Origin: Flammula alnicola
Taxonomy: Eukaryota; Basidiomycota; Agaricomycetes; Agaricales; Strophariaceae
Assembly: GCA_015499995.1 (NCBI GenBank)
Contig: JADNRV010000013.1
Coordinates: 372,001 to 436,000 of the forward strand
Length of the DNA: 64,000 nt
Direction: 5' to 3'
Shown here: positions 1-64,000 of the stretch, piece by piece
Position numbering within the stretch: the first letter of the stretch is position 1
How the letters are laid out: the number at the start of each line of letters is the position of its first letter
Translations under genes and position numbers: made by a program
Notes under the pieces: model-generated
What the model was told of the DNA's origin: nothing
Database searches by the model: none
The model's input: the letters and a program-made list of their open reading frames with translations, nothing else

Positions 1-518
1 GAGGCGTTTATGACTGAAGGTAAATTTAGCACACAATATGAGCGACGGTTTCTGAAAGAAATAAGACTGACTCTTGGGTAGCAATGGGTTTGAATTCCAC
101 GGCGTCGTCTGTGTAAATTCTACGACAGGCAGGGCAACGCTTATTCAAATTTTCCTTGATGTGATGCCAGCAGAAGCGACAAATCTAGGCATTCGAGGTC
201 AGCGGGATACTTTTAGAGTTGAAGACAGGTACTTTACCTGGTAACCACAGATGCATGGCTTGAAATTGAGATCAGATATGTCCATTTCTTCGAGGCAAAG
301 AGGGCATTCCGCGTCTTCCTATAATTGCGAATATCGATGCATTTAAATGAGCAGGGCTCGCTCGCGACATAATCGGGGGTGCTTACCGCCTCATCGTCAC
401 TCCAATACGCGTCCTGGACCCCAGCCAGGACATGGGATTTAGATTGGGGGACAGAAAATGCCGCGTGTACAACAGGGGCAGGAAGAGAATGGTGAGGATG
501 GAGCCGTGTGGTGGACAT
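1..518 (-). CDS. NOT4: CCR4-NOT E3 ubiquitin ligase NOT4, 5' part (runs off the left edge)
   Basis: RING-type ubiquitin ligase subunit of the CCR4-NOT complex, acting in mRNA decay and co-translational quality control. Exons read on the minus strand are 387-518, 238-318, 72-184 and 1-13, all with GT-AG introns. The spliced protein has about 44 N-terminal residues, then a C4C4 RING of NOT4 type: ECPLCLEEMD, PCICGYQ, ICRFCWHHI and RCPACRR. After the RING it reads into QDHKRL, matching the conserved post-RING helix of the family. The RRM and C-terminal regions lie outside the window. The start codon at 518 faces the Trp-tRNA synthetase start at 819. The RING spacing makes the family call very safe; only the N-terminal start is inferred. 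Confidence 0.93.
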
Positions 519-818
519 TCTACCTATATTTCCGCAAAGACGAGATGGGTATGGGTGATATAAAAGCAGGGAGAGAAGGGAATCGAAGTAACGCGGTGCA
601 AGGCTTGCAATGAGGCTCTCACAAAGGCCTGTTCATTCTTTCCCACATTTGCTGTGGTGTGCTTGTCTTTGCTTGTCCTTAATTGGCCAATCGTGATCAT
701 CAGTTTGCAGTTAACATCTCGTTGATAAGATAACAGCCTGCGGTACATGGAAAATCTACTTCGGATGACTCGTGTACCTTTAACTCCAGCCACGTATTGG
801 TTTCTTTTATAACCACCC
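519..818. promoter_or_regulatory. Shared divergent promoter of NOT4 and WRS1
   Basis: 300 bp between two divergent start codons (518 minus, 819 plus). A TATA-like TATAAAAG occurs on the plus strand near 559. No conserved reading frame in this stretch resembles a protein, so it most likely holds both 5' leaders and promoters. Confidence 0.5.
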
Positions 819-2475
819 ATGGCGTCTGCAGATGAGATATCAGCTCCTATGGCCCAAGTATCCATGTGAGAAATCTTTTATATACCTGCATACTGTCTTT
901 CTGAAGGGCGTAAAAGCGATGCATCAGCCGATCACCCCAAAACCCACGAACAGATAGTCACCCCTTGGGACGTACATGGTTCTGTATCCAGCGATGGAAA
1001 GCAACAAGCAATCGATTATGATAAACTCATTGATCAATTCGGAACGCGAAGAATTGATGCCAAACTGCTTGAACGGTTCGAAAAACTGACCGGCCACCGA
1101 CCTCACGTATTCCTCCGACGAGGGATGTTCTTCTCTCACAGGTGCTGTGTTTATTGTGCATCGTGTCTACAGTAACTGACCAAAACCATAGAGAAATGGA
1201 TAAAATTCTTGATAGATATGAACAGGGAAAACCGTTCTATCTCTACACCGGAAGAGGGCCAAGCAGTGACAGCATGCATCTTGGACACATGGTTCCATTT
1301 GTTTTCTCGAAGTATGCTATTTCCAACCTATGGAATATCCATACTTAATATCGGACGTATAGATGGCTTCAAGACGTCTTCCAAGTTCCGATTGTAATCC
1401 AATTAACAGGTCTGGATTTGATATGCCTCTCTTTACCCCAGTATCGTGACCAGTATTCCAGATGACGAAAAATTCCTCTTTAAACATGAGCTCAAACCCG
1501 AGCAAACCATGGCCTTCTCGAGGCAGAATGCACGCGACATCATCGCCTGTGGATTCGATCTTGAGCGAACCTTTATCTTCAGTAACTATGAGTTTATGGG
1601 TGGAGCATTTTATAAAAATGTGTCCAGGATATCCAGACAAATTACATATAATCAAGTAAAGGCGACCTTTGGATTCACAGAATCGTGAGTGTTGGAGTCT
1701 CATTATAGGCCGACAATATTCTCATTTTAGCAGGGACAATATCGGAAAGGTCCACTTTGCCGCCATTCAGGCCGCACCATCGTTCTCGAGTACTTTCCCT
1801 CAGATATTCGGGACCGCATCCGACATCCCTTGCCTTATTCCATGTGCTATTGATCAAGATCCTTACTTCAGGCTAACGCGCGATATTGCTTTGAAGCTCA
1901 AGCATCCCAAACCCGCCCTCATTCACTCCAAGTTCTTCCCTGCGTTGCAAGGACCGCAAACCAAAATGAGTGCAAGCGATCCGAACAGTAGTATCTTCAT
2001 GACAGACAAGCCGAATCAGATTAAGAATAAAATCAACAAACATGGATTCTCAGGAGGCAAGGAGACTGAAGACGAACACCGACGCCTAGGAGGCGACACT
2101 GAAGTCGATGTGAGCTACCAATATCTGACATTCTTCTTGGAAGACGACGAAGAGTTGGAACAACTTGGAAAGGTATTCGCCCCCCACCCTTGACAACTTC
2201 TCCACAGCTAATCAATATAAATAGGATTACCGAGCAGGATCCCTATTGACGGGACAATTGAAGGGAAGATGCATACAGCTGCTTCAGCGCTTTGTCGCAG
2301 AATTCCAGGAGGTATTTTTCTCCTGACCTTTTTCCCATCAATGTCTCTTAGATGTCCTGTCTCTTTCTAGCGAAGGGCGAAGGTGACGGATGAGGTCGTT
2401 GACCGATTTATGGACGGTTCTCGTAAGATCCCCTTCACAATGTCAAAGAGCGCGTCGCAAGCACCACCTGCCTAG
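819..2475 (+). CDS. WRS1: Cytoplasmic tryptophan-tRNA ligase
   Basis: Class I aminoacyl-tRNA synthetase charging tRNA-Trp in the cytosol. Eight exons: 819-865, 917-1141, 1192-1311, 1363-1409, 1462-1684, 1734-2172, 2225-2311 and 2371-2475. They total 1293 nt, giving 430 aa with every phase consistent, which is the usual length for the fungal cytosolic enzyme. Visible signatures are VTPWDV near residue 30, the HIGH-like HLGH after [39 protein letters not shown], and the KMSKS-type loop TKMSASD. It is the eukaryotic/archaeal type, not the bacterial-mitochondrial type. Its 3' end faces the LOG gene 160 bp away (convergent). The first intron uses an acceptor at 915-916; that choice is the only one that keeps the frame. 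Confidence 0.96.
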
Positions 2476-2634
2476 GTCTCAATAGAAGTCGATTCCAACA
2501 TCACAACCCTTCAATAAAAGTGAATATTCCCCTTTTAACTTAGCCACTTCATAATTGGAAAGTTCGCAGATGCTGAGTAAGTTCTGTATGTAATGCTAAT
2601 ATACTAATTGCCCAGCTCTAGGTATAGTATACTA

Positions 2635-3677
2635 TTATATTTCGCCATATGTTTCTTTTCGAAGCCGACTGTCCTCTGCTTTGATCGACCAGTCGAAAAG
2701 AGGGTTACTGCGACCCCTCTCCCAGCTGTCTAGAGCCTCGAGAGCAGCTTTACCCCAATCATATGATTCGTGATCTTCCTTGTCCTTTGGGCCATCAACA
2801 AATATTATCAGTCGCTCGCTCGCAGGCTTGATGAACCCTGCATCTATACTGCTCCTGACCAAAGTCCGCAGAGGTTCCCAAAAGGAGAGCACGTTAAGGA
2901 GTACAACGGCTGTATAATGGACGTCAATAAATTGGTTTTGCTCACGCCCAGAGATAATAACCTACGTTTATCGTGAATTCCGAGCTGCGTCCAGGTGGTA
3001 ACTTCTAATACCTTCAAAATAGGGAAATCAGACGTAAAAGAGACAATCTGATAAACATGCATTCACCTCCTCAAACGTACCAAATCCTCCTGGCAGACCA
3101 ACGAATCCATTGACGCGCCTCGCCATTTCCACCTTGCGATCATGCATGGAATCCACGAGAATCTGAAGGATGGTCATGTTGAAGTCATGACGCAACACAG
3201 ATATAGAAAAGAATCAAACTGACAGTTTCTACCTGTCAGTGACGAGTGTAGTTATGTAACAAATTATTCGTGGGCCAGTTATTGAACGGCGCCTACCTTT
3301 TCCCGGCCAACTTCAGTGAGAGGGACTTTGGGGTCATCGTTACGGAGTTTATCCTTCTCGCCACCAGCTGCGATCATAGCATGGGGTATGACACCAATTA
3401 CCTTGCCTCCGTTCTCTAAGACCGAGCCAGAAACAACCCCCATGATTCCGTTGGATCCTCCGCCATATACAAGGGGTCGATCGGCTGCTGCCAGAGCGGA
3501 TCCAAGAGCTACAAGAACACCAAGAAAACACACCATAAAGTTATCAACCGATATTGCCTTCTCCGAAGACATTCAATGCTACTAACATCTGGCAGCGGCA
3601 GAGAAAGCTTTATATTTCCCTATAGATGAACCACAGTAAACGGCGACCGCGGATTTCGCAGAAGTATCTGAAGCCAT
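2635..3677 (-). CDS. LOG-family phosphoribohydrolase (cytokinin riboside 5'-monophosphate phosphoribohydrolase-like)
   Basis: Rossmann-fold protein of the LOG / 'lysine decarboxylase-like' family. Characterised members hydrolyse the N-glycosidic bond of nucleoside 5'-monophosphates (AMP, or cytokinin nucleotides to free base). Five exons on the minus strand (3587-3677, 3297-3508, 3067-3162, 2966-3011, 2635-2909) total 720 nt, giving 239 aa, the normal size. Motifs in order: VAVYCGSS near residue 11, YGGGSNGIMG around 50, DRKVEMAR, and the diagnostic PGGFGTFEE followed by TTWTQLGIHDKP. These are the phosphate-binding and catalytic Arg/Glu motifs of the family. Whether it makes active cytokinins or simply cleans up nucleotides cannot be told from sequence. 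Confidence 0.93.
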
Positions 3678-4161
3678 AATTGAGAGTCGATGGATGGTGC
3701 AAATGCCAATAAGTTGCTCTACGACTTGAAGTATACAATTATTTATAAAGTACTGAAAATTTTCTGCAGTGCATAATGACTCGGAGATTAATCGTTGTCA
3801 CGTAAAGTACGGACCGACTTTTCATCATTGCATCGACGGCGATATCGATGATACATACATACAAGACCCGTAATTACATGTACGAACTTTAACCGGTCCC
3901 TCACCTTCAACGCCGATGTGTCAGTGACAAATAAGAACGCCTCCATACGAAGACATTTACTCATGTTTAGTTGGCGTATGTAACTCAAAAAATTCCAGTA
4001 CACAATACTACACCATAAGGTAACTGACAAAACAAAAGGCTTTCTTATCCGGAAGCTCTACGGCGGAGACAGCTGTCGTTATTTGGTGGTTATATAAGGA
4101 ACGCGACAAACGGATATTGATGATTCGATACAGTCCGGAAACTGAAAAAGCAAAGGCGAAG
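3678..4161. other. Intergenic, LOG promoter side and twinfilin 3' side
   Basis: About 480 bp between the LOG start and the twinfilin stop. Short open frames are present but show no family resemblance or splice logic. I see no RNA gene or repeat. Confidence 0.4.
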
Positions 4162-5433
4162 TCATCGACGTCTAGGTGGTCCCTTGGGCCTGGCAAATGC
4201 CTTCGGAGAGTCAGCAGCAGCTACGGGGCCATCTTTGGCATCGGACAATCCCAATTCTGCTTTCAGGAAAGCCTCATCCAATTCTTTGGGATCTGAAGTC
4301 TCGATTTTACGGACGGCCAACGTGACTGGGGGTAACAGGGATGCTAGAATGCTCTTTGCAGCCTGGTAGGTCGTTGTGGATCCCGAAGAGTAAAGCATGC
4401 GGTGTTTAATGGGTGAATTAGAAGGGCACGAGTAGATGAAGACTGCGGTAAATTTAGTACAAACTTTCAGTCAAGAAGGGAATAACCCACTAATCTCACG
4501 GCCGGCGTTAGGTTCGAAGGAGTGCTGCCAAGCGAAAAACGCATAACATGGCTCTGATTGAGGAAGTGAAGAACCTAAAGAATCGATGATAACATCTTCA
4601 GCAGCATGCAAGGCAAGGGTTTCAGTCTGACTATTTATTGTCTGTCATCGTGAAGGAAGATAATAAGTGTAGCCAGAGCGCCGAGAAACATTTATGACTC
4701 ACGATAATCACAATAGCACTTTCGCTCCCTCGGCCCAGCTCTGCAACTGCATTTTCCACTTCTTCGGACCAATTAAGACCTACACCAGTCCCAACATGAC
4801 TGGCTCGGGCTCTGCTACCTTCATATGTAGCTGTTTCGCTCTCCGAAGCCCGTAAATCGGCCATTTCTTGCTCACGCGCCGAAAGGGGGTGGGGTGCAGC
4901 GACATGTCGAAGATGAGATGCGTAAGCCTCGGCTGTAAGATCGGCTTTAGAGGTTGCAAAGATAGAATCTGTGAAAAGAGTGGATCCCAAAGATTTTAGG
5001 AGCGATAGTCGCGTCGAGGCGTATAGCATCTATGAGAAATGGGGCAGACTTATAAGATAAAAGACTAATGGATGAATAGCAAGAACTCACCTTTTCACGA
5101 ACCTTAGCAGAGTCGGGTACATAGAAGACTGTCATCCAATCCGATGACGGAGAATCGAGTTTAACAAGGATATATGCAGGAGAATCGTCTTGCAACACAT
5201 CGTCATGTTGCAGCAGTGCCAAGTCTTCCTCCAAAGAACCAGTGATCTGAACAGAAAGATCGTGTACGAGGGATTCTGGACGATGACGGTAAGAAATAGT
5301 GCAGATTGAGTACATCAAACAAGAGACCGTTTTGAATAGAGACTTTGATGAACCGCGTTGACTTGGACTGCACGGCGTCCGCGAATTTGGACGACAAGTC
5401 AGACGAGACAGTGATCCCAGAGAGAGTGGACAT
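4162..5433 (-). CDS. TWF1: Twinfilin, actin-monomer-binding protein with two ADF-H domains
   Basis: Twinfilin sequesters ADP-actin monomers and caps barbed ends at cortical actin patches. The protein starts MSTLSGITVSS (an upstream in-frame ATG at 5451 is less typical). Domain 1 covers the first third (SIQNESLVHDL, then VFYVPDSAKVREKMLYASTR). Domain 2 follows (LALHAAEDV, YAFFAWQHSFE, FIYSCPSNSPIKHRMLYSSG). Both contain the actin-binding long-helix signature with RMLYxS/REKMLYAS. The tail ends in a basic PKGPPRRR, matching the conserved basic C-terminal tail of twinfilins. At least four short introns are seen, e.g. donors GTCTCTTG near 5322 and GTGAGTCA near 4705. The start codon is only 74 bp from the divergent FYVE gene start. 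Confidence 0.92.
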
Positions 5434-5507
5434 GATGAGAGTTGTGATCAAAGTAGTCAGTTATTTACTAATGACCGCACCTGCATGACTACATTGAGCT
5501 CTGTACT

Positions 5508-8188
5508 ATGTCTACCCCATCCTCGCCCCCTTCAAACGCTGCATACGTCCCATATCAAGCTTACAAGGTCTGCTTAACTTTGTCACTCTGTATACTTATG
5601 CTCCGTTTAATTCCTAATCCTATCAGTCCAAGCGGCATTCGCACAACTTGTCGAATCCCAACTCACACTTGATTCCGAATCAATCCCCTCCACCCACGTC
5701 CAGACGAATTAGCGGGACTGGCGCATCCATTACGTTACTTCAGCCTCCAAGATTGCTTCTTGACGCTGGTGATGATGCCAACGAAGAGTCGGTCGATAAC
5801 GAACCCACTTTTACCCAGACTCTTGAAGTATCAGACGGTCAATCTGCCTCAATTTCTGTCAGAGTTGACCCACCCTTGTCCCTGGATTCTCTATCGTTTG
5901 GGGCTCCCATCGCAAACATTCCAACTACCGAGGAGTCTGCTCCGCAATTCGGACTTGCTTCAAGCGCTGGTGAAGGATCTAGTTCAATGCCACCTCATGC
6001 AAGCCCGGTCCGGACAACTGCAGTCGCAACGACAAGTCAAAACCCCCAAACACCAGCTTCCTCGAGACTATCAAGTATCGATTCAACTCCCAAGAAAGCC
6101 TCAACATTTCGCCGTTTGCCGGTCAAGAACTCTCGCCATGCTCAAGCTGCAGCACATAGTCGCAATGTCTCTGCTTCCTCTCTTCCACCTCGTTTATCAG
6201 ATAAAGCACCCGAGAAGCGGCCAAGCGAAGTACAGTCAACTTCGGCGACGCCAGCTGCTTCTCCTGGCCCTGCATCTCCTCGTCCTTTAGAATATGCCCC
6301 ATTTCCACCCTTAAAATTTCAAGAAAGTATATCCCACTCGAGTCAGGAATCTACTTCTTCTGCACGCGAACCTCCATCAACGAACCCGCCTGTCCTATTG
6401 AAGTCCATATCGACCTCTACTTCCGCTGAGAACGAACCGGTTGTTTCTAGTAAGTCTCTCCGCCATACATTAGCATCACCACGCAAACCTGCTCCATATC
6501 GTCCTGGATTTCAACCGAGAGGTGTCTACAGACCGTTGACAGACGAATTCCTGGCCCTCCGTCGGTCAATACACGAAGGCGAAGGTGAAGGAGGAATGGC
6601 AAGAGTGGAACGCACGAAGCTCGAGAGACGGTTGGAAAAGCTCATTGAGCTCCATTTCCCGCATCCTTCTTCGGAGGTGTCGAAAGAAGCTCTCGAGAAA
6701 GAAGTGCGTCCGGGCATTGGGACATCCGGCCGTGAAAATCGGAGAGCCTCCTCATTCTTCGACTTTCAAAACTTGAGAAGCCTGAATATTCACGACGCAG
6801 GCAATCTTTGGAGAGGGGTTGTAAGCGGCAGTCTAGGTGACCCAACAAAGATGGACATCCGAGGTCTGTTTCCCTGGCACTCTGAGTCTGTTCTTGTTAA
6901 ATTCCAATATATTTTTTTCAGCTTCAGAACAACGGATAACCCCCTGGCAAGACGATTCTACCGTTACCAACTGCCCACTTTGTTCGTGAGTTATATGTCC
7001 CTACTTCGTGTGGTTCAGTCTTGGCACTTGTTGGAATTCTCCGGCCAGACATTTATGTTTGTATTTGCGTATGACTAAAATGATGCCAACAGGGCGGCGT
7101 TCCACCCTCTCACCAACCGGAAACATCATTGTAGACTTTGTGGCCAAATAATTTGCTCTCTGCCAATTAAGCACCCACAACGCAAGGCCTTGTGTTCTAT
7201 CCTTTTTGTGGTCGATGCGCAGACTCGAGAGATCGAAGAAGTCGGAGAAGGCGTAGATTATGGGGTAAGAAAACGAAAAACAAGCACTGTCGCTGGACAG
7301 CAAGGACGACAAGAGGAAGAAGATAAATTCTTGAAAGGGGTACGGATCTGTCGAGAATGTCGGCTTATACTTTTGTGCGTTCATTTGTGTATACTACTTT
7401 ATGCAACATTCACCCACTTAACCTCAATTCAGACGGCAGCAGTACTATCAACAAGCACGCAGTATACCACCGTTCGCCAAACTATATGAGGTATGCTCTC
7501 GGACTCTTTGACATTTTATTGTCGGCTTATTTTTTCCCTCAGAATTTTATCAGTTTAGAAACGGACATCGAGGAATCCCTTCCCAAGTTCCAAGAACTTC
7601 TTCTGAGTCTAGAGTACGTAAAGTATACCACCTCGAATGATTTTCGTCGTTTGACATTTCTCCAAAGTCACCACGATCAGCCAACAAAGGAAGCTTCTGC
7701 TGCGCGAAAGCGCTTACTAGAATCCTTTGCGCAGTATGACAAATTGTCGAAAAAGATACGGGCTTTACCTTGTCCGAATGGTGCAGGAAGCTCTCAGGAC
7801 CGTGTGCAAGCCGCCATTATGACACGGGCTAACCTGTTTTTGCAGAAAAATATGTTCCCCCTCCAGGTACATTTTTTATTAGGTTGGAATGCAAGGCCTA
7901 CTAACGTCTTGATATTAGTCGCTCCCCACACTGCAACCCGGTACCAAGGTATCTGGTTCTTCTAAAACCAACGGTACCGGTGGCGCGGATGAATCAAATA
8001 TATCTGTTGACATTGACGCGGCTCTTGCCCACACCCTTCAACCGCTTCTCGAACAAGAGAGTCTTTTGGAGTCTTTCGTTGAAGAGGCACAAGCTCAGCG
8101 CAAATTTGAAGACGTGAAGACGCTGAAGGTGAATCTGGCTGAGATTCGGCAGGAGATCGAGAGGATTTTAAATGGGAAAAAGGTTTAG
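5508..8188 (+). CDS. Vac1/Pep7-like FYVE protein (rabenosyn-5 family)
   Basis: Endosomal tether/effector that binds PI3P through FYVE and Rab5-type GTPases, acting in Golgi-to-endosome and vacuolar transport. It starts MSTPSSPPSN; the first intron is at 5568. The N-terminal ~400 residues are disordered and Ser/Pro-rich. A FYVE finger then follows across several exons: ITPWQDD, TNCPLCGAAF, RKHHCRLCGQIIC, and later VRICRECR. The C-terminal part is helical (LETDIEESLPKFQELLLSLE; SAARKRLLESFAQYDKLSKK). It ends in a Rab-binding-like coiled segment, QPLLEQESLLESFVEEAQAQ, then RTL-like KTLKVNLAEIRQEIERIL, as in rabenosyn-5. Stop at 8186-8188. Exon edges between 6860 and 7960 are approximate. The R(R/K)HHCR FYVE core makes the call firm. 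Confidence 0.88.
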
Positions 8189-8900
8189 GTCTGTGGCCGA
8201 GTTGTATTTTCAAGCTGAGTCGTTATTATTGTCCAATACATTTATTCATCAAAACGCGGCATCGGTTCTGTCGGATTGAGGCGTTTACACAGTGTGTTCT
8301 GTGTGAACTTGTGGCACATTGTTGGATCCAAGAATAGAGACTCGGGACACCGTCTAACTCCTTCTAAGTGATTTCCGGAAACATTCGTTGGAACAGCTAG
8401 GCGTCCTAAGTACTAGGAGTTTGTCCTTGTTCTCTAACCCAGAGTGGTGGTCAGCTTGAAGACCCAGGTGATCGAGCTATCGCGGCGGGCCGCCTTATCC
8501 GATATTGATGACATCCTCGAGCTTCTCTTTTACCCCTGGATTCCTTCACCCGCATCTGAATTACCTCATCTCTCGCCGCGAGTTAGCGCAAATCGTGTGA
8601 TCATTGCAAGCTATCAACTACCTAAACGAACGGAATTGCCCGTAACTGGTCCACGCTTTCCTCACCACTTTACACACGGCTTATTATTCGAGGGCCAGTC
8701 CGCGGGCAGAGAACGCCATGATCATCCCACCGACTGACACATCTCAAGGAACACTTATGGAGGCCTCTCTGACGTCTTGCATCCCCGGGTCTCTATCATT
8801 CTCTCCACATTGGTATGTACCTCTAATATGTCCGCTTCAAAAGCTGAATGGCACTTCGCTTATGTAGTCGCAACCGATCTTCGATTGCCCGTTTTCTTTA
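8189..8900. other. Intergenic / uncertain 5' region of the following gene
   Basis: About 700 bp between the FYVE gene stop and the first safe ATG of the next gene. An open frame runs from 8753 through a possible donor (GTATGT, 8813) and acceptor (TGTAG, about 8868) into the following coding frame. It has no ATG, so an upstream exon may be missing from my model. Confidence 0.35.
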
Positions 8901-9824
8901 ATGCAAAAGAGAGACGGAAATGACGATCATAGCGAAGGTGGCGGTAGTAGCAGCATAGTTTCCACAACGGCCACAGTAACCGCAACTGCGACCACAACTG
9001 CGACTAAGACCCAGACTACCAGTATCAATCCTGGCAATGGGCAAGGCTCCAGCACAGCCAGTCCTAATGCACCTGAACAGAGCACTGGGAATCCTGTTGG
9101 CCAACCATCAGGCATGAAAACTCCCAACCCGCCAAGTGTTACACCCGGACCGATCTCTCCTTCCTCCATCGCTGCATCCCCTGGGACGGCGAACCCCACC
9201 ACCGTCACCGTCTCTTCTCCATCGACATCATCTCCACCATCCACAATTTTCCTATTCAACGATCCCACAAATACAACAGTGTGTACGACTCTTGGGCTTT
9301 CTTGGACGTACACTGGCCAGGTCGTTGTTGCCATGACCTTGACTATCCAAGCACAGGGTCAAGACCAAGTAGGGTCAACGACAGCATCCAGCAATATGCC
9401 ATCGGCTTCATCGTCAACATTCCGTATTTTAACAACAGAGGCCTTGTCCAATGCCGCTAGCTTCACTTGGTCGTTAGTTGATGTGAAGGAGGGATGGTAT
9501 ATTGCAAAGGCCTTCGATACAGCAGATAAGCTGGGCATTTCAGCGGGATCCAGCCCTTTTTTTGTAACTCAAGGCAACGATACAAGTTGTCTTCTAACAA
9601 CAAACACTTCGTCGACTGTAAACCCGTCCCCATCCCAAACGGCTTCCCCTGGTCCTTCGGACTCGAGAGGTTTTATCGGTACAGGCGACATTGTCGGCAT
9701 CGCTCTCGGAGTCACTGCCGGTTTAATCTGCTTGATAGTTGCCGCATTCACATTTCCTCGGTTAAGGCGACGAGAACCCCCGGATCCGGCTACGAAGAGA
9801 CGACGACCATATCTTCTATATTAA
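8901..9824 (+). CDS. Ser/Thr-rich single-pass membrane protein, unknown function
   Basis: About 307 aa from the ATG at 8901; the true start may lie upstream, because the frame is open to 8753 across a putative intron and no signal peptide is seen in the present model. The N-terminal third is extremely rich in Ser, Thr and Pro (repeated TTATVTATATT-like runs), as expected for an O-glycosylated stalk. A middle globular segment contains TTVCTTLGLSWTYTG and GWYIAKAFDTADKLG, with paired cysteines. A single transmembrane helix follows near residues 258-283 (GDIVGIALGVTAGLICLIVA), then a short very basic tail (RLRRREPPDPATKRRR). This layout is common in Agaricomycete cell-surface proteins. The Kex2-like KR at residues 3-4 could be a processing site if an upstream signal exon exists. 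Function unknown. Confidence 0.6.
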   Translation: MQKRDGNDDHSEGGGSSSIVSTTATVTATATTTATKTQTTSINPGNGQGSSTASPNAPEQSTGNPVGQPSGMKTPNPPSVTPGPISPSSIAASPGTANPTTVTVSSPSTSSPPSTIFLFNDPTNTTVCTTLGLSWTYTGQVVVAMTLTIQAQGQDQVGSTTASSNMPSASSSTFRILTTEALSNAASFTWSLVDVKEGWYIAKAFDTADKLGISAGSSPFFVTQGNDTSCLLTTNTSSTVNPSPSQTASPGPSDSRGFIGTGDIVGIALGVTAGLICLIVAAFTFPRLRRREPPDPATKRRRPYLLY

Positions 9825-9945
9825 TCCCTTCGTTTATATCTCCAATCTACGTCCCTCGAAAAAAAATTAAATGCTACATAACAATACACAATACGGTTTA
9901 TAACAGAATTCAGCGTAATCAAAACAATAAAGATACGGATACAGC

Positions 9946-12900
9946 TCATCGACGAAGCGAACCCATGAAAGTTGACAAGTCCAGTCCTTCATACTCGTCT
10001 TCAGCTGGCAGGTCCTCCAGACCCTGTAATACATTCTTTTGGGAAACGGAGCCGGACTGCTCCTTCGCTTTCGCTTTTGCAGCAGCAATGGCGTCCTCCT
10101 CCTCGTTCGTACGGCGGAAAAGGTCCAGGACGAGGTCGGTATCCATTGATGCTAGCCCGGAATTCTGCTGAGTAACAATAGAGTTTGCAATGTTAAGCTT
10201 GAAACGTTGCAAGCTGCATGGGGTTGGTTAGTAATACTAAAAGATAGGCATTCAAACTCACCCCATGATCTTCTCTTCCAATGTCCCTTTTGTGATCAAT
10301 CGATAGACGTTTACAACCCGCTTCTGACCTATTCGATGGGCGCGATCCATGGCTTGCAGGTCCTTCATTGGATTCCAGTCATGCTCAACGAAGATGACGG
10401 TGTCAGCACCAGTTAAAGTCAGTCCTAAACCACCGACATGCGTCGTTAGCAAAAGACAATCGATACTCGGGTCACCATTAAAGGTTTGAACGACGGCGTG
10501 GCGCTTGTTGGCGTCGGTTCCTCCGTCAAGTCGCATATATGTCACGGACGGCATGTGCGCTTTGAAGAGATCGGTTTCGATAATGTCTAGCATTTGCTTC
10601 ATCTGGCAGAAAATAAGGACTCTGTGTTGAGAAAACGACCCATTGTTCTCCGACACTGTGTCGATTAACTCCGTTTTCTGTGAATCGGGGCCAATGCTGG
10701 CTCCACAACCAATTCCACAATCAAGCAAAAGTTGTCTGCCAAAACATTGGAGTCAACAACGAAAATAAATTTTTCGAAACACCAACACTTACTTCAAAGC
10801 TAACAACTTAGGAGCATGGTGAATGTCGCTGAGATTTGCAGAAGCGGACGCAGTGCCCAGATGAGAGAAGGCTGACTTGATAGCTTCTTTGTCAGATTTG
10901 AGGACAAGTGCAGGATGATTGCACAGTTTACGGAGATATTGTAGTGATTGGAAGATATGCTGTTGCTTAGGTTCAGTTCCTTCGGTAGGAGCTGTACTGA
11001 CGGTGTCTGCGGCGGAAATACGGGCTTTCGACTTCGCAAAATCGTCGTACAGATACTTCTGGAGATCGGAGAGCTCGCAATAGTAGTCTTGAATGATTTT
11101 TGGGGGTAGATCGTTTAGGACGTCTTCTTTCAAGCGTCGCAACAAGAACGGCAGCACCTGCTTGTGAAGGGCTTCAAGGGCCAATGCAGCTTCAAAGGTA
11201 ATTCAGTAAACTATGTCAGAAATGTAAGATTTAGAAGTAAGCCAAACCTGCTTCGCCGCTTTTGTTTTTCCCATCCCGATTTGATAAAATGGGTTTTCCA
11301 AAGCGTTCATTGAAGGATGATTCGGTTCCAAGGAATCCGGGCATTAGGAAATCGAACAGGCTCCAAAGTTCCAGGACGTTGTTCTGTATCGGTGTACCAG
11401 AGAGGATGAGGCGGTGTTGGGCTTGGATATTTTTTACTGCCTTCGTTAGCTTGGTCTTCGCATTTTTGATGACATGACCCTCGTCCAAAACACAGTACAG
11501 CCATTTGCGGCCTTCGAGGCTTAAAATGTCATTCCGGACCACTTCGTACGAAGTAATGACGACGTCATACGATTGCAATTTCGAGAGCAAACGGGAACGT
11601 TCTCTCGAGTTTCCAGTATAAAGGACTGGACGCAAGGTGTCCGTGTATTTTTGTATCTCGTAATACCAATGGCCCGTCAAAGTCGGAGGGCAGACGATGA
11701 GAGAAGGTAAGTGCACAGTTTCTGGTGAATTCGTCTTCTTGTGTTTTTCAGCCCGCTCGAAATGTTTGCTAGCGAGGATGCATATAGACTGCAAAGTTTT
11801 ACCAAGGCCCATATCTAGAAGGTTGTGAGAATTAGATCGATAAATGACCGAAATTGACTGTACCATCGCAAAGAATTCCGTGCAGCTGATACTTAGCCAA
11901 GAAGGCAAGCCAATTGACACCCTCTTGTTGGTACTTTCGCAACTCGGCCTTGATAGCCACTGGTATGGTATACTGTTCGACCTTGGACCCGTCGAGCAAT
12001 TGACTGAGGAATTCTCGCTCCGTTTCACGTCGCTTGAGTAAGTCCTCTGTAAAGCCTGGAGGATCGGGCAGTCCAACCTAGAATTCTTGTCATTCATCAT
12101 GAACTTCCAAATGGAAAAGCCAACCCCTACCTCCAGAGGCACCATCTTGACCAAGGAAGCAAATATATTGGTTGCCGTGGAACGGATCTCGTCATTCGAA
12201 TCGCTCATTCGACCGAGCACGGGCACCACCATAAAAATCACATATGGAAGGGCTTTGATATCAAGGCGATTGACGATGTCTGCGATAACATTCAGGTAGA
12301 CGCCAGTCAGTCATTTTCTACAATACAGGCACATAAAAACCCACGATATATGAGCTCGGTTGCGCCTTGTCGATTTGTCAGGACCAGAGGGTCTTGCAAA
12401 AGTGGAATGATTTTCTCGATGACGTAGCGCATTGCTTCCGGAGTCATCAAGTCGCAGATCGTAGCGAAGCAGCGGGCAGCAGCCTGCCTCACTATGGCAA
12501 ATCGGCTTTGAAGTGCGAGGTCTATCATTGGGAATATTTCGTAGAGCTTCGGCCAAAGTTGCTGGTGGAAAGTAGGGGTGACATCTTCTAGGACGCTCAG
12601 CGAATCGATCACATCTTGGCCATGTTGTTTTTCAATGAGCGCATCGGACTGCTGGGCCGAATCTGGGCTCCTGTTAGATGTTGAATTTATCACATTTATA
12701 AACGCTTACCAGTTTGGCAAGCACTCAGGAGTCCGCCAGCCATCGATTGCCACATATTTGGTATCGCATCAAGTAATCGAGGGCCAAACTTCGCAGATAG
12801 CTGTTGAAACGCCTGACAAGCCCCTCTGCGCGCGAGTCGGGCATTTCGAGCTTCCTGTGATTTCTCTGATTCTGATCGTTCGAGGTCGCCATTCGAGTCT

Positions 12901-15900
12901 TTCGCTTTTACGACAGGCGCGGTCGACACCTGGAACGACAAGATGCCTTCCGTACGTTTGCGCGAGTATGCAAAAGTTGGGGTCTGGTCTACGTCCTGAC
13001 AAAGGAACGTGCAAAGATTTTTTACGATCTTATCGGGAGGTTGAGATATACTTTGTTCCACGCAAAATTCAACGAATGACGCGACTGCGACGGCTGAACG
13101 GTTTTGTAAATCGACGTTTTCCTCGTTCTAATAAATTTTAGTAGAGTGCAACATATGAATGAGATAATTCGTACCTTGATACCGTTCATTATACCCTTCA
13201 CGACCGGGCTGACTTTATCGGGTGTACTTTTGAATGCAACAAATGCTGCGGCGAAGGAAGCGGAAACACGGATGTCATGTTGCGATTTGACTTCGTTGTA
13301 CCTCTCGATGCTAGCGATTATCCCACTGCGTTTTTCTGCGATGATTGCTAACTCCTTTTTTCGGGTCCTCCCAAGAGAATCCTTTAATCGCGTGTACATT
13401 GTCCCGACAGCGTTCTGGGCTGTCTCTATGGTGAAGCGTCCAGGAATCTTGCCAGAAATATCAATTTCAGTGCCGAGGAAAGGAATGGACGACATCGGAA
13501 GTTTGCAATCAGTGGCAAACATCTGGAGGAGGGAAATACAATCGGCATGAATACGACTTAACGCAAAGGCCATCTCATGGTAAGCCGGAGGCGGTTTTCC
13601 CTGAAGCCATGCGAGAGTTTTACTCGTAAGCTCTTGAGCCAGAGTAGAGGCCTCGAGTAGTGGGGGTAGAGGAGGTTTTAATCGCGAGAGTTCTAAGTAT
13701 CGTCGAGCCCATTCTTCCGCAATGATTGCTGTCAAGAACTTTTGGAACATGCTAGTGGAATCGATATAATGAAGGAGGATAGGCTTGAAGCATTGATCAA
13801 TGGGGTTTTGCTTGAAAAATAAAATAATATGAGCAATCACGATGTCAAGAAGATGGATCGAGGAATTTACCTCTATAGGCCAAAAGACCATCAGGCAAGC
13901 CAGGGCAGTTGCGGTGGCAATCCTGGCCTTGAAAGTTACTTCGATGGTAATTAATGAAAGGTCTTGAGCCAACATATTCTTGTCGACATTGTGGCGCTCC
14001 ACAGGAACAGCCCCTTCAGATGTAAGTGACGGGCTGTGGAAAGCCGAGGCGTCGATCGTCACTCCAATGGGAGTCATCACGATTGAATACCAATCGAGGA
14101 TCAGTTGCTGTGTTATAACGTTCTCCATTCTTCCAGGCGAAGAGGAGAGGATCAGCAATGCAGTTTTCCAGGCTGCAAGGCTGGCATCGCGGATATCAGA
14201 ACGTTCTTCGCAAACCAGATTCTGGAACAGTAGAGAAACGAAGGGAGTGGCCACCCAGTCTGTGGGAAGCGAAGGAACTACCATGAAAGAATCTAGGGTT
14301 TTTACGACGGCCAACCGAACATTTGGGATTGTATGGCGGAAGAAAGGAAATAAAGTTTGAGCCAGAGTTGAAAGGGGTAAGCTTGATAACGCTGGTTTAG
14401 ATTTCTTTCGACAATCGTGAATGAATTGACGTACGATACACTCTCGGTCGCTAAGATTTCGATTACTTTCTGGTAAGCGACCAACTTACCTACCATGAAT
14501 TTCAAGATGAGCGATGGAAGAATCAGAGGGTCAAAGAAAGAGAATCATACCAAGCAAATCCATGACAACTCCAACACTTGAACCCAGGTCATCCTTCATA
14601 TTACAAAGACAATGCCACAGAACGATCAGGATTTGCTCAAGGGATTCAGGAAGTTGTTGGACGATGTGTTCGGCAACAGGCAATAGACAGGAAGCTGCAA
14701 CTGATCTTACATCATCGTCACGGTCACCGAGGCTGTTGTGAAGAAGTAGCATGAAGTGTCGTTTCAAAGGAGAAGGAAATCAGTGGTACTCACCCTAATA
14801 TCGCAGCTTCGACCACGTCACGTAGGATGTCGCGTCCACCGTCGTGAAATTCTCCATCCTCCTGCTTTACAGACGTGGGTTCGTCGAATAGGTCGCTGCG
14901 CACGGCAACTTCGTATTTTATTCCGAGGAGCCCGGCATGTCGAACTTCCCAAATGTGTCCTCTCTCGGTGTCAGTCTGCGGTTTGCTACCTGCAGTGAAA
15001 TCTTGACGAATCATCTGCAACAGAACAGAATGCACATGTAGAAGAGAACGACGAGGCATAAAGATCAGAAGGGATGCTAATGTCTGGGATACCGTTTCCC
15101 TGACGGGTGCAACCACCTACAAGAAGACGTTAACTAAATTCCTTGCTAAAATGAAGATGCAGACCTGGTCGGACACAAAGTCGCTGAAGCGATCCAACAC
15201 AAAGATGCAAAGGAATTTAGCGGCGAGGTCATTGCACCATTTTTCATGAGCGATATCGTTTTCTTCAACAGAAAGATCATCTGTAGGCCATCATCAATAG
15301 GTCAGTCAGATTTGCAAAAAGGTTCAGGAACTGACCTCGCATTCCGCCGCACTTGCCCTGCAACTTCAGCAACTCTCGCAGAGCCATGGCAGCGCCATGT
15401 CTGACTTCCCAAGCAGCGCTAAACAAGTCAACTTCTAGAACCTTGACAACGCCATCCCAGATCCAGACACCATCATCGACTTCCAGCGCTTTTGATTGCT
15501 TTGCAGATTTAGGTGATATTGCGCCTCCTTTGGAAGGGTCGACGACAACTTTATCAGCAGCAACACCTAATGATGGACTCGATAACCGAGAATTTGGTGC
15601 AGTGTTTTCATCAGGATTAATGAGACGTGCCCTATAGACTATCAGCATCTCGCATGCTGATATAGAAGCCATCCTACTTACTTAGAAGGACCACTGGCAG
15701 CTGCTGCATAGCGTGCACCTGCAGTTTGCGGAGGAGGAGCTACAAAAGCAGAATTTCCCGGTTTACGTTTTCGCTTTAAGCGATTTCGCTCCCGGGCAGA
15801 TAATGCAGTTTCAGCTTCGGTAGGTGGGTTTGGTGTGGAAGGAGATGGGAGGTTGGGGGTCAAAATATCTGTCGAGGGAGAAGGCTCCCTCACCGGGATT

Positions 15901-16681
15901 TCTGGAGGGCAAAGCTCCATAGGAGAGGAAGCAGCGGTATCTCCATGAGTGGAAGGCACAGTAGAATTGCAGGTGCCCTCGACTTCCATCTCTGCTGCAA
16001 ACTCTTTATCAAGGTCCATGTCGTCTTCAACACCATCCAAGAATCCAAGACCGAGCCTGGTCATCGCATCCTTGCGCGCTTTCTTCACCTCTTGAGCACT
16101 TGAAAGAATGCCGGCAGGCTTCACAAACTCCTTGCCTGACGAAGCCAGAAGTAAATTGCCTTGGGCGACGAGTTCTTGGACAGAGAAATTAGGGAAGTCG
16201 GGTGCTTGTAATGTCCCTGAACCATTTGGCATTCGAGGTGCCATTACATCTCTGTAGCACGCGGGATGCCAGACAGGGACAAGGGAGAATATCTGGGATA
16301 ACGCTTCCGAAGCAGCTGTACGGGATTCGAATGATTTCGAATGGAGGTAGGGGATAATCTGGGAAAAGATTAGCATATATTTTCTTCCGAGAGAGTTGGT
16401 TTAAAATACCCTCGCTACGACGGCCAGTAATTCCGCCCATGCGGTGCTGTCGTTCAACGGGATTTGCTGACGGGTTGCACCAGTTTTTATATCATCCTCC
16501 ACGATTGTAACATCACTGATGACACTTCTAACGGCGAGTTGCGCGAGTTGTTTTGCAGCGGTATTCCTCACTGAGGTACTTGAACCTGTATCTAGTAGTA
16601 GGAGGAGCCTGTCCAACCTACAATCGCATATAAGCTAGACGTTCTTTCTGTTGGTGCTCGAAGTCCTCACCTTGAAGTCAT
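9946..16681 (-). CDS. MOT1: MOT1 / BTAF1, SNF2-family ATPase that removes TBP from DNA
   Basis: Swi2/Snf2 ATPase that dissociates TATA-binding protein from promoters. At 6.7 kb and about a dozen or more short introns it is the largest gene here. The start is MTSR at 16681-16679, followed by an intron and LDRLLLLLDTGSS, the typical first HEAT repeat. HEAT repeats and the central BTAF1-specific region fill roughly 12.3-16.6 kb; an acidic/basic linker lies near 15.7-16.1 kb. The ATPase half reads LDMGLGKTLQ (Walker A), LDEGHVIKN (the DEGH box of MOT1 rather than DEAH), LSGTPIQNNVLELWSLFDFL, then the helicase C-terminal lobe with RLDGGTDANKR, TTHVGGLGLTLTGAD and DRAHRIGQKR. The C-terminus is SLRR-stop at 9946. 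Convergent with the Ser/Thr-rich gene, 121 bp apart. Confidence 0.95.
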
Positions 16682-16931
16682 GCCTTAATTGGCAAACCGG
16701 GCCGGAAAACGATCGGTGGCTTTATTAAAGTCGCAGACTGAGTGTATTTGGATTTGTTTACGGGGGGATTTTCTGAGAGGAGGGCTCGCCTTTAAATCTC
16801 CTCTGATGTTCTGTGACTTCGCATCGTGACAGTCACAGATTCTTCCAAATTTAGTATCGCTGTTGGTTCTTTCCTGCTTCCCGAAAAAACCCTGACCTGC
16901 GGGCGTCGTCTGTCCTCGTCCACCGCAAGAG
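16682..16931. promoter_or_regulatory. Shared divergent promoter of MOT1 and the JmjC gene
   Basis: 250 bp separate the MOT1 start (16681, minus) from the JmjC start (16932, plus). No recognisable element beyond general promoter position. Confidence 0.4.
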
Positions 16932-18410
16932 ATGCAATGGCAACGCGTAATTGCATTTGATTTGGCTCAAGAACTTGAGCCTCCTGAATCTCTACTAGGT
17001 TCAACTTCTAAGAAAGGTGTCAATGACTCCATCTGACACACTCCTTCGCTTTCTAACCCACACCTCCCATCAGCGTCCCCACACTTCACGAATGCTGATT
17101 TTCAGCTCATTCGTGAAGCTGCTTTGGACGTGGCACAAGGTAGGAACGAAGAAAGGTGGTGTACAAAAATGCTAGAGTTGATGAACACGTCGCATGGGAG
17201 GATGTTCCACGCTGCTTCTCCCTCCGAGTTGACTAGCTGGCGAAAAGTTTATACCGACTCTTGTATTCTTAGAGGGCTTGTACAATCCATTCTGTCCAGC
17301 CCTCTCCAAGCCATTTCGACCCTCGATCATGCTATTATAATTGCAGGGCCTTTTGGTACGGGACGACTGGATCTAATACTCAACACCATTCGAAAAATTC
17401 AATCACGTTTACCAAGGGATAATTTTTCCAATACTGGGATTCCATCTCCAGTTAGATCGACCTTATTCGCTCCAGAAGCTTCTCAAGATACGATACCGTG
17501 CCCATCTCCTCCATCCTTCCTCACTTTCCAATCCAACTTCTCTCGTGCTCCATTCATCTTACGCAACTATGCTCGCAGCTGGCGCGCGTTGCGTGACCAT
17601 GCATGGAGATCCGCTACATACCTCCGCTCTGTGGCAGGTCCAGGTCGGGTTGTCCCTGTTGAAGTTGGACATGATTATCGGTCGGCCACTTGGAAACAAG
17701 ATCTAATGCCATGGGATGCATTCTTGTCCAGTCTGGATTTTGAGGATCAACCTTCGTCAGGGTTGACTACAAATTTACTGTACTTGGCCCAACATGATCT
17801 CACCAAGCAATTCCCATCCCTTCGAGAAGATATCATAGTGCCAGACTACGTTTACGCTTCATTGACCCCTACCGACTACCCAGATTATCGCCCTCCCGTC
17901 AACGATGATCAGATTCTGTTTAATACATGGTTGGGTCCTAAAGGTGCTATGTCACCTGCTCATACGGTATGTTGTACATTAATTCTTTAATATTTACTTC
18001 GCTCATTATGTTCCTTTCAGGATCCTTATTATAATTGCTATGGTATGATCCCTATGTTTATTCGTGCACCATTCTTGCTCAAAAGGGTATCAGTTCAAGT
18101 CGTAGGTTATAAATCTGTGTGGTTGGCTCCGCCATCGGCGTCTTCATCCATGTATCCCTTTGCTCCTATCCATGCATCCAATGATGAGCCAGACATGCAC
18201 CTCCCAAGTTCTGAGTTGGGTAACACCTCAAAAGTTGATGTGTTTTCCGGAGATCAAGGTTTAGGGAATTTCCCAGACTTCGTGCAGCAAGTCATCCCAG
18301 TTTCTATGACCGCTACTTTATCCCCTGGCGACATGTTATTTTTTCCTCCTGGATGGTGGCATGCCATGAAAAGTGAAACTACCAGCTTTTCTTTTTCTAT
18401 GTGGTTTTAA
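16932..18410 (+). CDS. JmjC-domain oxygenase, JMJD5/KDM8-like
   Basis: Fe(II)/2-oxoglutarate-dependent oxygenase of the JMJD5 group, whose members hydroxylate arginine or act on histone/other proteins. The start MQWQRVIAFDL is chosen because an intron (17012-17071) then joins in frame to ASPHFTNADFQ; the long downstream frame has no ATG of its own. An N-terminal helical region ends in WRKVYTDSCILRGL, a motif typical of fungal JMJD5-like proteins. The catalytic core is at 17.9-18.4 kb: PAHT joined by splicing to DPYYNCY gives the HxD iron ligands, and GWWHAMKSE provides the distal His. Two introns (about 17967 and 18042) lie inside the core, the first splitting the HTD ligand triplet. It ends SFSMWF-stop. 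The substrate cannot be inferred. Confidence 0.88.
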
Positions 18411-19002
18411 TCGTGACAATTCTACAATCCTTCCAGGATTCTTTCATTCGATACGGTCCTTTCAGATTCTCTTTCGCATAGTATTATATACTCGTGGATT
18501 GACGTCTTGCGGCTCTTGCCACGATTTGAACCTGGCGTAATCCAGCTTGAATCCAGCGGGCGAAAAGCCTAAACCATATCAAAATTTGATCAATAAATTT
18601 ATCCTCGGTTTATATCGTTGATCTCTCGTTATTTGTCCGTCCATTGACAAAGGATGGGCAACTTGAAGGCCGAATTGCACAATAGCGGCTCACTCAGTTC
18701 TGCATACTGATTAAGTAAGCAATAGACCACGACTTTATTGAAGTTGGTTGTTACTTTGTCTTGCAGGAGTCAACAACCCTTGCACCGTTCACGTTCCAAC
18801 TGTCAGAGATACCGGAGCTCATCATCAATCCTTTTTGTTCTTTTTACGCATTCTCCTATTCAGAAACTCAACCAACTCAGCCACCGACTTGGAACCGCAA
18901 ACTTCTTCTACCAATATCTAATTGTATCTTTCGACTTCTGCATGCTACATACTACCTGCTACGAGTGCTCTACCCCTGTGATAAACCTGCTCCCTGTGCT
19001 AA
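18411..19002. other. Intergenic and SOG2 leader
   Basis: About 590 bp. A tRNA-like inverted arrangement near 18512-18570 on the minus strand was examined and rejected. The part from about 18740 is open in two frames but looks like a 5' leader. Confidence 0.35.
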
Positions 19003-22000
19003 ATGCCAACTCAGAACGATGACGAACGAAAGATATCGCTTTTTCCGAAACCATTAAGCTCGGACCACATCCTGGATGCAATTACCCATTCGCCCGACGG
19101 TGGAGTCACCCTCTTTTTTTCCAAGCTGGGTATCACCGACATTGCTCCTCACGAAGCAGAAGAGCTTGCCATTGCCGGACAACGGGAGTATCAAGACGGG
19201 GGATCGATTGTGGAAAGGTATTTATCGTGCTGATTTTGCGTATTTCCTGTTCTGAGGTTACCATCTTGTATGTGCAGACTTGCTCTAGGAAATAATCGCG
19301 TTACTGCTTTGCCTTCAGAATTTGAATTATTTACCCGCCTGAGGTATCTCAACCTCAAGCACAATCTCTTTTCAACATTTCCGGACGTAGTGCGTGCTAT
19401 AATTTTGGTTGAGTGCTTGCCGCTGACAAGGCACCTCAGTTAGCTCTCCTTCCTTCCCTTGATATCCTGGACATCAGTCACAACAAAATCAGAAGTTTGC
19501 CTTCTCGCCCTGGCAATCTCATTCGACTACGGGTACGTCATGTCTCTATCCATATTTACACCAACCCCTTAATTATCTTCGCAGGTCTTTTGTCTTTCGC
19601 GAAACAAAATCACAAGACTTCCCGCATATCTCGCTCAATTTCAAAAACTCGAAATGTTGCAGGTGGATCGGAATCCCATCGAATGGCCTCCAAGAGCAGC
19701 AATCGAATCATTTGGCGATTTACAAGATGTCAATAATGCAAAAGACTGGATTCGAAACTTGCAAACCTGGTTAGAGGTTGATGGCTCGAAGGATAAGGAA
19801 TACGACGATTCAGGTTACAGCGAACAACCTGACTGGGAACCCGAACGGTATGTGCCACTCATTTTGTCATGTAAAGTCGATCTAACAGCATTCCGGAGTA
19901 GATCATACGACTCGTGGCAATTTTCTGTGCGTCAAGGTATTTTCGACGCAGGCCTCACGCCCCATGCCAGATCATTTTCTATTGACTCCAACACCTCCAT
20001 CTCGTCTATGCCCGATTCTCCACTTTTAACTGATCTGGGTGACCAGAAGTTCAGTGATAACCAAACGACATCGGGCGTTCCTGATTCTAGCCGGAATGGA
20101 AGATCAGTACTGCGACCGTCCGAAATATCTAGCAATGGCTCTTCAGACACTTTTTACGTGTCATCACCAACATTATCGAAGGCCCTTTACGAAGGACAAG
20201 CAGAAGCAGAGCAAATGCACATTCGCACAACTTCACACGCAAGCATTTTACGCAAACCGCAACCCATCTTAATGGCGGGGAAAAAGAGCTTGCCGGACCT
20301 TCGTGCAGTGCAGAAAGATTCGGGAAAGAAGATACCTCCTTTACCAGATGTGCTGAACTCTGGGAAGTTATCGGATGAACCCACAACACTTCCCCCAACT
20401 TCCCTACGGCAAGACTCTGGCTCATCTTCTGGCTCGGTCTCCTATCCAACTCTGACATACCCTGAAGAATCCCAGATATCCGAGGTTCGCGCTCTTCCTT
20501 TCGTGGCCGTTGAACGCAGCTCCTATTTCCAGCGTTCGTCGACCATGGTCATAACCGAATCTCTACCAAAATCTCTTATCTGCTTGCTTGAAATTGCCCG
20601 GAGTATCCTCTTTTCCATGGGTCAATTACATCAGACGTTGGAGCACAGCATGCATCATGGAGGATTTATCCGCTCTTCCCCAAAGTTCAAAAAGGTGTTG
20701 GACCCCGCCAATGTGAATATGTTGCACTTGATTCGGTCCCTGGATCGCTTTGATGATGTCAGTCGGAAATCAGCACCATCTCCTGCTGTTTGCCGTGGCT
20801 TGGTTGAGTGTTGTCGCGACACGGTAACTGCATTTCGGAAAGCAGTCGGCCTCTTAATCACACAGATTGGGCTGGAACCATCCGACGATCCACGGTTTAC
20901 AAGATGGCTTATCTTGGAGTTATACGGAGTCATTGCAGAGATTTCGGTCGCGTGGCAGGCTATGATTCCAGAAATTGAATATCTCCGACCCTTCCTATAC
21001 AGCAGCGTCTTCTCCCAGTCTTCTACATTCTCCGTGAGTGGAAGCAATGAAGCCCAGGCTCAGGACCTGGGGCCAGCTGTCCGCCTTCGGCTAGGCGATA
21101 GTGGAACCGTGGTAGCTGGTAGAGCTGGTAGAGCCCGCCGTCATGCTGGTTCTTTCAGTTCAAAGGATGTTGAGATTGGGAAGGAACTTCCTTCGTACGA
21201 TATCGTACCAAGCATGACAGGTGGCCTTGCGACTCACACCCACACACCGATGCTGCGGACACCCAAACGCCAAGTCACAGTCCCAATAATCCCAACCCAC
21301 GGCACATCGTCGCTTTCTTACGATCCATCGTCATATTTTCCTCCTAATGCCGAATTGCATCACTTCCGTCAAACATCCCGAATCTCGTTACATGATCCAT
21401 CATCTATAATGTCGCCAGTAACGTCTCTCGAATATCCGGCTAGCAACAGGGCCTTTGTTAGCAGGGAGGTCCTACAAGCAGTGCAAAGTTCTGTTGAAAT
21501 CGCTCCAACCGTTTGGGACCAAATTGAAAGAGCGTTAAGTGATGTAGTAATCACTAAGGCAGATCTGAGGGAAAATATTGAGAAAGCCCGTTCTGCGACA
21601 AGAAATTTGGCCCGAAATATTGCTGACCTATCCGAAGAAGACTCTGAAATCGACAGGAGACTTCTTCGAGAGAATGCACATGCTTTTTTGAAGGTAAGAC
21701 CCAACTCTTGTCGAAGAGATAATCTTACTGACAATGCTCTAGACAATCGTACAGTTATCGAACATTCTTAAGACTCATAGCAATCCCCGTTCTATACCAG
21801 CAACATTGAGGTCCAACATGGTAAAACTGGCCAATTCAACCCAGGATCTTGTAATTCTACTTCAAGTTCCATCTATATCCCCTTCTACTCCTCGCTCTAG
21901 CTCCCCAACATCCTATCTCAAATATGCGGCATATAACTCGAGCTCATACCCCATGGAAGATAATCAACTCAGTTCCAGTCTATCAAGAACACGAAGTGCC

Positions 22001-22147
22001 CAGGCTACCTCAAATACAGCCAAAAAGTCACTCTCTTCACCCTATGATGGTTTACAGCCTGTGTCACAATTATCAATCAAAGCCTCCAGTGTCAGACGGT
22101 TGCGTGCCGCGCAAGAAGCGTCTTTCGACGTCGCAGAACCGGGGTAA
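19003..22147 (+). CDS. SOG2: SOG2-like leucine-rich-repeat protein of the RAM/MOR signalling network
   Basis: Sog2 is a scaffold of the RAM (Ndr kinase Cbk1/Orb6) pathway controlling polarity and cell separation. The start [10 protein letters not shown] is followed by LRR units spread over small exons: [75 protein letters not shown] long Ser-rich disordered region (about 19.9-20.5 kb) follows. The SOG2-specific helical region (about 20.5-21.7 kb; [55 protein letters not shown]) comes last. A final intron at 21694 joins AFLK to [12 protein letters not shown]. Stop at 22145-22147. The combination of N-terminal LRRs and the SOG2 domain is diagnostic for the family; the gene name is by family, not by assay. 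Confidence 0.85.
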
Positions 22148-22453
22148 TTGTGACATGTCATTTCCCTCTGCTTGCTGAACCTTAGTTTAATCGTAATTTA
22201 TGGAATATCTACACCCGTTACAACAACACTAGGCCTGTACTCCTACCGATGTATCCGTATTTTTTGTGTAAACAGTAATTAACGTTGAACCTAAGTATGC
22301 CTGGAACATCGAATCAACCATTCTTCATGAGTACAAAACACTGCGGACCTACTAAATTTGCCTTACATAAGAAGTGTCAAACATCATATTCACACACTTT
22401 AATCACAAAGCTTCATATGGTGAGGAGCCGTAACGTTAGCTTACCTCTGTGCC
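22148..22453. other. Intergenic
   Basis: About 300 bp between SOG2 stop and FMO start. Nothing recognisable beyond promoter and terminator position. Confidence 0.35.
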
Positions 22454-24972
22454 ATGAAAGTGGTTATAATTGGTGCGGGTCCCTCGGGTTTGGTGACTTG
22501 CAAAGCTTTACTGGAAGCCGCCAATGTCGACTTCCCTTTTGAGCCTGTGATCCTGGAACAGGAAGATAATATTGGCGGAACATTTAGATATCGCTCTTAC
22601 GAGGTATTTTCGTTTTTCCATCTCGAGTGTTCAATCTTCTGATCTGAATACTTCCTTAAGCATTCGAACTTAGTCTCATCGAAGCAGCTAACATGCTTCT
22701 CAGATTTTCGTTTACCGCCCTCCCATCCCGACCACCTGACTTTGAATGTGAGTTGGAAAGTATCGTTCGACGTTCGACAAAGACTATATTCATACAGTCT
22801 GAACACAATACCAGGAATACGTGCAATATCTGGAGGACTATGCCCAATCCTTCAATTTAGGTGGCAGAATCAATCTTAATTGCAAAGTGATCAATATTCA
22901 GCGAGCCGCGACGGGTAAACATCAAGTTACTTTTGTACGAAGAACCAACAACGGTCTTCAAGAGCCAGAGTGGGATAGAGGTGGCCATACTCATGCCTTT
23001 CCAACCTTCATATTCCTTGAGCTAATTCTCTTCCCCAGCAACAGAAACCATCACTGCGGATTATATCGCGCTCTGTGCTGGACTTCATGTAACTCCGTCT
23101 ATTCCCACCATCCCTGGCATTGAGCACATTCTCAACCCCCAAACGAGTGAAAAGGACGAAGTAACCCGAACCGTTTTCCACTCTATGGAATACAAACTAC
23201 GGTCTCAATTGGCTGGAAGACGCGTTATGATTCTTGGCACCGGGGAAACGGGCATGGATCTCGCATACGAAGCTGTGAAAGCTGGAGCTAAACAAGTTGT
23301 ACTGTGCTCTCGAGCAGGGTGTGTAGTTGGATAATAGATGCCAGTTCGCATCCCCATCCTCTTTTGACTAATTTTTTGTCAAAGCTTTTTATCTTTTCCG
23401 AAAGCACTGGTACGCAAGGGATGCGCAGTTTTCGAACGCACGCAAAATCTCACTCGTTTGCAATTTCAGAATGACTTCGAAATCTTTGGGATCGGCTTCA
23501 AAACCAAAACACCAGTTCCAATTGACTCCTTAATTACGAATTTGGCAGAAACAGCATATGTGGTGAATTCGTTCTTCCTCGCGTGTATGATGTTTATTCT
23601 TACGGTTATTTCACCCAGCATCCATGGGTCGCTCAATCCCATATACGGTGGTTGTAAATCTAATGGTATTAATTTATCATTCATGTCAGTGACTTGAGTG
23701 ATTTTGCAGTATATCCGACTTCGTCATCAAGCGCGTCCTTTGGCTTCTAACAGGTGCAACAGAATTTTTGTCATTGAGAGTAATTCTATGCCTAAATTTC
23801 AACTTTAGGAACGCAAGCAGGATGTAATCAATGGGTATGTTGTCCGATCACCGTTTAGCAGCTACTGTAAGTTCCGTGAGTGTCAGGCTGACGATCTGAA
23901 CAGGTAGGAGAATTAGACCAGAAAAGGCTCGGTCGAGCATATGTATTTCTGAACAAAGTCAGTGCACCAAAATCTAATCATATAATGATTAAATAACATT
24001 TTCGTAATCACCAGTCACATAAAGCAATGCCATACCTGAACCGACCTTACCGAAAGCGACCTTGGTATTTGGATTACATGTCTCGTTACATTGACCCTCC
24101 AGAAGACTCTCCGCCTCAGACAAATTTCACCGTCGACCTTGCACCTTTTCCAACTCACTTTTTGCCCAACGGTCAGGCCATTTTTACCCCATCCAAGCGG
24201 AAGGATTACGTTAGGATAAGTCAAATGGATATCCGGCCTGACACGGTCATTTATGCAACTGGATATACCCAACAATTCGATTACTTGGATAAAGGGAGCG
24301 GCTACCCTTCTCCTCGCGAAGCGGACCTTCGAAACGTTGCCAAAATTGGTGACGAAACCATTGGCTTCATTGGTTATGTCAGACCTGGCGTTGGTAAGCT
24401 GACAATACTGAATTTGTTGAAAATTTTCTTGGCTTTCCTGCTAATGAGTCTTTCAGGTGCTATTCCTCCACTTGCTGAAATGCAGGCCTTCTTTTGGATA
24501 TCTCTCATCAAGGGACACGTGAAATTACCTCTGTCGGATCCTCATTACCACCTGCTCACCTCCGAAGATGCTCGCATTAAGTATGGAGTGGATCATTCGG
24601 CGTACATGAGCACACTTGCAAAGGATATACAGGCTGCACCTGGGCTATTGGATCTTTGGTGGACATACGGGCTCAAAGTGCTTTTATGTTACTGGTGAGT
24701 GATTTCCATCAGTGCATCCAAAAGATATTGTCTCATAAATTCACAATAACAGCTTTGGGGCTGCATTCACACCTTTCTACCGCCTCGTAGGGCCTTTCCG
24801 TTCTGACGCTGCTCCAGAAATCATTAAAACAGAACTCTGGGAAACAATCACACGCCGGGGGATTATTGGCAATATTACTATGGGTTTGATACCAATGCTT
24901 TTCTATCTATCCGTAAATATGCTCGCATTCCTTCTTGGAACTGGGTGGCAATTACTTGGTGGTCACTTGTAG
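22454..24972 (+). CDS. Flavin-containing monooxygenase-like protein (FMO / NDP-oxidoreductase)
   Basis: FAD/NADPH-dependent monooxygenase family. It starts MKVVIIGAGPSGLVTCKAL with the FAD-binding GxGxxG at residues 7-12. The second Rossmann motif is GTGETGMDLAYE for NADPH. The C-terminal ATG-type motif is YATGYTQQFDYL. Also seen: FRYRSYE, the family NxxLxxF-type stretch NMLLRFSFTALPS, IGFIGYVRPGVGAIPPLAEMQ, and two hydrophobic C-terminal segments (YGLKVLLCY; GLIPMLFYLSVNMLAFLLG) that suggest ER membrane attachment. At least eight introns interrupt it; several exons between 22.6 and 24.0 kb are very short, so internal edges are approximate. Ends GGHL-stop at 24970. The substrate is unknown; such genes are numerous in Agaricomycetes and linked to xenobiotic or secondary metabolism. 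No biosynthetic cluster surrounds it. Confidence 0.87.
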
Positions 24973-26600
24973 CCCTAGTGTATTCCGGACAGTCCACTTA
25001 ATAGACTATCTCAAACTTTCCATCATCGCCTTCTTCCATTACCCTGCTTAGATCAGTAGTTTCAGTACTTATTTCGAGACTTTATGACGGGAAGTTGAAG
25101 CGCGAACTGAGCGCGAAAAGTGGTTGATCATTGCATATATCACGTGGAGCCGAGTCCATTAACGCGCTAAGTTCAAGTTGTCGTAAGTCTGTTTATTCGC
25201 TTGAATTTACCGTGGATTTAACACGGCTGTCAGCCGCGCTAAATTTGAGATTCGCGATCTGACAGCGTGACAAAGGGTCGCACCAAGGCCTGTACCTCTT
25301 TAGGTGCGGCATCATCACTAAGTAAGTAAGTCTGGGTGCCCCGGGGTTGTTATCACACGCAATAGGATGCAGTGAAGTCCATAGAATATGTAGATGTAGA
25401 AATGAGGCTGCAGGCCAAGAAATTTTAGAAAAATCTATTGTTTTGTATAGTTAGCTAACAAGTATACAAAAAAAAGTAAGGGAGCAAAAATGGATTAGGT
25501 AGGGAGGGAATGTAGCCGCGCAGCGAGAAAAAATATAGTGCAATGCCGTCCGCTGAACCAGCGGCAACAGGAAGGTGATTGCGTAATGTCAGAGGAGGGG
25601 GCACGCCAGTTCGCGACCAGGGTCTGAACAGCGTCCGAATTTATCAATCCAGTACGTACAACGCAAAATCCAGACGCCGCAGGCAGCGAGCTGGCTTTTC
25701 CGAGTCCCCGTTCCGTGTTCCGCCAGCCCAATTTAAGAGTTGAACCAGCCCAATTTAAAGAATTTAAGGAATTTAAGCTTAACTCCTACTTAATCTTAAA
25801 TTTGGGCTCGGAATCCTCGTAGCGCTCACAATTTGCCCTCGGAGGCTTCATATTCGAAAATTTAAGGTTGAATTATGTCTAACCTACTACTACTATTTTG
25901 CGTGAGGGAGGGGATGGCAGGTGCTCAGGTGCTCTCCTCGAGGGCAGACGGCGAGAGCAAGCTCCGAGCAGGAGCAGCACGCGTGCCTGCCAAAACGGTA
26001 AAACCCCCGGGGGTCACGCAACCACCGAACACGCGCGAACGCCGAACACGCGTTCCTCGAACGGGGTTTTCCACGAGGGTTTTCCGAGCCGTGAACGAGA
26101 GTTCCCAGGCCTCGAACGCGGGAAAACCCACCGGGCAAAGGCCCAATGCGTGGCGGGGTCGGTCACATCACGTGCACGGCCATCACCGATCAGCGCGATC
26201 AACGGCATGACCTCACGGCATACCATAACAGGCAAAAGGGCCCTGACCTGGGCCCTTAAATTTACAAAGGTAAGTCTGGAGAACTGTGTATTAGTATGCA
26301 CCTAAAGTCATCTCTGTTCCGAATATCAAACTTCTAAACTTTGACCCAATCTTTGGCAACGAATTATCGGATTCATTCAAGCCTAATTCAATATTGTAAG
26401 TGTATTTGTTTAACTTATCCAGATCTGATAATGTCAGTCACATTAGCCATCCCGTCGACAGGGACGAACAAAGATTTACTAGTAACTGGGCAAGAGATAA
26501 GAAAAGGTAACATCAAGGCGACCGAGAGAGCCATAGAATACCACTTCACAAGCAATCCGATACGGCAAAATACACGTTAATAGGAGAAAGCTTCTGTATA
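24973..26600. repeat. Gene-poor repeat-like interval with hairpins and a GC-rich island
   Basis: 1.6 kb without a credible gene. Around 25726-25812 an AT-rich foldback is formed by AGCCCAATTTAAG-type copies facing CTTAAATTTGGGCT. Between about 25900 and 26260 a CpG-rich island holds short direct repeats of GAACACGCG and GGGTTTTCC type. It ends in a perfect 8-bp-stem hairpin (AAGGGCCC / GGGCCCTT, around 26236-26257). The contrast of AT-rich foldback and GC-rich island resembles a decayed non-autonomous transposon, but I could not define terminal repeats or a target duplication. Confidence 0.4.
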
Positions 26601-29600
26601 ATGGCGACGTCGTACAAGAACATCCCGCCTATCGCAACGTCACCTTTGAATGGCTTTGCACAACCTGTTACTGCCTTGTCATTTGACCCAGTATCCGACA
26701 TCCTTTGGACGGGACTGGACTCCGGGACAGTAACGGCTTACTTTGGAACTCACGGCATCCGAGGCCCTTCCTTTCGAGTTGGTGGTAATCTGGCTGTGAA
26801 GAAAATTACCTCTGGAGATAATAATGTTCAAGCATTGGGCGAAGCTAGCGAGGGTTTGGGATCATGGATGAAAGGAGGTGTGAATAAATGGTTTTATCGG
26901 TATGTGAGCCTCTTTCTTTTGTTCTATATAGTTGACGAATACCACTTGCAGGCCCGACGTGAATATCGTTACATTTTCAAACACGCCTTCCTCTTCCAAT
27001 ATCATGGCCGTCTCACTCGCCAATCTAGAGATGGCTTTTCTGAGCCCAATTAACGGAGCATGCATTCGTAAAGTTCCAACGACTTCTGTCCTCACACAGC
27101 TAGAATTATCTCATTCGATGTTACTTTCTGGTTCGTCGGATGGATATTTGCGTGTTCATGATCCTAGAACAGGAATGGGAAGGTCTGGTGGAACAGAAAA
27201 CTTTGTTAAAGCCCATGCCAGGTCAATTCAAGGAATTCAGACAACCGGAAATTTTGTATTTTCGATTGGTATGGGGGAAAGGCCAGTAAAGTTAAACCGT
27301 AATGTGGCCGACTTCATTAATCTAGCATCCTTACAGGCATTCGCGGCCCTTTCCCGATCCATTGGTCAAAGTTTATGATCTGCGAACAATGCGACCATTG
27401 CCTCCAATTCCATTCTCTGCCGGTCCTGCTTTCATCCATGCAATTCCGAAAAAGACGTCTAGTTTGGTTGTCATTTCTAACCAAGGGTTAATTAATGTTG
27501 TTGACGCTTCCAACCCCTCTGCATCCAACGAATTCTACCAAGTGCGTAACTAACACCTCCAGTCCGGAACTTGTTGACTTTATATCCAGCTGGATATTCC
27601 TACTTATATTACCTCTACTTCGATATCACCAACCGCCGCATATGTGGCATTTGGAGATGCGGAGGGGACAGTTCATCTGCTGTCTCAGGCCGATAATAAC
27701 ATTCCGTTCAATGGATTCGAAGGGCAGCCTGTTCCATGGGCCGATACAGCTGCCCCCTCACCTGACATAGAGTGGACCAAATCAACGTGAGCTCGCTCCT
27801 ATCTCCGTTTTCTCCGTCTAATACTCCTAAAGACCCCTTAATTCAGTCGGGATGCCATACTTTGATACTCAGCTTCTATCAGCTTGGCCTTCTAACCTTA
27901 GCTCAAAGGCAGTCAGTTATTCTCCTCCTCAAAACATTCCTTCACAAATTCTGGCGTCAATGAAATTCAATGAAAATATTGCATATGCTACCTTACCGAA
28001 AGAACTCAGAGGACGACGTAACATGACGAATGCTGAACCACGGAAAGGAGTTGGTCGTTTTCGCAGTGGAAAGACCATGGAGGAGGTACGCTCCTATTAT
28101 TGATGCCTGTCTTGTTTGCTAGAACGATATCAGCCAGGACATGACAGCTCTAGCTACGACAGCCCTGGTTTCGGTCATGGCGACGGAGAAGTTCCAAGGA
28201 GGTATCGCCGTGTCGAAATTGAATATTCCAAATTTGGTGTTGAGGATTTTGATTTTGGGTGAGTACATCACTTGCTCATTTATCTCGACATTCATTCAGC
28301 AAGAGTACAGTTTTTATAATAAGACTGAATTCAGTGGCTTGGAGACACATATCCTGAACTCGTACACCAACTCGGTTGTTCAAGTTATGCATTATATCTG
28401 GCCCATTCGACAACTGGCAAAAGCTCACATTACCGACAACTGTCCTCGAGAGCATTGTCTTCTTTGTGAGCTTGGATTCATCTCGCGCATGCTTGAGGAC
28501 GCACGCGGAACAAATTGCCAAGCAAGTAATTTTTGCAAAACGGTCGGCGTGTTAGCTCAAGGTGCATATTCTACCTTGTGCCGAAAACAAAATTTCTTAC
28601 TGATACATCGTTTAAACAGCCTCCAATGCCATAGAAATAATTGATTACGGACGTGAGGCTAGCGAAATCGACTATCTTCAAAAAATTCAGATATTCCACC
28701 GATTCCTTGTTGACCATCTGAGCTCAGAGGGGAATTCCTTCTCCAATAATCCTTCACTCCTTCCTTCCAGCACGCAGTCAACTCAAGCAGCATCTCCGGT
28801 TACCCAACTTTTAGGAATTGATGGACAAAATTTTGTCACATGCTCTGTTTGCAAAGGAATAAGAGAAAAACCCCTTCTCACTCATGTGGTTGATTTGGTC
28901 TATCCTAAGAAAGTTTGTTAATTTCTACGCCTTTCGCAAACTCGGGCTGAATCAAACCTAGCCAATGACTAATGAACAGGCGTCACCAAACTTTTCCAAC
29001 ATATTACGAAGTTCCCTCTTCCGCCAGGTAACCCACAAGGCGGTGTGTCCGTTGTGCAAGCATTTTTCCACCTTCGTCTCTCGGCGGTCGACATCGTCCC
29101 AGCAACTTCCTCCCATCTTGGCGGTCAATGCATCAGTCTATAACGACGAGACTTTCAGCTTCTGGCAGGACTCTCGCGGCTCAACCTTCTTGCAACCCCG
29201 AGTTTCTCTTTGTGGTCAAATCGGCGGCGTCGATGACACAGAAGAAGTTGTCTATGAAATACGAGTACGTTCTTTCTCTTGACAGAGAGAACTGGCATTG
29301 AAAGCTATTCAGGCTCTCGTAGCAAGAATTTGCGGGAAAGATAGTAAATCTCATTTGGTTGCAATTGTCAAAGGTACGCTGCGTCTTTGCTTTCTGCCTC
29401 CCTCACATCATAATATAATGTGAAGTCCCGGAGGCCGAAGAAATTGGCATGTCCAGTCCTTGGTTCTTATTCAACGACTTCGTCGTCACGAACATCTCTC
29501 AAGAAGAAGCATTGAGCTTCCCGGACAAGTGGAAAGTCGGTCACCCTTCCTTATGTCCTCAAGTGCCTCGCATTGATGGCTCACAAGTTTCCTGCAATCG

Positions 29601-30739
29601 TCTATCTGGAGCGGGTAGATTCACGGAGTACACTAAACTTTAGCGATCTGACTTATGACCTGGATTCTTCTATCCTGAGCAGAGATACCTCTATCGCAAT
29701 GTAAGCTTCACTTTTTTGGCGTACGACCAGTAGGCTGAGCTATCCAAAGCAATCGAGATCCGGCACTCATCAAACACGAATTTTTGCATCCTGACGAGTT
29801 GCCAAAACCTGGCACACTTGTTGCCATCGACGCAGAGTTTGTGTTAATGGAACAGGTTTGTGACTTGCATTCGATTCGCGTATTTCTACTAACATCACGC
29901 AGGAAGAGACAGAATTCCGTTCTGACGGCACTAAGAAGGTTTTAAGGCCAGCTAGATTCAGCCTTGCCCGTGTTTCCGTTCTTCGTGGAAATGGGCCTCG
30001 CGAAGGAGTACCATTCATCGACGACCATATCCACACCAGCGAAATAATTGTCGATTACCTGACAGAGTTCTCTGGAATAAAGTGTAAGTTTCATTCTAAC
30101 CACCCGTCGAATCTACACTCAAATACAACAGTCGGCGATCTGGACCCTTTACATTCTAAGTATACTTTGACTCCGTTGAAGCTCGTCTATAAGAAACTCC
30201 GTCTCTTGGTCGATAGCGGGTGCATCTTCATCGGGCACGGACTTTCCAAAGACTTCCGAATTATCAGTAAGATTTCTGTCCATTCCCTGCGCCTGCTTGT
30301 TACTAATTGGACGGTCTAGACATATATGTCCCGCCGGAGCAAGTTATTGATACAGTCGACCTATATTTCCTCAAGGCACGCCAGCGTCGTTTATCCTTGC
30401 GCTTTCTTTCCTGGTACATCTTAGGAGAGCACATCCAGACTGATACGCACGATTCCATCGAAGATGCTCGTTCGGCACTCAGGTTGTACAACGCGTACCA
30501 CGAGTTTGAAGCCCAAGGAATATTTGACCAAAAACTCGACGAGATATATAAAGAAGGACGGCAGTTTGTGCGTAAAACTTCCAATCTTTATTTGCTGGAC
30601 AATATTCAACATATTCTAGGGCTTCAAACCCCCGATATTGCTCGACGCCCCCGAGACGGGAGAAAACTCTTCTCCCATTCCTCCACATAGGCTTGCTCAA
30701 AATAACGGTACCGATCCAATTGGGTTTGTTCAAGGTTGA
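26601..30739 (+). CDS. PAN2: PAN2, catalytic subunit of the PAN2-PAN3 deadenylase
   Basis: Poly(A)-specific 3'-5' exonuclease trimming mRNA tails in the cytoplasm. The start MATSYKNIPP leads an N-terminal WD40 part (LSFDPVSDILWTGLDSGTV, SGSSDGYLRVHDPRTG, VKVYDLRTMRPLPPIPF). The linker PAN3-binding region is followed by an inactive USP/UCH-like domain (GLETHILNSYTNSVVQVMHY). The DEDDh exonuclease is intact: AIDAEFVLMEQ, GHGLSKDFRIIN and DTHDSIEDARSALRLY. About 15 short introns are present. I place the stop at 30737-30739: a 3'-terminal intron (donor GTGCGT after RQF, acceptor ending TTCTAG near 30619) joins to GFKPPILLDAPETGE, which looks like the usual PAN2 tail. Without it the frame would end at 30690 with an untypical tail. 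Convergent with the PDCD5 gene. Confidence 0.93.
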
Positions 30740-30865
30740 CCCTCGGACACAGAAAGGCAACATAGCTTACCTGTGTGGCTGGCTAAGAAATTTATTAGTC
30801 GTCGATTCTTTGTGCATCCATATACATTAGCCATGTCTTATCCATTATCAACAAACGATCGGCTG

Positions 30866-31404
30866 TTAAATGTCAAAATCGTCGTCCAAACCTTTCCGAC
30901 GGCGATACTTTTGGGCTATTAGAGCAGAACCACAGACAAGGCTGGAATGAACGCACTACGATGGTAGACTTCTTTACCCCAGACTTCCCTTGTACTTCTT
31001 CCATCTGTCGCGGAATAAATTTCGGTTAATTGGAGTCTGACAATCACGGAAAGCAATTATAATTCACCTGGTTCAGTAGGTCAATAAGCTGTTCCTCGCT
31101 CACTCGTCCTCGGAGCTGTCCAGATTGTGCCATCCTGAAGATAATCATTTCAATCTGCTTCGAGCGCTCTGGGCTAACAAGTGCGATGCGGGACACTGAT
31201 CATATCAGGTCAGACGATCATCAATTTGCTTTGCTCAGAGGTTGGAAGTTCGTGAAACGTACATCTTTCTCGTGCTGCGGTATCGAGGACCGTGGTGAGC
31301 ATGTCTCGTCGCATCTGCTCCTCCTGCTCGCGTTTCTGCTCCTGCTCTTCATTGGTAGGCTGTCCCGAAGGCTGCACCGGCTGATTCTGTGAGATTGCGT
31401 CCAT
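30866..31404 (-). CDS. PDCD5 / TFAR19-family DNA-binding protein
   Basis: Small helical protein of the PDCD5 family, conserved from archaea to man, with roles linked to chaperonin CCT and apoptosis in animals. It starts MDAISQNQPVQPS, then NEEQEQKREQEEQMRRDML, the conserved first helix. Splicing gives RERLSRIALVSPERSKQIE, MAQSGQLRGRVSEEQLIDLL and a basic-acidic tail RRRKGLDDDFDI, all typical. Three introns are visible: donor GTACGTTT after codon AGA; GTGAATTA after LLNQ; GTAGTGCG after STI. The predicted length is about 120 aa, as in the family. It ends 126 bp from the PAN2 stop (convergent). Confidence 0.9.
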
Positions 31405-31899
31405 TGCTTCAAGCGTAGGGGAATGAAGAGAAAAGGTGCGTAAGGTTATTCAGCAGCGTTGAGCTGACGCAAGCGAGGCAATTAGGAGGTACTGTAACAG
31501 GTTGGAGGGGCCAACTGATAGATTAAGTGGAAGAAGGATGGCTGTAATGGTGGAGGGGATAGCATCTGTGAGTAACTGATTAGATACCAAATGCGTAACG
31601 ACAAGTCATTCCGAGCATCGAGGGTCCAAAGATCGAGAGTCCGAAATTCATCTCGACTCTTGCGCATTCTGAGTACAGTTTATGTAAATAACTTCACTCT
31701 GTCGGAGTCTGCATGTATTATTATTATCAGCTGTACAATAACATTCCTCGACTAAACCAGCATCTACAAATATGATAGTCTTCGTATGCTACACTTGGAA
31801 CGAACAGTTAATACAGGTAAAAACGGAAAACGAAACCCTGTAACAAATCGTAAAACCCATGTGCAAAGAAAGTCGTAAAGATAAAGTCGTAAAGTCGTC
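31405..31899. other. Intergenic
   Basis: About 500 bp holding the PDCD5 promoter and the cupredoxin 3' region. No gene, RNA or repeat recognised. Confidence 0.35.
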
Positions 31900-33171
31900 T
31901 CAAGCAAACAAGACAATAGCTCCAAGAACCGCAATGAAAGTGCGGGCATAAGAGGACATGAATGCAGCCTGTGCATCACTTGTGGTTGTGGTAGAATTGG
32001 CAGCGGTACCGTTTAATTGTTTCGCGAGTGCCTGGAAGGCAGCAAAGTTCTTTGGACCGGATTCAACTGCGTTGGCGGCGAAGACCATGCCTTGACCGCA
32101 GTGGGTTGCTTGTCGGCAGTATGCCCAGATAGGGTTAGTCTACAGAGCGACAGTGATGAGTATTTGCAAAGAAAGCGAGGATTTCAACAGAACTCACATC
32201 GTTGACCTGAATGGTGAAGGTGGGGAAATTTGACGAGACACCATCAGCAACGGGGATGCTATAAATGTTGTCAGATAAATGATTCCTTAACGAAAAGTAA
32301 AGCAAACTTGCAATGAAGAGTCAAAGCCAATCTGTCCAGTCGTACTGGTCGACGCTAAAGCACGGCAGGGATCGTCAAAAGAGCTCGAAGTGACGGTGTG
32401 GTTCTTTTGATGGAACTCGAAGGTAATAGTGTCGCCGACAGCAGCGGTAATGTTTGAAGGACTATAAGCGAGGATATTTGGACCGCCGACGATGATCCTG
32501 TGATCAACGCCTGTAGCTGTGGTTGTTGGTGCTGCAGTGGTGGCAGAAGCGTCAGTGCCATAGGTTGCGGAGGCCGTTGCAGTTGCGGTTGCGGTCCCGG
32601 TCGCGGCGCCTGTGCCACTCGCAGTAGCTGTACCAAATGGAGAAGTAGCTGCTGCAGATTGGAATGCAGCAAATTTATTGCCAGGATTAACGGCGAAGAC
32701 CATGCCCTGCTGGCAGTGATTCGCTTGGCGGCAATACACCCAGATGGGGTCTGTGCTGGTTACGTTGAGGAAAGCGACGTTGAAGTTGTCGGTTTGAGTG
32801 TCCGGCACTGGTTGACTGAAGCATACGATGTAAGAAAGAGGACAAAGGTTACAGAACGGTAAAGAGAATTCTCACAAATCTGAATCGAATCCATTGGGAG
32901 CACGCAGACAGGGAGCATCAAACGACGACTGGGTCGCAGTGTGGTTCTTCTGGAGGAACTCAAATTTAATCAGGTCACCAGGGTTTGCAGTCTTTCAATC
33001 GGAATCAGAATATATGTCAAAGAAGTAAAAATCAAGAGGACATACGACGGTGTTGGGGTTGAACTGGAGAACTCCACCAAGTCCACCTACGGTAACATTG
33101 AAGATTTGGCTCGCGAGAGACGTTTGGCTGATTGCGAGAAAGAGCGAAGATATCGTAGCGAAACGATGCAT
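31900..33171 (-). CDS. Secreted tandem cupredoxin surface protein, probably GPI-anchored
   Basis: Extracellular protein with two phytocyanin-like blue-copper domains. The signal peptide is MHRFATISSLFLAISQTSLA. Domain 1 has FNPNTVTANPGDLIKFEFLQ, KNHTATQSSFDAPC and VYCRQANHCQQGM, giving the His, Cys, His and Met positions of a type 1 copper site. An Ala/Thr-rich linker with a TATATASAT-like run separates it from domain 2. Domain 2 repeats the scheme: NHTVTSSSFDDPC and AYCRQATHCGQGM. The C-terminus is a hydrophobic tail (TFIAVLGAIVLFA) after Ser/Thr-rich sequence, typical of GPI attachment. Four or so introns are present. The protein is probably cell-wall associated; whether it binds copper is inferred from conserved ligands. 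Confidence 0.87.
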
Positions 33172-33584
33172 CGTGAAATGTGTTATTAGGATCGAGGATA
33201 CGCGACTTGAGGCGTTCTGGTTAAAGTGGCTGGAGCTTGTTGGACGAAGTGGGCGTAACGTGAAGAAAATCCAAAGCGAAAAATGGGACGCTCAACGTTG
33301 GGAGAGAAAGATACGAAGGAATGAACCTCTGGATTCTTGCGGGCTTTTATACGAGAACAATAACGCGCCATGGCCGATCGATCTAGACGAACAATGGGTG
33401 AAAGCTCTTCGAACAAAATATGTCATTGTGCATTGTTGGTGGTCACGTGATCGTTCAAGAACAACAATCTCCTTGCTTAAACTTAAAGTCCTTTTGTTTT
33501 GCACTGCGACCATCCCAGGATGTCCGCTATAACCGCGCGCCTGGACATAGTAGTACATACTATAACCTCATGCTGCAAAAAAAA
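33172..33584. other. Intergenic, up to the left edge of the segmental duplication
   Basis: About 400 bp upstream of the cupredoxin gene. The unit 1 homology begins just after it. Confidence 0.35.
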
Positions 33585-33723
33585 ACAATATCGACTATTA
33601 ATAGACTGAACATGGACAAAGCTTGGACAAAGCTAGGATACATAAAGGCGCTACATAAAATGATCTACACATGTAGAGTTCGAGATGTGAGGTATAGTAC
33701 AGCTGCTACTGTTAGTCCGCGTA

Positions 33724-35417
33724 TTATACATACAATTCAACGAATGTGGCCCAGCGTTCCACGACCGGTTTAACGAGTTCTTCCCATTCCTTCCCTTGAT
33801 ATTTTCCGCGTTTCCATCTCTTGAACTCAAATATTTCCTTGTGGACGCTACCGCAATCTAGACAAGGCGCCGCAGAATTTGAATCTTTCGAGCCGCTAGA
33901 CTTCGTTTCAGTCATCGGCGCTGCATCGATATTGGGCCACGAAGGATCAAGATATATGGTCGAACAAGCCAGATCTGCGAGCTCAAGATGGATGAGTCGT
34001 TCTGGAGAAAGTTAGTTTTTGACATTGATAGCGATATTGTTACACACTTACCCAGGCGATGACACCAAGGTCCTTTCTCGCCAGCTTTGACTCTGCCTTT
34101 CATGAGACTACCCTCGTTTCCATCTTCATCAGGCTCCACCGTTCCGGGGTAAAATCCTCTTAGAACTTGCTCCTTCGACCCACACTGCTTACCCCATTGA
34201 TCGATCCTCTTCACAAGGTTAACCGCACGACCAACTTTAAGTTTAATCGTCTCCATTTCCTTTTTTTCTATACTGATTGCTCAAATCAAGTCTTCTAAAA
34301 CTGAAAAGGGTGGACGAACCGCGAATCTCGAATGTATAGATGTATCCCTCGACATCTGAATTAGAATGCGCTTTCTCCATCTCAACTCGCAAGGACACTT
34401 GTGTTTCTGTTCGCAAGTACGGCCGTATCCAACCTATATATAATATAATGAAGGTTGCTTTAATTGAGGGATAAGCTCAATATATGCGACGTACGATCGA
34501 AGTCCACCCATTCACCATTCTTTCGCGCGTAGTAGCCACTTGGGCTCATGACTTCCTTGCTATGTTGATAGCAAAACCTTGGAATTGATGAAGAGTCGCC
34601 ATCATCAGAGTCGAACGCTGAAAGTGCAGGCTTGGTTTTGACCGTCCGAGAACAGGGTTTATTGGCTTTAGTTACACCAGCGCATTTCTCTTGACCAGCT
34701 TTCCCGGTGGGTGTAGAGACGGCGTTGGGTAATTCCGCCTTACTTCCTTTGGTTGGAGTCGATGGAGACGAGGCTGGTTTCTTACGAGCAGGTTTCGACG
34801 GCGTAGAAGACGAAGATGATATGCGGGGCTTGATGGCAGAGGGAGGTATAGGATTTGAATGTGGGCGAGCAGCGACACGAGAAGCATCATGCGTTTCCGG
34901 AGGCCGAAGGGCCATTTGCATCGTCAAAGACTGCGGATAACCAGAATAAGGTGTGGGCATTGCCATCGTCGGCCGTGGGTGATTAGGCGCCGATGAAGAG
35001 TAATTAAACTTGCTAACACCGGAGCTTTCTATAGGACTTGGGGCGTAGATAAGGGGGGCCACGTTGTAGGCAGGATTGAAGCCTCCAACGAAGGAGGCAT
35101 TGGAGGACGGAGCATTGGGCCGGTGGTTGGTAGACACCGAGAGGTTGTTGAATGAAGGGATTAGGTTATCTGCATTGGCATAACCGGATATCTTTGAATC
35201 TTGAGCCTGAGGCTTTCGCGGTGGTTTAGGGGGAACTTGGGCATCCCACGTATCCACGTCCATGGCATCGTCCATTGGCGAAGACTTTTTCTATGGGAAA
35301 GTCAAGGAATGCACAAATATTCATGAAAGCAGTAAAACGGACCTTGGAGTCGAAAGAACTGAGCAGATTGTGTAGGAAGTTCTTTGCTTTCCCCTTTGCG
35401 GAAGGATTGCCAGACAT
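33724..35417 (-). CDS. T5orf172/MUG113-domain protein, copy 1
   Basis: Fungal protein with a T5orf172 (MUG113, GIY-YIG-superfamily) domain; function unknown, suspected DNA-binding or nuclease-like. Exon 1 (35343-35417) encodes MSGNPSAKGKAKNFLHNLL. Exon 2 (34495-35290) is a disordered Ser/Pro-rich region ending with CAGVTKANKPCSR and RFCYQH, likely a small zinc-binding motif. The domain itself follows in small exons: GYIYTFEIRG, IKLKVGRAVNLVKRIDQWG and CGSKEQVLRGFYPG. The last exon has LELADLACSTIY and a CLDCG...HKEIFEF motif, ending FVELYV. All frames are open and spliced phases agree, so copy 1 appears functional. It diverges from copy 2 by scattered substitutions and lacks one ARKKP repeat. 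In unit 1 it no longer faces an intact LCP5 gene. Confidence 0.82.
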
Positions 35418-35640
35418 GGCTGGTACTGAATCCTAGAGCTGTCTTGATATAGGTGGACAGTTTGTAACCATGGCAATCGCGACGTGTTCAGCGATTTACC
35501 TGGCGGGGTGCAGTGAACTGAGTGAGGCAGCGTTGTGGGATCGCGCCAGGGTTTGGGCTATGCAAGTACGTACATACATGTGACCGTATAGCTTGATATC
35601 CACCACAGCCACAAACTTACTTGTATTGTCCAAATTGTCA
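35418..35640. other. Promoter segment conserved between both duplication units
   Basis: Near-identical to 49923-50103. Homology breaks off after the sequence around 35640. Confidence 0.5.
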
Positions 35641-35991
35641 ATGTAACTTCCAATAAAAGGTCGTCTTTGTCGACAGCGCCTTGCTGTTTTTTTTTTTTGT
35701 TTTGGCAAAGAATAAGCATTAATTTACTTGTTCATGATCTCGCAAGGTCATAGTGGACGCTCAATTTTTTCTTTCCGATATTAGTTATTATAATAGCGCA
35801 GATTGACTTTACTTACATGCACGGGAGGGGCTTGAACCTGGCAAAATAGGTGCCGCAGGGGCCAGAGCAGTAGAAGCGAGCAACCCGGTGCATGCGATTA
35901 TAGCATCTGCCACTCTCACCTCCCTGCCCCCATCTCGAAACCAAACGCCAAACCCACGCTGACCTCCCCGCCGCTGCACATCCTCTGACAG

Positions 35992-36153
35992 ATCATCTAC
36001 CATACCTTCCTGCATGGCAAGCCTAACCCGCAGGACCAGTACGATACTGCCTATTATGAAGATACGAAGCTCCAAAGGCAGCCCAAGACGCTGTTCTGGC
36101 TTTTGATGCTGGTGTCGGGTCAGCTGTACATCGCAAGCATGCACCTGTTGCGG
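35992..36153 (+). pseudogene. Coding-like exon fragment, unknown origin
   Basis: Preceded by a good splice acceptor (TCCTCTGACAG). 54 codons without a stop begin IIYHTFLHGKPNPQDQYD, continue TAYYEDTKLQRQPK, and end in a hydrophobic segment TLFWLLMLVSGQLYIA. The composition and the acceptor look like one exon of a membrane-protein gene. I do not recognise the family, and no partner exons are visible nearby. Confidence 0.4.
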
Positions 36154-36754
36154 TCTCTCGCTCGCTTGCCTCATTGGACCTCATTGGACCCAGTGCTTGG
36201 AGGACTTTCACCCACCCCACTCTTCTGACCCTCAATCGAGCCAACACCGCTGCTGCCCGATCGCCCGATGCTCAGACGACCAAGGCATGATGACGAGCCA
36301 CGACGGCTCGTTGTCACCATCGCACACCGCCATCAAGCCGGCTGACCACGCCTTCTCTCCACCCCCAACACTCGTTCCGCATTTCCTGACCCTCCTCGTT
36401 GCGAGAACGACACCTGTGACCCACACCATTAATGTCTCCCTCTCTCTCTATCCAACTGCACTGCCGATCTCCAGAAACGGCGGCTCTCTTGCCGTTTTTA
36501 CTCGGCGAGGCAATCGTCGCTCTTCGCTCGTGTCTGGCATGTCTGGGTACAGATGGCAGCAATGAGGCCATTTTACGACGGCAAACACGACAGGAGGTGG
36601 TGGAAGGATGGAGGGGGCTCAATGAGCATCGTAGAGCAGCAGGATGGACAAGCATGGCAAGGGCGGCAAGGACATGCAGTTGCGAATTGCGAGCACAACA
36701 CCGTGGTTGCACTTCGAGCAGGATGACGACGCCACTGCGCCATCATGAAGACCC

Positions 36755-36915
36755 CGCCGCCGCTGCAGCTGCGGGTGCAATGACAATGACGCAACGACGC
36801 CGCAGCTGTGGGTGCAACGACCATGACACCATGACGCTGCCGGTGCATCGACGACGACGACGCAGCTGCAGGTGCAATAATGACGACACCCCGACACCGC
36901 GGGTACAATGACAAC
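36755..36915. repeat. Degenerate GC-rich minisatellite
   Basis: About five imperfect copies of a roughly 30-36 bp unit built on GCAGCTGCGGGTGCAA followed by (A/C)GAC and ATGAC triplets. The repetition leaves frames open on both strands, which should not be read as genes. Confidence 0.6.
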
Positions 36916-37087
36916 GACAGCCCACTTGCAACCCCGACACCAGCACATTCTCCATCTCCTCGCTGACAGGGAACAGCTTTCTTCCTCCTTTCGATGTGGC
37001 TGATGGAGATGACGATAGCACGACCTCCTGCATCCTCCTTCGGTGATGCCGCCTCGAACGCGAAGGACCCTTAGCCTCCTCGTACAT

Positions 37088-37519
37088 CTCACATCCTTTC
37101 CATCATAGATACCAATAACACTGCCAATCATCTCGGGACGATAATCATATCACAGAGATGTGTCTTGAAAACAGTGGGCTTCTCATTGGGAGGGGCCTCA
37201 CGGAGTTTTTTTTTCGATGAGAACCATGGGACGGCGCTTAAGACCGCATTGGAAGCAATGGCAGGCACGGGCGTGGACAAGCTAGCAGGACAGAGACATA
37301 GGTTCAATTTAAGTGTAATAATCCACGTACTTCAACGAACTAAGCCGAAAAAATGGTAAATCAATAAGTTTTTTGAGGTGACAAAAAGGAAAGCAAAAAA
37401 AGCGCATATCTACATTGCTCAGATCGAGGACTTTGTCGAGCGACTCCACGATAAGAAAATGTGCAGAAGGTACGCTTCTTCTTGAGGTCAGTGGCGACTT
37501 GGGGGTTGGTGATTTCAGC
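37088..37519 (-). pseudogene. RPS15 (uS19) ribosomal protein pseudogene
   Basis: On the minus strand the pieces, in the order of the cytosolic uS19 protein, are AEITNPQVATDLKKKRTF (just after an intron-like acceptor CTCCAG), FSYRGV, LDKVLDLSN, LVHARA, then GLKRRPMVLI, REAPPNEKPTVFKTHL, DMIIVPEMIGSVIGIYDGK. Frames shift several times and A-runs are expanded, so it cannot encode a protein. Intron-like spacers remain, which argues for a copy of genomic DNA rather than retroposed mRNA. Confidence 0.85.
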
Positions 37520-37549
37520 CTGGAGACATAATAATCAGCACGTCAGTTC

Positions 37550-37800
37550 TCTGACATGGCCTCCAGAGACGGAAATGAGCACACCATGGTTGTTTCTGGC
37601 AGTCGTCAGTTCAATCTTCCTCTTAAAATTACACAACACCCAAACCTCAGCAGTGGATTTGCCCTCGAGCTCAGAGATGAGAGTCTTCAGGCGGTCCTCA
37701 TCAGTCTCGATGCCTACAAATCTGCAGCGGTGGGGTTGGCATTTCCACCGGTCTGGAGCAAAAAGTAGGCAGCAATCTTGGCAGCAATGTTAAGCATCAT
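37550..37800 (-). pseudogene. RPP2 (60S acidic ribosomal protein P2) pseudogene
   Basis: Minus-strand pieces IAAYFLLQTGGNANPTAADL and GIETDEDRLKTLISELEGKS match the N-terminal dimerisation domain of P2. The link between them is deleted and out of frame, and a remnant SVSGG follows. It lies directly upstream of the RPS15 pieces on the same strand with only a short spacer, giving a chimaeric ribosomal-protein pseudogene block. Confidence 0.8.
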
Positions 37801-38011
37801 CTAATGTGTTCGAGAAAACAAATACTAATTTTGCACACTTTGGAGATTGGTAGGGTGTTGAGAATTTCTGAAATCTGGTAGCCACAAATCACTGTAAAAC
37901 AGCGAAATCAGCGTTTCTTTTACAATATTAACAGAGCGGAGGGAGGACAGGCGGCATAGTTGGAGGTCACAAGCAAACAAGGCCAAAGAGAGCCGCTTCC
38001 AGGGAGAGGTA

Positions 38012-39070
38012 GGTTCGGATCAAGCCCTTTGTCAGCTGCCGGTGTTTATTTGTATATAGTTGCTTTCAGCAACACCTGACAAGGGGCTTGCTTCAAAGTG
38101 TCACGATTGAGGGGGTTTGGTCGCTCGCGACGCTTGAAGCCATTTCCGCGCGCATTTACCTAATTATGCGCGCGTCTTTTAGTATAACATACGATACAAA
38201 CATTGTACTACTCACAATCTTTTCAAATAACTTTATTCTTGACCTGTGAACTGTCTAAGTAGGTGTCTTGACCCCATTTCCTTTCCTGCCTTCTAGAGAG
38301 GGTAAATCTTAAATTTGGACTGTAGCAGTTTGGCATATCATTTTTGCAGTATATATAAGGATAGATCCTGAGCCTCTTGTGAATAGAGTTTGTATTGCTG
38401 TGGCAAAGAGCTGTATAGTAGCGTTGTGATATCGTTTTGCTTACAAGTCACGTGATTAGATACCCCATGAGCGCCCTTTATCCCAAGTGAGATCGATTAA
38501 CGATTTTTGCAAGATTGCTCTCTATACTCAGCATATCAATGGGCTCAAAACACCACACCAACCCATATACTCCCAAAAGACAGCCACCGCGCGTAGTGCA
38601 CGGTGCGCCTTGCATAGGCCTGAACGCGCGTATGTGACACGCGTGACGCAGCTCATCACGGTGAGCCGGTCGGTCAATGGAAACACATTTCCGACGGCGG
38701 GCAGTTCTGTAACCTAAAAATGAGTATCTAGAACTTATAAAACATATAATGCGGGAGTAATGCCCAAGCGCCCCATGAATTGGTTGAAAACCTGCGATGA
38801 TAAGTCAAAATTAAGAAATTTGCATGTTTCGGCCACACATAGTGCTGTACTGTAAACAATTTTTATGTATTTTTATTTTTGAGTAGATAGACACTTGAGA
38901 ATACATTTTAACTACAGTATGTACTTTGACTTTTGTTTGTGCGTCAATTTTTGAGGGAAAGCGACAGGAATAAGTAAACCCCTGATTTTGATGCATTCTG
39001 AAGCAAGCCCCTTCTGCGAAGGAGCCGCTGCTTGCGCTCGCGACCGGAGCACGTGGGCTTGCTCCGAACC
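38012..39070. mobile_element. 1.06-kb non-autonomous element with terminal inverted repeats and TA target duplication
   Basis: Left end GGTTCGGATCAAGCCC (38012-38027) faces right end GGGCTTGCTCCGAACC (39055-39070), 15 of 16 complementary. A TA dinucleotide flanks both (38010-38011 and 39071-39072), as for Tc1/mariner-type insertion. Each end also has an inner inverted copy of GGGGCTTGCTTC (38083-38094 and, reversed, 39000-39011), so each terminus can fold back. The interior is AT-rich without a transposase frame. Confidence 0.75.
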
Positions 39071-39187
39071 TACAAGGATGGTCGTGGTGCTTCTATTTGG
39101 TAGGTGTTGTACAGGAGGCAGACACCAAACAAAGGCAACATCATGACTAATTTAGACTGGGTGGAACCTTCCTGTTAACACAGCAAG

Positions 39188-39447
39188 GCGACCTCCCACG
39201 TCGTTCAAACCTCTGCTCACTCGAGCCATTGGTGAGTTTCAGGAATTATACATTGTGTGTGATGAAACGCACTGGGCTCTGACAATCATTGATGTCACGC
39301 ACTACGCTCATGATGAGCGGCGGCCTAGAAAACCGTTAACTGATTCAATTCTTTCTTCTTACTCTAACTCGCATTTTCTAACTCGCACACACTTTGAATA
39401 ACACAGTACTATACAATGGATTCAAAACATGAAGAGCCGCAAGAAGC
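39188..39447 (+). pseudogene. LCP5-like gene copy 1: promoter and first codons only
   Basis: Matches the promoter and start of the intact gene at 50954. The ATG at 39417 begins MDSKHEEPQEA, after which homology stops within about ten codons and a stop follows. The rest of the gene is missing up to 41632. Confidence 0.8.
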
Positions 39448-40589
39448 CCATCCCTGAGGGGAAACGCAGGCAAACACCACAAATGCCACTGCCCCTGCTC
39501 CGGCTGCCGAAGAAGAGAGGTATGACGAAGGAAGGTGAAGGATAGCCAGAGTCGAGAGAAGTTACAGATGAGTAAGTCGTCGATCAATACAATAAAAAAG
39601 ACTTACGAATTTTGTTAGTCTGACTACGGGAGACTAGAGAGAAGTACAGCAAGTAGACGGCGCAGCCGCGCCGCCTCCCGATTTGTTCAACCGACGCGCG
39701 CTGGGTCCCCCAGAACTTCATTTCTAAATCTGCGAGCCCTCTACGGCTCAAACAGTACGAAAAAGTTCAAAATAAGCGCTATGGTACAGAATCCGCTAAA
39801 AATGTGATGATTGGCATTGATTGCACCATCGACGTTTCAAATGTTATACAGTAATGGACCCATTAAGATATAATGCCCGAAAAACAGATATTAATTCCAA
39901 AAACACTGATTTTTTTTGGCGCAGTACCATAGAATGTAATTGAATGCACTCCTGCAGAAGATATGAAAAGCGTAGAGAACAAAACGAGAGAACAAGACCA
40001 GAGTCCTCCATTTCGGAAGGACATTTGGCTTGAGCCTTTGTTTGTCCGCCCTGCTCAGCCTCAGAGAAAATGATTGCTCGTGGTAAAATCCCTCGCAAAG
40101 AGTATATCTACATAGTGTAATAAGTGCGTATGATCCTTTAATTTGAAGATCGACTCACAAATCAGCGGAAGCCTGGGGCTTGCACATCTTTAAAGATAAG
40201 ATTGACCTAAAAATGGAGATAATAAAGAGATAATGACCGCCGTAGCCCTGCCTGTTGGTATCTGAATGGTTTAAAACAGTCTGCTTCATCATTCCAGTTC
40301 CTCAATGTGAGCTGCCAAAAATCTTGCCAAAAATCTAGGATTGAATCCGATTGATACTTGTTGTATCCCACCTAATTGTGCGGCCGTCCTCGGCCGTCTT
40401 GACACGGCAGAGTCAGTCGATAATCGGTGACTGGTGACCGGTGATTGCCGGCGATGCAGATTCCCACAACGATTAAGAAGGTTTTCCTATGTAGTCTCTT
40501 AAAACAGACTTTATAAATCAAATGATAATCGATTTGATATAATATAAGAGGTTTTCCAGGTTTTCAGCGCCAGCACCGTCACCTCACCC
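39448..40589. other. Inserted DNA upstream of the kinase gene
   Basis: No gene recognised. Contains a GC palindrome (GGCGCAGCCGCGCC near 39659), T- and A-rich stretches, and GGTGACTGGTGACCGGTGA-type short repeats near 40425-40445 in the likely kinase promoter. Confidence 0.4.
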
Positions 40590-41431
40590 ATGGCCTCGAC
40601 ACCCAAATCACGACAGCTTCTCGCGAGAGGAGACATTTTTGATGACAATGGTGGATTTATTCACATCGCTCTTGTTTGGACCGAGAACTCCCAGATCTAC
40701 TTCACTAATCTTGCTAGTCGACAGTTTGATGACAATGCTCTCGACGAAGTAGATGGAAAACTCATTCCAAAGGAAGCCGTCTACGCCTCCTGGCGCGAGA
40801 GTATTAGAGAGGCGAAGACACCCTTGCCCCCCGACACCTACACCAAAATGCCTTACTGGCATTGCTTTGAAGGGAAGGCTAATTTCAAATTGATCAACGC
40901 CGAGATCGATGTCCTGGAAATCCTGTCGACGAAACCCCATCCAAACATCGTTGAATACCATGGATGTATTCGTGATGGAGATTGCATTGCGGGTATCTGT
41001 TTGCGCAAGTATCTGTGTACGTTGGAAGAATTTATCGAAGGCCAGGTTCCTGCTCATCAGTAAGCGCGCTGTAGCGATATGTTAATTACTTTCCCGCTTA
41101 CTCGGCCTTTCCTTGTTTTAGGTGTCCGCCTTTCGATGCCGACTCCGTAGTTTCAGGCATAAAAGCTGGATTAGACTTTCTCCACGGTCTTGGACTTGTT
41201 CACGACGATATTAATCCTAGGAACATTATGCTGAATGCTGTCGGTCACGCCATCATCATTGACTTTGACTCTTGTGCCCCCATCGGAGCAAAATCGCGTG
41301 GCGGCACGCCTGGGTGGTCGAAGAACCCAACAATAGCTCAGGTCGAGAACGATGAACACGGCCTTGACCTCCTTGTCAAGTTTATTCAGGGACAATATGA
41401 TGGTCAGGATCTTGATGCTTTCGGAATGTAA
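40590..41431 (+). CDS. Atypical protein kinase-like protein, inserted in the LCP5 copy
   Basis: Two exons (40590-41058 and about 41122-41431, intron GTAAGCGC...TTTTAG), about 260 aa. A kinase C-lobe is clear: GIKAGLDFLHGLGLVHDDIN then PRNIML corresponds to the catalytic loop (HDD for HRD, N for the usual Lys). IIDFDSC corresponds to DFG (here DFD). GTPGWSKNPTI corresponds to the activation segment/APE region. The N-lobe is short: HPNIVEYHGC and YLCTLEEFIEG are seen, but no clear glycine loop or VAIK lysine. Such small divergent kinases are common in Agaricomycetes. With the ATP-anchoring Lys not evident it may be a weak kinase or pseudokinase. It lies between the two halves of the broken LCP5 copy and is absent from unit 2. 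Confidence 0.75.
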
Positions 41432-41631
41432 ACCTAGCCTCTACTTTGGTTGGAGGGTCTACTCTACAACATAGACGTATAATGAACCGACCTTGTGGCA
41501 TACAGAACCACGTCCCGACTTGCCAACTGGAATCCTAATTGTACCCGTGACGCCTTCGAAGACTACCTTTGAGCTGAATGGGAAAACACTCTCGACATCA
41601 ATTGCCCCTCTGACTAGCTTGGGCAGTTAGC

Positions 41632-41736
41632 GGTGACATATCGGATCATGAAGAAGGCGATGACGCTCCAAGGTCGAAGAAACGGAGTCACTTCGAGTTG
41701 GAAACCAAGGTCGCGAAGAAGTTTGCAAAGCGATGA
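41632..41736 (+). pseudogene. LCP5-like gene copy 1: last ~33 codons
   Basis: Matches the 3' end of the intact copy (52098-52201): SDHEEGDDAP, KKRSHFELETKVAKKFAKR-stop, lacking one Lys codon. With the fragment at 39188 it shows the gene's middle was replaced by about 2.2 kb. Confidence 0.85.
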
Positions 41737-42010
41737 ATGTTGCACTGTCGAGACATCGTCTCTTCGTGACAAAGGTATTTAATTTGTCAGACCGCTCAAT
41801 TGCCCAGTCAATTGGTTACACTGGGAAACCCAGCGCCATCGTGGTTACAAAGTGCCAGAAAATAATTGATTGGATGGCAGTACTGAAAGAGACGACAACG
41901 AAAAGTAATACGACTACAACAATAAAACTGCTACGCATAGGGATAAGCATGGCAACAATAGAACAGATATCTTCCTCTAATTCTACATACTTATATCAAC
42001 CAGTAAATCC

Positions 42011-44091
42011 TTATATGAATTCCAATGGCTCGACTCTTCGAACACATTTGGGTTGCGGGTCTTTCCAGTCGTTTTCCTCGGGGTCCTCACCGTCTAAAAA
42101 GTTACCAACTTCCCATACCCAGCGTAGGAAAGTAGTCGGCCGGCGTGGGCGTGGTGGGGGATTAGAGAAGAACGGCCAAGTAGGCAGATAGCACATTTCC
42201 TAGAGACGAACATAAGCAGTCAATAAAGATGCAACAGGAGGTAGATATCGACGTAAAAGAGAAATACTAACCTCGTAACTGCATTCCGGTCGACACCTTA
42301 ACCAATAAGAGCTCCAGTCCAACCACTTCATCAAATCTTCGATCCTCTCTCTCCACTTCTGCGCCAGGTCGTGTGAGACTGGCAGATTCTTGTTTTTGCT
42401 GTGCAAATTCAAGGACTCCGATTCAGTCAAACCAACCTCTACCCCCTCCGCCCATGTAGAAACCAAAATACGACAGATCTCCTTCTCTACACCTTTGACC
42501 GCGCCGAGCAGCGTATTCTCAGAGGGCATCAACTTACTCGCCAGTATCTTACTCGTCTCTATATAACGCGTGTGCGTCGTCGCACAAAATTCAAACACCG
42601 GCGCCGCCCAAGAATGGTTCGAGCCGGTTTCCAGGCCCGTCTTAGGAGGAACGGACGAGTGGAGAACGTACGGTGCAAGCATCCTCGTTATATGTCGATG
42701 CGCTTGCTTCAGCTTGGGTTCCGCGTCGGCTTCGGATGTGGTGGCTGTCGCGTTGAGAATATATGGCAACAGCTCGAGCCGCTCCGCATACCGATCCGTG
42801 ACGGTGTTGAACAGCGTCCGCCAATCGACGCCAGAGCCACTTGCAGCAGGATTGTCGGTTTCCGCGAACATATCGCCCACACGCGCACGGAAAGCCTGCA
42901 CGTCGTTAGCACTGATGCCGTCCAATCGGTGGTCCAGTCGTCCTTGTCCCTCGCGAGCAATTTGCAGACTAGGAAACAGCAGCGGATCATAAAAAGAGAT
43001 CAAGCGCGAGTAGTCGAGCTGGATGCGCGTTTCGCCTGGGTAGTGGTTGTGCCAACTGCCTGACTCGACGACTCGGAACAGTGGTGTCAACGGCCATCGT
43101 TTTGGGGCTCTTGGAGCTTGTGGGTCGGGAGAAGCGGGAGAAGCGGAAGGTCCGGGTTTGGGTGGTGGCCTCCGAACTGTCCCACTGTCTGCCGAGGCGA
43201 GGTTAAGGAAGGAGACAGTTTGGACGCCAGCTGAAAAGTCGCACAACATGATTTCACTGCAAGAAAATCACATTCAGAATGTCAGATATCACAGAGCACG
43301 CAACGAGCTTAACACTCACAAATCCATCTCCATTCTGTGAAAAAGGCCGTCCGTTAGCTTGAATTACATGACATAAGGAGCAGAGAAGGTAAAATACCCA
43401 CCTCAAAAACCCATCAACCCATACTGCTTCCCCCACCGACACAGCTCAGCTATCCTCCTCCTCTCATCAAACGTATTCTCCGGGACGACCTTGCCCCACA
43501 CGACAAGGTCCTGGGTGTCCATCGGGCCCCCGAGCATCTTCGCCGCGCTGCTGCCGTCAAAGTACAGCACCTTGAGCGGACGCGTCGCGACGAGCGTCAG
43601 GTGCCAGCATCCCGAGTCCTGCGCGACGCTCCTGCAGAACAGGTACGAGTGCTCCGGGTCGGTCGCGGTCCACTCTGGGACCTTGGGTATCTCGGCTTTG
43701 GAGGTGCCGTGGTAGAGGAGGGTGCCCACGGGGATGGTACCCGGCACGATGGTGTGTCCTACATAGCGCAGACGAGACAGGACAGTAAAATAATCAGATT
43801 AGATATACTGGAATAGTATAAGTATCTGTGCGCACCATTCCTGTATCGGGTGTTGGGCCAGTGTTGGAGGAGAGAACGGACGTTGTCGAATATGAGATGG
43901 CTCGTAGAATTCTTGGGCGGCTCCTCAGTGAAACTCCATTCAAGTTGACTCCTAGTCTGCATGGACGGCACCAAATTTTCTAATGATTCCGGTGTGGTGA
44001 ATTTGAAAGCAGCCTGTCCAAGCTGTTGCGCTTCGACTAGAAAACTCGGCAAAATGCACAGCGCACCCACCGCCGCAAGTCCAGCGCGCAT
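42011..44091 (-). CDS. Uncharacterised secreted protein, copy 1 (frameshifted, possible pseudogene)
   Basis: Same gene as at 52439-54553. The signal peptide is MRAGLAAVGALCILPSFLVEA. An N-terminal domain follows (HTIVPGTIPVGTLLYHGTSK, DPEHSYLFCRSVAQDSGCWH, LTLVATRPLKVLYFDGSSAA), then a Pro-rich linker and a C-terminal domain (GSWHNHYPGETRIQLDYSRL, SWAAPVFEFCATTHTRYIET, YWLRCRPECSYE), ending in EMCYLPTWPFF and VRRVEPLEFI. Compared with copy 2, one base is missing in a C run at 43418-43420 (three C against four at 53886-53889). This turns GVDGFLR into LMGF-stop, before the splice site. Everything downstream remains open, so the loss is recent or a sequencing error. I know no named domain for this protein. 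Confidence 0.65.
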
Positions 44092-44332
44092 CGTGATGGC
44101 AACAACAAGAAAACGCGTCCAGCGGAGAAACTACCCATGTTATCTTTATATGTCGCGGTTGATGAGAGTCTGGCCTTGTGGCTTGCGCGCACTGTTGCAT
44201 GCCCGCAGCCGTTTGTTCTCCTTGATGGCCGACGCCAAGTTGAAGTTCAAAAATGACCACATTGGCCGCAGTGCTTGTCAATCTCTCACCGGAGAAACCG
44301 GGCCGCTTAGCGCTCTATCTCAATTCTTTAGG

Positions 44333-45664
44333 TTTTCCCATCAATAGTCTGGGTATTTTCACGTCAGAAGTAAGAAAAAGAATTCAAAAAAAGAGGGAAA
44401 GAGAGAGAATTCACTGGACAGCTCTGATCCCTCAGGGGATTTTTCCTAGCTTAATGTGGCTCTAAATTTCATTTCTGCCATCCACAAAATGTCGAAAAAT
44501 TCCTGGCACGCATTCTGCGTGCAGCCAGATAGATTTTCAGTGACTTTCAGGTATTGTTTTTCGAATATTGAGCTCAATAAGCTGTTTTATGCCTCAAAAA
44601 TTTCCCAGGGCATTTTAGACACTAATTCAAAGAGTTTCTGATTTTTTTCAGCTATTTCTGTAATTTATTTGAGCCTCTATCGAGTGCGCAAGAGCCGATC
44701 TCCAGCAGGAGCAAGTGTCGGATGCGCGGGAAAATATCACGTGAGTTATCTGCCATGGCAGATAACTTTCGAGTAGGCAGATACCTAATTTGTGAAATGT
44801 GAGCATTTCATTGCAAAACAATTAATTCTGAAGAGACAGAAGTTTTCAATGATACTATCCGAATCCAGGAGTTTGAAAAATATCAGGAGTTTGAAATCGT
44901 CGTTTTCCTCTCGCATTTTTGAAGCTACCTTCACAAGGTCTTACATACATATCTACCTATATACTATCCCACCACGAATATCCATAAAAATTTGAGGTTC
45001 GGTGTTGTTGAGTCGCATAATTGAGGATATGTGATTTTGAATACATCAAATTGGCCAATGTATACAAATGTTGGCTCAGATCCAGCCCGATCCAGCCAAC
45101 CATTTCCCTTGGGGTTTTGGGGAAAAACATTCTACTGGCTGATGCGATATGATATCCAAAATCCCACATTTCATAGTGGGCTCGTTCTTACAAGAATGGA
45201 GAAGCAGTGGTTTTTGCGATTTGAAGAGTGACACGCGGTGACATTGTGCATGGGAATCAGGGCACGCCGTGTTGAAAACCAGCAGAAATATGATGTGACA
45301 AGGTCGTGACACCATTTCAATCTCCTGATATCTTCGACTTTTGAGCACCGGGAAGGCTCCGCTTTCATCTGTAGCCAACTTTTTAAGAAAAAGACTATCT
45401 AGTCGAATAGAAGACAAAAAGCCGCACATTCTGGCCAAGGTTAAAAGGGCGGAGGGCAAGTGGTTGTGGAGGAATACACTTTCTTCGAAAAAGTTTTCAA
45501 ACTCCTGGATTCGGATAGTACATCACCTGTACGCCGCCAAATCTTTAGAGCTTTGAGGGCATATTTGATGCCATAATTTGCGACACATCGTCAACTGTCG
45601 TCATAAAGTTATCTGCCCGGAGCTTGCCGGGCAGATAAATACCCAGCTTATTGATCGGTCAACC
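44333..45664. mobile_element. 1.33-kb element with terminal inverted repeats and 10-bp target duplication
   Basis: ATCAATAGTCTGGGTATTT (44340-44358) faces its inverse at 45637-45655 with 17 of 19 matching. ATTCTTTAGG is present directly on both sides (44323-44332 and 45665-45674). Unit 2 has an uninterrupted site near 54745-54770, so the element arrived after the duplication or was lost there. No transposase is visible. The length of the target repeat suggests a hAT- or Mutator-like transposase acting in trans. Confidence 0.78.
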
Positions 45665-45828
45665 ATTCTTTAGGCCACTGGATTGGACTTTGATTACTCA
45701 GATCTATCCAACATCCTTGCTTTCCTCAAGGAAGTTGCTGAATCGTTGAGGAAAATGGCGTCCACGTACCCCATAGGTATTCTGGAATCATCTTGACTGT
45801 CTTCTGGGTTCCCACTTAGATAAGGATG

Positions 45829-47694
45829 AACTAGACTGTGGACCCTCAGTAAATCACAAAAGTCCGGCTGACTCACGTATATGTTCGTTCGGAGTCTGGT
45901 TTCTGTATTTCAGTCATGTATCAGTCAGACGGTTGCAGACTGATTTGATGGCAACATTTTCTCAAATATATGTCCCATTAATGTCTTGTAAAGGTCCGAT
46001 AATAGTCGTGTTCTCTGGTCAGGTTAGAGTTTGGTAAAAGTAATGAAATCGTCTCGTAGATTGTAACTGTATTCCATAGTGGCCGTACATGTCAAAGTAC
46101 CATTGAGTCAGCCTCATCATCGTCTGAACCTTCTCCGTCTTCTACTACAAGCTCATTGTTCTCAATTCCGCATTCCTCAGTATGAACATCAGGAAAAGTG
46201 GAGAATGGTAATCCGGTCTGAGCAATGGTAGTGTTAAAAGGCTCGAAAGCTGCAGTGAATGTTGGACTCGAAGCCTTCAAGAATCGGAAGATGCATCGAA
46301 ATCTTCTAAGTCAAATGAAACTCCGACGCACGTGACCTTGTTGATTGTGGTTGAAGTCGTTGGAGTTTGAACTTCGTCTCTTTCAACCACCTCACCGCCA
46401 CCACGATGACAACCACGAAGGCTTGTCCTCATCACTGTGCTGCCCAATGGCAACAAAAAAGAGGTAATGAGCACCCCCGTCACAATCTCGCTGCCCCGTA
46501 TGCTACCACTAACCCATTCCAACCCCATTTCGTGCAGGAAACAGAGCTTGAGGCTGTCATCTCGCCCTTGCCCCCTTATTTGAGCAGCACAGGAGCAACT
46601 ACGCGGCCTATGCAGCCCCACCCAATCCCACCGCCACTTCGGACGACTTGTGAGTACGAATAACGACCATGAATGGAAGGGCCACCGGACAGCAGGTACG
46701 TCGCAGAACGGCCTAGCCGACAAAACACGGTATGTTTTCGGCCTCAAGAATCTCTGTATTATGCATACTGATCATAAGGTACGCCAGCGGCGGTACCAGA
46801 TCTTATTTCCTCTATCTTGAAAGACTCGCGCTGCTGTACTCAACCGGCGTCCGTTTGCCTCGAGTTCCAGAAAATGGTTCGTCGAGACTGTCTTTTCACC
46901 GTAGCTGCGCTCATTATGTTTTTTTTAGCTTGACGAACGGAGAGAAGGCAAGAAGACCTCATCTGAAAATATAACTTGAGTATCGGACTCCAGAGATTCT
47001 TATAGCTGTTTTATTCCTGTATTCTTATGCTCATATTGTTGTTTAATTTACATCTATCATAATATACTTTTGTGCTATGGAATGGCAGCAGTGGGAAAGC
47101 GAAGACTATTAACCGTCAAATACCGGACACTTACTGGACTTGAGCTGACTATGACCATATGCATAACTGACTGCGCCCTGACTAGTAGAAACAAGGGACA
47201 TGACTATACACTGACTTCGAAAAGACAGAAATGAGAGGAACATGACTATAAACCTGACTTCAACTTGACTGTAAGGATGGCCGTGGGTTGCTTGGCAAGG
47301 CTTGGCACCTTACGCAGCCTGACTTACCCATGAGTATTCTGGCAGAACCCTAGTCCGACTATAGTCGATACAGACGACAAATTGGTCAGGTAATTGTATA
47401 CTCGACTATTCTCGAACATTTAGCTTACATACACCTGATTTTTGGATTTACTGAGGTGGACCCATGCTTTGCACGGTGAAAGAGTTGTGCCAGAGATAGT
47501 TCAACGTTGTAACTTGTAAGCCAATGGTAACATCTAGAGTGAGGGCCGAGAGCAGGCCAGACCATCAATGAGTCACGTGCCCGTGCATCGCCACAGATCT
47601 CTGTAAGCCCAAGCCAATGAGTGTGTGTCTTTGTCTCTAGCCAATGAGCCGCGCCCGATTTATCCCCCCCGTGAGAACCCATGTCGTTTTATAA
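45829..47694. other. 1.87-kb insertion in unit 1, nature unknown
   Basis: Absent from unit 2, where the flanks are joined. It contains a 63-codon acidic-tailed frame on the minus strand (46092-46280, ending GSDDDEADSMVL). It also contains a coding-like plus-strand stretch at about 46654-46815 (HEWKGHRTAGTSQNGLAD, RYVFGLKNLCIMHTDHK) and, near 47150-47290, repeated ATGACTATA motifs. No clear terminal repeats; possible short flanking similarity ATAAGGAT / ATAAGAT. Confidence 0.5.
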
Positions 47695-47978
47695 GATAGA
47701 TTCATTCATAAACGTTATCGAGGGTTGGCAACAAAAAAAATAGACCTGTATCCTTGCTTCAATTTCCTGCATATGTACACTTTCCGTTGGCCTCCATGTA
47801 TAGCGGATCCAAGAATCCAAGGAGACAGACACTTTGTAGTTTGATTGTATATTTAGTACAATTTATAGCATCGGACTGTGCGCAGTGTGTCGTCGCGTTT
47901 ATAGTGCATTGAACGACGCATGGCAGTGCTTTATGAAGGATATTGGCCATGTATATCGGGGTAATGGGCATGGAACAT

Positions 47979-48039
47979 TTATTCTAGGATTTTGGGGGTG
48001 AATTGCTTGACTACCTTCGCGTAAGCTTCTGTGTGCAGG
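47979..48039 (-). pseudogene. Fossil 3' end of the esterase gene at the duplication joint
   Basis: Encodes the last 18 or so residues of the 55217 hydrolase (LHTEAYAKVVKQFTPKILE-stop) with two substitutions, then sequence identity ends at 48039 exactly where coding continues in the intact gene (55276). It marks the breakpoint of the tandem duplication. Confidence 0.88.
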
Positions 48040-48227
48040 CGCCTGTATTTGCGAAGCTGACTATTACATACAAATTTAAGTAATGGCAATATTGCTGCCT
48101 CCCATAACAATAAAGACTATTAATAGACTGAACATTGGACAAAGCTATAGATAAACACAAAATGACCTAGACATGTAAAGTTCGAGGGTATAGTACAGCT
48201 GTTGCTGTTAGTCCGCGTAGGTAGTGT

Positions 48228-49922
48228 TTATACATACAATTCAACGAATGTGGCCCAGCGTTCCACGACCGGTTTAACGAGTTCTTCCCATTCCTTCCCT
48301 TGATATTTTCCGCGTTTCCATCTCTTGAACTCAAATATTTCCTTGTGGACTCTACCGCAATCTAGACAAGGCGCCGCAGAATTGGAATCTTTCGACCCGT
48401 TAGACTTCGTTTCAGTCATCGGCGCTGCGTCGATTTTCGGCCACTCAGGATCAAGATATATGGTCGAACAAGCCAGATCTGCGAGCTCAAGATGGATGAG
48501 TCGTTCTGGAGAAAGTTAGTCTTTGACATTGATAGCGATATTGTTACACACTCACCCAGGCGATGACACCAAGGACCTTTCTCGCCAGCTTTGACTCTGC
48601 CTTTCATGAGACTACCCTCGTTTCCATCTTCATCAGGCTCCACCGTTCCGGGGTAAAATCCTCTTAGAACTTGCTCCTTCGACCCACACTGCTTATCCCA
48701 TTGATCGATTCTCTTCACAAGGTTAACCGCACGACCAACTTTTAGTTTAATCGTCTCCATTTCCTTTTTTTCTATACTGATTGCTCAAACCAAGTCGTGT
48801 AGAACTGAAAAGGGTGGACGAACCGCGAATCTCGAATGTATAGATGTATCCCTCGACATCTGAGTTAGAACGCGCTTTCTCCATCTCAACTCGCAAAGAC
48901 AGTTGTGTTTCTGTTCGCAAGTACGGCCGTATCCAACCTATATATAATATAATGAAGGTTGCTTTAATTGAGGGATAAGCTCAATATATGTGACGTACGA
49001 TCGAAGTCCACCCATTCACCATTCTTTCGCGCGTAGTAGCCACTGGGACTCATGACTTCCTTGCCATGTTGATAGCAAAACCTTGGAATTGATGAAGAGT
49101 CGCCATCATCAGAGTCGAACGCTGAAAGTGCAGGCCCGGTTTTGACCATCCGAGCACACTGTTTACCGGCTTTAGTCACACCAGCGCATTGCTCTTGACC
49201 AGCTTTCCCAGTGGGTGTATAGACGGCGTCGGGTGCTTCCGCTTTACTTCCTTTGGTCGGAGTCGATGGAGACGAGGCCGGTTTCTTACGAGCAGGTTTC
49301 TTACGAGCAGGTGTCGGCGGCGCAGAAGACGAAGATGATATGCTGGGCTTAATGGCAGAGGGAGGTATAGGATTTGAATGTGGGCGAGCAGCGAGATGAG
49401 AAGCATCACGCGCTTCCGGAGGCCGAAGTGCCATTTGCATCGTCAAAGACTGCGGGTAACCAGAATAAGGGGTAGGCATTGCTATCGTTGGCCGTGGTTG
49501 ATTAGGCGCAGATGAAGAGTAATTAAACATGCTAACATCAGAGCTTTCTATAGGACTTGGGGCATAAATAATGGGGGCCACATTGTAGCCCGGATGAAAG
49601 CCTCCAACGAAGGAGGCATTTGAGGACGGAGGATTGGGCCCATGCGAGAGGTTGTTAAACAAAGGGATTAGGTTATCTGCATTGGCACAACCAGATATCT
49701 TTGAATCATAAGGCATTGGCAGTGGTTTAGGGGGAACTTGGGCACCATTCCCAGCATCCACGTCCACAGCATCGTCTATTGGCGAAGACTTTTTCTATGG
49801 CAAAGTCAAGGAATGCGCAAGTATTCGTGAAAGAAGTAGAAACAGACCTTGAAGTCGAAAATGTCGAGCAAATTGTGTAGGAAGTTCTTTGCCTTCCCCT
49901 TCGCGGAAGGAGTGCCAGACAT
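48228..49922 (-). CDS. T5orf172/MUG113-domain protein, copy 2
   Basis: Paralogue of the gene at 33724-35417 with the same exon plan. The start MSGTPSAKGKAKNFLHNLL is at 49920-49922, followed by an intron and an exon to about 48999. Differences from copy 1 include loss of a few residues in the N-terminal disordered part and a tandem PARKKPARKKP in place of a single repeat. The cysteine motif has changed to CAGVTKAGKQCAR. The T5orf172 core (KVGRAVNLVKRIDQWDKQCG) and the C-terminal CLDCG motif are intact, and all splice phases work. It diverges from the LCP5-like gene at 50954. No biochemical role is established for fungal members. Confidence 0.82.
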
Positions 49923-50953
49923 GGCTGGTACTGAATCCTCGAGCTGTCATGATATAGGTGGACAGTTTGTAACCATAGCAATCGCGACGTGTTCGGCGAT
50001 TTACCTGGCGGGGTGCAGTGAACTGAGTGAGGCTGCGTTGTGGGTCCAATGTGGGATCGCGCCAGGGTTTGGGCTCTGTAAGTACATACATGTGACCCGT
50101 ATAGGTTCTGATCAGAACGGCCGTTCCGCGTTAAACCGTGGTACAGCCTGATGGAAAGCTTGTTGCATCCAGAAGCGTTGTAGTCTCTCCTGACAGACCA
50201 TATACAACAGATGACAATCGATCTGTTGTTGATATAAGGAAGGGTTGCGGGCGACGGGCAAGGCGCATGCTAAGGCTGGCGCCCAAAGGCAGTGCAGCAG
50301 GCAGGATATTCGGGGACTTCCAGAAGCGAATGGCTGTATTGAATGAGTGCCCGCGACGTTGACAACTTCGAACCACAGTCTGGTAGCTTTTTTCCCGAAA
50401 AAGGGTTTTGACGCACCCAGCACTGCTGACATTTACTACTATATCCCTTCCCAAAACCATAACATTCCTTCATGACTACCACATTTACATACAAACGGTC
50501 TATCGAGGTTAGTATTTACCAACCTTAGTCTCTTGTAGGCATAGATAGATGTCTCATTGTAACAATTGTAACAACATTCATGGTCATCAAAAGCTTTCAA
50601 TCCAAACTTCTACAAAGATGTGCACTGACATAAGCATAGGAAAATCGGTGTTACCAAGTAGTAGCAAAAGGGGACCCCAGGGACACCACAGCCACAACCT
50701 TACTTCTATTGTCCAAATTGTAAGTTCAAACCTCCCACCGTCATTCAAACCTCTGCTCACTCGAGCCATTGGTGAGTTTAAAAAGAATTATACATTGTGT
50801 GTGATGAAACGCACTGGGCTCTGACAATCATTGATGTCACGCACTACGCTCATGACGAGCGGCGGCCTAGAAAACCGTTAACTGATCCATTTCTTTCTTC
50901 TTACTCTAACTCGCATTTTCTAACTCGCCCACACTTTAAAACAGTACTATACA
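49923..50953. promoter_or_regulatory. Divergent promoter region of T5orf172 copy 2 and LCP5, with an insertion
   Basis: Flanks (49923-50103 and 50687-50953) are shared with unit 1. The middle 583 bp is unit-2-specific and annotated separately. Confidence 0.45.
50104..50686. other. 583-bp insertion specific to unit 2
   Basis: Unit 1 runs straight through this site. The left end carries two overlapping perfect palindromes, GTTCTGATCAGAAC (50105-50118) and GAACGGCCGTTC (50115-50126). A 109-codon frame is open on the minus strand (50131-50460; FLISTTDRLSSVVYGLSGET near its C-terminus) without recognised homology. It could be a small mobile element or a captured fragment. Confidence 0.45.
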
Positions 50954-52201
50954 ATGGATTCAAAACATGAAGAGCTGCACGAAGTTCTCGAAACCATGAC
51001 GGGCAGTCTCTCAGCGGCACGAGCGGCCTTGAAGTCCATAAAGCAGAAGTCAGTCCTCGCCCCTTTCCTGCACCAGAGATCGCTGACGAATGGCGAGAAG
51101 TCCGCAGAATCTGGATGTAACAAGTGGCATATCCCTTCTTTCGTTGAAGCATCACTTATTGCTGTCCTACCTTCAATCCCTGGTTTTGGTCGCTGCTCGT
51201 CGTGTCGTAGGAGACTCACTCAGCGAGCGCGCACCGCCAACGCAACAGTTTGGGGCAAAAGATCGCGATGCTCGTGGCAGTCATGCTGGAGACCTGATCG
51301 ATTCAATGATCGAAAATCGCATTGTGCTCGAGAAAGCTGAGGTACTGGAAAGCAAAATGCGCTATCAAATCGAAAAATTGGTACGAATCGCAGCCGAGCC
51401 TGCGCAGAGCAACGTGGTGACCGATGGTGGGAAATTTTCTGTCTTTTATCTCGATGTGGCTCATTTTGAAATTTTATTTAATTAGACCCGCTTGCCTTCA
51501 GGCCTAACCCAATGGCACTGGTCGGCGACTCGAGCGTACCGCAAGAACCCTCTGGTCACGGTTCTAAATCAAAATACACAGATGTGGACGACACCGCGAA
51601 CGACGATGGGATCTACCGTCCTCCTCGTTTGGCCCCAATGCCTTACGTTGAGAAATCCAAAAATCAATTACGGCAAAAACGCGCACCTATTCCCTCTGCA
51701 CTGGCTACGCTAGCTGCAGACCCATCCCAGCCTTTCGTAGAATCCACATCAGGTTTGGGAGGCGCGCCTGCTCTGGCTTCAGGTCGTGCTCAGTACCTCA
51801 AGAGACTGAAAGACTTCGAAGAAGAGAATTTCACACGTCTTGTCATGAAGAAGAGCGACGCCAAACGCCGTGCTAGAGACGAAGAGGACCTGGCACTAGG
51901 TGGCGATCTTGGCACTGGATCAGGTCCGCGAGGTCGGAGACGCGCGGGAGGTTTGGATGACGAGTTCAGTGAGGTCCTGCGGAGCGTCAGTCGGGTCACT
52001 GGAGGACGCGGCCAGGGCGACGGCTACGAGGAACTAAGAAAACGAGGCAAAAAGATGGATGTCCTGGAAAGAAGTCGCACGAACTCCAAGAGGCGTGATA
52101 TGTCGGATCATGAAGAAGGCGATGACGCTCCGAGGTCGAAGAAACGGAGTCGCTTCGAGTTGGAAACCAAGGTCGCGAAGAAGAAGTTTGCAAAGCGATG
52201 A
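50954..52201 (+). CDS. LCP5: LCP5/neuroguidin-like U3 snoRNP protein (Sas10/C1D family)
   Basis: Nucleolar protein of the Sas10/Utp3/C1D family, needed for 18S rRNA processing in yeast. Three exons: MDSKHEELHEVLETMTGSLS through KQK; an intron with acceptor GGCGAG at 51094 (chosen because it alone keeps the frame); then SPQNLDVTSGISLLSLKHHL, the hallmark LLLSYLQSLVL helix, and ENRIVLEKAEVLESKMRYQI. A second intron (donor GTGGGAAA near 51429) leads to DPLAFRPNPMAL. The C-terminal half has DDGIYRPPRLAPMPYVEKS and ends in a basic tail ELETKVAKKKFAKR. These match neuroguidin/Lcp5 in order. This is the only intact copy in the window; the unit 1 copy is destroyed. Confidence 0.87.
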
Positions 52202-52438
52202 ATGTCGCACTGTAATGTCAAGGCATCGCCTCTTCGTGACAAAGGTATTTAATTTGTCAGACCGCTCAATCGCCAATTCAATTGGTTACAGGATGGCAGT
52301 ACTGAAAGAGACGACAGCCAAAAGTAATACGAGTACAGTAATAAAACTATTACGCATAGGGACGAGCATGGCAACACTAGAACAGATATCTTCCTCTAAC
52401 TCTACATACTTATGTCAACCCTCTAAATTTGTAAATCC

Positions 52439-54553
52439 TTATTTGAATTCCAATGGCTCGACTCTTCGAACACACTTGGGTTGCGGGTCTTTCCAGTCGT
52501 TTTCCTCGGGGTCCTCACCGTCTAAAAAGTTACCAACTTCCCATACCCAGCTCAGGAAAGCGGTCGGGCGGCGTGGGCGTGGTGGGGGGTTAGAGAAGAA
52601 CGGCCAAGTAGGCAGATAGCACATTTCCTAGAGACGAACGTAAGTCAGGCGATAAAGATGCAACAGGAAGAAGATATCGACGTATGAGAGAAATACTAAC
52701 CTCGTAACTGCATTCCGGTCGACACCTTAACCAATAAGAGCTCCAGTCCAGCCACTTCATCAAATCTTCGATCCTCTCTCTCCACTTTTGTGCCAGGTCC
52801 TGTGAGACTCGCAGATCTTTGCTTTTGCTGTACAAATTCAACGACTCCGATTCGGTCAAACCAACCTCTACCCCCTCCGCCCATGTGGAAACCAAAATAC
52901 GACAGATCTCCTTCTCTACACCTTTGACCGCGCCGAGCAGCGTATTCTCAGAGGGCGTCAGCTTACTCGCCAGTATCTCATTCGTCTCTATATAATGCGT
53001 GTGCGTCGTCGCACAAAATTCAAACACCGGCGCCGCCCAAGAGTGGTTCGAGCCGGTTTCCAGGCTCGTCTTAGGAGGAACGGACGAGTGGAGAACGTAC
53101 GGTGCGAGCATGCTCGTTATATGTCGATGCGCTTGCTTCAGCTTGGCTTCCGCGTCAGCTTCGGATGCGGTAGCTGTCGCGTTAAGAATATAAGGCAACA
53201 GCTCGAGCCGCTCCGCATACCGATCCGTGACGGTGTTGAACAGCGTCCGCCAATCGACGCCAGAGCCAGGATTGTCGGTTTCCGCGAACATACCGCCCAC
53301 ACGCGCACGGAAAGCCCGCACGTCGTTAGCACTGATGCCGTCCAATCGGTGGTCCAGACGTCCTTGTCCCTCGCGAGCAATTTGGAGACTAGGAAACAGC
53401 AGCGGATCGTAAAAAGAGATCAAGCGCGAGTAGTCGAGCTGGATGCGCGTTTCGCCTGGGTAGTGGTTGTGCCAGCTGCCTGACTCGACGACTCGGAACA
53501 GGGGCGCGATCCGACGTGGGTCTGTAGGTCTTCTGGGAGCTGCTGACGGCTGGAGTGTCGACGGCCATTGTTTTGCGGCTCTGGGAGCATGTGAGTCGGA
53601 AGGAGCGGGAGAAGCAGAAGTTCGGGGTTGGGGTGGGGGCCTTCGAACTGTCCCGCCTGCCGGGGCGAGGTTAAGGAAGGAGACAGTTTGGACGCCAGCT
53701 GAAAAGTCGCACAACATGATTTCACTGCAAGAAAATCACATTCAGAATTTCTGATATCACAGAGCACGCAACGAGCTTAACACTCACAAATCCATCTCCA
53801 TTCTGTGAAAAAAGCCGTCCGTTAGCTTGAATTACACGACATAAGGAGCAGAGAAGGTAAAATACCCACCTCAAAAACCCATCAACCCCATACTGCTTCC
53901 CCCACCGACACAGCTCAGCTATCCTCCTCCTCTCATCAAACGTATTCTCCGGCACGACCTTGCCCCACACGACAAGGTCCTGGGTGTCCATCGGGCCCCC
54001 GAGCATCTTCGCCGCGCTGCTGCCGTCAAAGTACAGCACCTTGAGCGGACGCGTCGCGACGAGCGTCAGGTGCCAGCACCCCGAGTCCTGCGCGACGCTC
54101 CTGCAGAACAGGTACGAGTGCTCCGGGTCGGTCGCGGTCCACTCTGGGACCTTGGGTATCTCGGCTTTGGAGGTGCCGTGGTAGAGGAGGGTGCCCACGG
54201 GGATGGTACCCGGCACGATGGTGTGTCCTGCATAGCGCAGACGGTGAAATAATTAGATTAGATATACTGGAATAGTATATGTATCGGTGCGCACCATTCC
54301 TGTATCGGGTGTTGGGCCAGTGTTGAAGGAGAGAACGGACGTTGTCGAATATGAGATGGCTCGTAGAGTTCTTGGGTGGCTCCTCAGTGAAACCCCATTC
54401 AAGTTGACTCATAGTCTGCGCGGACGGCGCTAAAAGTTTCAAGGTTTCCGGTGCGATGAATTCGAAAGCAGCCTGTCCAAGCTGTTGCGCTCCGACTAGA
54501 AAACTTGGCAAAACGCACAGCACACCCACCGCCGCAAGTCCAGCGCGCATCAT
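52439..54553 (-). CDS. Uncharacterised secreted protein, copy 2 (intact)
   Basis: Starts MMRAGLAAVGVLCVLPSFLV, a signal peptide with likely cleavage after VGA. Exons were joined by phase: RYRN|GHTIVPGTIPVGTLLYHG (intron donor GTGCGCAC), GVDGFLR|MEMDF, FEIMLCDFSAGVQTVSFLNL, a long exon (Pro/Ala-rich linker, then GSWHNHYPGETRIQLDYSRL, ISFYDPLLFPSLQI, SWAAPVFEFCATTHTHYIET), and a last exon EMCYLPTWPFF...VEPLEFK. About 630 aa. Conserved Trp, Cys, His and Asp residues, with two pieces of hydrophobic core (LYHGT, LTLVATRPLKVLYFDG), suggest an extracellular globular protein. I do not recognise any named family. It is convergent with the LCP5-like gene. Confidence 0.75.
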
Positions 54554-55216
54554 GATGGCAAGAACAAGAAACTACCCATGTTATCTTTCTTTATATGTCG
54601 TGACTTGTGCGCACTGTCGCATTCCCGCAGCTGTTTGCTATTTTCTCCTTGATGGCCGACGCCAAGCCTGTTGAAGTTCAAAAATGACCACATTGATTGT
54701 CCATCTCATCACCGGAGCAAACGGGCCGCTTAGCGCGCTGCATATCTCAAGAGTCTTTATCTCAGTCCACTGGATTGGACTTTGATTACTTAGATCTATC
54801 CAACATCCTTGCCTTCCTCAAGGAAGTTGCCGAATCGTCGAGAAAAATGACATCCACGTACCCCATGTTTGAGGGCGTTCATGAACCACCTTGACTGTCT
54901 TCTGGGTTCCCGCTTAGAAGTTAGATAAGGATCAATCCATTCATCATAAACGTTATCGAGGTTTGGCAAAAAAAAATAGACTCGTATCCTTGCTTTCAAT
55001 TTCCTGCATATGTACACTTTCCGTTGGCCTGCGTGTATAGCGGATCCAAGAATCCAAGGAGACAGAGACTTTGTAGTTTGATTGTATATTTAGTACAATT
55101 TATAGCCGTCGGACTGTGTGCAGTGCGTCGTCGCGTATATAGTGCATTGAACGACGCATGGCAGTGCTTTATGAAGGATATTGGCCATGTATATGGGAGT
55201 AATGGGCATTGAACAT
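54554..55216. other. Intergenic, partly duplicated at 45.67-45.83 and 47.69-47.98 kb
   Basis: Compact version of the interval that in unit 1 is split by two insertions. No gene. Confidence 0.45.
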
Positions 55217-56059
55217 TTATTCTAGGATTTTGGCGGTGAATTGCTTGACTACCTTCACGTAAGCTTCTGTGTGCAGATTTTCGTTATGCTCTTCGGTAAG
55301 CTCGTCAACGTTGATCGAAACGTGCTGGGGGTCGATCTCCTTGAGGTGGGCGTACATCAACTCCGTCTGAGTCATATCGACGAGGGTGTCACCCTTGGAG
55401 TGAAGCAGGAGCCAGGATATCGAGGAAGATGGCCGCAAGGGTATTTAAGAGCAGAGAACTGGGAGTACGTCTGGGAAGGACCAAACGCAGGTTCGACAAA
55501 CCACTGGCGATATCCAGGGAAGCGCGCGAGCAAGCCGTCTAGATCATAGATGCCCTCGGACATGATAATACCCTTGATTGAGGAAAGCAGCTCGGCCGAA
55601 GGGACTAAGGATAGATTGGCAGAGTCGGATGCCAAGAATATTGAGGACAGCATGTGGGCACTGCAGCTATGGCCCATAAGGACGAGTTTGGAGGCGTCGA
55701 AAGGACATGGAGGGCTGTTCCACGTCTGGATGAACTCGAGGAAGAGGAGGATATCCTGGGCATGGATCGGATGGCGGAACTGCGGATCTAAGTTGTTGGC
55801 TGGAGTTAGGCGATAGTTAGGGACTGCGACTGGACAGCGCGTGGTGATGGCGAGACTGCGGGCTAGAGCAGCATAGTCACGTTTGTCCTCCCTAGCAGGT
55901 GTTAGCAGAGTGAGATAGAAAGAAAAAGTGGGCTCACGATCTCCACGCGCCACCATGGATAAAGCAGAGGAGTGGTGCCTGCTGTGACGCAATTGCAGGC
56001 GAATAGAGGTCGAATTGGCGATCGCCTTGGGCATACGCAATATCATTGAAATGTGTCAT
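55217..56059 (-). CDS. Alpha/beta hydrolase, kynurenine-formamidase-like (frame break near 55440)
   Basis: Starts MTHFNDIAYAQGDRQFDLYS, then the HGGAW oxyanion motif (FIHGGAWRS). An intron at about 55895-55937 leads to RCPVAVPNYRLTP and the nucleophile elbow GHSCSAHM. The C-terminal acid is in LLLHSKGDTLVDM and the catalytic His in ENLHTEAYVKVV. The HGGxW motif and overall length fit arylformamidase (BNA7-like), which hydrolyses N-formylkynurenine in tryptophan breakdown; a generic esterase remains possible. Between SALKYP and LRPSSSISWLLL the frame shifts by one base at a GGG run (55439-55441; four G would restore it) with no intron signals there. This may be a sequencing error. Only 126 bp separate its start from PMP3. 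Confidence 0.78.
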
Positions 56060-56185
56060 CGATGCGCATCTAAACCACAGCCCCGTCCATTTGCGGAAGG
56101 TAGTCATTCGCGTGACGTCATTAATGCTACTGGGGTATAAAAGGTCTAAGCCGCCATCCATCCCCTTCCTCATTCTTACCCCACA
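56060..56185. promoter_or_regulatory. 126-bp divergent promoter of the hydrolase and PMP3
   Basis: Very short shared interval. On the plus strand a TATA-like GTATAAAAGG lies about 50 bp before the PMP3 start, a plausible core promoter for a highly expressed stress gene. Confidence 0.55.
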
Positions 56186-56579
56186 ATGGCATTTACTGCA
56201 TCTGATATCTGCAAAGTTTGTCTTTTCCCCTCTTTTTGCCTTTGCTCTACTCATTGCCTCCTGTCTAGATCATCCTCGCAATCTTCCTTCCTCCTCTAGG
56301 CGTGTTCCTGGAACGTGGATGCGGCGCAGACTTCGTAAGTCCTTGTTTCACAATATCGCACTACGCCTCGCTCACATATACCTGCAGTTCATCAACATCC
56401 TCCTGACAATATTGGGTTATATGTACGCTTCAACCTTTTTCTTGTCAAAATTCTGTCAACTCATAATCTTTGGTATACAGCCCAGGAATCATTCATGGCA
56501 AGTCTCACTCAACATTCATTGTATATTCGCTCTTTCTGACAAGCTTCATCTAGCCCTATACATCATCTTGAAGTATTAG
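56186..56579 (+). CDS. PMP3: PMP3 / UPF0057 plasma membrane proteolipid
   Basis: Tiny two-helix membrane proteolipid that affects membrane potential and cation tolerance. Five exons (56186-56215, 56269-56334, 56388-56422, 56481-56497, 56554-56579) sum to 174 nt, giving 57 aa with full phase agreement: MAFTASDICKIILAIFLPPL, GVFLERGCGADFFINILLTI, then LGYIPGIIHALYIILKY. The family signature PPLGVFLERGC is present. The last intron uses a GC donor (G|GCAAGT at 56498) with a normal CTAG acceptor, a GC-AG intron. The exons are too short for ordinary frame scans, which is why the gene is easily missed. Half of the transcribed region is intron. Confidence 0.95.
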
Positions 56580-56795
56580 TGTGACGCCCCATCTTTCAAA
56601 CCATTACAACCCGCTTTACGACCATGACCACGGATTCCAACTGTCGAACTTTTTTTTTATAGTTACATGGTTATGTACCACTAATACAGTAGCCACGCAT
56701 ACCACTCGCCAAGTTATTCATTCTTAATGCAATGATATAATCGGACAATATTACATTTTGGGTGTGCGAGTCCTCCAGTAATCTATATGCAATCT

Positions 56796-59700
56796 CTACG
56801 CAGCCTCGTGCTCGCTCTCTTCATCATCGCTAACATTTGTGCTCGGATTCGTACTCGGAACAGTGCTATCCTCACTGGCACTAACAGCGTCGCTCGTTCC
56901 ATCATCGCTTTCTTCGTCATGTGTATTAGCTTGTGAAGATTCCTCTTCTTCTTCACTGCCATCGCTCTCCTCAGAGGAGGATTCAGCTGGAGGTGCTGCT
57001 GAAGGCTTTGAGGGCGTGGACGCAGCCACAGCCTTGGGCGCTGGTTTCTTCTCTTCCTCGCTCTCCTCAGAAGAGGATTCAGCCGGGGGTGCTGCCGCAG
57101 GTTTTGAGGGCGTGGACGCAGCCGCGGCCTTCGGAACGGGCTTCTTCTCTTCCTCCTCCTCCTCCTCCTCCTCACTCTCACTGTCACTCTCCTGCGCGTC
57201 GAACTGTTGGATCATATGTGAACCAATCATCCAGCACTTTTGCAGGTTGTCCGTCTCGACGCCTGGTTTGCGATCCTCCGCCTTGGAGGCAGGCAGAGCG
57301 TGCCATGCTCTGATATCATCCTCTTCCACGATGTCTTCTTGGTAGAGCGCTGCCAAGATCTGCCCGAACAGTGGCATTCGCGTTGATGACGCGCAGTGGG
57401 CCTAGAATAAAAATCAAACGGAATTTATTTTCAGCATTAGAACCACATATAATCCCACATCGCAAAAAAAAGGGGTTATGCCATCCGTCCAGCGAAAAAT
57501 AAAACAAAAACTTACCTGTAAGAGCGACACAGTCTCCACCGGATCCACACCTCCAATCCTATTGATGAGATCACCCCATCTCCCAACCACGTTCGCAATC
57601 TCCTTCCTCTGCACAGCGGCATCGCCCTCCACCACCGGTATGCGCTCGACAATCCCCGCGACGACCGCCTCCTTGACGCGCGTAAGCGGCACGTTGCTCG
57701 CCATGCGCAGCGTCTTCAGCTCGACGGCCGCGTTGTCGACCGAGTGGCCCTCGGCGAACGCACGTTCGAGCGACTGCGTCACCTCCGTGCGGAACTCGGC
57801 GTCCGCCATCAGCCCGCCTGCCCCGGTGCCGTCCAGGGGCTGCAGGTGCATTGACAGCGATAGGTCTGAGTGTCCCGATATCGAGTCCCGGTCGGTGGCG
57901 TGCACGTCGAATGCGTCCGACTCATCTTCGTCCGAATCAACATCAGAGTCGCTTGATGCGCCGTCGGAGATGTCGAGGTCGGATGCATTGTCGCCTGTGA
58001 GAAAATCGGAGCAAGTTTGTTAGCAATTTGTATTGAATTGAATTTAGGTTAGCTCCATCTCAGAATATTGAACGTACCGATTCTCATGAACCGCTGGTTC
58101 CGGTAATTCTCTGGGCCTTCCTCGTCATCTTCTTCATCAGCAGGTGGTCCCCTGGGCCACACGATAGCATTCGAGTCTTTTCCCAGCCCCACTTTGTCTA
58201 TTGAATCTTGGTCTGTTTTTAAAGGAAAGAAAGAATGAATGAGCGGTCAGTACTCTTGTGAGAGTGAGAGAACAATAAAACCCAGGAAAGGAAAGAAAAA
58301 ATACCCACTAGCTTCCACTTCTTCAATATCCGAATCATCATCGTCCGCATCCGCCTCGATGTCCGCTTCATCTCTTCTCACAGACAAGCGCTCGAAAGGC
58401 CGCAGAGTGGCGTCTGGGCCTACAACGACACCATCCGCGATCAAGCACCCTTTCGGAATCCGCGACCGGTCCTTAATCTGCACCCCCGCGCCGATAATGC
58501 TGCGCTCGATGCTACAGCCCTCGCCGACGACGGCGTTCTCGAAGATGTACGAGTTGTTGATCGTCGACCCGGCGCCGATGCGGCAGTTCTGTCCAATCAC
58601 GGAAGCGGTGATAGTGACATTGTCGGACACTGTCGTCGAGGACCCAATCAGCGTGTTTTTGCCGACGTTGCATGTCCTGTAAAAAAAAAAAAAAAAAACT
58701 CGTAAGTAGATGGATAAAAGTAGCGTAGGGTTGACAATGGAAATTTCCAATGTTTCCATGTCGGCGTTTCATGGGAGATTTTCGTGAGTTGGGAACTTGC
58801 GCACACACCTTGCGAGCACGACAGTGTTGTCCTTGGCGATATATCGATTCCCGCGCGTGTATTCGTAGACATGTCCTCCTGGATGGTTGTCATCCGGCAC
58901 GAGAGGAAATGTCCACCGTGACAAAATGTCTTTACTGCAAGACACAGAACGAAAAGAAGAACAAAAAAAGTCAATCAGTCAATCCCTTATGGCGTCTTTG
59001 AGAGTGCTCATGGCATGGAATGTCGGAAGCGTACCTGATGGAATCGTAACTACGCGTATCCTGCACGCGAGCGGCATAACCTTCCTCTGCGACATAGCAG
59101 TAGATATTTTTCATGAGAATATCTGATGTCAGGATGCCATGCACGAAGTCCCTCCGGATATCGAGGTAGTCAAAGTTGTCTTGGAATAGTGAAGGCACCT
59201 GAGCGAAAATTAGAAGATAGAAGATGTCTGTTTTAACATGGTCACCAAATGAACGACTTAATGACGAACCTCGACAGAACAAACATCGATGGAACAGTCA
59301 AGGAGGTCGTTCCGGATGTCGACTTCGGGATGAGCCTCCAAGATCTCGCGTGGGATGTTGATTCCCTTCGTTCGAGGGTATCCCTGTACGTGCTCGTAGT
59401 GCAAGCACTCGGACGTCGCTGGATCCAGCACGAACACGGCCGATTCGCCCCTTGCTCTAAAGAACAGCACAAATTAAAAAATAACCAGACCCCCTCATCC
59501 CTCTCCAGAATAACATACCTTGTCCGATGCCTCTCCCCACTCTCCTTAACCACCATCGTCATAATCGCGTCCTTGTTCGTCCTCCTCCGCTCCTTATGCA
59601 CGCGCACCACCTCGTCGATGCGCACGTTGCTCACGAGGTCGCCCATGACCAGCACGAAATCCGTGGTCACCAGCCCGCGCGTGTAGATATCCCGCATCGC

Positions 59701-60187
59701 GTCCCCGGGCGAGAACGTCTCCTTCGCGGTCATTATCGGCACGATCTTCATCCCCGACCCAGGCTTGGACCATTTCGATTCCCTAGCGAAAACGCAATAT
59801 GTTAGTTCTAGAAGAGACCGTAATTTTGTTTGTTGGATTGTGGGTTGAGGTGAGATGGCTCACTTAATCGCATCCTTGACGAGCTCAGCATGAGATCTGC
59901 ATATCACAAAAACTTCCTGGACGCCCGCGAGAGCAAGACTTTCAAACGTCCAGTCTAGCAGAGGCGCATTACAGATAGGAAGCAAGCACTGTGGATGGAC
60001 AGATAATTTAACTGATCAGATAGTTGGTCAACGGAAGAACAATCTTTTGTGCTCTTACGCGAGGTTTCCGTGTCGTGAGCGGCCTGAATCGTTTATTGAA
60101 GCTATCGGCGAGGATAACGGCCTGGAGAACCTCTTCCTCCTCGTCTATCAGCTTGTCCTTGCCCGAACTTGCTGATTTTGCAGCCAT
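56796..60187 (-). CDS. GCD6: Translation initiation factor eIF2B epsilon subunit
   Basis: Catalytic subunit of the eIF2 guanine-nucleotide exchange factor. It starts MAAKSASSGKDKLIDEEEEV; the nucleotidyltransferase-like domain follows (LQAVILADSFNKRFRPLT, CLLPICNAPLLDWTFESLAL, FVLVMGDLVSN). Next is a left-handed beta-helix of hexapeptides (VGKNTLIGSSTTVSDNVTIT, IGQNCRIGAGSTINNSYIFE). An acidic linker leads to the W2/eIF5C domain (NAAVELKTLRMASNVPLTRV, DIVEEDDIRAWHALPAS, MIQQFDAQES). Beyond the usual end there is an extra acidic tail with a 32-residue tandem repeat (EEKKPAPKAVAASTPSKP type). About eight introns; one near 58681 has a poly(T) tract of about 20 before its acceptor. Confidence 0.94.
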
Positions 60188-60706
60188 AGATATTGTTCGA
60201 GATGTGGAATCAATTAGATTTCCGCAAGATGATCGGAGAATTCTTGTTGTCCAATGACTCACTCTTACCTATGAGTTGGGCTATTTATGGCAAGCTGAGC
60301 TCTCGTGCCACTAAAACAGTCGAGAGTTGAGACTTCCGTATTGCACTTATCCACACGATATTTCAGAAAAACCAATGTATTACAGGCACCTAAATGATGA
60401 GAGCACGATCCAATGAAAGCACTATGGGTATTGGGGGTAAGGGGAATGGACCGAGTATTAGTTATAAAAGTCGGAATGTGGCTAGTCGTAAACATCATAA
60501 ATGAAATGAAAGGAAAGCAAAACGGAACCCATCCGAGCTTATCATAGGCGAAAGAAAAACGCGAACATGGCTAAACTGAATGAATCCACGAGATACGAAA
60601 TGCGGGTAAAGGCCAAGAATGAAAGAAATGGGTAATAAAAGAGGCTCGTCAGGGTCGTTCAGTGTCGAGGTGGGGTCGTGCCGATAAAAAGAAATCAACA
60701 ACAGGC
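60188..60706. other. Intergenic
   Basis: About 520 bp. eIF2B epsilon promoter and the 3' region of the next gene. Nothing else recognised. Confidence 0.35.
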
Positions 60707-61792
60707 TTAAGCTGCAGCAGCCACAACGGGGGTGGCGGCAGGAGCAGCCTCGACGGGCTTGGCGGGCTCTTCAGGTTTCGTCTCGGTGGCAGCGGCAGGA
60801 TCGGAAGCGGGGTTCTCGAGGGGAGCAACTGGGGCGGGCTCATCGATCTTGGGGGGATGTTCGTCAACCTTGGCGGGAGTAGCAACCTCGGGCTTGGGCT
60901 TGGCTTTGAAGAAGTCGCCAACGCGAGCGGAAAGACGACGGCCAACTTTAGTGGCTTTAGCCTCCTTCTTCTCTTCCTTCTTCTCCTCCTTCTGATAAAG
61001 AAATGAGGAAAACCGTGATGGGAAACATAAGCGCTTACCTTCTCCTCCTTGACCTCCTCAGCAGCGGGGGCAGCCTCGGGGGCAGGGGCGGAGGTCTCAC
61101 TAATGCACGTCTGTCAGATAATTAATGGAAAAATTAGATTCGTTACTTACGTCTCCTTGACGGGTTCAGCGACCTCCTCCTTTGGAGCCTCAGCGGCAGG
61201 AGCTTCAGCAGCAGCCGCCTCCTTAGCGGGCTCCTCAGCAGCAGGAGCCTACAAGAGATAAAAATGAGTATTTCGGCGACAACTAAAAATGACATCAATC
61301 AAGCTTACCTCTTCTTCTTTCTTCTTCTCCTTCTTGGGGCTCTTTGGAGCCTTCACTTTCTTCTCTACTTTAGCCTTTCCGTCTTTGAAAGGAGCGAGGA
61401 GCTTGGCAAGCAAGCTGGGGCTCTTGGGCCTCTCCTCCTTCTTGGCCTCAGTTTCGGCCTAATGAAAATGAGCTGAGCAGCTTTGCAAGGTATTTTTGGG
61501 AATTTACGCACGGGTTTGGCCTCCTCCTTAGGCTCCTCGGCAGCGGGTTCAGCAGCAGCGGACTCAGCAGCGGGTGTCTCAGCTTCAGCAGCGGGGGCCG
61601 AGGGTTCGGCCTTTTTAAGAAGGGGGATAGAAAATTTAAGTGTGAGACAAGGAATAAATGGAAGTAAGACATACGGGAGCGCAGCGGGCTCTTCAACCTT
61701 AGGGGCCTCCACCTCAGCGGCAGGGGTAGCCTCAACGGGCTTGACCTCCTCAACGGGGGCGACGGGGCAGCGGCGGCTTCGGGGGCAGACAT
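60707..61792 (-). CDS. Ala/Glu/Pro/Lys-rich protein of unknown function (two single-base frame breaks)
   Basis: Starts MSAPEAAAAP. About five introns. After the first exon the protein is low-complexity (VEEVKPVEATPAAEVEAPKV, AEPSAPAAEAETPAAESAAA). Two better-defined cores follow, SPSLLAKLLAPFKDGKAK (probably helical) and KATKVGRRLSARVGDFFKAK, and the tail is AATPVVAAAA. Exon frames downstream of 61620 join cleanly. Upstream, one base seems to be missing near 61768 (a GGGG run) and another near 61685, because start-codon frame, first-exon frame and the next exon disagree by one base each. Either the assembly lost two bases or this is a pseudogene. The two cores look conserved and may bind membranes or nucleic acid, but I cannot assign a function. 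Confidence 0.6.
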
Positions 61793-63053
61793 TATTGCAG
61801 AACGCGACGTGAGCTGCAGTGAGAAACGCGTTAGTGGGGGAATAGAACGGAAGGGAGCTATGAACATACATTGAAAGCCAATTAAGATAGAGAGAGAGAA
61901 ATGTGCGTGCTACGCAGAGAATGGGCCCAGATGGGGAGTTGAGAGAAATTAGGAAGGAAGGGATAGAGAGCGAGTCCAATTTGGCCGTCTCTTCTTTTTA
62001 TTTGGTTCTATGTGTTTGCATCTTGTTTGGCTCGCCCTATTTGCGCCAGGGTCGTCGCTATGTTCCATACCGTTCGATCCCTGATTCTCCTCCGTCTCTC
62101 CCGCTGAACTCTTTCCGCGAGACACCCTCTTAATTTTTATTTGTTGAAACTGCCTCCTACTGCCTAAGAAGGCTGTCTTCAAGCCTGGTCGTGTCGTATG
62201 ATCAATAAAATGGGCCCCTGAAAGTTGAACATGCTTATCGCTCAAAATAGAAGCATCTTTTTCTCTCTCCTCTATCAACCTTTGTATGTATTCAGCAACC
62301 GAAATCACGTCACAATCCAAGCTTAAAATCGGTCTGGCTTGTATTTTTGCTCGTTGCTTATCCTCGTCCTCTCTCCCGTCTCCAGTTCTGCTCTCCCTTC
62401 CCCGGGTCCCCCAACGTGGGCCAGAGCCCTGGTTCTAGGAATAATCCATAGAATTTGTCCATCATATGGATTTGCTTGCCGGTGATCCCCATTGTATAAA
62501 GAAGGCGCCTTTTGCCCTTGAGCCGAGGCCAAGGGTTTAATATTATAACAGGTTCGCCACGCTTCACATGAACCAAGCCAAAAACCATTTCAACAAACTC
62601 ACACGCCATTCTTCTAAACCATCTTAGCTTGATCGGCGTGGTCTACAGGCAAGCGGAAGGACGTGCAAATGAGCTCTGTGGACTACAAAAAAAATCCCAC
62701 CAGTGACCGTGTTCTCACGGCATTTCCAATACCGTTCCACAGACCCCTAGAAAAATTCTGGACCTGAAAAATCAGCTCGTGTGCAATTGCAATCCATCGT
62801 CAGGGTCTTCCGAATCATCTTCTCATAGGCTCATTAGCGCCCGTCTTGGCATTTCAAACCGACTCTCTGTTGAACGAGGCGGTGCGGCGAGCCCGGTGCG
62901 TCATTGTGCTATATAACTATGGGCACAATAAGGATACAATGGAGCTCTGACGCGCACGACCAACACGAGGCGCCATTGTAATTTTATAAAGCCCTCCCTG
63001 CACAGCGATATGCCCCACACAACTCCAACTCATCTCTCTTCACGAGAATCCCC
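61793..63053. other. Long intergenic interval with doubtful open frames
   Basis: 1.26 kb. Two overlapping minus-strand frames (62323-62532 and 62358-62609) and one at 61949-62320 are open, but none has family resemblance and no splice plan joins them. A TATA-like GCTATATAACT lies about 140 bp before the SUR7-type gene. Confidence 0.35.
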
Positions 63054-64000
63054 ATGTTTGCTGCTGCTCTTACACCCTTCCTAGTCTTTGCCGCTTTCGT
63101 CCTCCTGCTTTTGGTATCGCTGTCGGCACCAATTATCAAACCCATCTATCTTTTCCGACTGTCTGGGAACGTCAGTTCTAGCCTCTTAAAGAGCGGGGCG
63201 AGTGGATCGGTCAACTTCGGCGTCTGGGGCTATTGCATATCAGGCATAAATGTCGCGTAAGTTGCCTCCATCTGCGGAGACTTGTGTAGCCCCCTTTTGA
63301 CCTCAGCTTCACGTTTTAGTGTCGTGGGCGTCAACCGACAGACTGACGGCCAATGTTCGAAAACCCATCTCGGCTACACCTTCGACAGCACTGTAGCCAA
63401 CGCACTGTACGTCGTAATCTTGCGTGATTGATCTTGTGGTCATGTTGCTAATCACCCCACATATCTGGTTTTAGCAATGCCAACGGGCTTGAAAATATAA
63501 TCTCTCGTACAACGACAAGTGTCCTCGTGCTCCATCCTGTCAGTAAGTGACATATTACTTATCACTCTATCTCATAATGACTCTCTAACGCGTCATGTTC
63601 AGCTGCTGGTCTAGCCTTCCTGACTCTATTGATATCCCTCTTTATCCTCCGGCGCGGATCAAATGGCACATCGCGGTTCCCTTCACTTATTACCATGGGC
63701 CTTGGAAGCTTCACAGCTTTCCTTACGACCGTGGTATTCTTGATTGATGTCATCCTAGTCGCTGTCGTGCGCAAGCGTGTCCGCGACGCTACAGACGGGA
63801 GAATTACCATGGTGTGGGGCAATGCCGTATGTATTCTTCCATTTCAGGATTACTTCTATCTTAATAACAAGGCTCTCTTTTGTGTGCAGGTCTGGATGAC
63901 GCTGGGTGCGGCGGTCGCTCTGTGGCTCTCCACCTTTGGGGCGTGTTGTGGTATCTTAGGATGTGGTAGAAGAAGGTTAGCCGTTTTCGTTATTCCACGC
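63054..64000 (+). CDS. SUR7/PalI-family four-span membrane protein (runs off the right edge)
   Basis: Member of the SUR7/Rim9/PalI family of plasma membrane proteins (eisosome or pH-sensing related). It starts MFAAALTPFLVFAAFVLLLL, first membrane span. An extracellular loop follows with SVNFGVWGYCISG, the family Gly-x-Trp-x-x-Cys-type motif, and QCSKTHLGYTF. Then three spans: AGLAFLTLLISLFIL, SFTAFLTTVVFLIDVILVAV and WMTLGAAVALWLSTFGACCG. Introns follow at about 63257, 63409, 63545 and 63826. The cytoplasmic tail lies outside the window. Confidence 0.85.

Follow-up and report, generated by a model that had tools for sequence, protein, structure and literature searches.

A tandem segmental duplication in Flammula alnicola with a single retained LCP5 gene and insertions concentrated in one of its units

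The locus described here contains a tandem segmental duplication of which one unit has lost its LCP5 gene and collected a series of insertions, while the other has remained compact. We give a probability of about 0.75 to the full history proposed below, in which an old tandem duplication was followed by decay of LCP5 in unit 1 and by later insertions of small DNA transposons. The window, i.e. the whole stretch of 64,000 nucleotides of Flammula alnicola DNA that was analyzed, is part of contig C35 in an assembly of 861 contigs and 74.4 Mb. Self-comparison of the window placed unit 1 at 33584-48038 (14,455 bp) and unit 2 at 48106-55276 (7,171 bp), in agreement with the sizes of about 14.5 kb and 7.2 kb given in the original prediction. 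Five collinear blocks on the same strand link the two units with E values from 0 to 9e-46 in this self-comparison, a likeness far above chance. Identity outside gaps after realignment amounted to 93.3% in block 1 (33584-35594 and 48106-50107), 96.0% in block 2 (39191-39446 and 50730-50984), 94.2% in block 3 (41633-44323 and 52095-54750), 89.3% in block 4 (45672-45820 and 54764-54918) and 95.5% in block 5 (47700-48038 and 54939-55276), and in total 322 of 5,274 aligned sites (6.1%) differ between the units. The units are joined by a 67-bp filler (48039-48105). A templated origin of this filler was rejected, as the left and right outer flanks gave no match to it better than shuffled sequence and a genome search with the region 48030-48110 returned only the region itself and its allele. 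Tandem segmental duplication followed by loss of a redundant gene copy is a known kind of system, and the present locus, with its collinear same-strand blocks, one retained LCP5 and scraps of the other, does not differ from it in kind, except that insertions here double the length of one copy. Both the duplication and the subsequent decay are therefore of an ordinary, known kind, of which this locus preserves an unusually legible record.

The original prediction described a block of four genes present twice. Order and strands of the copies do agree, but the duplicated material comprises three genes together with an approximately 340-bp 3' tail of a fourth, and LCP5 in unit 1 is represented by two scraps. 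Since unit 1 thus holds LCP5 scraps, a frameshifted gene c, an intact gene a and only the tail of the hydrolase-like gene, the phrase "four genes twice" overstates its content. Gene a, a predicted T5orf172/MUG113 gene (GIY-YIG-like), is intact in both units, with five exons encoding 492 aa on the minus strand at 48228-49922 in unit 2 and likewise 492 aa at 33724-35417 on the minus strand in unit 1. The protein of the unit 2 copy scored above the cut-off of two Pfam models (40.0 versus 20 and 40.4 versus 22.3 bits), and all 17 matches of a genome search were located at units 1 and 2 on C35 and on a second contig, C478, which is described further below. The public model of the unit 1 copy (BDZ97DRAFT_175327, 301 aa) runs into an intron and ends before the T5orf172 domain, as compared to the 492 aa of the spliced gene.

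LCP5 is essential in yeast. In unit 2 the predicted LCP5/Neuroguidin gene (Sas10_Utp3, PF04000; 50954-52201, plus strand) is intact, with three exons and 377 aa, and its Pfam score of 39.7 bits lies above the cut-off of 30. The protein is 81% identical to its Pholiota conissans homolog and 100% identical to the public Flammula alnicola protein BDZ97DRAFT_1653380 over 91% of the query; the public model takes an internal ATG as start and misses the first exon. In a genome search with the 377-residue query all eight of eight candidates matched, all of them on C35 and C478, so that the unit 2 gene and its allele are the only copies that the assembly was found to contain, and the earlier statement that unit 2 holds the only intact LCP5-like gene extends to the whole assembly with the exception of this allele. 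From unit 1 the protein search recovered residues 343-377 only. On the plus strand of unit 1 the upstream region and approximately the first 10 codons remain at 39191-39446 and the last 35 codons at 41632-41733. Between them lies segment C (39447-41632, plus strand), which with 2186 bp replaces 1110 bp of LCP5 (50985-52094 in unit 2). Segment C is largely single-copy in the genome and contains two kinase-like ORFs, one without a Pfam match (40548-41060) and one with a match to Pkinase at an E value of 2.4e-8 (41075-41428). No source for segment C was found, and inspection by eye revealed no target duplication around it.

Gene c in unit 2 (52439-54553, minus strand) is intact, with five exons and 614 aa. 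It is assigned to the PF27671 family from the labels of its homologs, hmmscan with Pfam having given no match. The unit 1 copy (42011-44091, minus strand) has the same exon layout and carries a frameshift due to a 1-bp deletion within 43410-43434, which is present in both contigs; the public model of gene c starts at an ATG inside exon 1. The fourth gene, predicted to be alpha/beta-hydrolase-like, runs on the minus strand from about 55217, to the right of and partly inside unit 2, and self-comparison located the copy of its 3' tail in unit 1 at 47700-48038 (about 340 bp). Single exon frames of this gene remained below the Pfam cut-offs (Abhydrolase_3 with 23.6 versus 25 and BD-FAE with 18.3 versus 26.8 bits). 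A Pfam scan of ten single stop-to-stop frames of the locus found little, and spliced models, such as those of LCP5 and of gene a in unit 2, were scanned in their place.

At least four insertions had been predicted in unit 1, and more were found. Six inserts (A, B, C, D, E and H) lie in unit 1 of the window, and two more (F1 and F2) are confined to C478, as is G, a piece of 268 bp, giving eight insertions over both contigs (A, B, C, D, E, F1, F2 and H). None of these was found in unit 2. In this respect the expectation that no insertion is shared holds, but unit 2 has a private segment of 576 bp (50108-50683), in which lie a short repeat of high copy number and a repeat of 281 bp with two further copies at 96-98%; as no clear target duplication is seen there, both a gain in unit 2 and a loss in unit 1 are possible. 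All inserts in the window except C belong to repeat families, and the insertions are located between genes, within other inserts or in the defunct LCP5 of unit 1. Insert A (35639-38009 and 39073-39190, spanning 35639-39190 with B) is a repeat with relatives at 86-89% identity, into which B (38010-39072, 1063 bp, terminal inverted repeat (TIR) TAGGTTCGGA) is nested. At least 14 other full-length copies of B were found at 91-100% among 40 scored of 149 candidates. Copies elsewhere, for example at three further loci, are flanked by 9-bp target duplications, in contrast to the window copy, which has none, and the spacing in a relative on another contig indicates that about 100 bp of A are missing beside B, which together point to a later local rearrangement. 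Insert D (44855-45518) is a 664-bp TIR element that is absent from C478 and has a TA target duplication, judged by comparison with the empty site of the allele and with four further copies; its full-length copies elsewhere, with all candidates scored, number four at 98-99% and seven at 86%. Insert E (45846-47455, 1610 bp), also absent from C478 and with seven other full-length copies when all candidates were scored, has short TIRs and an 8-bp target duplication, GTGGACCC, recognized by comparison with the allelic empty site, while another copy in the genome has AGTGCCGC. It is nested in H (45830-45845 and 47456-47700), a repeat of about 253 bp that occurs in both contigs and is missing from unit 2, and that has at least 11 near-full-length relatives among 40 scored of 105 candidates.

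The empty site of F1 and F2 in the window (39072-39081) is filled in C478 by two different TIR elements, each with its own copies elsewhere (approximately C478:4225-5482), at the target TACAAG(G). This motif flanks both elements on each side and therefore indicates that F1 inserted first and F2 second. At the G site (47684-47700) the 268 bp found in C478 only have the 5-bp motif ATAGA on both edges, and G may be either an insertion or a microhomology deletion. The longest ORFs starting with ATG encode 61 aa in B, 117 in D, 85 in E, 43 in F1, 55 in F2, 170 in A with B and 157 in C, and most inserts thus look non-autonomous; five ORFs within A, D and E gave no Pfam match. The inserts here resemble MITE-like non-autonomous TIR elements in their TIRs, their target duplications (8 bp for E, 2 bp for D and, at copies elsewhere, 9 bp for B) and the lack of a long ORF. 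We take E to be hAT-like, D a mariner-like MITE and B possibly Mutator-like, types assigned solely from the ends of the elements and the lengths of their target duplications.

The distribution of insertions between the units, eight in unit 1 versus one in unit 2 if the 576-bp segment is counted, deviates from equality with a two-sided binomial p of 0.039, and each of the five segments that one contig has and the other lacks (D, E, F1, F2 and G) is located in the unit 1 part (one-sided p = 0.026); these p-values are modest because the events are few and partly nested, hence non-independent, and G is perhaps a deletion. The asymmetry had been ascribed to constraint on one unit and freedom of the other. 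In favor of this, unit 2 holds the sole LCP5 found, whereas unit 1 has lost LCP5, carries the gene c frameshift and took up most of the insertions. Unit 1 as a whole is not free, however, as its gene a is intact with uninterrupted exons, and a better wording confines this freedom to the LCP5 portion of unit 1 and to its gaps. Between the units gene a shows a dS of 0.135, a dN of 0.054 and a dN/dS of 0.40, and gene c a dS of 0.097, a dN of 0.034 and a dN/dS of 0.35. In relative-rate comparisons gene a accumulated 10 changes in unit 1 versus 12 in unit 2 (p = 0.83, majority of five outgroups) and gene c five versus none (p = 0.06, majority of eight outgroups), with single outgroups for gene c ranging from 8 versus 2 to 2 versus 3. 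Faster protein evolution in unit 1 was accordingly rejected as a general feature, as it is not seen in gene a and weak in gene c. Seven of eight coding indels between the units are multiples of three (p = 0.0026, binomial versus one third), the exception being the gene c frameshift, and this includes all four in gene a; among noncoding indels the fraction is 7 of 20 (Fisher p = 0.033 versus coding, with runs sorted by hand). The dN/dS ratios, in-frame indels and relative rates suggest that protein-level constraint acted on the copies during much of the time since the duplication, and in both units gene a seems to be constrained even now. Changes from CpG to TpG or CpA number 43 in unit 1 and 30 in unit 2 (p = 0.16), and on these counts a decay of unit 1 through methylation or a RIP-like process was rejected.

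It is quite possible, though at somewhat less than even odds, that the skew reflects insertion-site preference and nesting instead of relaxed selection, with A and H having turned unit 1 into a transposon-rich island that was favored by other elements. This would fit the position of B within A, of E within H and of F1 and F2 at the same target by the end of B (F2 within the duplicated target of F1), as well as the finding that gene a changes no faster in unit 1 than in unit 2. However, neither C nor D lies within another insert, and the loss of LCP5 and the frameshift in gene c are themselves marks of relaxed constraint.

The second contig, C478 (26,635 bp), aligns piecewise to window positions 34853-62209 at 99.6-99.9% and comprises part of unit 1, the same junction between the units and the whole of unit 2; as it begins within unit 1, the left boundary of the duplication is known from one contig only. 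C35 and C478 differ by eight SNPs over the 10.9 kb of the unit 1 part that align, three of these SNPs being at the edge of G, and by no SNPs and one indel column in the 7.2 kb of unit 2, which corresponds to 0.04% of the aligned sites in both units. The right flank has 17 SNPs, 16 of which form a tight cluster at 59230-59807 that also contains some small indels, while its surroundings are almost without differences. We infer that C478 is the allele from the other nucleus. Were it instead a recent duplicate at another site in the same nucleus, the presence or absence of D, E, F1 and F2 would distinguish paralogs and not alleles. A search with window positions 20001-34852 is compatible with such a duplicate, as no second contig appeared among the matches listed (36 of 37 candidates scored), but the window itself was missing from them as well, which makes this negative an unreliable one. 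The near-zero divergence and the start of the contig inside unit 1 nevertheless seem to fit an alternative haplotype better, and we regard a paralog as distinctly unlikely. That the tandem arrangement is an assembly artefact, with two haplotypes of one locus placed end to end, is extremely improbable and was rejected, for although a near-identical second contig for the region does exist, this contig itself spans the junction, with some of unit 1 on one side and the complete unit 2 on the other, not one unit as the haplotype collapse named in the original prediction would require, and the units are 6.1% apart compared to the 0.04% between the contigs. Judged by both contigs of this assembly, the tandem duplication is real in the genome and not an assembly join.

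The silent divergence between the units outside the more similar tracts is about 0.11-0.18, which indicates that the duplication is old. From exon 2 to intron 3 of gene c, silent differences are reduced to 6 of about 212 sites versus 48 of 471 elsewhere (p = 6e-4), and in the 3' part of gene a to 16 of 295 versus 40 of 256 in the rest (p = 1e-4); these counts were summed by hand over tracts picked after the data had been seen, and selection on silent sites could also produce such a pattern. The tract in gene c corresponds to 53725-54227, is only about 1-3% different from unit 1 and is likely the product of gene conversion.

With regard to ancestral gene order, the best 120 of 447 matches to the LCP5 protein and the best 120 of 256 matches to the T5orf172 protein were compared. 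Among the matches listed, the locus tags of the two genes are separated by one to four numbers in five further Agaricales (Tricholomella constricta, Asterophora parasitica, Leucocoprinus birnbaumii, Volvariella volvacea and Panaeolus cyanescens), and the genes lie on contigs of the same size in, for example, Pholiota conissans, Cyclocybe aegerita, Galerina marginata and Hypholoma sublateritium. In contrast, the contigs differ in size in Crassisporium, Hohenbuehelia, Cyathus and Tricholoma furcatifolium, and the pairing is thus not universal among the matches listed. Based on tag numbers and contig sizes, the LCP5-T5orf172 pair of unit 2 looks ancestral. The gene c homologs listed for Galerina and Cyclocybe are on contigs apart from that of the pair, and this family has several members per species.

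Taken as a history, these observations would begin with a block of the T5orf172 gene, LCP5, the PF27671-family gene and the 3' tail of the hydrolase-like gene, which was duplicated in tandem and joined through the 67-bp filler, probably by end-joining or a replication switch and presumably within the Flammula lineage. Later gene conversion may have homogenized parts of the units, as the patchy silent divergence suggests. LCP5 would then have become redundant, and the middle of the unit 1 copy was replaced by the unrelated kinase-like segment, so that LCP5 is now presumably supplied by unit 2 only. Unit 1 would subsequently have gathered transposons, most of which lack coding capacity, in its gaps and in the remnants of dead genes, its T5orf172 gene meanwhile being kept under putative protein-level constraint. 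Recent events would be the insertions of D, E, F1 and F2 into one or the other haplotype, to which presence/absence and target duplications point, given that the two contigs are probably alleles. Counter-evidence to this history consists in the absence of faster protein change in unit 1 for gene a, with only a hint of it for gene c, the CpG decay without significant bias, the repeat-bearing segment of unit 2, the small, partly nested counts and the exceptions to the LCP5-T5orf172 pairing among the matches listed.

Since insertions arrived between contigs with no SNPs in unit 2 and eight in the unit 1 part, unit 1 might even be a live transposon sink, in which four to five insertions of at least four families, including F1 and then F2 at one 7-bp target, collected in dispensable duplicated DNA at a local transposition rate similar to that of point mutation, a proposal that we regard as rather unlikely. 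If a recent burst did occur, the paired haplotypes of Flammula alnicola would make it possible to measure, in a mushroom, the rate of transposition relative to that of point mutation. Transposons have been described as the cause of structural differences between the nuclear haplotypes of Phlebopus portentosus, which resemble those found here; they are described there as involving chiefly LTR elements and variants over 10 kb, as opposed to the small TIR elements and the near absence of SNPs at the Flammula locus (PMC12411881). No literature on this locus was found among titles and abstract openings. The locus represents a compact natural record of which gene was kept once and which twice, of the places that tolerate insertions and of the tempo of insertion, while by itself it leaves the general picture unchanged.

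Neither Aragorn nor Rfam at gathering thresholds detected RNA genes in the window. Another repeat of about 1.1 kb is located at 25184-26278 and has many copies genome-wide, the best full-length ones at 93%, and to the right of unit 2 a tandem repeat with a 96-bp period and 2.2 copies occupies positions 56948-57164.
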